The notes beneath the pieces are model-generated. The model was not told the DNA's origin and did no database searches. It saw only the letters and a program-made list of their open reading frames with translations. From Thuidium tamariscinum (Eukaryota > Streptophyta > Bryopsida > Hypnales > Thuidiaceae), in assembly GCA_947034885.2 (NCBI GenBank), contig OX344758.2, forward strand, positions 932,501-996,500: a stretch of DNA of 64,000 nucleotides. Reading direction: 5' to 3'. A program made the position numbers and the translations under genes. Numbering within the stretch: the stretch's first letter is position 1; every line of letters starts with the position of its first letter. Shown here one piece after another: positions 1 to 64,000 of the stretch.

Positions 1-661
1 TCTAACTTCTTAAGACAATGTGCTAATGTTGTAAAATAATGACATAAAATAGTTATGTAAGATTTGGTGCTAATAGAGAGGGATAGTTGTAGGACAGTTG
101 TATAGGACACCTACTCACTTTTTAGCCAATGGTCGCAAACAAATTTTTCTTCTAGTTATCAATAGTGAAATGTTTAAATAATCAATAGGCTGTCTAGAAG
201 TGGGTGGTGATAATTTTTGTGGGAGAATTGCTAGTTAATTCATTGTTAACCAATGCCTTTGAAAACAATAATTGATTGGAGTGTGAAAATGAAAGATCAA
301 AATTGGACAAAAAATTGGTAGGATTGGCAACCAATTGGTGTGCAAAAACGAATGTAGATATACAAATCCTACTTTCATAAAATTGTTAGATTTTGAGCTC
401 TTTGCCATTTCAATGGCTATTACCTAAGCTACAGGAAGTGACAATGTTTGTAGACAAGGTGGGTATTGCTTTAGGATTGGCAAGGGTGGGGATTGCTCAA
501 GCATTGGTTGTTGCGGCAAACCCCTTGCTCCATTGTCTATCTTTCCTTGTTGTTATGAAATTTGGAGTTTAGTTTCAAGACCAACATGTCTTGAAAAGAA
601 GACGGTTGTTGCCTTTGCAAATTTGAAATTGAAGAAATATGTCCTTCTAGAACTCAATACT
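1..661. other. Intergenic, no gene seen
   Basis: AT-rich intergenic DNA up to the first family A element. Open frames here are short and show no recognisable domain, codon pattern or splice-site context. Nothing else can be supported. Confidence 0.6.
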
Positions 662-936
662 AAGGTAGGTACATCTAAAAGCGCCATGTTCCTAAAAGTG
701 TCATCTACATTGCGCATACATTTCCAAAATCAGTCATGTTCACAGATTGTAGATGGCACTTTTAGAAACAAACTTTGACCGTTAATAACTTCTGCATACA
801 ACATCCAAATCTTGTGTTCTTTGGTGCGTTGGAACATGCTTTCACTTGCCAACAAGACTGCATGAAAATCTGAATAAGCTAATAACAGTAACTAGGCACA
901 CTATGAATAAGTGGTGCTTTTGGGTGTACCCACCTT
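662..936 (+). mobile_element. Family A inverted-repeat element (MITE-like), copy A1
   Basis: This is a 275 bp element with imperfect terminal inverted repeats of about 24 bp. The left end reads AAGGTAGGTACATCTAAAAG and the reverse complement of the right end reads AAGGTGGGTACACCCAAAAG. The body is shared with three further near full-length copies at 1749-2023 (opposite orientation), 5217-5487 and 29851-30125, so it is a dispersed repeat and not a gene. Short open frames cross it but are not conserved between copies. No transposase is present, so it is non-autonomous. The superfamily is not clear because the target duplication is not obvious. Confidence 0.8.
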
Positions 937-987
937 CCAGCTAATGAGCGGGGAGATTTTGAAAATGAGAGGATGCAACCGGGCCCT

Positions 988-1316
988 TAAGGGAGGAGGT
1001 CCATAAACCGACCATCTAAGGGTTGGAATAGAATTTTGGGCACGTCAAGCATCTTGAAGTACTTTTCAGTGAATTTTTTTTGAAAGACAGCTTGAATAGG
1101 CATCTAACCCAAGTTGTTTCATATTTTTTGGAGCTCTGTAGAATTAGTTATGAATTTCTGAAGTCAATATGGCATAGGGCTCCAAAACCGCCCATCCCCT
1201 CAAATGTTCACTGTTTGTACATTACTGTAAAGATCAAAAAGCATCATGTACCAGAAATATACATTTCAGAAGGTGAGCAGTTTTGGAGCCTGAGCGGTTT
1301 TCGAGCTCCTCCCTTA
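988..1316 (-). mobile_element. Family B inverted-repeat element, copy B1 (reverse orientation)
   Basis: This element of about 330 bp begins TAAGGGAGGAGGTCC and ends in the inverted form CTCCTCCCTTA. Its body matches, in reverse, the copies at 6905-7234 and 19054-19371. Shared landmarks are a block around 'gggctccaaaaccgccc', 'tgtacat' pairs, and 'caagttgtttcatatttttt'. It is non-coding; an open frame of 97 codons here is not maintained in the other copies. Confidence 0.75.
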
Positions 1317-1374
1317 GTGAAAAAAAACTACAAATTCCTGGGCAGCTCCACCATCAACCTGGTGGACTTCTGAT

Positions 1375-1485
1375 TCCAAGTTTAAAAATATATATTTGAC
1401 GCAAGCCCCGGGTGCTTTGGGGGGTGGTGGGGCCTTGACTCCCTGGAGTGAGGGGGCCCGGGGGGGCCCCAAAGTCAAGTACCGA
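1375..1485. other. GC-rich G-tract hairpin island
   Basis: A patch of G and C runs stands out from the AT-rich surroundings. The arm CTTTGGGG near 1415 is complementary to CCCCAAAG near 1467, and both are flanked by TTGAC/GTCAA in inverted order. Several G-runs (GGGGGG, GGGG, GGGGG, GGGGGGG) lie within 60 bp and could form a hairpin or a G-quadruplex. No gene is associated. Confidence 0.5.
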
Positions 1486-1748
1486 ACAGTTAGATGTCAG
1501 ACTTGACTCTCCTTTCTGACTGAATCCCAAGAGATTATGGTACTTTGACCATGGCCACATTTCCACTTGGGAGCTTGCAGCAGACTGGTCCTCTGAGCCT
1601 CTGCCTCACTGCTTGGGTGCCCTGAGTGCGCAGGGAGGTGCAGTGAATGAAATCAGACCAAAGGATGGATATGTGTATATGTATACACACACTTAAGTAT
1701 ATACTAGCCAACACCTGTTGCAATGTAACATTGAATTTAAGAAAATAT

Positions 1749-2023
1749 AAGGTGGATACACTTAAAAGCACCACTTATTCTTACTGTGCCTAGGTGCTGT
1801 TATCATGCTGTTCAGATTTTTATACAGTCTTGTTGGCGAGTGAAAGCATGTTCCAACCCACCAAAGAACAAAGGATTTGGATACCGTATGCAAAAGTTAG
1901 TAGCGGTCAAAGTTTGTTTCTGAAAGTGCCATCTACAGTCTTGATACATGACTTATTTTGGAAATGTATGCACATTGTAGATGGCACTTTAAGGTCAGGT
2001 GCCATTTTGGGTGTACCTACTTT
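1749..2023 (-). mobile_element. Family A inverted-repeat element, copy A2 (reverse orientation)
   Basis: This is a 275 bp copy of the family A element in reverse orientation. The left end is AAGGTGGATACACTTAAAAG and the right end, reverse-complemented, reads AAAGTAGGTACACCCAAAAT. Internal landmarks are shared with the copies at 662-936, 5217-5487 and 29851-30125: 'gatggcactt', 'atacggtatccaaat' (here reversed), and the 'ggaacatgctttcact' block. It is non-autonomous and has no open frame conserved across copies. Confidence 0.8.
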
Positions 2024-2778
2024 AGACTGGATAGTCAGTTGAGGTCTTACAAAACCAGATGAAAAACATTTGAGATAGTAGGATGAAATATTGGAGATGA
2101 AATCGTGACAATGGGTCGCGACAGATTGCATGACAATGTGTATATATTTAATTTACTAGCACAGACCTCTTGCAGTGTAACATGGATTGGAGACTTAGGA
2201 GAGAATGGATTGAACGAAAAATAATTTGGATGAAAATGTGACCATTTTTGTGACGTTGGGTCGTGACAGGGGTTGTGACCATCTGTACTTAGAATACTAG
2301 ATATTTATATATCCCCCCCAGGACTGCCAACTCAAGTCACCCAACCACAGAATGTGATGCAGGGTAGGGTAGTATACAATGGAAAATAGGTTTAGAAGCA
2401 CTCATTTTGTCACTCATTTTTCACAATGCCACCATGTCAGTGCAAATGATTTCATGCTGCCATGCCAAATAAGTTCAGTTGGGCGGGCGCTGCACGCACT
2501 TGGGCCTCATGACCTAATAAGTTAGTTAATGACACCTCCGTCCTTCATTTCTGGAATGGGAGATGCAACCGACCCCCACCATCTCGTTTGATTGTGGCAG
2601 CGGCTTCTTCTCACAAGGGAGTCAACAGATGAGGGAGCTCCATCACGGTGAGGGGGTCAACAGCCAGCCAGGGGAGCTGCCACCCAGGGTTTCTTTGTTG
2701 AGCCAAAAAACATTGCTCAGAACCAATACCAAAATAAATAAAAATTGACATGGTTACCTGGAAATATTTGGCCGTAAC
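2024..2778. other. Intergenic, no gene seen
   Basis: Non-coding stretch between a family A copy and a fold-back element. Small open frames such as 2563-2748 have no recognisable product. No RNA gene was identified. Confidence 0.5.
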
Positions 2779-2924
2779 AGCATCCCCATCATGCCTGCAC
2801 TTCAAAGCAACACTTTAAACATTTTCACTTTAAACATTTTGGACCACTAATTTTCCTTCTAAGAGGAAGAGTAATGGTCCAGAATATTTACAATGTTGCT
2901 TTGAAGTGCAGGCATGGGGATGCT
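2779..2924. mobile_element. Fold-back element with AGCATCCCCAT ends
   Basis: This element of about 146 bp has long inverted arms. The left arm 2779-2812 (AGCATCCCCAT, then GCCTGCACTTCAAAGCAAC) is matched by the reverse complement of 2894-2924 except for a 3-base insertion in the left arm. The arms are about 31 bp, so the element can form a hairpin. AGAGCATC-like ends recur in longer elements at 31145-31500 and, more loosely, at 9005-9441. No coding capacity. Confidence 0.75.
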
Positions 2925-3092
2925 CTAAGGTAGGGGGCTGTAATTGCAACCCTGTCTCTAAAAGCAATCTGGTAGATTTTGCCTCTAACATGTACTAGAA
3001 GTGTACATTTCAAGGGGGGGGGGGGGGGTTCGCTTATAGAAACCACTGTATTTTCAGCTTCAAAAATTCATGATTAATTCCATGAAGGTCCA

Positions 3093-3295
3093 CATAACAT
3101 TCACTAGCCCATGGAAGGATTGCCTTCCCCTTGGTGAAGTCCCCATCATCTAATTTCATCTGACATTTCTTGGAGTTGCAACTTTAGTTCCTGAATGGTG
3201 TGGAATTCCAGTGGTACTGGATGGAATGGTGTGGGATATTCCACACCATTTCATCCGCTGGGAGGCAATGTGATAGGTTGCTACTGAATGTTATG
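3093..3295. mobile_element. Small element nested inside family B copy B6
   Basis: This is a 203 bp insertion bounded by CATAACATTCACTAGC on the left and GCTACTGAATGTTATG on the right, 16 bp inverted ends with one mismatch. It interrupts the family B body between 'catgaaggtcca' and 'caaaaaatatgaaa', which are adjacent in other copies. It includes the hairpin at 3219-3256. It is younger than the family B copy it sits in. No coding capacity. Confidence 0.65.
3219..3256. repeat. Hairpin, 16 bp arms
   Basis: GGATGGAATGGTGTGG (3219-3234) pairs with CCACACCATTTCATCC (3241-3256) across a 6-base loop, with one G-T type mismatch. It lies inside the nested element 3093-3295. Confidence 0.7.
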
Positions 3296-3437
3296 CAAAA
3301 AATATGAAATGACTTGGATTAGATGCCAATTCCATTTTTCTTACCATGAAAATTTACTAAAAATTGTTTTAAGGAGTTTAGCTTCCCCAAAATGCAAATC
3401 AGCTAGTAAAGGGTTGCTTTTACAACCCCCTACCTTA

Positions 3438-4320
3438 CTTTCCTCTTTGTTCATGCATGAAATAGCTAAAACTATGGCTTTTTTGTTCAGCAAAATTTTA
3501 CCAAATGTTTTAAACTTTTTAACCATTGTTGGTTTGTCCCTCCAAAAACTAGCTTGTGCAGTAAGACTAGTAAAGGAGACATTGGTCCCGAAGAAAGCCA
3601 TGACTAAAATTGTTATAAAATTTGGAGATACTATTGCTCCAAGATGAATGTATGTATAAGATGAGTAAGCAAAATTTCAATTTTTTTGACATGTGTTGTC
3701 TATGTGCAGAGGTGAAAATGACTCCATCATTCTTCCAAAACAAATGAAACAGACAAAAGCTTGGAGCAAGAGAGAAGTAGTTTCACATTTTATAACTAAC
3801 TAAAGGTAACTACACCTAAAATTGCTCAAATAAGTAATTTAACATAGTTGCCAACTTGCCATTATTATATTACAGAACCTTCTGTGGGGTGATTGGGGTT
3901 AGTTGTGTTGGTAGTTTAATGGGGATTTTAGATATCCTTATAATACATTTTTTTGAACACCATATGAATGAACTAAGAATTTTCAAAGTGTTGAAAATAG
4001 GCCTTTTTCTATAAAACAATCATAGACTCTCATCAATAGTGAATGTACATTTAAGACAAGAATATCCACTGTACAATATGGTAGAGGTACCTATTATTGA
4101 CACCGCCTCCATTAACAACAAATACAGTACCATATAAGTTGTAGTTACCTTAGTTCATTTTCCACAACCTCTTGCAGGTCCATTTAGGGCGTTCAATTTA
4201 TAGTTTTTTGAATCAATACAGTCAGAGATGAATTTCTCATAATGCTCAAATTTCTCCCTCTGCAGTAATTAGCCAAGAATGTCGGGTTTTGTATTTTTTT
4301 TTCTGAATTTGAATTCATGA
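3438..4320. other. Intergenic, no gene seen
   Basis: AT-rich DNA with no recognisable coding region. The frame that runs in from 3288 lies mostly inside family B copy B6 and is not a gene. Confidence 0.5.
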
Positions 4321-4467
4321 GAGTGAGCTGAGCGGCTTTTTTTTTGGACCAGTGTCCCCCCTGCTGGCCTCACTACAGTGGCCAGATTTTGGAGGGACTA
4401 ACCAGTAGTGGTCAGAATTCTGACAATCTGGCGAAATTTCGCCAGAAAAAAAAGGCTCACTGAGCTC
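4321..4467. mobile_element. Short inverted-repeat element with T-run ends
   Basis: The left end GTGAGCTGAGCGGC followed by a T run is mirrored by the right end, an A run followed by GGCTCACTGAGCTC, giving about 147 bp between imperfect inverted ends. The interior holds two perfect palindromes, GTCAGAATTCTGAC at 4411-4424 and TCTGGCGAAATTTCGCCAGA at 4427-4446. A similar pair of motifs, 'ctggcgata' and an A run before 'ggcc', occurs near 6565-6635. No coding capacity. Confidence 0.5.
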
Positions 4468-5216
4468 CGTCAATTGCATTCAAAACAATGAAATTGATTG
4501 TTGGCAAATGAATGAAGTACTCCGTATATCCCAAGGATGAACTTCAATGCTTTTATTCTTTTCTGTTTTGAAACGAATGACATGAAATTTCATTCAATGC
4601 TTTTATTCTTGAATTCAAAAGTTTTCAGCTCATCATTTGTTTAAAAAAAAAAAAAAAAAAAAAAAAAGTTTTCAGCTCGTTAATGTTTATAGCATCACAC
4701 AACATACACACTGTTCAAACTATGTGATAGTTTTGGAGTGCAATAAATTCAGCGAGAGGAAGGATGGAGACTGACTGACTGAACTCATAAATTTTTTACT
4801 AGTTAAGGTAGAACCACCTACACCCAGTCATTTCAGATATTCTAGGCATGATCTGGTGTGTACCTTAGTGCAAGCCAAAGCAAATATTTTCAGAAGTGCA
4901 ATGATAGAAATAATAGGAATTACAAAAACTTTGAAGATTTTATTGCATCAATTGAAATTACTACAAATTTTGAAATGCAGAAAGTGTGCCAGACCCACTG
5001 CCAATCTCTAGACTCTTCTCATTCCAATCATTCCAAAAACTACTTTTCCATTCAGTGCTTCCAACTTTTCAGAAACTACTTTTCCATTTAGTGCTTCCAA
5101 CTTTTCTGTGCATTACTTTGGGACATCTGTCAGGAACTTTTAATCCCAACTTTGAAAAGGAGGGAAAAAACAACATTCTAACCTTGGATGAAAATCCATC
5201 CATCTACAGGTTGACT
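4468..5216. other. Intergenic with poly-A tract, no gene seen
   Basis: Contains a run of about 23 A near 4645 and AT-rich unique-looking DNA. No supported gene. Confidence 0.5.
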
Positions 5217-5487
5217 GAGGTAGGTACACCCAAAAGCGCCACATTCCTAAAAGCACCATCTACAATGCACATACATTTCCAAAACCAGTCATGTTCATAG
5301 ACTGTAGATGACACTTTCAGAAACTAACTTTGACCTTTGATAACTTTTGCATACGGTATCCAAATCCTGTGTTCTTTGGTTGGAACATGCTTTCACTTGC
5401 CAACGAGACTGCATGAAAATCTGAACAGCATAATAACAGTAACTAGGCAAGGTATGAATAAGTGGCACTTTTGGGTGTACCCACCTT
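5217..5487 (+). mobile_element. Family A inverted-repeat element, copy A3
   Basis: The left end is AGGTAGGTACACCCAAAAG and the right end CTTTTGGGTGTACCCACCTT, the clearest inverted pair of the family. It is about 271 bp and in the same orientation as the copies at 662-936 and 29851-30125. Non-autonomous; short frames crossing it are not conserved. Confidence 0.85.
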
Positions 5488-6630
5488 ATTGGCTGTATTG
5501 GGTGCTCGTTGGTTATGGACTGTTCTACCTTACCTTGGGGGGGTTTTGTGATTTTTTTTCAACAAATTGAAGCACAACCAATCGCAAGGATAAGTGCGAA
5601 AGAACAGTCAGTCCTGCACGCACAGATTGTTACCTTAAGTTGTTGTATACACAGCTCAGTCACAGCTCTGATCCATGTACACACTTCAACAACTAACTTA
5701 TATCATTGAAGCAACGTCCAGTTGACTTGCATTGTGTGTGTGTTATTCAGCACGGTGTGTGTATAAGATATAAATTCATGCGTCGCAACTTACAAGTTAT
5801 TGGGAGTCATCCCGCACAGCACAGCGAAGCACCACGTTTCCAATCATGGAATCATGAAATCAATCCTCAGCTGCGTCGTCGGCCAGGTGACCATGACAAG
5901 TAATGACTCATGCTTAATTGCCTCTCATTGAAGCATTGACGCATTGACGCATTGAATTGAATCCTGGGTCGGTCACAGATTGGCGGGGGCCAGCGAAGCA
6001 TTTTCCAACCATAATAAGTTGGTGTTTGTTTTTTTAAAGAAATGGGCCATTTCCATTGATAAAGGAAAAGGTACCATCATAAGTATTTGGAAAACAAAGC
6101 CAATATACACAGCAGCAGGGTCGAATCTTCATACAGGTATCCTATTCATGACACCCTTGCATTGGAATTGATGTTTCTGCACAGGCCTCGCAACTTGTGT
6201 TGTCAGGGGAGCTTAAGTAAGTTATTACATTTGGTGGCTGGGCCTTTTCTCCAGGAGGGGACAATTTGGGGAAGCCCAGCCCGCCCCGGCCAGCAACATC
6301 ACATTATTGGTATTTGGTAAGCTTACTTAGGCTGGGTTTAGGGGTGCTTCACACCAGCCCTTTTTTTTGCTTTTTGAGAAAGTGCCAACATGGCGATCAT
6401 TTAAAATTTGGTGAAGCATTGTATTTCTACATTCATCCAACTTTTGCACTAAAAAATAATTTATAGTTATATTCATACACTTTATCATCTAAATTTGGCA
6501 ATTTCATCCATGGTTTTCATAAATATGATAAATTTCTAGCAAAAAAAGGTTACTTTTTTCGATACTTTTCTGGCGATATTTTTTTTGGTAATGGTGCTTT
6601 CTGGCACCATATCGCCCAAAAAAAAGGCCT
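5488..6630. other. Intergenic, less AT-rich, no gene recognised
   Basis: Base composition is more balanced here than further right. Several frames of 60-80 codons exist but none shows a known domain or a convincing exon chain. A small tandem of 'cattgacg' occurs near 5932-5955. I cannot assign a gene. Confidence 0.4.
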
Positions 6631-7582
6631 GCTTCACACTATGGCCAAAGGTTGAGAGTTTGTTGGTTTTCACAAATTAAAATTCAGGAAATCATGAGTT
6701 TGACTCTTGACCCTTCACACTATGAGGCACAATTCAAAGTCCATCAAAATTCAACGTCTTCAAAGTTGCCTACATGGCAATCAAATTCCTATATGGTGAT
6801 GAACTCTCAACAATAGTTTGGGTCTCCATTTTTGGCCACCCTAAACTATAATTGTGAGTCTATCAAGTTTTGTTTTTTTCAAAAACTAACAAGATCTTAG
6901 CCATTAAGGTAGGAGGCTTGAAAACCACCCTAGGTTCAAAACCGTCCACCTTCTAAAATGTACATTATCTGTACATGATGTTTTTAAATCTTTACAAGAA
7001 TGTACAAATAGTGTACATTTTAAGGTGGGGGCGGTTTTGGAGCCCTATGCTACATTGACTTCAAAATTCATAACTAATTCTAGAAAGCTCTAAAAAAATA
7101 TGAAACAACTTGGGTTAAATGCCTATTCTACTTGTCTTCCAAGGAAAATTCACCAAAAAAATATTTCAAGATGTTTTACCCCCCCTAATTCAATTCCAGC
7201 CCTTAGATGGTCGATTTATGGACCTCCTACCTTAGATTGGGTTCTCTACCCTTTTTTATTTGTCACCATTGGGGTTTTAACCCTAATCTCTAACTTTACA
7301 ATGGAGAGTCTTTGCATGCAATGAACCTACTTCCCTTCTATGACCAGTGCCACCTTTTTATTCAGTGTAGAGAGAAAAGGATAAAAGCCTCCAAAATGGT
7401 GTAGGTTTTGACTTAAGGCTTAGACTTTGGCCTTTAGAGGCATCACACTATGGCCAATCCAAGGGTCTAATTCCTAAATTTTATTGCCTACTTATTGCCC
7501 ATTTCTTTGGACTCTCACCAAAGTTTGTTTCACCAATCCCATGGCCTCTCAATCTTGGATGGCCATAGTCTAAAGTGGCCTT
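6631..7582 (+). mobile_element. Inverted-repeat element containing a family B copy (tentative)
   Basis: The left end AAGGCCTGCTTCACACTATG and the reverse complement of the right end, AAGGCCACTTTAGACTATGG, agree at most positions over about 26 bp. This suggests an element of about 950 bp. A complete family B copy (6905-7234) lies inside it and would be a nested insertion. A second internal match 'ggcatcacactatggcca' near 7440 suggests a more complex history, for example two elements side by side. No transposase frame. Confidence 0.4.
6905..7234 (+). mobile_element. Family B inverted-repeat element, copy B2
   Basis: This element of about 330 bp begins TAAGGTAGGAGGCTTG and ends GACCTCCTACCTTA. 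It carries the family B body: paired 'tgtacat', 'ggggcggttttggagccct', 'aaaattcataactaattc', and 'atgaaacaacttggg'. It is one of the two best-preserved copies, with 19054-19371. Confidence 0.8.
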
Positions 7583-8099
7583 TAGACAATAGTCTAAGAC
7601 CAAGAAACTATGGAAATTGAGAAATCCTATTGATTGATAGCTAGTCTCTATTGGTCGAAAGCAATCCTATTGGTTGTGTCTAAGGTCTTGAACCCTAGTC
7701 TAAACCTAGCCTTATTATTGTTTGTGTAGTAGCTTCCACTGAGAATTTTTTTTAAGATGGAAGCCAAAATTTGTGATTTAAAAAAAAATGGAATGGAAAA
7801 AAGAATCTTGTGGTATATTTTTAATTTTAGAATTTGTTGCACTTAATCTTTTAGAAAGAAGTAGGTATAACGCAAAGAGGCGCAGAAATTACTAATTTAG
7901 TAAGTTGTATACATTTTGTTCTTTTGGGAAAGTTGGACAACATAATGATGACCTATGCAAGCTATTTCCACCCTCGTTTCAATTCCACCATCATGTACAA
8001 GTGATGTACATTTTTCATTTAGGAATAAACATGATGGAACCAAGGATAGAACAAATGTCCTTCAAGCACATATTTAATATTCTTCTTGAGGTAAAGTAA

Positions 8100-8413
8100 G
8101 ACACTTGAGTTCTTAAAATATCCATGTCTTTAAGTGTACATTATTTGTACAAGTTTCTTGTTTATATCATTCAACAATGTGTAGACAATGTACATTTGGG
8201 GAGGTAGATGATTTTAGAGCCCTAAGCCATTTTAACTTCAAATTTCATAACTAATTTCCTAATGTTCCAAAAAAATATGAAAAGATTTTAGTTAGATGCC
8301 AATTCTACTTGTTTTTCAAGGAAATTTTATTTCAAAAATATTTCAAAAACTTTCAATCCTCCAAAATTGAATTTTAATTCTTAAATGAGCAATTTGTAGA
8401 CCTCCTCCTTTAC
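8100..8413 (+). mobile_element. Family B element, diverged copy B3
   Basis: Matches the family B body ('gtgtacattatttgtacaa', 'ttttagagccct', 'aatttcataactaatt', 'aatatgaaaagatttt') and ends near 'gacctcctcctttac'. The left terminus is eroded, so the start coordinate is approximate. Confidence 0.6.
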
Positions 8414-9004
8414 TTTGGACATCCATCAAGGATGTAGAAATTTCAATTCATATGCATTAGATTCATTTATTCAATACACTAAATATTGTTTTAAGTTTTG
8501 AACTTCTTATATGAATTTTTCTTTCCAAATTCTTGATTTTATTGGATATTGTAATTGATTGGAGGTTGTTACCGATTATATTGATAAGTGATAAAAAAAA
8601 GTTGCTTTGGAAATTGAACAATTTTATTTCCATAGTTTAAAGTTATTTCAAAGATTGAAAGGAAAAAAATCCAAAATTCAATAACCTACATGAAACATGA
8701 CTTGTATAATTTTCTTATGCCAAAATTGAGCATACAAAAGTAAAAGATATTGAGTTTACCACAATTTTATATATTGCGTCCATTCAAACCTCAAAGAACA
8801 TTGAGGCCAAAAAAAGAGCAATGAATAGGTTTTGTAATAAAGAAATGAAGAATGCACTTAATGGTTTAATAATTAGATCATTTTCACCAAAGTACTTTGG
8901 AGATAAGTCTTATCTTTTGAGGATTATGGGTTAGTTGATGGTTTAAAATGAGTGTAAATTAAGATTTTAGAACTAAGATCAAAATTTTGGATTTATAATG
9001 CTTT
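8414..9004. other. AT-rich intergenic, no gene seen
   Basis: Low-complexity AT-rich DNA with no supported feature. Confidence 0.5.
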
Positions 9005-9441
9005 TAGAGCACTTCCAACATGCATAGTGTTACAAGCTCAATACCTAGATTTGGAAGTAGAGGTAGACAAACCTCATTCTCTTCCAATGACTTTTGGAAA
9101 AAATTACTCCAATGTTAAGCTAGCAAATCAAACTTCAAATGAACCTTCATTAAATTATAAGAAAAGAGAAGGAAGATTCTACACTAAATATAGACCTTTC
9201 ATATTAGCAAAGAAAACTTGAATTTATAAGTAGAAAAAGAAGGTATAAAAAATATGATATTGTTGACTTTTGCTTTCTTGTACCACCTCATATTTCCTCA
9301 AAATACCAAGCTAAGGATGGAAAATGATGGGCTCGGGATTAAAGTACAAACAATGCTAATTACATTGAGACATATTTTTTTAGTAGCCCCATCATTATGC
9401 AATTGGCACATGTATTTCCATGTTGCATTGGAAGTGCTCTT
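9005..9441. mobile_element. Inverted-repeat element with AGAGCACTTCCAA ends
   Basis: The left end TAGAGCACTTCCAACATGC and the reverse complement of the right end, TAAGAGCACTTCCAATGC, form an imperfect inverted pair about 437 bp apart. The interior has no supported gene. The ends resemble the AGAGCATCCCCA ends of the elements at 2779-2924 and 31145-31500, suggesting a common superfamily. Confidence 0.55.
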
Positions 9442-9778
9442 ATATGTAAGAGCATCTCTTGCAATCCATTTTGTTTAAGCTTGCCACATGGATTTTCAAG
9501 AGGAGAGTGACATAGTTGGCGACTCCATGGCAAAGTAGGGCTATAATCAATTTGTACAGTATAATTTTTCACTTTCTTTTGCATACACTAAAATCAATTT
9601 TTTTATATTTAATTTACATTTTTGCTTCAAATTTCAAAATGTCATTTGCCCTTGGGCATGCAATTTTGGATGCTCTTTTTTTTGAAATATTGGGAATCTT
9701 GGTAGTGAATGATAGAATGAAACACTTGTTAGTTTTATTGCATTTTTACAATATTCATGCCTTTTTTTCTAGAATACT

Positions 9779-10696
9779 TTAACCCCTAAAGGATTGTTGT
9801 CCCCTTGGGGGACAAAATGGATTTTGGGTAGGTTCCTATAACCTCAATTTTTGGTGAAACTTTTTGAAACTTTCTCAAAAGATAGAAAAAACTAATTATC
9901 TTTGTAAGAATATAATTTTTATTTCAATTGGTGCCTGTGAGCAAAAGTTATACCACAGAAAGCCCAAAACTAAACTTGTGGGCAATAAATTTTTTTTGCT
10001 AAAAGACAAATTAATTATAAAAAAATTCCTAAAATAATATATTTTTGTATACAAGTGAAGCTTTGATTTACTCTATTTAGACTATTATTGAGAAACCTAT
10101 AGACAATATTATTTTTTAGGCAATTTCAACATCTTCTCAATAAATACACTTGTAGTATTCATTTCTAAATGCAATGTTCACAATTTTTCAAAAAAAATTG
10201 TTGGAAAAGGTTTCATTTACCTATTAGAATAATCTCATAGTTGAGGTAATTGTGTTTCAATCCCATATTAGAGCTATTAACCATTTAGTATTTTTTTCAG
10301 TCTTGGACCTATTTCTACTTAACAATTTTTTCAATAAAGAAATCATTTGTTTTATTTTGTCAAATTTTTTTACTAGATCCTCAACTCAATTTTTGAACCT
10401 CAAAAGTTTTAGATTCAAGTTCTATAGTGTAAATTTTTTCCCAAAATGGCGGTTGAAGTCATCTAAAATTGTAGACTATAGCTCAAAATTTCTTTTTTTC
10501 TCAACTTTGAATGCTCATATCTTCTAATCTATATGGTCAAACTCCATGAAATTTTTATCACATGATTTCAAACAAGTTAAGTACAAGATCTTACAGTTAG
10601 ATTCCTAAAAAAAAAATTCTTAGATGAATGTAGTAGAAATGGTTGTTTTGAGTGATTTTTGACAAAATAAAATGGTCTTAGACCTATAGGGATTCA
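9779..10696 (-). mobile_element. TTAA-flanked CCCC/GGGG family, copy 1 (diverged)
   Basis: The left end TTAACCCCTAAAGG is intact. The right end 'cctatagggattca' is a decayed form of CCTTTAGGGGTTAA. The length is 918 bp, close to the other copies. The right third matches copy 3 (16429-17377): 'atatctt', 'aatctat', 'gaaattttt', 'aagatctt', 'gttttgag', in the same order. The left part is too diverged to align by eye. No coding capacity; the longest frame (10252-10527) is low-complexity. Confidence 0.6.
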
Positions 10697-10724
10697 AATT
10701 ATAGTTTTTTTAAGTTAAAAAAAT

Positions 10725-11300
10725 TAATGCAAATGTATACACCTATAAAATGAAGATAAGCACCAAAAGAAAATCATAGAAAAATTCTCTAAGTAGGAGA
10801 ATTGAAAAGTGCCAAATTTCAAGAAAATAGATACTTTGATGTTTTAATTAATAAATAATAGGAAACACACTCAAAAATAAAATTAAAAAATTGGATATTT
10901 GCAAGAACTTTATTGAGATAGTCATCTACCAAAAACACCCACCAAATTCTTTTTACACATTTCAAAATGCAAGTTGAAAGAGGCTCACTTTATGGACTTC
11001 TACACAACATATAATTACTTATTTCTGGAAATAGTGCATACAATGTCTAGAAGTCTATTAGAAGACCATTTCATCTAAATTTCAGCTTTAAATTCATTAA
11101 TTTGGATATTTGATAGTACTAAAAGAATCCAAATTGGCAAGTGCGACATACAATTGGTGGCTATTTTTGGATATTAAATTTTTATATTCCAAAAAATTAT
11201 TTAATGTGTATATTAGTCACAAGTACCTTGTCTATAAATTTCAAGTCATTTGGAGACAAAATACAAAAGTTATGGCCAAAAAACTAATCAACTAGAGACA
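10725..11300 (+). repeat. Dispersed AT-rich repeat C, copy 1
   Basis: Shares ordered landmarks with 13440-13900, indicating an old duplicated or dispersed repeat: 'aaatgtatacacct', 'aaattctctaagtagg', 'agtgcaaaat', 'gcatacaatg', and a 'aaatttggatatt' type block. The copies are strongly diverged and neither end is defined. No gene. Confidence 0.45.
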
Positions 11301-13439
11301 TGCGATAGAAAATAGTACAAGTGTTTATGCAATCACCCTATCAAAAATTCAATTATCACAATTTTTAATAGATTAATAGAGAGTTCCTTCTTGGAAATTA
11401 TTCTAGAATTAATTTGAGGCCATGGCAATTCAATTGATCCTGGAAGGCAATGGAAAAAAATTAACTTTTAGGCCACAAGGTTGTATATAAAAACTTTTTC
11501 TTTTCAATTTTTTCCTTTTCAATTTTTTCCTTTTCCTACTTTAGATTTTGCTATCACAACCATCTACTATTTGAATTTCAGAATAAGTATTTTCAAAATT
11601 TTGGTGAATTTATGAATATATCTTGGTGCTTTTATTTTTTTTAAAGTGATCTCTATAATTCAAGGTCTTTGAATCTTTTACAAAGTAGATTCAAGTTCTA
11701 ATTTGTAGTATAAATTTTTTCAATCTAGGCATCTATAGAATACTAAAATTTGTAAACTAAATTCTACATACTTTTAAATTTTGAAAACTTTTCAAATAAC
11801 AACTTACCATTAAATTTATGCTTGATAACCTTTTCATTGAACCTTTTGACTATGAGAGATTATCATTTAGGTGGGTAACCCCTCTTATATTTTGCATGCA
11901 CCTACAATAATGACCTATTTACCTTATAAAATTGCATAAAAGACTTGGTATTTTTAAAATAAAGGTAAGTGTTAGCGATTAATTGCAAAATATTAGTACT
12001 TATAATTATTCCAAGGGGGGCATTTTAAAATGGGGTACATCACTTATACCCCATTTTTTCCTTGCATCCCAATTTTTTCTTTAATCCTCATTTTTTTGTC
12101 CTTACACTCTATTTTTTTTCTACCACTTCATTGTAATTGTAAAAGTACATAGCAATTTCAAAGCAATGTTTAAATACATGTATAGAAGAAAAAAACTAAA
12201 ATTAGGTGAATGTATCCTCAAATAGACTTAAGAACTTCAAAATTGTTGTCAATCTTGTAGCATTCTTCAACATTCCAAAATTGAAAAGGCCCTAACTACT
12301 TGAAAACATTTATGTGTTCTACTCTATTCCACATAGTGTATAGGGAGGAAGTTTCCATGGGACTTAGCAGCTTAGATGGATCACCTTCTTACTTTCGAAA
12401 GTATACCTTAATCTTTATGGCGCTAGTATATTCATAAGTGGCTTATCTTCTACAAAATACAAAACCAAAGTTAAACTATGAAAAAAAGAAGATGAATCCT
12501 TTTGTTGCCATATTCAAATCACAACTTTGAAGTCCTCTAGTAGAAAAATTTGGTAGACACAATCCAAAATCCTAGACATTGGTGTATAACCTTCATAATT
12601 CCTAAATCCTAAATTTGGAGAAAGAAATTGGTAGCAAAACCAAATAACAAAAGGACTCTAAATACTAAACGCAAATAAGGAAATGGTAACAATGATAGGA
12701 CAATTACAATTTTCAAAACGGGTTTCAAACAAAAGTAGGCATTAAGTACTTACCTTCAACATGTAGAATTTGAAGAAGATTGAGGTTAATTCAACCTCCA
12801 AAGAGATGTATTTGTTGCACACTCCAAATTATAGAGACACCATCAAAACCAACAACAATTTTGTGTCTAGTTTTGTAACCAAGCAACAAGGCAACACCAA
12901 AAACTAAACTCAAAATTTAGAAATCTAGATGAAATATAGTCAATCCAATGCTCATAGTGCAATCACAACATAGACCCTAAGAGAACTTGGGTCACTTGAA
13001 CTTGGGTCACTTTGTTTTCTTTCATGTGCCTTCGTAACATAAATTCAATGCAATCATTAAATATACAACTTTGGATACTCAATTTTGAAGTATTTATTGG
13101 ACATATTGGACATATCCCTCAATGAAGTACCTTGTCTAAATTATGTACAGAATTTGAATACAAACTACCCTAATCATAATTTTAGAGCTTCTATACAATA
13201 ACCTATACACATTTTTTTCCTTCTAATATCCCTTTTTGTATATGCTGTACAATTACATTTACTATTCATATAATTCTATGGTATTATATGTAACCTTATA
13301 TTACATATAATCATGTTTCACTCTTTTAAGGGTCATTGCAAGAAACACTATCCATTTTCCATAGCATTTTATAGTACAACACTTTTTTCTTTGGGAGTAC
13401 TATTTAATTAGAAAAACAATTAAAACAATATGAAAAATA
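11301..13439. other. AT-rich intergenic, small tandem duplications only
   Basis: No gene seen. Two short direct duplications are visible: 'ttttcaattttttcc' twice near 11500-11530, and 'gaacttgggtcactt' twice at 12983-13012. The rest is AT-rich with no open frame of note. Confidence 0.5.
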
Positions 13440-13900
13440 TATCAAATGTATACACCTTAAAGAAGAAGGTACCCTATAAAGGAAAAGCTAAGGAAAATTC
13501 TCTAAGTAGGCAAACTAGAATAGTGCAAAATCTCACAAAAATGGGCGTATTTACATTTTAGTTTGTAAAAAATAGGAAAACTTATTTTTCTTAAATCTAA
13601 AAATTGGCCATTTGGGAAGAATTGATGGTGATGGTATTTCACCAAAAAAATAATCTAAGCATCATCAATGTCAAAAATTGCATACAATGGGAGTGCTATT
13701 TGCATGCATGTAGAGGACATAAAAGAATGTATTTTTAGATTTTCTTTGGTAGGAATATTCTTTTCTACTATACAAATGCACCATGAAAATTTCAACTTTA
13801 GATCATTAAATTTGGGTACTCCTAACATAGTAAAATCCCCTAAACATTAGTTTGTGACGAATTAATAAAAATGAATTTTAAATATAAAATGATTTTTTTT
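13440..13900 (+). repeat. Dispersed AT-rich repeat C, copy 2
   Basis: Diverged match of 10725-11300 in the same orientation, recognised by ordered short blocks ('aaatgtatacacct', 'gaaaattctctaagtaggc', 'tagtgcaaaat'). The limits are approximate. Confidence 0.45.
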
Positions 13901-14144
13901 TATTTCTGAAAAATAAGGGATGTAAAAACCATCAAGTTAGAGACGTCCACTAATTATTTTATATTCTTAAATCTTTTAATTCAAAAATTATAGCAAAAAA
14001 GAACAATGTCACTCCAATTGTGATAGGAAATAAGATTGGTGTTTCTTGCAAACACCCTAAAGCACCTTATAATATATGTAATTTGCTTACAAATTTTACA
14101 TAGAATGAATATATTACACCCTATAATTTATTGCACATAGTTCC

Positions 14145-14357
14145 TAAGTTTTTCCATAGTGTTGTTTTTCCATAGTGTTGATAGATTATTTATAACTATT
14201 TATTTGATGATTTATACAACTATTTATTTTTGGATGTTTATTTAATTATTTATTTTCTTATTTACTTGACAATTTATTAGACTATAAATAATACTAATCC
14301 TTAATTTTGACTATTCATTTGACTATTTATTTATTTTCAAAAAATACAAACTATTTA
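14145..14357. repeat. Degenerate ACTATTTATTT tandem repeat
   Basis: Begins with a direct duplication of 'gtttttccatagtgttg' and continues as a degenerate array of '(g)actatttatt' motifs at irregular spacing. It runs straight into the TTAA end of the next element at 14358. Non-coding. Confidence 0.55.
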
Positions 14358-15282
14358 TTAACCCCTTAAATTCATTGACTATGTTTACTTTAAAAACAGT
14401 ATAAAAAAAACATTTCTAGTTCTAATACCAATTGTTTTTAAGCATTTTTTGAGATTTGTAACTATAGGATTTTTCAATAAATTGGTTTGAGAGCATGGAA
14501 AAAATATTTCAGTGTTTTCCACCATACAGATTGCAAGATAATAGTGTTTGAATGCTAAAAAATAATTGTTTTACACTGCAAATAATAAGGAAGCTACACT
14601 TCAGAAGGCAACAATTGTATGAAAAATGATCCAAAACAGTTGTGCTTCCTTGACTTCATTGTTTAAGCCAAGTAGGGTACTTATAAAAAAAATTATTATT
14701 TGGAATTGTACAGCATATAGGAAAAAAATAGTAAGCAAAAAGAAGTAGCAAGTGATCTAAAATACAAAATTGTTAAGAATTTATTTATGAAATTAAATAA
14801 TGCCAATTCCAATGGTTGGAATTTTGTAATAAACAATACACATCCTATAATTTTATTTTTGCAAAAAATATTGAAAATTAAGTAAAATAAGGGACTTCAA
14901 AGTTTACTTTAGAGTACAGAATCTATAATTGCCTACAAACAAAAACTTCTCATAACTTTTGACTCATTGATAAAAATGAAATGATTCAAAGCTTCCCATG
15001 CATATATAAATGAAGAAAACCAATTTCATATTTTTGTGTTCAAAAAAGTGATTTTTTCCAATTTGCCCAAATTATTTATTTATGGGAAAAAAAAGTAGCA
15101 TAGTAGGCCATAATTTTTTACCTATATTTTCAAATGTCCTAATTTTTAGTACAAATGAAAAACATTCCTTGTTCCCACCTTCTATTAAAATTTACACTCA
15201 AAATATGAAAAACTTTAATTACATGTACTTGCCCAAAATCACTATATTGCCAAATTTAGCAAGCTTGTCGTTTAGGAATTAA
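14358..15282 (+). mobile_element. TTAA-flanked CCCC/GGGG family, copy 2
   Basis: The left end is TTAACCCCTTAAA and the right end TTTAGGAATTAA (a decayed GGGG), giving 925 bp. The body matches copies 4 and 5 in the same orientation. Shared blocks are 'gactatgttt' near the left end, 'ttggaattgtacagcatata' in the middle, 'cataacttttgactcattga', and 'caaatttagcaagctt' near the right end. There is no transposase frame; the copy is non-autonomous. Confidence 0.75.
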
Positions 15283-16428
15283 AGTATAAAGAATGACTAA
15301 AACATGGAAGATAATCAAGAACCCATAGATGAGGGTTAATATTGGAAGTAAAAAATAAGGAACTATTTTTCAATTAGAAGTTGCATATCATCCAAAAGAA
15401 AAGCAGTCTCAATGCACCAAACTAATGAAAATTGAATACAAATAGCATCTTTGTATATGCCATTACACTTGTTGAAAAATTTGAGGAGACTCATCCTAGC
15501 TATGTCAATGTGAATCATTTCTTGTTATTCAAGATGACACACCTAAAGCATGTTCAAATCATTTTATAAGAAAAAATGGCTATCTTCTGATTCTACTTCT
15601 TTTCAAAAATGACTAATTATTGAAAATCAAATTTGACAAAAATTACATAACATTCTTGACTGCAAGAACTAAGGACCCTTTCTTTGCAATTCATTGTGTT
15701 TCCCTCTACTTGAATTTATCCTCCAACTTCACTTCACAATATTCATTTTGATTGTAACGACATGTTATCAAACACACTAGAATGATGTCAATGAAACTCA
15801 ATTTACAATAAGGGCCCATTGCATTATCAACTAGTGAGTGACTCATTACATCAATGCATGACCAATGGACCCATTTTTGCTCTAGTTGGTTCACAATGTA
15901 GTAGAAAAGTTCTTGAATTTGAGATTGTCCTTGAACCTTGTAGCATTATAGGGGTATAGAGTATAGAGAGTTGAATGAAAATTCATGGGAACAATTACTA
16001 AATAAAAGGCAAATAGAAGATGGATGAACAATGCTTCATTCAAATATGACTAAAATCATGAAGAAAAAATTGAAGAAAATGCCATTGTTCATCTGTATTT
16101 CATCTTATTCACTACAAGAGAAAGGGGATTTTTAAGTGAGTTCTTAAGTATAGTCCTAAACATAAGATTATAAATAATGCTCTTTAAGGCAATTTTCAGC
16201 AAAAATTTACTAAAAGTACATGTATTTCTAGTAAAGTTCATTACTTATAATCTCATGCCTAGAACTATACTTTAAATTTCATGTAAAACACCCTTTTCTC
16301 TTATAGTGATTTGAAGTGGAGAAATTTGGAACCACTTTGGTAGTCATTTGATTCACCAACTTCTTTTATATGTATTTGGATGGTTCATTGATTAAAATCA
16401 TGTAGAATATTTAATTCTTAAATCTCTT
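15283..16428. other. AT-rich intergenic, no gene seen
   Basis: No open frame, RNA gene or clear repeat boundary could be supported. Confidence 0.5.
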
Positions 16429-17377
16429 TTAACCCCTAAGGGACCAAACTACGTTTTTTAGCAACATAGCAGTTTTCAGCAGCTGACTATCAATGGAGTT
16501 TTTTTTCTTTTTCTTTGAAATTTTCGCAAAATATGCGCCCAAGGAATATCTTCAAGGCCCAACAATTTTCATAAATTTTGACTACATGGTTAGAAAATTA
16601 TTGTATGATATGTGATTTTCTCTATTCGGCAGGCAACCTGGGCAGTTAAAAAAACTTCTTCAAAAAACATTTTTTTAAGAAATAAAAATTTGAAACTCGT
16701 TCTTTAGATTTATATAGACATGGGAAGCTTTGAATCATGCCATTTGGATTAATGAGATGAAAGTTATGAGGAGTTTTAGTTTGTGGATAGTTTGTAGGAA
16801 GTTATGGAATGTCTACTCCAAAATAAACTTTAAAGTCCTTTATTTAATTCAATTTTTAATATTTAAAAAAACAAAACATTGGGTGCAGATTTTTTATTAC
16901 AACATTACAACCATTGGGATTGATATTTTTTAGTTAAATTAATTAATTATTAACAATTTAGTATTTTGAATCATTCTCTACTTCTTTCTACTTACTATTT
17001 GTTTTGTACATGTTGTACAATTCCAAATGATTTGAAAATTTTGAAGCATGTAGCCAATCTGACTTGAAGAATGAATCCAAAGAGTTACAACCATTTTGAA
17101 CATTTTTTTATACAAATGTGACCCTTTGAAGTGCAATTGCCTAGATTTCTGCAATGGTAAAAAAAGGATTTTTATAACTTCAAATACTAATATCTTGCAA
17201 TCTACCTGGTGGAAGTTTCTGAAATTTTTTCTACATACTCTCAAACCAGTGAACTAAAAGATCTTGTGGTTACATTATTCCAAAAATGCTTTTTTCCTAA
17301 AATTTGGTAGTTGTTCTAGAAATGACAGCTTTTGAGCAGTTTTGGTGATAACGTAGTCAAAAACCTTTTGGGGTTAA
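16429..17377 (-). mobile_element. TTAA-flanked CCCC/GGGG family, copy 3 (reverse orientation)
   Basis: The left end is TTAACCCCTAAGGGAC and the right end CCTTTTGGGGTTAA, giving 949 bp. The body is the reverse complement of copies 2, 4 and 5: the central block appears as 'acatgttgtacaattccaaa' preceded by 'cttctttctacttact', and 'ttagcaacatag' lies at the left end instead of the right. Both TTAA boundaries are intact and the flanks beyond them differ (ttctt versus atcca), so only TTAA is duplicated. Confidence 0.8.
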
Positions 17378-17961
17378 ATCCAAAACAACATTAGGTTATT
17401 TGGGTCATCTTAAATGTAGTAGCAAATTTTTTTGCAAGTATACATATGAGAATCTCAATCATGGAGTGCCTTGAAGATCAAAATTTGTTATATGCCATTG
17501 CAATATAAATCAAGAATGAGATCCTCTAGATAGGAGTTCTTCAAAAGGTATAAATTTTGATTTACAATTATTTTTGTCCCAAATACTATTTTTGCTCAAT
17601 TTTGAGAGTATTTTATTATTTTTGAGCCAAAAAACTTTAGGAATTAAACAACACCTATACACATTGATAGCAACCTACCAAAGATGGCTTCGAGATTTCA
17701 CAACTAAATAGTCATTACAACTCCTAAACAATACAAAACCACTTACAATTGATGCCATTTCCGTCCTTCTTTCTATGGAAGATTATAAAAAGAGATTTTG
17801 GCAACTCTAGTCCCTCTAAATTGAACCCATATAATAAGATGGGCACACTCTAAATTGTACCTTGTCTAAATTTGCCATCCTCACTTTGTGAACATCTCCA
17901 AAATCAACATGTATGTATATTGGAGAAATAATTTTAGTATATCTGTATACCAAAAAAAACT

Positions 17962-18080
17962 TTGACCCCTTTTGTATACAATATCATTCACCACTTTTGC
18001 ATACGGTATCCAAATGCCCCATTCTTTAGTGCAATGGAATTTTCACTTTCACTTGCTAACTTGGAAATATGAAAACTCAG
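17962..18080 (+). mobile_element. Family A fragment, copy A5
   Basis: Partial match to the middle of family A ('cttttgcatacggtatccaaat', 'ttctttagtgca', 'cactttcacttgc'). No termini; a remnant. Confidence 0.55.
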
Positions 18081-18088
18081 TCAATCTA

Positions 18089-18703
18089 AGGTAAGAGGCT
18101 TAGAAACTACTCATTTAAGGGTTGGTCCACCTTTATCACGTATTTTTTTAGATAGTAATATTTTTAGCTCATTTTTTAGTGAAAGAAAAATAAACAAGGA
18201 ATCTAACACAAGTTGTTTCATAATTTTTGAAGCATTTAAGAATTACTTATGAATTTTCAAAAAAAATCTAGCATGGGTCCCTATTTGTGATTCATAGGCC
18301 TTGGAAACCCACACATGCTTAGTTTAAGAAAGAACCTGGTTTGTTCAAAAACTAGCATTGCAATATGTAAAAAGTAATAGAGATGGTTTCTTAATGTGAC
18401 CCTTTCTAAAATTGAAATGAATGCTTGAATCAATCATTGTTTCACATTTTTTAACATTTGATTTGTAAAAAGGTAATTGGACTACCAATTCTTATTTTGA
18501 ATAAAATTAGTAGACACCTATCTATGTAGTTAGGAAAGAACCCATTGTGACTCTTACACCATCCATTGAGGAAGTATAAACCAAATCTTATCATACTCTG
18601 ATGTAATCAAAAGTTCATTTTCCTACAATTAGGTATCCATTTCACAACCTCCTACTGGGCAGTTTGGAAAGCCCGCACCATTTTCGAGCTCACTCCTATA
18701 ATA
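18089..18703 (-). mobile_element. Family B element, rearranged copy B4
   Basis: Starts at TAAGGTAAGAGGCTTAG. It contains the family B body in reverse order ('aacacaagttgtttcata', 'aattacttatgaatttt') and the reverse-orientation end near 18655-18690 ('cagtttggaaagcccgcacc', 'tttcgagctcactcc'). About 340 bp of unrelated sequence separates the two family B parts, so this looks like a disrupted copy. Limits are approximate. Confidence 0.45.
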
Positions 18704-19053
18704 ACCAAAAAAAACTAGGCATAGTAGCAAGAAGCGACATTTGTAGGGACCAACATTCCCAAAACTGGCTAAATTTTTCTTGGTTTCTACCAAAAAAATT
18801 CTTACACTACTATTACATTGTAAAAAAAGGCCTTTAATGGAGCCTTTTTAGTCAAAATTACAACAAACAATAAAATTTGATAGCCAATTTGCAACTTTTT
18901 CTATAGTAGAATTAGCATATATTTAGTTAGTTTTGTCTTATAGTGTTCCCAATAATCCTTCACAACTTGCAAAATCCTCTCTTTTCTATTTTATTCTAAT
19001 ATTGCTCACTCTCAAGATAACCAAAGTTGATGCATGATGTTTATCCTAAAACG

Positions 19054-19371
19054 TAAGGTAGGAGGCTCAAATTCCGACAGGGCATTTAGGACCAAACATG
19101 GCTCAGGGGTACATTTCGCTTTCTGCAATATTCCAAAATGTACAAATCGTGTACATTCTAGGTGGTGGTCGCTTTTAGAGCCCTATGGCTTTCAACTTCA
19201 AAATTTCATAACTAATTCCGCAAAGATCCAAAAAATATGAAACAACTTGGGTTGGATGTCATTTCCTCTTGTCTTTCAAAGAAAGTTTATTGGAAAATAT
19301 TTCAAGATGTTTTTTCTCCCCAAAATTCAGCTTCAGCACTAAGACTGTCGCTTTATGGACCTCCTACCTTA
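19054..19371 (+). mobile_element. Family B inverted-repeat element, copy B5
   Basis: This 318 bp element runs from TAAGGTAGGAGGCTC to GACCTCCTACCTTA, with the full family B body. It lies just left of the LINE insertion. Confidence 0.8.
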
Positions 19372-19677
19372 GCATATTGCACTAAATTTCAAAAACAGTT
19401 CTGGGATCACTGGTGAGACCCACCTTAAACTGACAATGGTTTGTTTTTGTTTTTGTTTTTGAAACAAAGGACAATTTCCATTGCAAGGGAAACAGTACAT
19501 CGAACCAAGGGCAGACCTCGGCGGAATTTTTTAGGTTTTTGTTTTTGTTTTAGATAACTACTCAACGAGCTAAGCCCAAACAGCCTCAGACAGTACGGCG
19601 AAGGGAGCAGACCAAATGCGGTCAGCAACCAAACATTGACAGACCATCAAAGGGCAGTAAGAACTAAACGAGCTAAG

Positions 19678-22600
19678 CTAGTTGAACGCTCCCATCTTTG
19701 GCCGAACTGTATTCCAGTTCATCTGGAGATGGGAGCGTTCTCCAAATAAGTTAGACTGCAGCCAGATATGATCAAAACGTCGTAAGAATGCGCCAGCCTT
19801 ATCCAGGTATAAGGCACAGAGGTTAGTTGCCTTGAGCCAGGCGACCCTTATGTGATCTGTAATTGCTTCCCACAAAGTCTGCTCCAGCCGCTCTTGGGAC
19901 CAAATATCATTGTTGAAGCAGATGGCGTTGCGATCCAGCCATGCGATCCAGATGACTGAACCTCTGAACAACGACCACATCGAAGAGCCCCTTTTGAGCC
20001 GCCTTGGTAATCTCGAGCCTAGGATGCATTGCTGCCATGTAAGCCCAGGCCAGAATCCATCAGAGGGGGGAATATGTAGAGCGTGGTAAAGCACTGAGAG
20101 AGCAAAGTTCCAAGCGTATCTTGTTTTCGCATAGTGGTGAAACCTGTGTAGGATAGTTTCCTCCTCTCCGGTTGGATAGCTTTGGCAGGTGGTGATGATA
20201 GTCGGGTTTGCAATCTTGCGCCAGGTATGAACAACGATCGCGTGGTGATACAGGGACCATATAAAGCCTGCCTCTTTTTGCGGTCGGTTTTTGTTCCACA
20301 CTTCCCCCCATTTTGGTTGGTACCCATGGACCAGAACACCTCTCCATTTCTCGTGGATAGGTTTACTGAGTTGCTTACGATTACAGATCAAAGAGCGCCC
20401 TAACTTTGATGTGTAAGCATGCAGCGGTCCTGCCTCTCCCCAAAACCACCGGCCTGGATCGAAAAGTAAATCGGCAATAATACCAACATAAAGGAGGGTC
20501 CCGTTACCAGTTTGTGTGACACGTACCCTTTTAAAGTGACCACCCACGACTTGATCTTCTGACCCTGATTGGATTGGTTGTGCTCTGAGTATAAGCGAGA
20601 CCCTCCCCACTGCGTACTGGATTTGTTTCAGGGGAAGTTCGACTTCTGCTTGATCAGACCTGATTCGAGGTCTGAACTTAGCTGATGTTGCAAAAATTAC
20701 TGATGGTAGCTGGTCTTCTTCGGAGCTAAATACTCCTATGTAATCCTGCTTGTGAGTAATGATCTCCTCTATACGTAGCATGCGAGACCATGTACTCGGC
20801 ATTGACGCCACCAACCTCTGGTACGCATGGCGTTCTCCCTCCAGTAAGTCGAACTTGTCCCAAATGTTCTCCCAGGTAAGGAAGGAGAGAGAAATTGGGT
20901 CCCAGATGTCTCTAATTTGGCACATTCCTTGTGACATCAAGTTAGCGTCTCTGTCAGCGGAGAAGCCGTGATGACTCCCGATAAATAACGTCGTCCACCA
21001 GAGAGAGGTTGACAAAACTTCATCCCCGTTCCCAGGAGGATGGGGCTCGATGTGTTTATTGAGTATTCTCCAAGACCGTATGATCTTGTCCCATATCTTT
21101 GAACCTTTTCTCGTTTTAAATTTTGACAAAAACATCCATTGAGGCGTTGCAGGCCACCTCCCGTGGGTCTTCGGATAACATTGAAGTAGTCGGAAACGCA
21201 GAATATATTGGAGGTTTGAGGAGCCCGGTAAGGTGGCTTTAATAACCCACTTGGCCAAGAGGGCATGCATCGCCTCTTCAGGGTCCATCAGATTGAGGCC
21301 TCCGACTGCTCGGCTTGCACAGCAGTCCGTCCAGCTGACCCTCGCACGGCAGTGGTGAGACGAGCCTGACCACAAGAAGTCCCTCAAATCTGCCCGAAGT
21401 TTCCTAATGATGGCTATCGATCCGCCCCACAAAGCAATGAAATACCAAAGAGTGCTTAGAAGTATCGAGCTAATGATAACCGCACGGCCTGCCAGGGAGA
21501 GATGTACCGTGGTCCAATACGTGATTTTCTTCTTAATCTTCGCTGCTAGAAACTCATCAATGTCTGTTGTGTGAAGATCGACACCAAATGGCGATCCTAA
21601 TAGCTTGGCCATTTGGTGTTCTACTGCCCACGGGCACTCGATCTGAGATAGCCACGGTGGTGCTGGGTCCTTCGCAAGCCAGTACGCCAGACTCTTGTTC
21701 CAATTAATTCGCAGTCCGGAAGCTAAGCCGTATTTGTCGATGAGACAAGAGAGACGCTCAAAGAACTTTTTCTCACCTTTGATCATGAAGTTAACGTCAT
21801 CTGCGTACTGGCTTATGAGTTGCTTCTCTACCTCCTCAGGAAGAATGATGCCTTCAAGTTCGCCTTTTTGTTGAAGATGTTTGGCTGCGGCGTTGAGTGC
21901 CTCTCCCACAAATAAGAACAAGTATGGAGCTAATGGGCATCCCTGCCTGACACCCCGTAATACAGGAAAGGCTTTGGAATCTGAACCATTTATATTAACT
22001 GAGGCTTCAGCGTTTGCAAACAGGAGTTTAGTAATACTCACAAAATTGCTTGGAATACCCATTTTCTCAAGAATCTTAAAGAGAAAAGGTAGATGAACAG
22101 TATCGTACGCTTTTTTGAAGTCCAGTTGGAGAAGGATCGCATCCTGTTTTGACTCTTTTGCCCAAGCGATCGTTTCCTGCAACAAGAGGATATTGTCTAG
22201 GATGTAGCGGGATGGAATGAATGCTGCTTGATCAGAGTTGATAATCTCTGGAAGAATGGGTTGAAGGCGCCTTTGAAGGGTTTTCGCTAAGATTTTGTAG
22301 GCCACGTTTAAAAGGCTTATCGGCCTCCAGTTGCACAGCTCCTCCCTGGGGCCACCTTTGTGTAGCAGTACTATTGAACCACGGTTCATTCCTGATGGAA
22401 GGTTCCCTTGGATAATTGCTTGCTCAATCATTTCAGTAAAATCCCTTCCGATCATGCCCCAATATTTCTGATAAAATTCGGTAATAATATCGTTAGGTCC
22501 TGGGCTCTTACCAGGTGCCATGGCGTCGAGGGCCAGTTTTAGTTTGGCCTCAGTTATGGGCCGAGATAAATTTTCTTTTGCATCCATGGGAATCTTGTCA

Positions 22601-24021
22601 GAGAGAAGACTAAGGAACTCGTCCATAGCATCTCTGCGATCTGGCGAGTCGGGTTCAGTTGTGTACAGGTCGCTGTAGAAGTCCGCGCAGATCTTTCTTA
22701 ATTCCTCCTGATCACTAATGTGTTGACCAAATTGGTCCTTAAGATTGGTGATGGCCGACGATGCCGATTTTTCCTTCACTACCCTGAAGAATTCGGCAGA
22801 TACCAGGTCACCCCGCAGCTTCCATCTAATTCTCGTTCTGATGCGGCGGCCAGAGACTTTCCTTGTTTCGACCTGTTGGAGGTGCGCTCGCGCTTTTCCA
22901 TGCTGGATCTGGGATGTTCGATCTCCCGGATTAGCCTGGAGTGCCTCCGACACCCCGGCCAGTTGTGTCTTGGCTTCATTCTCCTCCGCTCTTGAGTCCA
23001 GTGCTTTCTTTTTACAGAAAGCCCTATATGCCTTGGTTACAGCTCTCATTTTTTTGAAAAAAGATGAGGAGGGAGGGGAGTGGTACCATGCTTCCTCGAT
23101 GACCGGTCGAGCAGCTTCGAGCCAGTGAGCATTCATTTTCCAACAAGATGGTCGAGTTGGAGAATCGAGGAGATCAATCACTACAGTAACAGGAGAATGA
23201 TCCGACCAAGGGTTGTCACTACGAACCTTATATTCCACTATCTTACGGCTCGAAGAACCAGGCTCTTCTTTAAAAATATACACCCTGTCTAATCGAGCTA
23301 GTACTCTGTGACCATCCGTTCTAAGGTTATCCCACGAGAAGGGTAAGCTACCTGGAGATCTAGGGTAGTCCTCGATTTGGAGATGACGCTTAAGGTTGGC
23401 AAACAGCAGTCTTTCATTGAATGGTATCATTCTCCCACAAGGGTTGGTTTTGTCCTGTCTGCTTTCGACCATATTGAAGTCTCCAGCAACTATCCAACGG
23501 CAGTTTGGGGGAAGCTCAAGTATCATGCTTTCCCACAACTGGCACCTTGCATGTGAATCGTTTGGGGCATATACATTGATCACGCCAATATCACCTCCTG
23601 GAAGGCCCTGAAGAATAAACCATTGTGCCCTGTTTTCAAGAATTGTCCCACACTTAGCCATTGTGTGAGCAATTTTTGGGGAGATGAGTGTGATGATCCC
23701 TCCCTTTCCAGCGCTTGGGCCATTCGGGTCATTGTTATACCCTAAGCTAGCATCGGCAGTCCATGACTCAGCTTGGGGCCAAAGTAGCTTGCCGATGTTT
23801 CTAGCATCCTGATGTCTCAATTTGTGTTCCTGAATCATGATGATGTCAAGTTGAGAAAACGACTGAATATAACTACGGAGGAGAGAGACTGAGGTTTTGT
23901 CGTTCAAACCTCGAACGTTGAAGGAGAGGAGGTGTACAGTCATTGACGTTGATTTGTGGATGAGGATCGATTGGCGGGGTCCTCTACGCATTGAGATGAA
24001 GGTCCAGCTCTGTATCCCCAA
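19678..24021 (-). CDS. LINE ORF2: endonuclease / reverse transcriptase
   Basis: One uninterrupted frame of 1,447 codons, the usual size for a plant L1 ORF2. The likely true start is the Met at 23943, where the endonuclease domain begins (SFNVRGL). Upstream codons are probably just open. Endonuclease motifs follow in order: IQEHKL, GKGGIITL, NVYAPN, AGDFNMVE, LDRVY and SDHSPV, typical of the APE-like fold. Reverse transcriptase motifs are NWRPISLLN, QAAFIPSR, LDFKKAYD (Asp near residue 634), GVRQGCPLAPYLF and the catalytic YADD (residues 739-742). The C-terminal zf-RVT region is present near residues 1270-1300, but its CxxC reads CQSY and its last Cys is also Tyr. The protein nicks target DNA and reverse-transcribes the element RNA. 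It is intact in length; activity is doubtful because of the lost zinc ligands. Confidence 0.95.
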   Translation of the reverse strand: MGIQSWTFISMRRGPRQSILIHKSTSMTVHLLSFNVRGLNDKTSVSLLRSYIQSFSQLDIIMIQEHKLRHQDARNIGKLLWPQAESWTADASLGYNNDPNGPSAGKGGIITLISPKIAHTMAKCGTILENRAQWFILQGLPGGDIGVINVYAPNDSHARCQLWESMILELPPNCRWIVAGDFNMVESRQDKTNPCGRMIPFNERLLFANLKRHLQIEDYPRSPGSLPFSWDNLRTDGHRVLARLDRVYIFKEEPGSSSRKIVEYKVRSDNPWSDHSPVTVVIDLLDSPTRPSCWKMNAHWLEAARPVIEEAWYHSPPSSSFFKKMRAVTKAYRAFCKKKALDSRAEENEAKTQLAGVSEALQANPGDRTSQIQHGKARAHLQQVETRKVSGRRIRTRIRWKLRGDLVSAEFFRVVKEKSASSAITNLKDQFGQHISDQEELRKICADFYSDLYTTEPDSPDRRDAMDEFLSLLSDKIPMDAKENLSRPITEAKLKLALDAMAPGKSPGPNDIITEFYQKYWGMIGRDFTEMIEQAIIQGNLPSGMNRGSIVLLHKGGPREELCNWRPISLLNVAYKILAKTLQRRLQPILPEIINSDQAAFIPSRYILDNILLLQETIAWAKESKQDAILLQLDFKKAYDTVHLPFLFKILEKMGIPSNFVSITKLLFANAEASVNINGSDSKAFPVLRGVRQGCPLAPYLFLFVGEALNAAAKHLQQKGELEGIILPEEVEKQLISQYADDVNFMIKGEKKFFERLSCLIDKYGLASGLRINWNKSLAYWLAKDPAPPWLSQIECPWAVEHQMAKLLGSPFGVDLHTTDIDEFLAAKIKKKITYWTTVHLSLAGRAVIISSILLSTLWYFIALWGGSIAIIRKLRADLRDFLWSGSSHHCRARVSWTDCCASRAVGGLNLMDPEEAMHALLAKWVIKATLPGSSNLQYILRFRLLQCYPKTHGRWPATPQWMFLSKFKTRKGSKIWDKIIRSWRILNKHIEPHPPGNGDEVLSTSLWWTTLFIGSHHGFSADRDANLMSQGMCQIRDIWDPISLSFLTWENIWDKFDLLEGERHAYQRLVASMPSTWSRMLRIEEIITHKQDYIGVFSSEEDQLPSVIFATSAKFRPRIRSDQAEVELPLKQIQYAVGRVSLILRAQPIQSGSEDQVVGGHFKRVRVTQTGNGTLLYVGIIADLLFDPGRWFWGEAGPLHAYTSKLGRSLICNRKQLSKPIHEKWRGVLVHGYQPKWGEVWNKNRPQKEAGFIWSLYHHAIVVHTWRKIANPTIITTCQSYPTGEEETILHRFHHYAKTRYAWNFALSVLYHALHIPPSDGFWPGLTWQQCILGSRLPRRLKRGSSMWSLFRGSVIWIAWLDRNAICFNNDIWSQERLEQTLWEAITDHIRVAWLKATNLCALYLDKAGAFLRRFDHIWLQSNLFGERSHLQMNWNTVRPKMGAFN

Positions 24022-24347
24022 GAGTCGGTACCAGCTGGTGGAGGGGTGATGGATGGGGTGAGCGGTGAGGTCGATATGGCTCTGGCAGCAGCTCTTGCGC
24101 TCCTAACTGACTGAGTTAGTTCAGCTGCTGGCGGAGATTGAAGGGCTGTGGCTCCCTGTGGGGTGTTGACTTGGACGGCGACTGTAACCATCTGGGCATC
24201 TAGGGTTGGGCGGGTTCGCTCAGCCGTGAGTTTTTGAATCGCCTGATAAGCCCGTTCGTTGTCACGTACTTCCGCCCGACTGATTTGAGTTGGAGGCCGA
24301 TTATTGATCCCTGTCGATGCTCGACCTTTGCTTGGAGTTGAGCACGC
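23944..24347 (-). other. LINE ORF1-ORF2 junction
   Basis: About 400 bp between the ORF1 stop (24348) and the likely ORF2 Met (23943). Other minus-strand frames are open across it (24541-24200 and 24191-23940) and read Pro/Arg/Ala-rich sequence. ORF1 may originally have extended here, with a frameshift in this copy, or this may be an ordinary inter-ORF spacer. The sequence alone does not decide. Confidence 0.4.
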
Positions 24348-26309
24348 CTATTCTGTGGGGAGAAAGGATATGGATCTCGGCAGGAGCGTGTTGGAAACAT
24401 TTGACTTCGGGCTTCTAGCACCAAGTTGGACTGGAGATAACTGTTTGTTTTGCGCATCTTCAAACGCCTCTTCTTCATGCTGAGACGGGCCAGACTCTTC
24501 CTCCAATGACGTGTCTTCCTCGGTGAAGTCCGTGAAGTCAAATTTCTTGCCCTGATCTTCTCTCCTAGGGTTCGCAGTGATTCCTAGCATTTCCAGAGTG
24601 ATACTGGCCGGTTCTAATGTGAAGCCGTGCTGCGGGTGTACTGGCCCTTGTTCAAGCTGTGACAGCCTGACCGGGGTCTCCTTTGGCGCTGTGATCGTTA
24701 AGACGTCTCTCAAGCCTGAGCTCGTAGATACCTTTGAGCTCGTCTGATCATTTGAGTCTGTATGAGGTATTGCCTCAAACTCCTGGGGTTGTGCTAAGGA
24801 GTTGACATCAACTTCGGTTGCCAGATAGATCATGTAGTGTTCAATTTCCGCTTCAAGCTCCATGTCTACATCCACCTCCTGAAGGGGTTCATCCGTGACA
24901 TCTGAGATGTGAACCGGATTGTCTGCTGGAGTTAGGGGCGGGGGCAAAGGAAGTGCACTTCTATCCAATCTGCCTTGCGCAGCTGAGGGTGTCTCCGTAA
25001 GTGGGGACGTGTGTGGCGGTGTTTGTAGCTCATGTGTCGCAGAGCCAGTATGAGGATCGGCCGATGGCAGCCTGGGACCGGGCCGTTGATCGATCGACCC
25101 TCCGTTTGGAGATGCTGAGACTCCTGGGTATTCGACGTCCATAGCCATGGGGCCTGTCGATCTAAGATCCTGACCGCCTTGGACCGGAGTGCGAGATCTA
25201 CGGTTTCTTGGTTTGGAAGGCTTCATGTGTGGTTTAAAGGACCTGGATTTGTAAGAAACCCGGATAAAACCTTCCTCATTAGGTGAACTCGTTTGGGATG
25301 ATGACGGGTACTCCCTGTTGTCGCCCTTGTACGGTCTCGAACTCCCTCTCTGCTGACGTTGACATGGGTGGTCCTACCGGTCGTGATGAGCTCTAGACCT
25401 GGGCGGAAAAGACCTTTGATGCTTAGGGTTCGGTGCTGGGAAGATGCCCTTATTGGGGCAGTGCGCGTCCTCGTGAAAGCTGCCCGGGCATCTATGACAG
25501 GTCATGACTTCCACTTCATATTCGATCAGAATTTCTGAATACTGGCCAGCTACATTCGCAACCAACAGTCTCGAAACGTGCCCCATCGCTGGGTCAATTG
25601 CGACGCAAAATCTTGGATCTTCTTTCGGGAATGTGCTCTGGTCTTCCTCCAGTACGGTTCCCACAATGCTCGCTAGTTTTTTTGCTTCATGGTGATGGAA
25701 CTCTAGCGGAAGGTTTTTTAAGTTTATCCAGCGCGGAATCCCTAGGCCCATCGGCTTGCTCGGATTAAACACTGGAATCCAGCGTTGAAAAAACGCCGTC
25801 CCTGTTTGAAGACGACAGGGTGACAGGGACAGTACCTGGCGGACTGTGTCGTACGACTCAAACTTGACAAAATGGAATCCCCCCCCGGCATCTCTATGCA
25901 ATACTATTCTAGCGTTAATCAGCTCTTCGAGTTCCCTAATCCAGGTTTCATGATTGAAGGACTTTGGGAGGTCGGTCGCGAATCTGATTATGACAATATG
26001 TTGCTTGAGATATGCAGTCTCCTTCCTTAATGCCACCATATCGAGGTTAGTGGCTGGGACCTCTACACAATCCCGGACAAGCAGACCGTTCGAATTCTTG
26101 AACAGACCGGCCGGTAGCTCCTCGATTCCGTTCGCTTGCTGACTTCCTCGGTCGGGATCTTGATCCAACCCTGCGAGATCTGAAGCTAGGACCCTTCGAC
26201 ACAGACGAGAGGTTGATTTGGTTGCCCCGACTTTTTTGGATCTGAGATCCGGTTCACTCTGCACGGCAGCGGCGTAGTTTGCCATAGACATAGCTAACTT
26301 ACTTTTCAA
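24348..26309 (-). pseudogene. LINE ORF1 (DUF4283 / CCHC nucleic-acid-binding protein), one in-frame stop
   Basis: Two open segments, 26309-25374 and 25226-24348, lie in the same frame and are separated only by a TAG at 25374-25376 and the 49 open codons up to a later Met. Together they make 654 codon positions. The first part carries a DUF4283-like fold region (around GFHFVKFESYDTV and PRWINLKNLPLEF) followed by a CCHC zinc knuckle, C271-x2-C274-x4-H279-x4-C284. The second part is acidic and Ser/Pro/Thr-rich, as in the variable C-terminal half of plant L1 ORF1. The role in the family is binding element RNA. The TAG probably truncates the protein after the knuckle in this copy. A natural two-ORF arrangement is less likely because the frame continues. 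Confidence 0.8.
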
Positions 26310-26580
26310 GTTCTAGAAACTAGGTTTGGATAATCCCGCATTAAGCTTAAGGTTATCAATCGCCTGATAAAACATGACGCAAACGTAGACAATTCTTGCA
26401 GAACTTTAGACGTCGATCGATAGTGTATCTTTGTGAAGAAACAGCTCGAACCTTGGTGCGGCAGCACCGTACAGCCCTGCTCTCACTATCCGCTCCTAAA
26501 GTTTTGGAGCGCAATCGTGAAGTCTGACAGTGGTTTTCAGACGTTCCTTCCAACTTCGGGATTAATCTCATCATTATTTT

Positions 26581-26641
26581 TTAAAACACACTGATGATTT
26601 CATCATTTTTCTTAAAACACACTGATGATTTCATCATTTTG
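26581..26641. repeat. Tandem duplication, 31 bp unit x2
   Basis: The unit 'ttaaaacacactgatgat' followed by 'ttcatcattttt' occurs twice in a row. Each unit contains the small inverted repeat TGATGA-TT-TCATCA. It lies just outside the inferred 5' end of the LINE. Confidence 0.75.
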
Positions 26642-26754
26642 AGGTTTCAATGCTCCAACTAACCCTGACTGCTGTTTCCTCATGAAAGCACAAGAGTCCA
26701 TCAAAACATGGATTAGAAAACCCTCTGGAGCCCCCAATGGAGTGATGGACTTGT

Positions 26755-27432
<678 letters not shown>

Positions 27433-28417
27433 TGTCCTGTGTCTGAGGCCACTCACTCAACTCAATGAGTGCTCACGCTTACACATGATTACCGACTCAG
27501 ATGTAAGTGGGTTAAAAAAAAGTAAGTCTGAAATTCTATTCCATTTGTGTCAATAAAATAAAATAAAAATGAAGTATGTTAAGTCACATGCTTGTATGTT
27601 GTCCACTGTAAGAACTCAAGTTAAGTTGTGATAATGTAAGAACTGAGTGGGCAAGGGCAGAGTTTTGTCACCCATTGGCCATTCGCTGAACTCAGCTCCT
27701 CTGAATTGGCATCATGTTCCTTTAATTCTTTTGATCATGTGCATGCAAATGACCCCTAATGATTGAGCCATGGGGATCCATAATCCATCGAACTAAAGCT
27801 TATTTTCTGCCAAAAGCTGCCTCAACATTAGTCTGCCCACTTGATCAGTGGACACGATATGGTAGAAGTACCCATAATGGATAAAATAAGCACATTTGGA
27901 CATGATTATGGGGAGTGCAAGGCAAAACAAATGTTTTTAGAAGTGCATTGACAAAAATAATGGAGATTGCAAAAGATTTGATGATTTTATCTCTTGAATT
28001 GAAACTACTCATAATTTCGAAAGGCAAAAGTTGGGTTTGATTCATGACCAACATCTAGAATTATCCAATTTTGATTGTTTAGGAACTATTATCCCATTAA
28101 TTATTTCCTACATGTCATCAATTTATTGGTCCAAACCTTGAAAAAGCACAAAGACACACAATCCAAGGATAAAATGGAAATCCATCAATCCAATCTTGGT
28201 TGAAAATACGGTACCCTATTTATTGTTGATGGGATGTCTAATAGTAACGAATACCTCTACTATACAAACCTTAAACCAAGTGAGTGACATTAGAGAAGAT
28301 TTGGAAAAATAGAAGGTTATTTCAAGATAGTTCCCCACATTGTTCGCATAGTAATGAAGGAACAATTGATTGTTGTTAGCTATTATAAGTGTGTGTATAT
28401 ATATATAATTAATTAAA
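27433..28417. other. Intergenic, no gene seen
   Basis: No gene recognised; ends in a short GT/TA-rich run next to the TTAA end of copy 4. Confidence 0.5.
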
Positions 28418-29354
28418 TTAACCCCTAAAGGTTTTTGACTATGTTTTCACCAAAAGTGCTCAAAAACTGCCATTTCTAATACAATTGCAATTTTTTTTGA
28501 CTCATGTAACCGTAGGATCTTGTAGTAAGGTGGTTTGTAAACACGTGGAAAAAATTTCAGAAATTTCCACCATGTAGATTGCAAGATATAAGCATTTGAA
28601 TTGACAAAAATTGTTTTTTTATCCCTGCAAAAATCCGGGCAGCTGCACTTCACAAGGTCACATTTGTGTGAAAAAAATTCAAAATGGTGGTAACTCTTTG
28701 AATTCATACTTCAATGCAAGTTGGCTACATTCTCAAAATATTTCAAACCATTTGGAATTGTACAACATATAGGAAAAAACAAGTAAGTAGAAAGAAGTAA
28801 AAAATGAGCCAAAATACTAAATTGTGAACATTTTATTCATGGAATTGAAAATTTTCAATCCCAATGGTTAAAATGTTGTAATAAACAATCTACACCTTCT
28901 GTTTTTATTTTTTTCCAAAAATATGAAAAATTGAATTAAATGAAGAATTTCAAAAAAAATTGTATTGTAGAGATTGTGTAACTGGCCGCAAACTACCCCA
29001 AACTCAAAATCTTCATAACTTTTGACTCATTGATTGGAATGTATTGATTCAAAGATTTACTTTTAGATTAAAATCTAATAAACAAATTTGAATTTTTTTT
29101 TTTTTTTTTAAAGTAATTTTTGAAGAAGTTTTTTTATCTGCCCAGGCTACTTGCCGAGTAAAGAAAACAACATATCCTACCATAACTTTAAAATCATGTA
29201 GTAAAAAGTTATGAAAATTGTTGGGCCTCAAAGCTACTCATCGGGCACATGTTGTATCAAAATTTCAAAGAAAAAAAATAAAAACTCCATCTGTAGTGAG
29301 CTGCCCAACAAATTTATGTTCTCAAAAAACGCAGTTTAGGGCTTTAGGGGTTAA
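28418..29354 (+). mobile_element. TTAA-flanked CCCC/GGGG family, copy 4
   Basis: This is the best-preserved pair of ends: TTAACCCCTAAAGG on the left and GCTTTAGGGGTTAA on the right, 937 bp apart. The body shares 'gactatgtttt', 'gtaggatcttgtagtaaggt', 'ggaattgtacaacatatagg', 'cataacttttgactcattga' and 'ttgtgtaactggc'-type blocks with copies 2, 5 and 6 in the same orientation. Outside the TTAA the flanks differ (taattaaa versus atattgg), so the duplicated target is exactly TTAA. No open frame of transposase size. Confidence 0.85.
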
Positions 29355-29850
29355 ATATTGGATGCAGATGTTGCCCAATTGCATCAAATTTTGTAGTAGT
29401 GCAGTTTCCATAGTTCCCAATTGTGAGGGAACTCATAGCATTAGAAGAGTTTTGAGGGCATTGGAAGACTGCGGGTTCTCAGATTGCAGGAATGCAGAAA
29501 CATAGTCAGCTAACATAATTGAGAGAGTGCCACATCATTAAAAAAATTGAACATTTTTTGAATTTCTTTTTGTATTTCAGGACCCCAATTTATATTTATT
29601 TAAGTTTTTTTTATAATTGTTTGATAACTACTAGCCTGACAATAGTCAATAGTTTCAAGAATAGCCATGAGATAGTCTTCCAATGCCCTCAAAACTCTTC
29701 TAATGGTCTTGTTTGGAGCCAACTCTCCTCTAATGGTTGTGAACTCAAGAATGTAAAATTACCCATTTCATTTATAAAAGAAAAAAACGGACTGTAAAAT
29801 TGCAAAAGACAAGTGAATCTGCTCCCTGAAGGTTGGCAATAAGCCAATGT
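29355..29850. other. Intergenic, no gene seen
   Basis: A pair of inverted fragments ('actcttctaatg' near 29690 and 'cattagaagagt' near 29440) could belong to a small degenerate element. No gene recognised. Confidence 0.4.
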
Positions 29851-30125
29851 AAGGTAGATACACCCAAAATGGCACGTGACCTTAAAGCGCCATCTACAAT
29901 GTGCATACATTTCCGAAACCAGTCATGTACCCAGACTGTAGATGGCCATTTCAAAAATAGACTTTGACTATTGACAACTTTTGCATACGGTATCCAAATC
30001 CTATGTTCTTTGGTGCGTTGGAACATGTTTTCACTCGCCAACAAGACTATATAAAAATCTGAACAGCATGATGACAGGAACTAGGCACAGTAAGAATAAG
30101 TGGCCATTTTAGGTGTACCCACCTT
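29851..30125 (+). mobile_element. Family A inverted-repeat element, copy A4
   Basis: This 275 bp copy has left end AAGGTAGATACACCCAAAAT and right end 'attttaggtgtacccacctt', in the same orientation as copies at 662-936 and 5217-5487. It is well preserved 24 kb away from the others, showing that the family is dispersed and not a local tandem. Confidence 0.85.
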
Positions 30126-31144
30126 ATTTTGTATTCCCTAGGACATGTGTACTCCAGTAGTACAATTCCAATCACCAGCACTTGCTAGAAGAATACAAGT
30201 TTGCTACACACGACACCATAAATTGGTATGGAATGAATGTCCTTTATTGGGATCCCAATTTCCTTTCCTTTCTTCCCATTTCTTTTAATAAAGGAAGTGA
30301 GTGTATTGGAGTTTGCACTTGATGGCTCCGCCGTCTCTTTGGAAACCTGACCGAGGGAGGGGGTCAAGTACGGACATGGGGTGGGTTTTGGGTAGGGCAA
30401 GACAAACTTTTTATTTATTTTTCTTTCCTTTTCTTTAGACATCAATAACGTATCTTGGGTGGGTGAGTGAGTGAGGGCTGGACCCACTTCCAGTAGTCAA
30501 AGGGTGTGTGTGTGTCTATAACTTATATACAAACAACAAAATCGGATGGGCTGCTGGAATGATCAAAACAGCTGGAACTGCAACCAATCTCCTGCAGTCG
30601 GCGGGCGGGCGTCTTCAATTCTGGGCGGTTTTTAAAGGGCTATGGTTTGCACCATTAGTTGAAAAATAGGACAAAAAGGAATTGGGGCATTTTAAAGGTC
30701 GGAGTGTGTGCGACGCCTCCAAACTGGCTTCACCATAACGGACCCACTATTTGGCACCTGATTGATCAATCAATGAATGGGTGCCAGCCAAAGGCCAACC
30801 AGGAAAACCTACAGGCAGGCTCACGGGGGGAGGGGGGCTTTCTGGTTTGGTGACTTGGTACCTGGCGGTGACAAGAATTGGCATGAATGTCCGCCGTCTG
30901 GGCACAGAATTTTGGGAGCGTGACTAAAAAGCAGAGAAGTTTCTTATCATTCTACCTGAGAATTCTCTTTTTGGTAGCAGTAGAATTAAGATGGTTGTGA
31001 AACATAACAGTGCTTACCAATGAGGCATGTGGGGCCCTTTTTGTGTCCTTGAAAAGGAGATCCCTTAAAAAGGAGGACAATTCCGGTCCAAAAGATTGGT
31101 GTGAAAGAAGCAAATGTTGGAGGAATGGTTCAACTATTTATGCC
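30126..31144. other. Intergenic, less AT-rich, no gene recognised
   Basis: A minus-strand frame of 100 codons (30487-30185) is Lys/Pro-rich and matches nothing I know. No exon chain could be built. A short GT run occurs near 30506. Confidence 0.4.
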
Positions 31145-31500
31145 TTAGAGCATCCTCATGAGACTCAGGGACTGATTTAGGGAATGAGCAAACTCAGGGA
31201 ATGGCCAGGCGTAGCCAAATTTAATGATGGCTTGGCTAAATGGTGAGAAGTTGGTTGGGCTTGGTGTGTTTTAAAAAAAAATTAAATCCTTTTTTCAAGG
31301 CACATTAGCATTGATTATGAGTTTATTTTCTCGGAATCCACAACAAAGCTTCTTGAATTTTTGAAATTGTTTGTTCCCTGTGCTCATTCACCGTGTTGGG
31401 GTGGGGGGAATTTCTTTGGCTAGGCCTGGGCTTCTTCAATGACTCCACAAGCATCCCCCAGTGGCGCATTTCTCATACGCAACCCGTGGGGATGCTCTTA
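31145..31500. mobile_element. Inverted-repeat element with AGAGCATCC ends
   Basis: The left end is TTAGAGCATCCTCATGAG and the reverse complement of the right end reads TAAGAGCATCCCCACGGG, about 356 bp apart. The interior has no supported gene. The ends match those of the fold-back at 2779-2924, so these are likely the same type of non-autonomous element at different lengths. Confidence 0.6.
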
Positions 31501-32625
31501 TGAATTTAAATGGTAAATCCCATCCTTAATGTCTCTGTTGGGAGGTAGACTTTAGAATATAGAACCAACATGTTTCTTTCTTCAAGAAATTTTGAGGTCC
31601 TTATATGATGATAAGGTAGTTTTTGTACCCTCATTCTATAGTTGGGTGACCCTTATTAGGGTTAGCACCCCACTAACACCTAGGTTTCTAGTAAAGCATA
31701 TTAGCTTCTAAAGACCATTGCTTGGTTATACAATATCATGTTGTTCACATAGTACAAAGGGACATCTCTTAAAAGACCCCCGACTAGTCTAGTTTGTCAT
31801 GTTGGGTCTCCTTGTGGATCTATTCTCTAGTCAACATTGATCAGATGTTTTCCATAGCAATTGTTGGATGTACATTAGTTCAATGGTGATTCCTTCATTC
31901 CTTCAAGTATTTCAAGGTTGTATTAGGGGAGAATTGAACCTCCAAAGAAGCCGCTTTGTAATGCAAAAGATTGGATGGAAAGAACCTTTTCAACTTACTA
32001 ATTGGGCCAAGAATTGCATATTGAATTCAAAAATTTATCATCATTACCCAATCCATCTCCATAGTCTTATAACTATTTGGCAAAAAAGAGCTTTTTTATC
32101 TCACTAATTATGCCAAGAATTGCATGATAAACTCAAAAATTGTCATCATTACCTAATCCATCTCCAAATCTCATGATGATTCAATCATCAAAGATGGAGC
32201 ACATGCCTCCTGCAAATATCTATAAGCCAAGTGGATACATGCAATCCCACATGGAAGTAGTAATGATGATGTGGGCACTCTCATACTCATTTAATTTGTA
32301 TTAAAATTAGTAAGAAAACTCAAAGCCTCTTTACGGGTCAATTTTCCCCTAATGTGGAACTTGCAAGCTATTATATATAGAGTAGGGAAATTACAAGCTT
32401 CGTTGAATCATTTAAATTATGGATGGAACATCATTTATTGACTTTGGACCAAAGAGAAAGAGGCTTTACATTGACAAAAGCAACATAAAGAGTGAATATA
32501 AAGCCAATGTTTTGAAAAACGAGATAGTACTAGAGTATGCTACAAGGGACATAGTCTTTAAGGGTATAGCTACTTATTGATATAACATATGCATATGCAT
32601 TGAAATTTGGGTGGGATTATGCCAC
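31501..32625. other. AT-rich intergenic, no gene seen
   Basis: A partial internal duplication is visible: 'cttactaattgggccaagaattgcat' near 31995 and 'tcactaattatgccaagaattgcat' near 32100. No gene. Confidence 0.45.
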
Positions 32626-33551
32626 TTAACCCCTTTAGTTCTTTCACTATGTTTCTACCCAAAAGAAAAAAAATTGCCATTTTTAGTATATTAAGAACCA
32701 GATTTTGAAAAAAAAAAATTTAGATCCACGCAACCATGATATATTGTAGTATACTCACCTGAAAACATATGGAATTTTTTTTAGAAGTTTCCATAACATG
32801 AATTGCAAGATATTAGCATTTGAATTCACAAAAAATCCTTTTTTAACCTTCCAAACAATTAGGCCATTACACTGCAGAAGCTCACATTTTCATGAAAAAA
32901 ATTCAAAATGGTGGTGCTTCTTTGGATTCATTCTTCAAAGTAAGTTGACTATATGCTTGAAAAATTTCAAATCATTTGGAATTGTACAACATATAGGAAA
33001 GAAATAGTATGTAGAAAGAAGTATAGAATGCTTCAAAATACAAAATTGTTAAGAATTTAGTTATGAAATTAAAAAATTCAAATTCAAATGTCTATATTGT
33101 TGTAATAAATAATCTACATCATAAAATTTTATTTATTTTTTAAATATTGAAAATTGAATTAAATAAAGGACTTCAAAGTTAATTTTAGAGTAGAAAATCC
33201 AAAACTACCTACAAACAAAAACTTGTCATAACTTTTGACTCATTGATCACAATGGAATGAATTTAAGCTTTCCACATAGACATAAGTCTAAAAAAACAAT
33301 TTCAAATTTTTATTTTAAAAAAATCATTTTTTATTTGCCCAAACTACCCATTTAGGGAAAAAAGGAACATACTAGGCTATAAATTTTTATTTTTATTTCC
33401 AAATCACATGATTTTTAGTGCACATGAAAGATATTCCTCATCCACACCTTCTATTAAATTTTGGGCCCCAAACATGGAAATCTCTAGTCACATGTACTTG
33501 CCTGAAATTACTATGTTGCTAAATTTAGCAAGCTTATCCTTTAGGGGTTAA
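32626..33551 (+). mobile_element. TTAA-flanked CCCC/GGGG family, copy 5
   Basis: The left end TTAACCCCTTTAG and right end CCTTTAGGGGTTAA are 926 bp apart. The body aligns with copies 2 and 4 along its length: 'cactatgtttct', 'ggaattgtacaacatatagg', 'tagaaagaagta', 'cataacttttgactcattga', 'aaatttagcaagctt'. The flanks beyond TTAA differ. Non-coding. Confidence 0.85.
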
Positions 33552-33914
33552 ATTTTTTTGGTGCTCTTATTGATTTTGTTCATTCAAATTGGAAGATTAC
33601 ATTTCAAGATAATTTGTTTTTTTACTTTAAGAATCTCAATATTCCGGAAATTCACTAGGAATTTATAAATTGTAGTCGAATATATTTGAGCTTTTTGGAA
33701 TAATAATTAACCTTGACTACAAAGCTATCAAGAAAACAAGAAAAAAAATTCAAGTTCTTTAAATCAAATATTTAATTATAGAGAGTTTGAAATTGGTTTT
33801 TTCTTGGATTTTTAACATAGTGATTTGGATTGCAATAACTCAAAGTTCCAAAATATTCTATTGTTAGTACTTATTATTCCATTTTACAATCCTATTTTTG
33901 GTGAATTTAATCTC

Positions 33915-34834
33915 TAAATCAATTCAATGTTTTAGATTCAAAACTATTTCATAGTATTCAAATCCAAATTAAGGCTAGAATCTTCATCTATGTTTATTCA
34001 TTAACAAATTTAATTGTAGGATCTTGTAGTTACTTGTTAGAGTAACCATTCTAAAATTCAAAATAAGAAACTTTACCATATACAAGATCTTGATGCTTGA
34101 ATTTCAAATAGACTAGTATCTTCAACTCTTTCCAGTGGTTAAGTTTCACTTTTCAAACTTTTTCTACAAAATGTATGATTCCTACAACTTGAACCTTTAC
34201 ATAATATGTTGAAAAAATAAGCTAGAAATATATACCAAAAATATAAAAATAACTTCAACCAAAAATATTTCATATTTGTATTTGAAAAATCCAATGAGTA
34301 GATAAAAGTTGAAAATGCTTTGAACTGCGAAATTGTTGAGATTTTAGTTATAGAATTAAAAAATTCCAATTCTAGTTGTTGTAATGTTGTAACAAAAATA
34401 TTTGTGTCCAATGATTTTATTTTTTTCAAAAATATTGAAGATTAAAAAAAGAATTTTAAAGTTTATTTTACAACAAAGATTTTCTTAACTATCTACAAAC
34501 TAAAATTTCTCATGATTTTCATCTTGTTCATCAAATAGAATGATTTAAAGCATTCTATGTATACAAATCTAGGAAACTAAGATCAAACTTTTATTTCTTA
34601 AAAAAATGACTTTTTCTATGGCACTTGGGTTGCCTAGGGAGCCATTGAAACTACATATTATACAATAACTATCTAACTATGTAGTCAAAATTTATGAAAA
34701 TTGTTGCACTTTAAAGTTATTATTCAACAATATATTGTTTGAAAATTTAAAAAGAAAAAAAAAATCCAATTTATAAATGGATGCTTGAAAAGGCTATGTT
34801 GCGAGAAAAAAAAGATAGATCTATTAGGAATTAA
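33915..34834 (+). mobile_element. TTAA-flanked CCCC/GGGG family, copy 6 (diverged)
   Basis: The right end 'tctattaggaattaa' resembles the eroded right end of copy 2. The body shares 'gtaggatcttgtagttac', 'agttatagaattaaaaaatt', 'tgttgtaatgttgtaacaaa' and 'aaatattgaagatt' with copies 2, 4 and 5 in the same order and spacing. The left terminus is not recognisable, so the start is set by spacing. It lies only about 360 bp from copy 5. Confidence 0.6.
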
Positions 34835-37800
34835 TATGTGATGTTTGAAGTCTATTAGTTAAACAATCCATTTGACTTGTAATATTAAATATGTTGTAGT
34901 AAGACTCAAAATTCAATTTGAATATAGAAAAATTTATTATTTTGAATCTCTAGTATATGCATTTTTTAGCAAGGTTGAGCTCAATTCCAAATTTTTTAAT
35001 CCTAGGATTAATGCTTGAACTTACTATTTATTGTTGGTGATAAATTTTGGAAAATTAAATTCACCTTTGGAATCAAGGACTTGGAATAAGCCTAGAGACA
35101 TCAACAAATAGGGAATAATCCAACTATAGTATTTGGAAAAATTGCCACATTTATCCAACAAGGTAACAAATGTGGAATTGATTCTACCTTTGGAAAAAAT
35201 CAAACGGTGCAATATAGACTTTTTTAAAATAGTTGAAAAAAATTGACATATAGCCCAATACCACATTTCAAAATATTATTTTTTTAAACGAAGACTTAAG
35301 TATAAATGAAGGGGTCTTATAGGAGGTTTCCAATGGAAACCCTTAAACTATGCCATTTTGAAAATGGCATAGTTTCATCCATTTTTTTTGAGAATTCTTT
35401 AAATGTCTTTGCAACTAATGGTAGTAAAAATTCTATACATTAGGAAGTATGTATTTTTCTATAAAAGAAGATGGTGAATCCAAGATTCACAAAAGATGTC
35501 TTTTTAGAGTATTTTGGCAACATCATATTCGTTCTTTTGTTTCTAGGTTTTAATTCTAGTTTTTAAAATTGATCCAATATAAAGAAATAAAATTTAATAA
35601 GCTTTGTTTCCAATCCAATTTTAAAGATTCAAAACTCATAGAATTAATTTTGTTTTTTTGCAATTACAATTTTGAATCTATAACCATGGAATACAAATGT
35701 CCTAATTAGACAACATTTGACATAAAAATTTGATTTACACCATTATACTTTACACTATGATATACATGTATAGTAAAACATTCATATGGTTTTACTCCTA
35801 AAAGACCTAGAAGCCCACTTTGGGCTTTTTGAGAACTTAGACAAGCTCTATTGACTTCATAATTTCGAAGTTTTGCATGAATTTTTTGAGATGGATGCTA
35901 CTCATCATAATCTACATGTGAAGCTTTCTTTTACTTCATTTTGATAAATCTTGTAAAGGTTAGAAGGTCTTTCTTGATTTTAGCGTCAAATTAGGTAGCT
36001 AAAAATATATTTTGAAAAATATTAATTATTTATTGGAGATTGTATAGGTTTATGCCTACTAAAGAACATTTTGACCATTCAATTATGAATAATAAGATTA
36101 GAATTATGAAGAGTTTTATTTTGTAGTCAATGAAGGTAGAAAAAACATACAAAATTATTTGTTGTTATCTATTTTGAATTTTTTCGAATTAAAAAGAAAA
36201 GAGAATGATATTACTTGTTTGTTGAAACATTTTTGCAATCGGGATTAACAATATTCAAATTCTTTCCAAAGCTAATAGTATATTAGTTTTATCATTTTGT
36301 AAAGTAAAAAGTATTCTAAAATCAAAGGTAGACTTTCACAAAGACTTTGGCAAATAGAGACAAACAGTATACAATTATAACAATAATTTGTAGATATCAA
36401 TTTTAGAAATAGTCAACAATTTGGTGCACTTACCTTCAAGACATAAAATTGATATTCCATATGATGTTTTCTGAAGTTTAAGCAATGTATTCAAACATCC
36501 TACTTTTAAAATATTTTTCTAAATGAAAACCAGTTTTTTATATTAATTTTCAATTTGAAACCTAATACAATTTTATATCTTTTATATTCCTCTCTAAATT
36601 CTTTGGCCTGAGCTCTATGAAGTATCTAGTGATTGAATTTGATTGGCTTAAACATTGAGCCTCATGATTTTGTTGACATGATTCACATTTAGTTTGTTGA
36701 TACCAAAATACTCCAAGTGTGGATGGATTGGTCTATTAATATGGGCTTCTCTTATAGAATGATGTCTTCACATGACTAAGTTGGAGTCAACTTTGCTCAC
36801 AATTTTAGCTAGTGTAGCTTCTTATGAGAGGTTTTTTCAATGAAAAATTGTGCACTCATAGAACTTTAAGGTGAAATTTGATTCTTGAGACTTTCAAGGT
36901 ATGCATGAGGTTGTCATGAATAAAAGAATTCTATAGAACCCATCAACTTTGAAGCAAGGTGGATAAAGTATTGTGCTATAACAAGTTGCTACATTTAAGA
37001 TTGATTTAAGTTTATTTATTTTTCTCCTCGGTAGTTGACAGAAAAATCCACTTTTTAACATAGAGATGTTTAATTGCAAATTTACTTTAATACTTTCAAG
37101 GAAGTCTTCAAAAAATGAAAGTGGTTATAAAAATTGATATGAATTTGAATATTTGAAGAAATTGTGATCATGAAAATCAATCATTTTGGAGGTGGTTGCA
37201 AAAAACACTTGTCCTTTTTTTTCTTCCCTTGGCCTTGAACATGTTCTTTTTTGCTCATAACGTCTGTGTCATGTCAATTTTCCATGAAATTAGAAATAAT
37301 GGTGCATACGGTAGTTTTAAACAATAATTCTTTTCTATTTTAGAAAAATTAGTTTATTATTTTAAAATAGCCTCCAATTGGATGTCTACCTTTTCCATTT
37401 GGGATTTTAAAACTCAATTTGATCCCAAAATGAAAATTTGAAGGTCAAAATTGAAAAACAAAGACTTCTTCTAAAGCTACATAAGACTTTAAAGACTGTT
37501 TCTAAAACTAGATAAGCATCCACCTTCTACATGTACTCAAAGTGCACTACCTTTGTGCAAGTGCAAAGAACACAATTTTTTTTTCCAAAGATGCAAATTG
37601 TTGAAAAAGAGCATCTTCAAGTTAGGGAAAATGTAATTATTTATTTATTTACTATTTTCCAAAAATCACACATCAAAGTATCTTCTCTTGTTGCATTTTT
37701 AATTTCTCCTTTTTGCGAACTCTTAGATATATATCTTTTTGGTTTGAGTTTTCTCAAATATACTATTTTGAATGCTTTTCAAATTATCCATGTTTTATTT

Positions 37801-39444
37801 CATTAAATTTTTTTTTCAAAGTTACAATATTTACTTTGAGATTGTTTTGAAACCAAAATATGCTTATTGCAATGGTTCTATTTTGTTACAATCATCAATT
37901 TAGGAAACTATTCCATTGAAAACCAACATTTTGAAGATGGAGCTAAATTTATGGCTTTCTTTCTTTAGTTCAATATCTAGATTCCTTTAAAATACTTTTC
38001 AATGAAATAACATCTCCATTTGTATAAGAAATACAATGTTAGCAATAACATTTTGCAAGTGCAATTGATATATTATTAACCCCTTACATTGTTTGGGTCA
38101 ATTATTGGCAAATATACATTCATAAAATTGTAAAAATCAATGCTTTATAAAAAAATAGCCACAAATTAAATTTTATTAAATTTTAAGAATCTATAGTTAT
38201 AGATTTTTATTATTGAGTGCTATTATAGTTATATATAAGTATCTTGTTGTTTGAAGACAATATATATGAAAACAAAGCATGCAAAATAGAATAGAAGTTT
38301 TTTTTCAAGGTTGCTAAGAAATGTGGCTTTGTTAGATTTTTGAGCCATGTAACTCAAATTTCCTTTGCAAGGATGATTTAGTGCTGATAGATATAATCAA
38401 AGACTTTAGTTAAAGAAGAGTATGCAAATTTTTAAAGCAAATGATGCTTTGCTCTTCTTGCCCAAGTTGGGGCCTAAAACATAGTGTATTCTATAATTTT
38501 TTTAATATTTTGAATCTTCATAAAAATTAGGTCTTCTAGAAGTTCTTTTGATTCTTTAATCTATCAAAAGAACGAATTTCACAAAACATCCAAAGCTATT
38601 TTGGCATTAAAAGAGCTTAATTGGTTGATAATATTTTTGAAGGGCAAATAGAGTTGCACCCTCAATTCAATCATAGAAGGCTAATGTAATTTTTTCCTAC
38701 AGGAATGGATATAGTTATTATTTCATTTTTCATTGCATAGATATTATAATAAGAACATTGTTATTCTATTCATTACTGAGGCTCTACAATAGTCATTAAG
38801 TGGTAGAAAAAATAAAACGAGGTCAATACAACCAACAAGCTCCTCATTACTTACAAGGGCACAATATCATATTTACAATTCTTGTTGAGCGCTTAGTCAA
38901 TGCCATTAAGACAACTTTTGCTATTGAGAAGGCTAGGAATCTTCTAATTGCTATTGCAACAATGACCCTGAATAGCCTTAAATAGATGAATTTGTATCCC
39001 AATACGAAGCCTACATTGAAGGTTGCCAACTATCAAATGCCTTCGGAAATTTGGAAGAGCCCCAAAGTGCTCTTCATTTGTCTTCTATTCTTTAGTTAGG
39101 TTCAAAGATATTGCAAATTTTTCTTCCCAATTAGATTTAGCTAGCAAAAAGTCCATGAACTCCAAGATACTCTTACATGCTTAAAAATACATAGATTTTC
39201 AAACTTCAAACTGCATTTGAATCCTAGTAAAGTGTCCTTGATTATCACACAACTACCAAAAAGGTGGAGGCAAGATCATAATATAAAGATCAAGAAGTTA
39301 ATCTAGTCTTCTATTTCACCACAGAGAACCTTTGAAAAATGGTCATAGATTTATTGTGATGCTGGATTAGACCAAAAAAAAGATACAAACAATTCAAGCA
39401 CTGAAGGATTAAGTGTCTCAACAACAATTGCAAATGCTCATTTC
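34835..39444. other. Long AT-rich intergenic stretch, no gene seen
   Basis: About 4.6 kb of AT-rich DNA with no supported exon chain, RNA gene or intact element. A lone TTAACCCC at 38076 resembles the left end of the TTAA family but has no partner. The frame at 38800-38985 is open for 61 codons with no recognised product. Short duplicated words such as 'aaaactgtttctaaaactagataag' near 37490 are not resolved. Confidence 0.5.
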
Positions 39445-40300
39445 TCATATGCCCAATACAATGCAAGGTGTAATAGTGACAATGTTAAATAGTAGATAGT
39501 CTACAGAAAAGATCCAAATTGTTGAATTTCTCATGGACAGTACAGTGGCCAAGTGGTGAGACTGAGGATGCTCTAACCTCGTGGTTTTGTACACATCTAG
39601 TACCAGTACTTGGTCATCTTTGAATATCACACCAACTGATGCATTCGTAAGACAGAGACTCACTCTGCCTTTGAAAGGAAGACCCATCCGTCATACATCT
39701 GAACCAAGGTGCCTGCAATCTGGTCCAAATAAGTGTGAAAAGACGGGGCAAGCAGAGTGATCAGAACTGTAAGACAGTTTCCTGTAAGTTCTAGAGTGAT
39801 CATTGCACCCTTGAAGAAGTGAGATACTGGAGCATGGAAGACAACAAGACAACGTTGTTAGTTTTCTAATTACTTACAACATCAACTTGTTAGCAATATT
39901 TCTTCAAGAAATTGAAATAAATTTCAACTTTCAACTTTCAATTAACTACTACAATCCATAGATTTAGAGTACCTCAGGAAAGGGGATCACAGAAATGCAA
40001 CAAATCAACTGCATCTCTCTGTTGAAACTAATTCAGGAAACAACTTTCCATGGTAAAATACATGCAATTTAGAAGAAAAAATCATGAGAAATGACATATT
40101 AAAAGAGAAATCTTTCCTCACTGATCCTGAATCAGATGATTTGATTTGGTTAACTGGGTTTCCCTCAGAACATCGATGATTGCAATCGATTGACAACATA
40201 AGCTCGGAGTCTCTTCTATCACAAGCCATTCGGTTAGATGAACTTGTGGACTTCACCATGCTCCAGTTATTCTGGCACATGCCATTTAACTACTAAATGC
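39445..40300 (-). other. Unassigned gene-like patch downstream of INTS1
   Basis: Composition becomes gene-like here. On the minus strand, a frame near 39890-39690 reads hydrophobic, protein-like sequence (for example LITLLAPSFHTYLDQIAGTL). An overlapping frame at 39687-39445 reads SVGVIFKDDQVLVLDVY, and a third segment at 40280-40005 is open for 91 codons. I could not join these into one transcript with good splice sites, and I do not recognise a family. It may be the end of another gene, a pseudogene fragment or INTS1 3' transcribed sequence. Confidence 0.35.
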
Positions 40301-40392
40301 ATACTCAGCTTATCATCTCTCCCTTAGTCCCTACTCCCCCACTTCGTAAAATTTGAGTTCTTTACAGAATTTCAGAATCATTGTGGTCATGT

Positions 40393-43300
40393 TTATTGTA
40401 AAGGACCACCAGAGACAGTAAAAAGACCTTGCAGCAGCTGCTGCAAATCATCTGAAGCAAAGCGACCCATCTGTAACATCTCCACCAATATGGTCTCTTG
40501 AAATTCTGCAAATATAAGATGTCACGTTAGCAATCGAAGGGCATTTCGGGTCTCTTGGCTACCGCTTTAAGTAGTGCAGTAAAAGGAACCCATCGACCTA
40601 CTGTAGCCAATTGAAGACCAAAGTACAGGCCTCGGCAAAATTGACATACCAGAGCAGTAGTAGAAAAACCGAGAAGCTTGTCGGGCAGCTGTCTTAGCAA
40701 GAGAAGTGTCGGAGGAAGAGAGCTGTTGAAGTAACCGTTGTAAAATGTTGGTAGCACTGCTTTCACTGCCACAAGATAAAAATTTCACGTTTGAAAATGG
40801 TTACATATCCACGCCGTGGTCTAAAATATAGAAAGCAAGGTCTACGTCCTACGATAATTTACCACATAAGTACTGTGAAAGAGATGGATCAACATTAAAG
40901 ATCGCTCAAAGGGAAATTGTTATCTTCCTAGATAATTGTTATGCTTATGACCTCTACAGAGGGTAATGATTAGGGTAAGTTATAAAATCCACGCTAAGCA
41001 TCTGAATGAAATATTATACACGAGCAAAAAGAGAGTGAGCAGAGTAGACTAACCAACCCTTCCAAAGCAAACAAAGCGGTGACCATACCTAGGACAATGG
41101 AGAAGTAAACGCTCAAGAAGTACGTAAGCTCGATCTCGTACATTTGCGTCACTGATTTCTGTTAAATCTAGTAAGGAATCCTCGAGTGCAGAAAGAATTG
41201 TGGGCATGCGAGCTGAGGCCCTCTCAAGATCAGAGAGTGTGGCTGCCAGATTAACTTCTTCCACGTCCAGCCCCTGATTCATGCACATTATGTTATTCCT
41301 GTTTGCTGTACGATGAAACCAAATTTTCGCTGCTCTACAACCCAGTTTCTCAGAGCCCAATAAAATATCAAACTTCAGAAGGACAAAGGTGATATCGCGA
41401 CACCATGACCATCACCAAGACCAAAAAAATTTCAAAACCAGTGAAAACAAGTAACTAAGTCGAATGCAGATACATGAACGGTTGTAAGATAATTACCTTC
41501 AGCTCATACCATACGCTGTATGAGTTAACTCTGGTATTGAATAGCTCCAGTCTTGAATCTTGTGGTTTCTTAGAACCCTGCCACCTGATACACTGAAGCA
41601 GCTGAGTTCGAACCTTCAAAACATCCTCAAGGGGTAGTGATGGAGGACCTATTAAGTATCCACCCGTCGCAGTCTTCCCTTCATCTAAAACATTTAAAGA
41701 CTTTGGCACGCTGTTGCCCCACGTCTGTACAGGCTTGTCAAGCATCCCAAGAAGGAAGCCTAGTTTCTTGATTTTACCAAAAGTCTGAGCAGCGGATTGA
41801 AGGACAGGTGTTCGATACGACAGAACATAGTCTCGATAATATCCACCTGCATCTACACAATGACAAAGAAAGTCTGCTAGACGGGCAACCACTTTGGCAA
41901 AGTGAGGACGGTCCTGCATCTCCAGGCACTGAAGAAACTCAAAATAGAAGCCGAGTAAAACCTCTAAAGACGCTATTCTGCTGGACATACGAGGACTATT
42001 CACATTATCTGCCAGCAGATATGGACGTAGAGCATCGAGCAGGCTAATACCAAGTGAGTAAGTACGTGCAACAGTTGTTCGACCTTGAGTATCTTGTTGC
42101 TTCACCATAGGTAGCATTTCCTGTTGAAGGTAGGAATGGAAGGTTAAAAGCTGTTTCATTAAAATAAATGTATAAGGTAATCTAGCGTTCAGCTGGCCCA
42201 ATAGGAGCTGTTTGCAATCCATTAGTATTTTCATGTATGCTCTTCAGTTGAATCACCATATTCATCGGAAGCATAAGCCCCCTGTATGATTGTAGAAATC
42301 AGCTTTAACGTGTAAAAAGAATGAAACCTTTTGGATGTCAGATACAGATAGAGGATCTCAGGGAATATTTAGTACCTTAAGCAAGACGGATAAAGTTGGT
42401 AGGTGAGGGACAACCAAAGTTGGATGTTGTCTAGCCATATCATGGCAGAATCCTACAAAGCACGGAGAACGAATTCATATCCAGAGAGAAATCAAAACGA
42501 AAAATAAACAAAGTGAGGGAAGCAGTCGTCATTGACCTAGCAAATAGCCTACATGTGAAAGGAAATAGTATTAAATACACAGATGAATGACTAACACAGT
42601 TAAACAAAACGCTGAAGAAAGCAAGAACGAAAGTGGAGATTGTACCGTAAGCTGCTCTGGCTTCCTTCTCACCGCCTTTGCAAATAGATCTTAGAGCTCG
42701 ATGCAGAACACTACTTAGTGTACAAGTCTGTCATTACAGAATTCAATGGCTGAAATTTACTTAATAAAAAGTCATTGTAAAATGCATCATTGTATGAAAA
42801 GACTGGGTTGAAATAAATAAATTTCGATAACATACCTGCATATATTTCCCTTGAATAAACCTGTGATCTTGCAAGAATGAGGATAAGTCGATAGCTTGAC
42901 ATTTTTGGCCCTTTAAAGACTGCAAAGCGGTTCGCGCTGAAACTGGAAATGCTAAATAGAGACCCGCCAGAAGGTCTTGGGCTGCGCCAGGAACTGTTAT
43001 TATTTGGCTTCCCTTCAGTTCTGGCTTGATACTTAAGGTATCAAGCAAGTCGGCATGGCTTCCTTGTCCAATTTCATGACTGGAAAAGCTCACCAAGTAC
43101 AGCAGTTAATGGAAATTCGAGGATTTATCAGAGCAGACATGAAAGCTATGATGCACATATGATGACCGCTAAGAAATCGAACATGCTGACTCTATTGCAG
43201 TCGTGGCCAGAAATGAGCATCAACACACGGTAAATCATACTTACAGTTTCTCAATGATGGTTGACAGAATGCGTTTTTCTTGGCAAGCAGCAGCCAAAAG

Positions 43301-46300
43301 CACTTTCATGGCTCTACTCGATGATATCAATGCTGAATGGCCCACCTTACCAATGCTCAAAAACAGTTTGCAAAAGTAGCCATTCTCTTCTAAATCAAGA
43401 TGAGGGCTCAGTGGTGGCAATTTTGCAGCCATCAAATCTGCAATGGTTAATATTGCCAAAGCCTCTGCTGATCCAGAATCAAATAAGGAAAAAAATGTCT
43501 CAGTGCCTTCCTGCATAGCATAAGGCATACAGAAGTAAGTGAATTAACCAAGTAGACAAGATATTCAAATCAGAATTTCACATCCTAAAGGAAGACTTCA
43601 AACAAATGCTCTCACGCCCAAACGAACAAAATTACTTGCAGTAGAATCTGGGAAAGATACTCACAAACGGATCCAGTTCTTCATCTAAGCGGCAAGCTAG
43701 AATCGTCCGAGGATGCCGCATACATAACAAAATAAATTCCAACAAAGAGCTGGCCTCATCAAGGACCTTTGTCCTCTGCAACTTTTCAAGGTAAAAATCA
43801 CGCTTGCGAATATCTCCATTTTGTTTCCTAAATACTCCAAGTATGACTTTGAGAATCCGTGAAATATTCTGCCATGAGCTATTCTGAATCATAAAGTCCA
43901 GAGCTAGTTTAGGGATGGAGAACACAGTCCTCTCGTTGTGTGATACCTCGTCTTCGAAAAGAGAGGCAAGATAGGCCGTCGATAAAAATTCAGGGTCCAT
44001 AAACATCAAATATTCAAGAACGAGAGCACATCGTCCTGTCCATTCGATTCGCTCCTTCAGGCCCGAAGTCTGCTGTCTGTTTCCATGATCAAGCCTCCAA
44101 ACATTTAATAAATCTAACATCTCCAATATCAACATCCCATTCCCGTGTATTGAGCCTCCATCCTCGGGAATTTCTCGATCAATCTCTCCCTTGAACCATA
44201 GAACATGGTTCAGTTTTCCATGGAGGACTAGTCGCAACGACCTCTCCAATCTGTGCAGAGGAACTTGACAAAGTTTCTTCAGTGTCAAATCTTTCACGCT
44301 ATCAACTAATTGGTTGGTACTGTTCACAATATTCATAAGCTCACTTATTCCTGATGCATCTTCCTTTTTGGAAAGGTCTATAGCTATCAAACTCTTACGG
44401 AAAAGGCTGTTAGTCTCAACTTCTCCCTGTATCCGGGATACTAATGTAAGCAATGCCTCTTGGAGATCACGGTTGTCGATGCTTTGAAAGATTTTGAGGG
44501 TTGGAAGGATCGAAGACAAACACTCATGGAGACCAGGACCTGCTAGAGAACGCACACAATTATTGGCCGATGATATGACGCTACCCTCATTTTTGTCATC
44601 GGCAGACAGTAAAGCTTGTTGTGCAATCAGTCTAAAATCTAGATAAGCTGATGGTATCGTAAGGTCTTGATGATCAACAGCTGTACAGGCAGCCAAAACT
44701 GCTCCAATCGGCAACAATTTCAGACTTTGAATCAACTGAAGGGTGAACTCTCCGCCTGAAACAGTTCTCGCACATCGTAAATCCGTTCTTGCCACATCAT
44801 TCGCACGTTTAAGTTCTGAAGGAGGGAAAACCATTGGCGGTTGCGATGTGGCTTGCACGGTAGATGCGGCATACATATCCAGCAAACTGCAGAAACTCAA
44901 CAGAAACAAAAGATGTTAGATACCAAAGAAAAAACGATCTTAAAAACAAACAATTCATTTACTACGCGGCAAAATATGATATAAGTAGTTAATGTATATC
45001 GTTGGCTGTACTTATTGGCCGAAGATCACATCCAGTAATAATTCAGATAGTTCGCAGGCTTACTTTAAAAACTGAACACCCGGTGACTTCCCTTGCATAA
45101 GTGCACGCACACATTTCTGGAGTTTCTTAGCATGCCGACAGAAAGATCCTCGAGGTCCCAGTTCGGCTTCCAATCTGCTCAAATGTAAAGATCAGTTAAC
45201 CTGTACTATACCAACTCAATCCTGCAGACCTTACGACATTGGAATTTCATCATACAGCACGGATCAACCCACGGCATGACTTATCCTGAATATGCAATTA
45301 CTGAAACCGAGATTATTTGTAAAGTCTGCTGTAATTGTCTGTAGAAGAAAAAAATTATTGCCTACCACCGCAATTAGTTTGTATATACACAGAGAGGATT
45401 ACGAACTTCGTAAAAAAAGATTGCATGATTGAAAACATATCCTACAATTCTAACCTGTCTTGAGTTACAGTATCAAGATCTCTCAGGAGCGTTATTGCTG
45501 CAACTGGTGATACACCCAACTTCTCACATAGATCAAGCTTCTGTCTAAGAGACAACGCTGCCAAACCTGAGCATAGTGTCACCGACAGAGTCAGCTTCTC
45601 AGGAACATTTAAATACAACAAACAACCTACTCCAAAGTCAAAGATAGTATGGAGCGCACTGGCTAGCAAGAACATAATCAAAATGATAGCTATAGAGCAG
45701 AATGCGGCAAAATAATCAATGGGGTTTCAATTTGAAGACACTAAAACCTACTGCATAACATTCAGGTATCATGAAAAAGAAATCGGCAACTGGAGTAGTA
45801 TCTCACCTGCACGTATAAGTTTTTCGACGTTGCTTCGTACAAAAAGAACTGCTTGGTCCTCTGTAAGTAAAGGCATCTTTTCCCCATTTTTTCCTTCAAG
45901 CCAAGCAAGAGGATACTGTGTATCTGGGAATAGGATATTCATCAACCTTGAAAACCCCTGGTTCTCTTCGTAGCCTCTAGCATACTTGAAGGCTAGAAGA
46001 GACAACACTCGAATGCAAGCATCCACTACGATCTTGTGTAAAGATACACGTCGAACCACTTGTTCATTCCCAAGATACTGCGGAGAAGCAAGAGTAACCA
46101 TTCCGGATTCACAAGCAGTCCCATCTACGTATGAATCAAAACTTGCGCCAATTTCTAATGCTTCACAAAGCGTCTCCAGAATGAAATCTATTGTGCCTGA
46201 GTGAGACTTTGGTTCCGTCAAGTCTGACGTGAAGGCGCTGGGCAATGCAGGTGGACCTGACAAGAGGTTGGCAGCGAGCATATTTCTGTGCATGAGAAAA

Positions 46301-49300
46301 GATGCAAGACTGCACGCCAAAGATTGCCGCGCGGGAAGAGCTGATGCGTGTTTTTTCAAAAAAATTAGGTAAGCCACCACCTGCATACACAAGCTTGTCA
46401 ACAACTGCCAACACAAAAGAAACTAAGCACAAGCGACAAAAACAGGTAGAACGTATTTCAGTATCCTCAATCAGAAGCCAAAGACAGTGAACTCTCAGAA
46501 CTTGCCAGCAAATGGACGAAAAAAGTTTCATCATACAACTCCTTTACCACTTGGTAGTTGAATTTTCAAATTTTGAATTTACCGAGCATCCACTCCAAAG
46601 AATAGAATACGCACCACATTGATAGAAGTTTCCTGTTGTATAGCAACTTGAATAGAAGGCAATAATGTAGATGTAAGCCTCGAGGCTGTCGGTAAAGTCT
46701 CCAGTGACGTAAGCCAAGCTGTATAGTCCTCCACAGCTGGACCTTGCAGAGCTGTCGTTCTCTCTGCAGAAGATGTAGAAATAGCCAACCCAGGGGAAGT
46801 TCCTGGTGAAACATGCAATGATGAGGACCCACTTGAGCCCAGTATTGGCTTCTTCGTGTGATGGAATGCTACTGTATCCATGGCATGTCCTGACCACCTA
46901 CTTGCTACCCCCGAGGCAGTTTCTCCACGTCTATGTTCTCGGGGTGATGGAGGAAGAGAAACTTGAATATCGGATTGTTTGGAAGTGATCTGAAATAGGC
47001 TACTCAAGCACCTACGTGCTCGGTATCGAACAGAAAATTGTTTAGCAACAAGCTTGCGAGCGAGGAAGTTCATTATGGTATCAGTCTCCTTTTCGCTACT
47101 TATGGTCGTGACAACCTGCGAAAATAATCAACAGTTGAATATTATAATGAGCACAGATAAGCTTCAATTCCTAGAAACATTCTCTTGATATTCGAACTAC
47201 TGTAGGGCATCAAGAAGAAAACAGTAGTAAGTATTTATCTTTTAGACTAAATGTTTTTCGACAAAGCTGCTCATCTGTTATATTAAGTAAATGAATTACG
47301 CACCTGCCGTAATTCTCTTTGCAGTTGCGGAAGATCCACCGACAGTTTATGCGTGGTTGAAGGTCCCCCTTCTAGCATATAGAGAATCTCACACTGTACA
47401 TAAGAAACAAGCACGCTATTTAGATGAAAACAACAGTTATCAATTGGAAACATAAACCTTAACTGAAAAGGAGATTGTAAATGATACAGGGTAGACATAG
47501 AAGGAGGTATTTACCTTCCAAGCAGTGGGAAAATAAGAAACCACCTCCGGTTCCCTTGATATGATGCTCCGTAACCACGGCCAAGCTTGTTGCAAAGTCT
47601 GCAACCAGAAGAATTATGTTCTAGCAATTTAGCAAACAATCACCTGCAGTGATGAGTACCTCATACTATTCTGTATGATCTAATTTGAAGAAAATAATAT
47701 AAGGACCTTTGAGCCGGAATGGTGAACAGCGAGGCAGGAATACCTGGAGAGCAGTTACCTCTGAGAAAAAGTCAGGGGAACGACATTTTCTCAGAAGACG
47801 TCCTAGTTGGTAAGTCTCGTCAAGCTGATGTAGCTTGTTATAAACAGATTGAGTAGGCCTGCGAATGGGGCCAGTATGGTTCAAAATCATCAACTTTCCC
47901 TTCCACTCAGTATCTGAGCCTTCCAAGTCATCCCCGTCCATCATACTTGTTTCAGTCCTCCTCTTTTCGACCAGAAACTTGCTGACTATATCCTCTGCTT
48001 TCATGTCTAATTGCTCTGCATCTGCTTCTGCCTTCTCAAATTCCAACTGTGAACTTTCACTGGATCTGCACCCAATAAACAATTAAACAAATCGCACTGA
48101 AACTAAGAGAGAAGCAGTTAAGCTGCAGAGCGAATACAAGCTATATTGCAACTTGTGTATGTAAATCCTCTCAAACTAACTCCGTCGAGACTAATAATGG
48201 TACACTATTGCCCCAAAAAACATGTTCACAAAAATTCAAGACAACCTCCTTCTCAATGTTGAAACTTGAGTAATGAATGTGATAACCAAAGCCCTATGGC
48301 TTCAACCATCTTAAGACAAGAAATGTGTATGAGGGAAGATCAAACCTGCTGGATTGGAAAGCTTTGTCGCCCGCAATCAGGACCTCCATAAGGCTTCTTA
48401 GAGACGGTATGCTTTCCCACACAAAATGACCAATGGTAGAGGGATTGAAGACAGCTACAATGAGCACAACAAGGCATGCCTGCCAATACATATCCTTGAC
48501 CTGCGCAAGACGAACAAAAACTTACGACAAGTAAATCCATTTGGGATTTTATCAGTTTATAGTATTCAATGTACAATTTGATACTTGCTGCAACTTGCAG
48601 ATGAGCGATAGCTTGCAACATATGTCTTCTGCTCTCTTCTGCTCAACATTTTAGTTTTGTAAGTCGCACTCTGTCTTGACGCAAACATTCAAAAGCCAAG
48701 ATAAGAGACTGCATCGGCAGAATTAAAGATTAGCATTTCTGTTTAAAATTTCACACCAAGTTGCTAAGAAAGAAACAAATAGAGCATACCACGAGCTGTG
48801 GCACAGGCTGGCGAGTAACTCCACGCAAATTAAACGATGCGAGCTTGAATATAGCAGCAGGTAGCTGCAATTCCACCAGAACCAAGTTACAACATTTGCT
48901 GGACGCAGAAATAGATGCAGCACCCTCCAACGAAGAACTGCAGATCAACGGGGAGGAAAGTGTGGAATACCTGAGAACTTGAAGCAACAAGAGAACCCTC
49001 CATTAACCTTTCGAGCTTAGCAGCTCGGCAGACAAGAACCTCGACGATATCTAGTGACTCCGCCGATTCCATAGGAAAATTCTGCTCAAAACAGTAAAGG
49101 TGAGACAAAGAATTCAATAACACCACTAGCTAGGGTGTAATCCTCCGCACAAAGTTGAAGACGATCACAGCCTTCTTTCGCGTGAAATCTGAATATTTCG
49201 TTTGAAGAAGTGTGGGTCCCTTTCAAATAATATTATACATTTGAATTCTACTCGCTAACCACATACGCTCATGAACGCAGTATTTTTACAAACTGGACAG

Positions 49301-51166
49301 GAAGCCCTCATTCAATCCAAGCCTAAATGCATGTGAGACTCGCTAAAAATAGAAAGCTTCTAGCCCTCAAGATATTGCTAAGGAAGTGAGTAAGAAAGAT
49401 AGTCAAACTATCTAGACACAGGATTCTTGCAGATTAACAAACCAAGTTAAAATTTCATCAGTTGCATGCACATGGAATTCTGAACTAGTGTCCCTCTCAT
49501 GGACCCAAAAGGAAAGGGTTAGTAGACATACAGAAATACCCATCAGGATTAAGCGAGCAACTATCTCCTCTGGCGCTCTTGTACATGCTCCCATCAATTG
49601 GACACACTTTGACTCCGTCTCCATTGCAGGATCCAGATGAGTGAAATATGCCTATAGTCCATCTCGAGATGTTAGATTAATTGACATTGTATATTATAAT
49701 CGTTGCTGAACTCATTTGCGAGATCCATGACCACGCCTATATCATAATCTCTAACAAGAGGAATAAGTCAATACTCAACAAGCACACTGACATAGGTTCC
49801 ACACAGAATGTTGATCAACTAGAAAAGTACAAGTAGCATTAGTTAAGATTTAAAGGCCTCCGAGAGTATATAGTTTGGCATTACAGGCTTGAGTATTTTC
49901 CCATCAGAACAGTAAAACATCTGATAACACGTTGAAATGTAAACATCAATTATCAGATTCATTTTTATTAATTTCCAGAATGCATAGCTGCATAACTTGC
50001 CCTGCAGGTAAAATATAAACAATGAACACGTGACTGATACTACTGTCGGTTAATACACTTCAATGATCAACAAAAACACAAATAGACAAAGAAGATATTG
50101 AAACAGACTAAATAATATTAATAAGATGACGAATTAGATTACCTCCACTTCTTCCAAGAACAGAAGCTGGCGCACTATCTTCTTGAAAAGTGCATGCTCA
50201 ATCTGAGGAAGATAAGCCGCCACAACATCGGTGCACCAGGCCATGGCCTGCATCTGGTAGTCGCCAGCAAGAAATTCCTCAAATAAGGAACCATGCGTGG
50301 GAAATTAACTTTTAAAATATGAAATATGAAAGCAATGTTACCTCTTCCTAATGACACTAAAAAGATCAATTATACGAATGCCAGAAATTGCTACCATTTC
50401 TCCGTAAATTGGTGGAGGGCTGAAGCCAAAAATTAGCATGATGCTTCTTCTCATAAAGTAGTTCATGAATAAGTTAAACTAGCTCTCGACTAGTTCTTAG
50501 TAACCATGTATCTTCCCCATAATAAACGAAAAGACTTGAAAAATAGCAAGTGCCTGTTGCAGTTCCTGCAAAGATTCTACAATTCACCTGGAAATTTTGT
50601 GTTTCAAGACTGAGCTTCTCCAATAAGGTCAATTTGTCTCTTGATGGACCATTGGAGATTGACCTCTCTATTCCACCTACAGTTCCTGAAGCGTTTCCTG
50701 GGTGTGGTGATAAGGTAATTGTATTGAACAAGCCTTCATCCTCTACAAAGGGGGCAGCAGCATGAAGCAGCAACTGACACGCAAGATCCACCAGCTAAAC
50801 AAGAGGCAAATCAATATACCAAGTCAGTAACTACGAGAAGAGCAAATGAGACTCTGAAGAATCAGAATGTGAAATTCTAACAACAACGATGACATGCTTC
50901 ACAGGCAAAAGCGCTGCAAATGTATTTCAGATCACTACAGATAGGCAGAATTTCAACACAGAAAATCATCAAAAAAGGTACTGACTCACCTAAAGACCCT
51001 GTAAAACTCTAAATGGTCAGATCAGAATAGCTGAAATCTAAACGGTACCTTATTAATCCAAGCCTCCTTTAGTAATTCGTCCTGCTCAGCCATGAGCGGC
51101 CATGGCTGAATCAAGCCGAGGCATAAAGCATGAACATCAAACTCGCCACCTGCTTGCTTCATCATC
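40393..51166 (-). other. INTS1: INTS1 exon map, exons 15-37
   Basis: Coding exons in transcript order: 15 51166-51049; 16 50794-50588; 17 50253-50143; 18 49651-49532; 19 49081-48971; 20 48864-48790; 21 48500-48346; 22 48065-47744; 23 47598-47515; 24 47393-47304; 25 47115-46615; 26 46380-45807; 27 45566-45455; 28 45174-45064; 29 44886-43665; 30 43510-43245; 31 43079-42836; 32 42727-42646; 33 42452-42376; 34 42207-41497; 35 41273-41089; 36 40765-40650; 37 40505-40393. The summed length of all 37 exons is 7,524 nt, divisible by three. Exon 29 is by far the largest. Exon 18 ends at GTATGTC, not at the nearer GTATTTC, because only that keeps phase. Confidence 0.85.
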
Positions 51167-54100
51167 CTGTCACATCATTCATTTTGTACTGATTAACAAC
51201 TTCATCATCTTAGTTATTGAGCATCTCACCACAGACGGAGGCACACTCAACCATGAAACAGTCTCCGAAGTGGCTAGTAAGAAAACCAAACTCGACCATT
51301 CAGATAACCAACGTTCAGTTGCAGAAAGCAATTCAAAAACCAGCATATCAACAATTTTCTGGAAGAGATCTGTCTACTGGAATCAGTGACAAAAGTATGA
51401 CAAAAAAAGAAGCATTATGGAGCATAGAAGATGAAGTGAAGATCCCTTAAGCAAATAGCTCTAATTAAAGAAGTGACAATACCTTCGTACAAAATCACAC
51501 AAAAGACTACGGGAGTCGTCGCTAGCCGCTAGCTCCTGCAGTCAAAAAGCCAAACCCAAAGTAAATTACAAGATCTTCACATTTAGTGTCTCAGCACACT
51601 TGCATACAATACACTCACACATACATGAATTTGATTAACAAACCTGTAAAATGTTAGCAAGCTCATGCTCTGGAGGATTATCTTCGGAGGGCATAGCTTT
51701 AAGAACTGTGACGATACTCTTGATATTGTGGGGATTTTTTATATGCAATTCGGTAGTAACAAATGTCTGTCATACACACAAAAAGGATCAGTCTCGGAAA
51801 ATAGATGTACGATGTTAAGCATCTCTTCCCGCTAGTACGATTTACAGCTAGAGTAAATCAAAGTGAATCGAGAGCTCAGAAGGCAACTTTAATTTAAATG
51901 TCCACGGAGATAGGAGAGTACGAGACCTTTAAAGCAAGCATTGCATACTCGGGTCTACGCCTCACAAGTTGAGTGATCATTTCAGAAAAAATGTTGTTAT
52001 GCATAGTCTTTATCTGGAAACAAACAAGAACAACGATCAATCTAGTGAATGAAAAAGCCCAAAGAATACAGGCCAGAGCAGTACTAAGAAAGCAGCAGCA
52101 ACTAATAAATAAACGCTAATAGCTATGAAAATGATGTATGATGTAAAGAAAACAATACAACCGATAACATAAATAGTGAATTCTTCTTGAACCTGCCCGG
52201 GCGCTTGTGTTGAGGAAATCCGAAGAGCGAGCAAATTCGCTACAGTATTGAAATCGTTCTCACTGGTTCCACGCGTATGCTGAAGGATTCGATCTAGAAG
52301 ACTCTTGGCAGCTCGCAAATGAACTGGGTTGTTTAACCAGCCCTCTAGCATACTTGAAGCCACCACTCTTACCTCCTCAAATCCAGCACCTTGCATGAGC
52401 AACCTTTTCAGAACAGGGTTTGTGAGATGAAAGATTACTTTTGTAGATTCAGAATAAGCATGAGTTATTTTCTAAGCATTCATAATCTTCAACGAGACAG
52501 AGAATCTTTAAATTCACGCTCCGTTGCCCCAGCCTAGTAGTCATTGTAGTTCTTGTGAAATAAAGATGTATAAAAAATCAAAGACGAAAACAAATCAAGA
52601 GTGGCAAAAATGTACCTTAGAAGTTGCCGAGGGTTTTCCTTTGACGAAGATGCCCCCAACAACTGATTCAAAGACTGGCAAAACTCTGCTCGAACCTTCT
52701 GTTGCATTTCTCCTTGCGAATATCTATTTTTAACTGCTGACTGATAATTTGAGAGAGACAGAAGCGATATGAGTGATAAAGAACCTGAAGTGTAACACCC
52801 TCTAACCACTTTGGTCAGATGATAAAACCAAGTCTTGATGCAACGACGATTCTCTTCTCTAGAAAATGCAATAAGTCTAATGTGGTAAGGTATTAAGATT
52901 AATCATGAGAGGAATAACATCCCCAACCGGAACTCAAATCAGCATAGTTCAAAGTGAACATACCATGCCATTTGTTTCTGCCTTAACAGCTTGAATCTGT
53001 TGTATATCTCCAGCTACTCTAATAATTCAGATCAGGAACGAGAGGAGATGTCAGGACATGTCGTTCGAGGTATTGAAAGCTCCCTGCTAATGAAGTTGAG
53101 TCCCATAGCAAAATGAAAAAGGAGAGAGGAAATTCGAAACATTAGAGGACTTTCGAAGAAGACCTTCATGAGCGACCCATCATACAGATTTGAGTGCTAA
53201 TCATTATGACAACCATGAAGACTCGGGTAGTATATGGGATTCAATATTGATGAGGCCAGAGGTCTGGAGAGAAAATCAAATCCATTTCAAGGGCAAATTC
53301 CGTAACAGTAAACAAGAGGAAACAGATGTCGAAAAAAAGTCTAATAAGCTCACCCTTGTTCTCCAAATTTCGGACCAATGTTGTCCTCACTGACCGTAGG
53401 AGCATCCTAGGCCACCGGGCAATACCAAGACCAACGTTCAATGCAATCATCAGATTTTTAAAATCATTAGAATGTGTCCGAGAAGTACAAATCCTCTAAG
53501 ACTTAAGTTGTCCGAAGTCCTTAAACAAACACAAACTACAGAACCCTTAACAATGTACAAGAGAAGATACTGATTACATATCCAGACCAGCTCACTTACA
53601 AGCACTGAATCGGGAAAGGCCGTAAGTACGTTAGAGACAAACTCCTTACATCCTTCATGATCAACCCAAGCGCGTGAACCAGTAGAATCCAGAAGATAAA
53701 CCTGATTGACACACATCAAAAACAGTAAACAAGATGAATAACAATTTATGCCACGGCAAAATCCAGACGTCAAACCAGCAAGTGCCATTATTACTTCGAG
53801 CACTCTTTGGATGAGTCTGGCAACGATTATCTTATCAGAATCGAAAGGATAAGTACGCCAATACAGACAATATAAATGATAGTCTAAGAGATGAAACTGG
53901 CTTATAAGCCCCGAACAGAAAACTGTATGAGTGTACAACAACAAAGAAAGACATCGTGGATAGCCCAAAACCACAAAACAGAAGGCAACCATATTAACTT
54001 CTGCAGAGGTCTACAAAGGGAATATAAAAAATGCAGTGGAATAGATTCTTAACATAAAGTCATCCCCTTCCACTTCGATATCAGACGCGTTCGACACAAA

Positions 54101-56448
54101 CACACTAAAAATCTCTCTTCCAGTTTCGAACCAAGAAACGCCTAACTAAATTGAATGTGAATTAAGTATTTCGTATTGACCAACCCTCCAATGATAGAAA
54201 AGCATTAGGTGTCTACAGATTATACTCCAGTTCGGATGACGAACCTGCACAAACTCAATGGGCCAATCAGATTCTCCTGCAAAAGCTCGAAAGAGGAGTT
54301 TGCATGCCAGTACTGGCAGCAAACTTTGACGCTTCACCACTGTTTGCGCCGCTGCAGATTCCAAGAAAGAAAGCAAGACCTATACCATTTGAGGTACAAA
54401 GTTTTAGAAAGAGAGGAACACAACTGCCTCAGAATAGGACGGGAAAAGCATACCCTACAGAGAACTTTGACCAAAACGAATTCAATAAAGGAACTACAGA
54501 GCAATTGAAATCGAAGACGTTTACTGATTTATGTGTATCTCTTCGTAGAAAAGCTACAGGACCTTCAAGGATATTTGAAACAACGAGCATAAGAAATTAC
54601 CTTGAATGTTCGAGGTAAGCAAAAGGCTTCCGGAAGTCTCTTGGATACATACATAGAACTCAAAAGGAGATAACGATTAGGACTCAAAGCATGTTTTCCT
54701 AGTTCCTCTAAGGAGTCTGCCATTGTCATGTCTAAAGCCTCCGCATCTTCCTGCTGCCATGCGCTCCACACAGATCTCAAGATTTCTAGATCTGGAAACA
54801 AACACGAAGGGGATACTTTCAGCATCTCATGCCCAAGAGAACAAAAAGACGGAGGACACAAATCGACTCAAAGTAGTTGGTAGAAGTTGGTATTAAACTG
54901 ACTAAGCAACATCCAGTACATGTGCATGTACAGATTAAGTAACCAACATACCCGTACCTTCATCAGCAGTGGTGATGCTCAACTGTGGCATATAAGGTTA
55001 AGATATGGCACAAAAATATAAAAATAAAACAAGAAGACAAGATGTTATTTAAGTCTGAGCGCTCCGAAGTCCATACTGTGAACTATGAACAGAGTGCTTC
55101 AGGACAATGTTTTGTCCAAGTATGTTCTCATTCATCCAAAGTAATGCTGTTGAATCTTTAAATAAAACCTCCAAATAATAATCCTGAAGCAAAATGTGCA
55201 AAATTTCAAAACAGGATTTGGGCGTTAAAGGGTTAAGACCATCGTCGCGGATTTTTTGACGCCTAATTATTACTGGAAAAATACATCCTTGATGTGAATG
55301 AAAGGATACAGGCTCAAATGGCCGACAGAAAACCGCTGGAACTACAACTGGGGGTTTCTCCTCCAGATCCTCAACTTCCTCTGCTTTCACAGACCGGGAC
55401 TCCCCTTGATCTGATCCCTCTTCCTCTTTCGGACTACAATCAACGGTATCTGCTTGCCCATACAAAAGGATGAAATTAAAGCGCAACTGAGAGATCAATT
55501 CAAAACTATATTGAATGTCCAAAAAGCAAACAAAAGCCCTTGAACACTGACAATCTAATTATACCATCGTCGTAATAAACTGAGATCTAAGAGCAACAAA
55601 CATCTTAAACGTCCAAAATTATTCATCTGGTGTAAAAACATGTGGGCTCAAAAGAACAATAGAGATTTAGGCACGTCTTTCAAATAGCCTTTAAAAATTG
55701 CAATCTAAACTCGATACTAAGCAGTGTGTACAATCTGGAACGGTATCAAGAGGATCTTGCAAACTTTATCGGATAGGGCAAAGAAACAATTACCTTCACC
55801 AGGGATTGGTTGACGAGGTTCATAGACCTCCTCCGACTTAATCAACACCTGCACACTGGCCTGGCCTACGAGAGGCACATCTTCCACCTTTACGTGATCA
55901 AGTGATCTAACCTCTGACGAGAGAGGATTTAATCTCGCTGCCTCGGCAATGTCAGGCTTGCTCTCGACATCTTGATGAACACTCACCCAATCGCTGTTCG
56001 ATTGCAAGAGTTCCTCCTCTTCCACAGGAGCATTGAGGTCGAATCCTAGAGGAGTAGCATTCAAGTCGAGATCACCCGACCCTTCCTCATCACTAACTCT
56101 CCGTCCCGCAGGCGATGTCCGACGGGCCTTCGTATGATGCAAGCTTTCAGAAGTCTCACCTTCATTAGGCTGATTATGACGCTGCCAAAAATTCACAGAA
56201 GACCAAATCAACAAGCTCAGAATGCGACAATTCTAAAATCTAAGAGCATCACCTGCATACATGGATTCACTTTAAGAAAATTCCTCAGTTTTCAAGACCG
56301 CTCACGAAAACAACGCAACATTGGCACCAAAGACAGAGCTCCACAGCAAAATTTCGACAATTGAGCTCAAAAGCACAATGAAATTCCAAACAGATTTCAA
56401 TTGTTTAAAAAGACTTCATCTATGAAAAGAAAAGTTGCTCACCTTCAT
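40393..56448 (-). CDS. INTS1: Integrator complex subunit 1 (INTS1), 37 coding exons
   Basis: Scaffold subunit of the nuclear Integrator complex, which binds RNA polymerase II and cleaves nascent snRNA and other transcripts to end transcription. I joined 37 exons with GT-AG introns and continuous phase into about 2,507 codons (human INTS1 is near 2,190). Regions aligning with animal INTS1, as I recall it, include LLPVLACKLLFRAF, then DSTGSRAWVDHEGCKEFV near residue 310; NLLxLL-type LLRLLMQGAGFEEVRVVA; VLIVAVFNPSTIG near 860; YQLGRLLRKCRSPDFF; VVAYLIFLKKH; and CHDMARQHPTLVVPHLPTL near the end. The protein is mostly helical, with no signal peptide or membrane segment. The N-terminal 130 residues are an acidic, low-complexity extension with a DLNATP motif. 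Start: the ATG at 56448 is chosen because only this one keeps frame across intron 1. The 3' end is TAA at 40393-40395, overlapped by AATAAA. It is divergent from MSH4. Least certain are exons 1, 3 and 4. Confidence 0.93.
51483..56448 (-). other. INTS1: INTS1 exon map, exons 1-14
   Basis: Coding exons in transcript order: 1 56448-56443; 2 56181-55794; 3 55449-55274; 4 54982-54958; 5 54791-54601; 6 54379-54245; 7 53701-53600; 8 53495-53354; 9 53016-52964; 10 52740-52616; 11 52403-52193; 12 52013-51927; 13 51766-51644; 14 51535-51483. Each junction keeps the frame. Exon 6 starts at the AG before GTCTTGC, not at the later AG, because only that phase is open and aligns with animal INTS1. Exon 3 uses a weak donor (CCA/GTAATA), and its frame stays open well past it. 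Exon 4 (25 nt) is inferred only from phase and splice signals. Confidence 0.75.
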
Positions 56449-56458
56449 GCTGAAGCAT
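56174..56458 (-). promoter_or_regulatory. Upstream ORF 2 overlapping the INTS1 start (spliced)
   Basis: An ATG at 56458 is out of frame with the INTS1 ATG at 56448. After splicing of intron 1 it ends at a TAA at 56176-56174, giving seven codons that overlap the main start. This depends on the inferred first exon. It could be a real translational control element or a sign that the annotated start is wrong. Confidence 0.35.
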
Positions 56459-57017
56459 GACCTCTGCTCTACGTCAAAACTTCCATGAATCAAGAAACCT
56501 AATGTGCTAAACGAAGGAGTTCACAGAACGGCAACGTCGCAACAGAATCAATTTTGTAACTGAATTAAGAGTCCCGTCCAGTTTCGATCGAAGCGATTCT
56601 GGGCCAGAAAATCCCACCAGTGTGTGCGTTGTTCTTGTTAAACCCAAGCACACGGAGTCGTTCAAGCTTCAGCAGCTAAAGCTCATTGGCGAACCTAAAT
56701 GCATGCAGGTTCGATGTCGAACCTCAGCCTCGGTTGCCAATGCAATTCTGGTCCCGAACCATAGAAGAGAGGAAACCACTATATTCCGAACCTCAGCCTC
56801 GGTTTCCAGACTATTCCGAACCTATGTCGAAACCAGGACGAACCTAATCCCATACAGGTTAGGATCCGAACCTCATCCCCGCCTCCGAACCACGGAACCT
56901 CTGTTTCGACTTTATTCAGTGTAGCTACTTCTTGGTAAATAGTATGAAGTGCGTGACTCAGTCAGAAGTACCCCGTAGTTTCTTAAAAATTGAGAGGCGG
57001 AGCTCTACATTCTGATC
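56449..57017. promoter_or_regulatory. INTS1-MSH4 divergent promoter interval
   Basis: 569 bp separate the start codons of INTS1 (minus strand) and MSH4 (plus strand), so both promoters must lie here or overlap into the leaders. Between 56690 and 56900 the motif GAACC(T/A) occurs at least nine times (56691, 56719, 56756, 56788, 56818, 56840, 56867, 56887, 56895), with inverted copies such as 'caggttcg'. No TATA box is obvious. A CATGCA-type word lies at 56702. This arrangement fits a bidirectional promoter; transcription start sites are not determined. Confidence 0.6.
56469..56486 (-). promoter_or_regulatory. Upstream ORF 1 in INTS1 leader
   Basis: ATG GAA GTT TTG ACG TAG, five codons, lies 20 nt upstream of the INTS1 start codon on the transcribed strand, if the leader extends this far. 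A short upstream frame at this position would be expected to lower initiation at the main ATG. Confidence 0.4.
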
Positions 57018-60000
57018 ATGGTCGATGCGACAAGCTCGTTCGTTGTTTCGCTTATCGAGAACCGAGCTAAGGAGGTATAGCATGAACCAAATTGAAATTG
57101 AAGTGATTTACTCTCTCTAACTTGACATTAAGTGCGTGATGTGGAGTGAACGATCTGGAGAATGAGGCTGCGATCCAGTTCATTAATGTTGGCTGCAGTT
57201 AGGACATTTTTTTTAGAGCGTACTAGGTTGCTTAGGAAATCGAATGCAGAAGTTTGCAATGTCGTGATAGCTTCCAATTTAGAAATCCTTCCGTTGACAG
57301 AAATAGCCAAAAAAATTGTGCAAGCTGTTAGAATTGTTCTCTCTTGTGAAGATTTTTAAAATTTTATCAATTTAAGTGGAGGTGCGATGAAGATTATGTT
57401 ATAGTTGGAGTGGAATTGAATCCACATTTCTGTGTGTCCGTTACAGATGATGCCTTTCACCACAGTTCCTGCGAGTGATTTTTGTAGGTCGGCCTCGCTG
57501 CATTCGACATGAGAACTGCACAGCTCCATCTATCGCAGTTCATAGAGACCAGCCGCTCGTACCAGAATACTGAAACATTGCTTCAGTACTTTGATCCGAC
57601 TGACATCATTACACCAGCTAATATGATTGAACCCCAGGATATAATTGGATTGATCTCAGTGGTGAATCAATGCGCTTCTGCTTCAAAGGTGTGCTTATTT
57701 TTGTTTGGTTCTGAAATTTCGAAATTTAATTTTTACATTCAACTTCCACCAATCCTTGTTGCTAAAAAATCATGCATGGAAGGCACTATGACATTTTAAT
57801 ACTTGTGTCCGTATTCTTCAGGTGACATTGCCTCGAGCTGCGTTTGATGACACTAAGGTGTATGCATCGATTGCTTTCCCTGATTGCAATGCACTGATAT
57901 TCTTTTATCTCTCATTATCAGAAACTTCTATAACTGCTAACTGGACGTTTCGCAATGAACAAGTAATTGTCTCCGCATTGAATGCCTGTTAAGTAGTGAT
58001 GACAATGACGCACATTCGGTGCAACATTTCTCAATTTGGGAAAGAGACATCCTCAGTCTGTAGCATATAGAATGTGAGTTAAAAGAATGACTTGAAACGA
58101 CTGCTTGAGATCGACTGCTCTTCATGAGCTGATGTTGGACGAAGATCTGAAAAGTGAAGGTGCTCATTTACTGGAAATTTTGGAAATCGTGTGAACGTAG
58201 GGGGCCATTTTGGTTCAGAACTTGGTTCTTAACGACACACTTAACACTACATTGGAAGCTTCCTACAAGCAATACTACCTGAGTCTCGGTGCAGCTGCGG
58301 CATTGTTCAGATGGTATATTCACTATTTAAGACCATGCTAGCTGATGTAGGTGAACAAATATTGTATGTTTTTCAGTTCCTGGAGCGTACTGTTGACTTG
58401 TATTCTCAGGAAAGTTGCTCGTAAGCTACATTCAGCTTTCAATCCTGCCATTCCTCTTCAATGAGGACCATGTTGAGGTCAAAATTTCTTTGCTAAATGT
58501 CTTGTGAGCTGCTTGAACACAGAATGACGTTATTGAGTGTGAAATCCTTCAGGATTGATCATGAGAAGGGCATCACACTCGCCAACCGATCTGTGGAGGT
58601 AAGCTCTGCTGAAATTTCTTACATAATCGTCCCTGCCCTCCACAAAGGTTTTGTTGTAATTCTTAAGCCCTAATCTCTGCTACATATTAATAACTTGTAT
58701 ATGACAATACTTAGTAATGATGTAATGACCAGGTTACGTTAAATGGATCCTTCGACCACATGAATATTGATGGAACTAGGTGATGCTCACGCCATAAATC
58801 CCTGCTCCTCATAAGTTTAGAGAAATTAAGATCCAACTCTTATCAAGAATCAGCATTTGTCATTCTAATCATTCTTTTTCCAGCACATGTCACGTGTTTA
58901 TTCACCATTCTCTACGCCTCATAGCTCAATGCCTATTTAGATACAAGTGCGGTATTTCCGTAAAGCAGCAAAATACATTACATGCATACAAGATGTGGGA
59001 GATACCGCAAGTTTTTCTTCCTGCAATATCCTGGTTGTGATTGTAGCGTACAAAATCTGGAGTTGGTGGAGTCGCTTCATGTTCAAGTAGGACCACAGAA
59101 GAAGAGAAGTTGCCTTTTCGGGATGCTTAAGACAACCAAAACTGTTGGAGGGTAAGTTAGCATGGATGTTTTGTCTGTCAGACTCCCACATACGAGCATA
59201 CAGACGGTCATTTGTTAATTCGTAATTTGGAAGTTCTCGTAATCTACATTTAGCCGTACAGAACTAATCAAATTTCAGGCGGATTACAGAACCCGTCTGC
59301 TAAGAGCCAATCTTCTTCAGCCATTGAAGGACAAAAATACTATCAACACCCGTCTTGATTGCTTGGTAGGTATTTTGTCTGGATCTAGAATTTCTACACA
59401 ATTCGGTATCATGTCATAATACTGGTCATTTGCTAAGATGAAATTAACGGCGGAGAGGATGAGAGAAGAGATTCGTGAACATGTATCTAACGAAAGACTT
59501 TGTAACCTCTTTTATGCTAGCGTCCGATCTCTTCTCCACTTTCTGAGCGTGTACAATTTCTATTACTGTGGTACTCAAGCTTTTTCTCTGAGACTTTATA
59601 ATGGGATGTGGAAACTAAGCTTGAGCATGAGTGTTTGGAAAGAGGAGTCAGTATCTTTCCAATTTATGCTCGCAAGGCAGTTCGTGCCAGTAATTTCTGT
59701 TTTCCGATCTTCTCGGTCGACCTGATGTTCGCAGGACGAACTCACCTGCAATGACCAGATATTTTTCGGAATCTCACAAGCTCTTCAGAAGTTTCCCAAG
59801 GATATAGGTACTGGCTTGTACAGAGCATTGCTACCGGTACTGTAAACGAGTTTTTCAAGAGTCGTTCTCGACTCGAAGAAGAGCAGGCACTTCTCTTTCA
59901 TCTTCTTTATTTTCTTATCTGCATCTACAAAAAAGAAACTTAAAAACTAATTGAAGATTCTTGCACTTGTTGCGCAAGATCGTATCCTCTGTTCCTTTTG

Positions 60001-63000
60001 CTTCAAGACCAAAGTAAAAAAAGATTGCAGCGCAAAACTGACCACAAGAGCTGGCCAAGCAATGGTAAATAGCATCATCCTTTTGAAGGAAGCCCTGGAC
60101 CGGCTACCCATTCTTCACGAGGTACGTATGCTCTTCCACCTTCCTTCGACATTCCCTTCATGATTTTTCTGTGAAATGCTCTCTTTGGTTCCGTACATTT
60201 GAACACTTCAATTCGCACTACTAAAGCCAGACCTTGAAAACATCAAAACTGATAACTTCAGGCTCTGCAAGACGCCAACTGCTCTCTCTTGAGCAACATC
60301 AGGGACATTTGTGCAAATGAATCCTTCAGTTTGCTACTGCAGAGGTATGACAATTTAGAATGTTCACAAATAGGCTGAGCATTCTGAAAAGTGAATTTTT
60401 AAATCTAGCTCTGAGCGCATAAGATTTTCTTGACAATATTCTGATGTTCTTGAACATAGAATTGAGGAAGTCATCGACGAGGACATCGCACATTCAAGAG
60501 CACTATTTGTGTCACGCACGCAGCAATGTTTTGCAGTTAAAAGTGGTATTGATGGCTATCTTGACGTTGCTCGTGAAGTCTTTTGTTCGACGAGTGAAGG
60601 TAATAACCGCTGCTTCATGAACTTTTTGTGATGACTGTTCCGTGCCAATCGAGAGAAGAGAATTTAGTAGATCAGAAGCATGATTGATTTTGCTCTGATT
60701 GAAGACTGCTTATCCCCAGCAATTCACGAACTGGCAAGGAAATATAGAGAAGAGCTCAACCTTCCAAATCTTAAGATGCCCTTCAATAGCAATCGGGGGT
60801 TCTACATCAGCTTTCCAGAGAAGGATTTGCAGGAAGCTTCCATGCCTCCAATATTCAATCAGGTCTCCTCACATTTCTTATAGATCTCACTACTAGATTG
60901 ATTGAATTGCAATGTTTGAAACTTCGCCATGACGACACACCAGATACGACCTGACATCTACTACGTGATCTAGTATGTACTGCAAAAGTAATTTGAGTTT
61001 TATTTGTTGCCTGATCGCTAGCATTTTTTGGTGCCTACAGGTGATTAGGAAAGAGAAGACCATCTGTTGCTCTACATCTGAGTTGACATCCGTAAGATTC
61101 TCTAACGAGCCATTACAAGGCTATTGTGATTATTAGCGACTGTTCCTGGGATGACTACGCAGAACATTTTATGACTTTGTTCTTCCTAGTCTACGTCATG
61201 CTGTAGCGTGAGTTAGGAATTATTTTTGCTTGCAGTTTTTGAGTGGTTACGTACTCTTGTGGTTTCAAAGATGAATAGCAGGCATATGGAAGCCGCAGCA
61301 GAGTGCTACAGACGGACATCTGTGTGTCTTGGAGGTCTCACTTGAACAACCATCTCTGTGGATAGCACCTATTATTCAAAGAGTACAATGATTTCAGCCT
61401 AGATATAAACAAGGATTCCTTGGCATTTTCGAGTTCATGTCTATTTTTTTCTTCTTTGAAAAAAAGGTTTTGAGACTGGGATGACCACAAAGAGAATTGA
61501 CATTTACAAGCTCTATGTATGGAATTTTTCACAACTGGGTTGGCAATGTGACTGTCACAGAACTGATTAACCGAATTAGGGAGGACCTCCGTCTTCTTAC
61601 ATCACTTTCCGAATCCCTTGCCCTGTTGGATATGATGGTTAACGCTTTTGCTAATTTGATATCAACGAAGCCTGCAGAAAGTTACGTCAGGCCAGAGTTT
61701 ACAGGTAACAATTCCGAAAAGGATGTAGAGCTTTGAGCACACACACATTGCTTTACCAGGTGAGGTCTCTGACACCGGTTCTTCTTATTGTAGAGGCGGG
61801 CCCTATAGCGATTGAGAAGGGCAGACACCCTGTGCTGGAGGGCACCATCCCTGAAGAATTTGTGGTACATCGTCTATAACCCCTGTTTGTGCATTTTATC
61901 GATGTTTAGATTCGTACGCATTATTAGACTGGCCTTTGAAAACGGCAAAATCTCCTTGTGATTAGGGTGTTGCTACCAGTACAGAGTGATGTTATAATCG
62001 TTGCAAATTTTAAGTAAGACTATTTTAACATCTCAACACGACGCGCTTGGTTGTGCATACAGGCGAACAACGCTTTTCTGTCAGAAGCGTCGAACACTAT
62101 CATTGTGACTGGTCCCAACATGTAAGTGACTGATCAGCCCTGTGCGGTGGCGAGCTGACTCGAGCAGCTGTCTAAAAAACAGTCTGTTCTAAGAGCTCAT
62201 TTTCTACGCGTTCATGCTGTCACCGTTGTCAATTTCAAAAGTCGAAGCATTCATAGAGGACATCGTTCCAGGAAAGTTCCGTTCGAGTAACTTGGTGATT
62301 TTTCGTTAAGCAGGAGCGGCAAGAGTACTTATCTTCGCCAAGTTGTGCTTATAACCATTATGGCACATATTGGATGTTACGTGCCTGCTCGGTTTGCATC
62401 ATTTCGAATAGTGGATCACATTTTCACTCGCATCGGGTCTACAGACGACAACATAGAGCTCAATTCCAGCACGGTTCGCTCATGTCCTTAGTGCTTTTTG
62501 TCCCTCAAGAAAAAGGTCAAGCCTTGCAATGTATGCTTTTCGGGGGTTAGCACCATCGTTAGTAGTCAAGTGTAGTCACGTTTTGACTCAAGCGAATCTA
62601 CGATAGAGCTTCTGAAAGGTCCATGGCCTTCTGCCATAAGCTTCTCCTTGAATTAGAATTCGTATCTGACATGTGCAGTTCATGACTGAGATGAGAGAGA
62701 CAGCGTATCTCCTGAACAATTTGACTTCAAGGTAAATTGGTCTCTCTTTTCGTGTTAGCTGTCACTGGTTCTGGTGGTCGGTCCCTTACGGAGATGTGGC
62801 TGAAGTAATTCCATACCCTTGCTTTGGTGATTTCACTCGGAACTTTTAATTAAAAATGGGGGTAACCAATCCTCTTTACAGGAGCCTTGTAGTGGTTGAT
62901 GAGTTAGGCAGGGCGACGTCAACTGGTGACGGCTTTGCTATTGCATGGAGTTGCTGTGAATTTATGTTGTCCTTCAAAGCGTAAGCAGTTACCTCGATCT

Positions 63001-64000
63001 TTAGCCTTTGAAATTCGTATATCGGAGTTCTAAGTGTATCTAAATGTTACTTTTACCTGGATAAGGTTAGTTAACAATCAATCGATCTTTCATGACTTGT
63101 CGATTTTATGAATTCTAACTTGTGAGGTGAACGGCAGTTATGTCCTTTTCGCTACACACGTGCAACGACTGATAGAGTTATCCACCATTTACCCGAATGT
63201 GCGAATTTGCTACTTCGACGTAAGCATCCTAAATAATCGACTGGATTTCAAGGTTAGATTTCACTCAAGCGTGCTCATTGTTTCTTGACCATTGATTACG
63301 AGACCCATACTCTACGGTTATTGGAGGATATCTAGAGACTTTGGAGTCATGTCCCTCGCTATTTTACAAAGTCGTTTGCTTTCTGTGGATGTTGTCAATT
63401 ATCGGTACGAATTCAGACTAACACAATGAGTGTTGACAATCAGTTTCTGCTTCGAGAGGGATCTACGAATGTTGCACATTATGGTATTCGTTTGGCTGAG
63501 GTTGCTGGCATTCCTGCTGCTGTTGTGAATCATGCGAGAATTATAGCGGCCAAGATTGATGCAAAGGTATGCCTTCTTCCCGGGCTGGTCAAACTATGAG
63601 CTACTGATGCATTGTAACCTTGAGTTCGGCTTGCAATGAAATTCCGTTTCATTTCTGTCAAAAAAAAAATTTTAAAGAACAAAAACCCGGGGTGTTCGAC
63701 TCTGCTTGCTGCTTTGGAAGTGGGAAAAAGATGGTGAATATTTTCTGAGTCGGTTGGACTGGTTCTCCAAGAGGATACAATAGTGGTCTTTAAGCACACT
63801 AATCAATTCGATTCCAGATTATGTTTTTGCATCACAATGAGGATCTGAGCAGTCGCTTTTGTTGTCATGTAACTTTGGCATAGGAAAAAGCTAACGTCTC
63901 GATTGCCCAAGCCAAGTATGGACACCTGCGAAAGGACTATCATGTAGCCCAAAAACTACTTTGCTTGCAGTATGCCAACCTCAGTGAAGACAACTTGCGG
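57018..64000 (+). CDS. MSH4: MutS homologue MSH4, 24 exons in window, 3' end cut off
   Basis: Meiosis-specific MutS homologue. With MSH5 it forms the MutS-gamma sliding clamp that stabilises recombination intermediates and promotes class I crossovers. The 24 exons join in frame to 773 codons (Arabidopsis MSH4 is about 790), so only a short C-terminus is missing. The protein starts [20 protein letters not shown] and lacks the mismatch-binding domain I, as MSH4 should. ATPase motifs: Walker A GPNMSGKST (residues 548-556, split by the intron after AT/G), Walker [14 protein letters not shown] (around 624-636), and ATHVQRL. The C-terminal helix-turn-helix region ([18 protein letters not shown]) is present. 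Introns are about 75-450 nt with GT-AG ends. No premature stop or missing catalytic residue was seen, so the gene looks functional. Expression is expected in meiocytes; the sequence does not show how. Confidence 0.96.
57018..64000 (+). other. MSH4: MSH4 exon map
   Basis: Coding exons: 1 57018-57074; 2 57488-57688; 3 57822-57857; 4 58201-58313; 5 58553-58598; 6 58733-58779; 7 59047-59151; 8 59290-59365; 9 59735-59807; 10 59979-60121; 11 60262-60344; 12 60460-60599; 13 60720-60862; 14 61041-61091; 15 61271-61334; 16 61561-61704; 17 61794-61864; 18 62063-62121; 19 62314-62473; 20 62679-62731; 21 62882-62980; 22 63138-63252; 23 63444-63566; 24 63884-64000 (runs off the window). The sum is 2,319 nt, divisible by three. 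Exon 8 uses the AG before AACCCG; the AG eight bases after the first candidate is the only in-frame choice. Exon 3 is only 36 nt. Confidence 0.88.

What the first reader, a model, noticed from the sequence alone, without database searches (positions are those of the whole stretch)
9779..34834. TTAA-flanked CCCC...GGGG repeat family with piggyBac-like termini in a plant genome
Six copies of 918-949 bp (9779, 14358, 16429, 28418, 32626, 33915) share TTAA-CCCCTAAAG ends and an AT-rich body, in both orientations. In the intact copies 3, 4 and 5 the flanks beyond TTAA differ, so TTAA is the only duplicated target. A 3-bp TWA duplication does not fit, because the left flank ends TAA while the right begins TTA. 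TTAA duplication plus CCC/GGG ends is the signature of piggyBac, which as far as I recall is poorly documented in land plants. None of the copies is coding, so an autonomous partner must exist or have existed.
Basis: partly seen in the sequence, partly recalled or inferred. Interest (0 to 1): 0.75.

Follow-up and report, generated by a model that had tools for sequence, protein, structure and literature searches.

The report
piggyBac mini-transposons abundant in a moss
The repeats are short, non-coding piggyBac jumping genes that number in the thousands in what appears to be a moss genome, which also carries large and partly very young piggyBac elements with transposase genes, a kind of transposon well studied in animals but little described in land plants.

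Summary
The repeat family is real and the piggyBac reading holds. In the window's genome (363 Mb) the terminus TTAACCCCTAAAG occurs 12,133 times, against 8 for the reversed pattern. Of 27 distinct near-full-length copies read, 21 have exact TTAA on both sides and 26 are within one base per side; flanks outside are mixed. One copy has TTAT on both sides, so four bases are duplicated. The consensus is 951 bp without a frame above 92 aa. One insertion has paralogous empty sites without a gap. The same genome holds at least 116 piggyBac transposase matches (PF13843). One 7,251-bp element has TTAACCCCTAAAG at both ends, an 891-aa frame with the aspartate triad and C-terminal cysteines, and end sequence homologous to the repeat's ends. 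So the repeats are piggyBac MITEs derived by internal deletion. Another family has 99.9-100% identical copies at different sites, so transposition is recent. Light-harvesting proteins point to a moss. Papers seen call piggyBac occasional in plants or list it without detail. A conserved helical module upstream of the transposase has no relative found. New member of a known kind, unusual host.

The parts
28418..29354 (+). youngest MITE copy in the window, both ends exact, TTAA on both sides (28418-28421 and 29351-29354)
   Evidence: 92.3% to consensus; 40 scored genome copies at 88-100%
16429..17377 (-). older full-length MITE copy, TTAA on both sides
   Evidence: 79.4% over the whole consensus
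32626..33551 (+). older MITE copy, TTAA on both sides; its last 173 bp match the transposase-bearing element's N-side end at 79%
   Evidence: (E 3e-39)
14358..15282 (+). older MITE copy; its last 138 bp match the same end at 78%
   Evidence: (E 1e-26)
9779..10698 (-). degenerate, divergent family member; exact TTAACCCCTAAAG at 9779 only
   Evidence: 68% over consensus 3-206, E 2e-16, plus two short pieces
33915..34838 (+). old remnant; homologous part 34284-34762, left end not recognisable
   Evidence: 66.7% over consensus 370-875, E 3e-33

Best explanation
The repeats are a non-autonomous (MITE-type) piggyBac family. Each copy is an internal-deletion derivative of a larger piggyBac transposon: about 380 bp from the transposase 3' end and about 145-216 bp from the 5' end, with a middle part of unknown origin, and no coding capacity. 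Copies moved by cut-and-paste: a piggyBac transposase supplied in trans binds the CCCCTAAAG ends, excises the element and inserts it into TTAA, which is duplicated. The nearest candidate source is the clade that includes the 7.25-kb element at C7:15191397-15198647. Shown: ends, 4-bp TTAA flanks, one insertion with empty sites, shared end sequence, transposase class, copy number. Inferred: that this clade's transposase moved the MITEs, the cut-and-paste chemistry, and present-day activity.
Against: MITE and partner share only their ends, at 67-79% identity, and the weakest of the three consensus matches (808-951, 44.6 bits) is only a little above the best shuffle (37.4), so the present partner is a relative, not the exact source; consensus 378-735 is unexplained. 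The right end of copy L007 reads TAGG, not TTAA. None of the six displayed empty sites reads TTAA itself (CTAA four times, CAAA, CTTA), so the target there is inferred; three other joined-flank matches (L012/L011, L018, L021) have 1-2 gaps near the site. The structure model is weak (mean pLDDT 48). No expression or transposition was tested.
Confidence: 0.95

Rival explanations
1. The MITEs are piggyBac elements, but were amplified by a different piggyBac clade of the same genome (for example the 5.1-kb family whose one end reads TTAACCCCTAAACGCC), through the shared CCCCTAAA ends.
For: Many transposase families here end in CCCCTAAA-like sequence.
Against: Among the loci fetched, the MITE shares longer, collinear end sequence with C7:15193588 and, more weakly, with L049/L068, L061, L067 and L081, whose transposase matches all end at profile position 347; most transposase loci of the genome were not examined at their ends.
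Confidence: 0.2
2. Another superfamily with TTAA duplications (Kolobok or Sola3; their TTAA targets are recalled) made these repeats.
For: TTAA duplication alone does not single out piggyBac (recalled).
Against: The partner's transposase matches only PF13843 among 24,736 Pfam models and only piggyBac chains in the PDB.
Confidence: 0.01
3. A Tc1/mariner- or PIF/Harbinger-type MITE with TA or TWA duplication and a preference for TTAA.
For: A TA duplication in a perfect TTAA target looks the same in the joined flanks; these two are among the five accepted plant MITE classes (PMC12550479, passages).
Against: TTA left / TAA right is not a direct TWA repeat; L016 has TTAT on both sides, so the fourth base belongs to the target; the sequence-related coding element has a piggyBac transposase.
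Confidence: 0.01

Closest known systems
piggyBac (IFP2) of Trichoplusia ni and piggyBat of Myotis lucifugus
   Same: TTAA target, CCC...GGG ends, transposase with aspartate triad (LTIDE / TDN / GVD aligned) and C-terminal cysteines
   Different: Host is a land plant; the two elements measured are 5.1 and 7.25 kb against 2,472 bp for T. ni piggyBac (PMC10140906, passage); long variable N-terminal part; an extra conserved module upstream
piggyBac MITEs of animals (for example the coral group in PMC2872659, search listing only)
   Same: Non-coding, short, TTAA-flanked derivatives moved in trans (recalled)
   Different: Host; length 0.92-0.95 kb; thousands of copies in one land-plant genome
[quoted passage not shown] PMC12550479, passages)
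   Same: High-copy non-coding TIR elements
   Different: TTAA target and piggyBac partner fit none of the five; 951 bp also exceeds that study's 800-bp limit
Lanisha elements (PMC12730594, passages; the moss link is recalled)
   Same: Cut-and-paste transposons
   Different: That paper groups Lanisha with EnSpm/CACTA relatives, not piggyBac

Membership tests
piggyBac superfamily | insertion into TTAA with TTAA duplicated | tested here: met
   21 of 27 distinct copies exact on both sides, 26 of 27 within one base per side, L016 TTAT/TTAT; one insertion with gapless empty paralogues
piggyBac superfamily | short TIR beginning CCC / CCY | tested here: met
   13-bp repeat TTAACCCCTAAAG at both ends of the consensus
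piggyBac superfamily | related element with DDE_Tnp_1_7 transposase and three catalytic aspartates | tested here: met
piggyBac superfamily | C-terminal cysteine-rich domain | tested here: met
   C842, C845, C863, C868, H873 invariant in 8 of 8; the full C/H pattern was not modelled
piggyBac superfamily | transposase fold | tested here: met
piggyBac superfamily | precise, footprint-free excision | not testable with these tools
   needs a second individual or an assay
MITE (non-autonomous derivative) | non-coding, high copy, ends shared with a coding element | tested here: met
   longest stop-to-stop frame 92 aa; 12,133 termini; end homology
PIF/Harbinger | 3-bp TWA target duplication | tested here: not met
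   TTA / TAA are not direct repeats
Tc1/mariner | TA duplication, transposase of that superfamily | tested here: not met
   coding relative is PF13843 only; L016 TTAT on both sides
Kolobok / Sola3 | own transposase families | tested here: not met
   only PF13843 found in the coding relative; no dedicated search for these families in the genome

The most novel reading that the evidence does not exclude
This land plant, most likely a moss, carries an old, highly diversified and still mobile piggyBac lineage. Its transposase domains have diverged to 37-76% amino-acid identity between families with synonymous sites saturated, at least one family has near-identical copies at different sites, and the elements carry an additional conserved five-helix module without known relatives, upstream of and perhaps joined to the transposase. 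piggyBac would then be a major cut-and-paste superfamily in a land plant, with its own MITE class.
Probability: 0.6. Interest if true: 0.75.

Novelty: new member of a known kind. Interest (0 to 1): 0.62.

Why it matters
A recent survey of 207 plant genomes sorts MITEs into five superfamilies (and one special group) without piggyBac (PMC12550479, passages), so such elements could be misfiled or missed. Near-identical transposase-bearing copies at different sites mean that natural piggyBac moved recently in a land plant, where an animal-derived piggyBac is used as a borrowed tool (reference titles seen in PMC12732532). That gives a native source of plant piggyBac transposases and a case for asking how silencing, horizontal transfer and MITE birth work for this superfamily outside animals.

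Tried and rejected
Lanisha of mosses was considered and dropped: the passages seen place it with EnSpm-like elements. Two convergent TIR pairs, C1:42206-47240 and C1:2652544-2656813, were read as possible coding elements. The first is a MITE with a foreign 4.1-kb insert, the second two MITEs in opposite orientation. The L040 family was considered as partner: it shares the first bases only, and the MITE match in L042 is a neighbouring old MITE into whose end TTAA that element inserted. Joining the upstream module to the transposase frame by simple splicing was tested: A78 (the C7 element) and L067 share a GGTAAG donor-like site after the module and a CAG acceptor-like site before PPRRS, but the phases do not fit at that pair of sites in either element (two other AGs of eight fit in L067, none of three in A78), so the gene structure is open. 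The module's fold search found nothing (53 matches at E <= 10, 0 at E <= 0.001); Pfam gave one match at E 0.11 for one of three proteins. dN/dS ratios could not be given because synonymous sites are saturated. The full-length transposase model is weak (pLDDT 48) and serves only as support. Other plant genomes could not be searched: the tool states that G000 has no relatives here, and the genome collections offered hold prokaryotes, viruses, phages, plasmids and metagenomes. Absence from print is not claimed beyond the searches (one search was useless: the Pfam name matched no listed paper). The 2017 piggyBac survey (DOI 10.1093/gbe/evw292, recalled) and the Ceratodon genome paper (DOI recalled) are not held.

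Full report
Observation. The window is C10:932501-996500 of an unnamed 363-Mb genome in 19 contigs. Using the copy at 28418-29354 as query, the window holds full-length or near-full-length relatives at 16429-17377, 14358-15282 and 32626-33551, and degenerate ones at 9779-10698 and 33915-34838. The 13-base end TTAACCCCTAAAG with up to two mismatches occurs 10 times in the window, against 2.46 in shuffles. Only 28418 has both ends exact; 33915 has no recognisable left end.

Genome-wide. The genome search scored 40 of 6,962 first-look candidates. All 40 are near full length at 88-100% identity, and the other 21 of its 61 matches are short hits to the element's central palindrome. I read 28 of the 40 with flanks (L001-L028; L011 and L012 are inverted duplicates of one locus, so 27 are distinct). 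In the 27, each of the four bases TTAA is conserved in 25-27 of 27 on either side, each of the next nine (CCCCTAAAG / CTTTAGGGG) in 24-27, and the bases just outside are mixed. TTAA is exact on the left in 25 and on the right in 22, on both sides in 21. Five of the other six differ by one base on a side; the sixth, L007, has lost its right end (TAGG). L016 reads TTAT on both sides, directly outside CCCC and GGGG: a 4-bp direct repeat at a variant target, which assigns the fourth base to the target and not to the element (two parallel mutations are the alternative). The consensus is 951 bp, 31% GC, with a longest stop-to-stop frame of 92 aa; the 28 copies are 91.8-97.5% identical to it, median 96.1%. 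The exact 13-mer occurs 6,104 times forward and 6,029 reverse, the reversed control 4 and 4 times; at two ends per element this means at least about 6,000 elements with such an end (inference; other families may share it). Only the first 100 places are listed. Among them 16 convergent pairs lie 923-956 bp apart; 2,000 strand shuffles gave a mean of 4.0 and a maximum of 10.

Empty sites. I joined the flanks of 32 full-length insertions with one TTAA and compared them with all DNA held (the window copy 28418 is counted twice, as window and L001). One insertion, L013, lies in another repeat and has eight spanning matches. The six I displayed (window 7063-7234, 988-1162 and 19194-19371; L002, L062, L030) align with no gap within 12 bases of the junction, over a single 4-mer that reads CTAA (four), CAAA and CTTA. 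Three further spanning matches (L012/L011 as one, L018, L021) have 1-2 gaps near the site and are less clear. The result fits a 4-bp TTAA-type duplication.

Transposase. PF13843 (the piggyBac catalytic domain) gave 116 scored matches of 658 candidates, best E 5.7e-80, all over the curated cut-off, with none in 14 control genomes. L040-L043 are 99.9-100% identical from a TTAA inward, with four different flanks outside: recent transposition. The whole L040 element is 5,096 bp, with ends TTAACCCTGAAACGCC and, at the other end, TTAACCCCTAAACGCC, and a 1,023-aa frame. L034-L036 (99.7-99.9%) and L030/L037 (99.7%) are two further sets of near-identical copies, but they are identical over the whole 4.1-4.2 kb read, so duplication in a larger block is not excluded for them. 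In L042 the element sits exactly at the end TTAA of an old MITE.

Partner of the MITE. I fetched the flank beyond the transposase C-terminus for 20 and then 14 further of the 116 matches. 19 of 20 and 10 of 14 show an end beginning TTAACCC in the right orientation; 34 shuffled windows give a mean of 4.2 and a maximum of 9 in 100 rounds, and the wrong orientation occurs in 3 of 34. The end of C7:15193588 reads TTAACCCCTAAAGTTCCTTCACTATGTTTTAAC, close to the left end of the MITE. The whole element, C7:15191397-15198647 (7,251 bp), has TTAACCCCTAAAG at both ends. MITE consensus 1-246 and 295-377 align collinearly to its C-side end (133 and 50 bits) and 808-951 to its N-side end (44.6 bits); 200 dinucleotide shuffles reach at most 37.4 bits. 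Older window copies match the N-side end better: 32626 at 79% over 173 bp (E 3e-39), 14358 at 78% over 139 columns (E 1e-26). A second relative, L049 with its presumed N-side end in L068, shows the same: MITE 736-951 at 70% to the N-side end and collinear pieces at the C-side end. L081 shares MITE 45-223 at 69% at the matching distance from its end. So the MITE is made of both ends of such an element with the coding middle lost; the middle 378-735 has no source found.

Age and diversity. In the catalytic domain, 35 of 36 pairs among nine frames have 37-76% amino-acid identity while the proportion of synonymous differences is 0.78-0.92, against 0.15-0.46 non-synonymous; the remaining pair (L030/L037) is 99.5% identical. 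Synonymous sites are saturated, so no ratio is given, but the pattern is that of long-term purifying selection in many lineages, next to a family with near-identical copies.

An extra module. Upstream of the transposase frame, A78 (the C7 element), L067 and L040 carry a related stretch (A78/L067 52%, E 2e-39; A78/L040 24%, E 1e-5). With 89 aa as query it has 123 matches in the genome at E <= 0.001 (150 of 271 candidates scored). 38 of the 116 transposase matches have one 1.5-3.0 kb upstream on the same strand; the only two other placements within 8 kb are cross-pairs of two adjacent inverted elements. The other 85 module matches lie by no listed transposase match; most transposase candidates beyond the 116 were not scored. 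A model shows five helices with block means of 76-89 pLDDT over residues 31-120 (overall 68) and no PDB match at E <= 0.001. Whether it is the N-terminal part of the transposase is open.

Host. The genome has 49 light-harvesting (PF00504) matches of 62 candidates; among the 14 controls only Synechococcus rings. Its Lhca3-like protein matches 6l35, 7xqp, 7ksq and 8htu best (342-344 bits) and all other chains at 331 bits or less. Another (L087) matches 7xqp_9 and 8htu_9 at 304-305 bits, with only one other chain at E <= 1e-75. L088 had no match at that cut-off. For L084, apart from a 620-residue LHCI-2 chain (9vfj) that ranks first, 7xqp and 8htu lead, but by about one bit only. That those entries are Physcomitrium patens, and that the chain-9 protein is the moss Lhcb9, is recalled. 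Moss genomes with 11 chromosomes and 275-413 Mb exist (PMC11503002, PMC11992514, PMC11803377; search listing and abstract starts). The species is not identified.

Literature. PMC12550479 (passages): MITEs of 207 plant genomes including four bryophytes, five superfamilies plus a special group, length limit 800 bp; piggyBac has 0 occurrences (listing). [quoted passage not shown] PMC8086355, PMC10140906 (passages): found in fungi, plants and animals. PMC4438587 (passages): PiggyBac among superfamilies found in all groups, land plants included. PMC6890710 (passage): C-fern table with 1,230 PiggyBac entries, 122 kb. PMC10794571 (passages) lists PiggyBac among superfamilies. PMC7466625 (passages) reports two mariner-type DNA elements as transcribed in P. 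patens; piggyBac 0 occurrences in the listing. PMC10619864 (passages) concerns 'piggybacking' of gene expression only. So presence in plants has been stated in surveys; a description of intact, recently mobile land-plant piggyBac elements with their MITEs was not found in the listings.

Verdict. It is a new member of a known kind in an unusual host, with signs of recent activity and one unexplained conserved module.

Noticed in passing
G000:C7:15197122-15197388 and 122 other places: Conserved helical module of about 90 aa, 1.5-3.0 kb upstream of 38 of 116 piggyBac transposase matches; no Pfam match at E <= 0.1 and no PDB-fold match; perhaps an N-terminal exon of the transposase.
   Followed up: partly
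window 19678-26312, minus strand: Long open frames of a LINE (reverse transcriptase ORF of 1,474 aa stop to stop, with smaller frames upstream), plant L1-like by eye; not scanned against any library.
   Followed up: no
window about 41455-48082, minus strand: Probable exons of an Integrator complex subunit 1-like gene (PF22929, E 1e-7 on 45769-46422; the four other frames scanned gave no match).
   Followed up: no
window 988-1162, 7063-7234, 8240-8403, 19194-19371: A second dispersed repeat family, also in L002, L030, L037, L062; it is the one into which the MITE copy L013 inserted.
   Followed up: no
L016 (C5:7712110-7714057): A MITE copy with TTAT on both sides instead of TTAA: a variant 4-bp target, or two parallel mutations.
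   Followed up: partly
L045 about 758-4875 (C1): A 4.1-kb insert with TGTGAGCGCTC / GAGCGCTCACA ends inside a MITE copy: another mobile element, not piggyBac by its ends.
   Followed up: no
G000:C10:1004637-1005749: A piggyBac transposase match (one in-frame stop) lies 8.1 kb to the right of the window, its element end reading TTAACCCCTCAACGCCCC.
   Followed up: partly
window 26870-27003: 67 perfect TA dinucleotide repeats.
   Followed up: no
L011 / L012 (C9:10035648-10037591 and C9:10029562-10031505): Two MITE copies with the same flanks in opposite orientation about 5 kb apart, an inverted duplication.
   Followed up: no
MITE consensus 424-474: A 51-bp imperfect palindrome in the middle of the element, also seen in 21 genome hits.
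   Followed up: no
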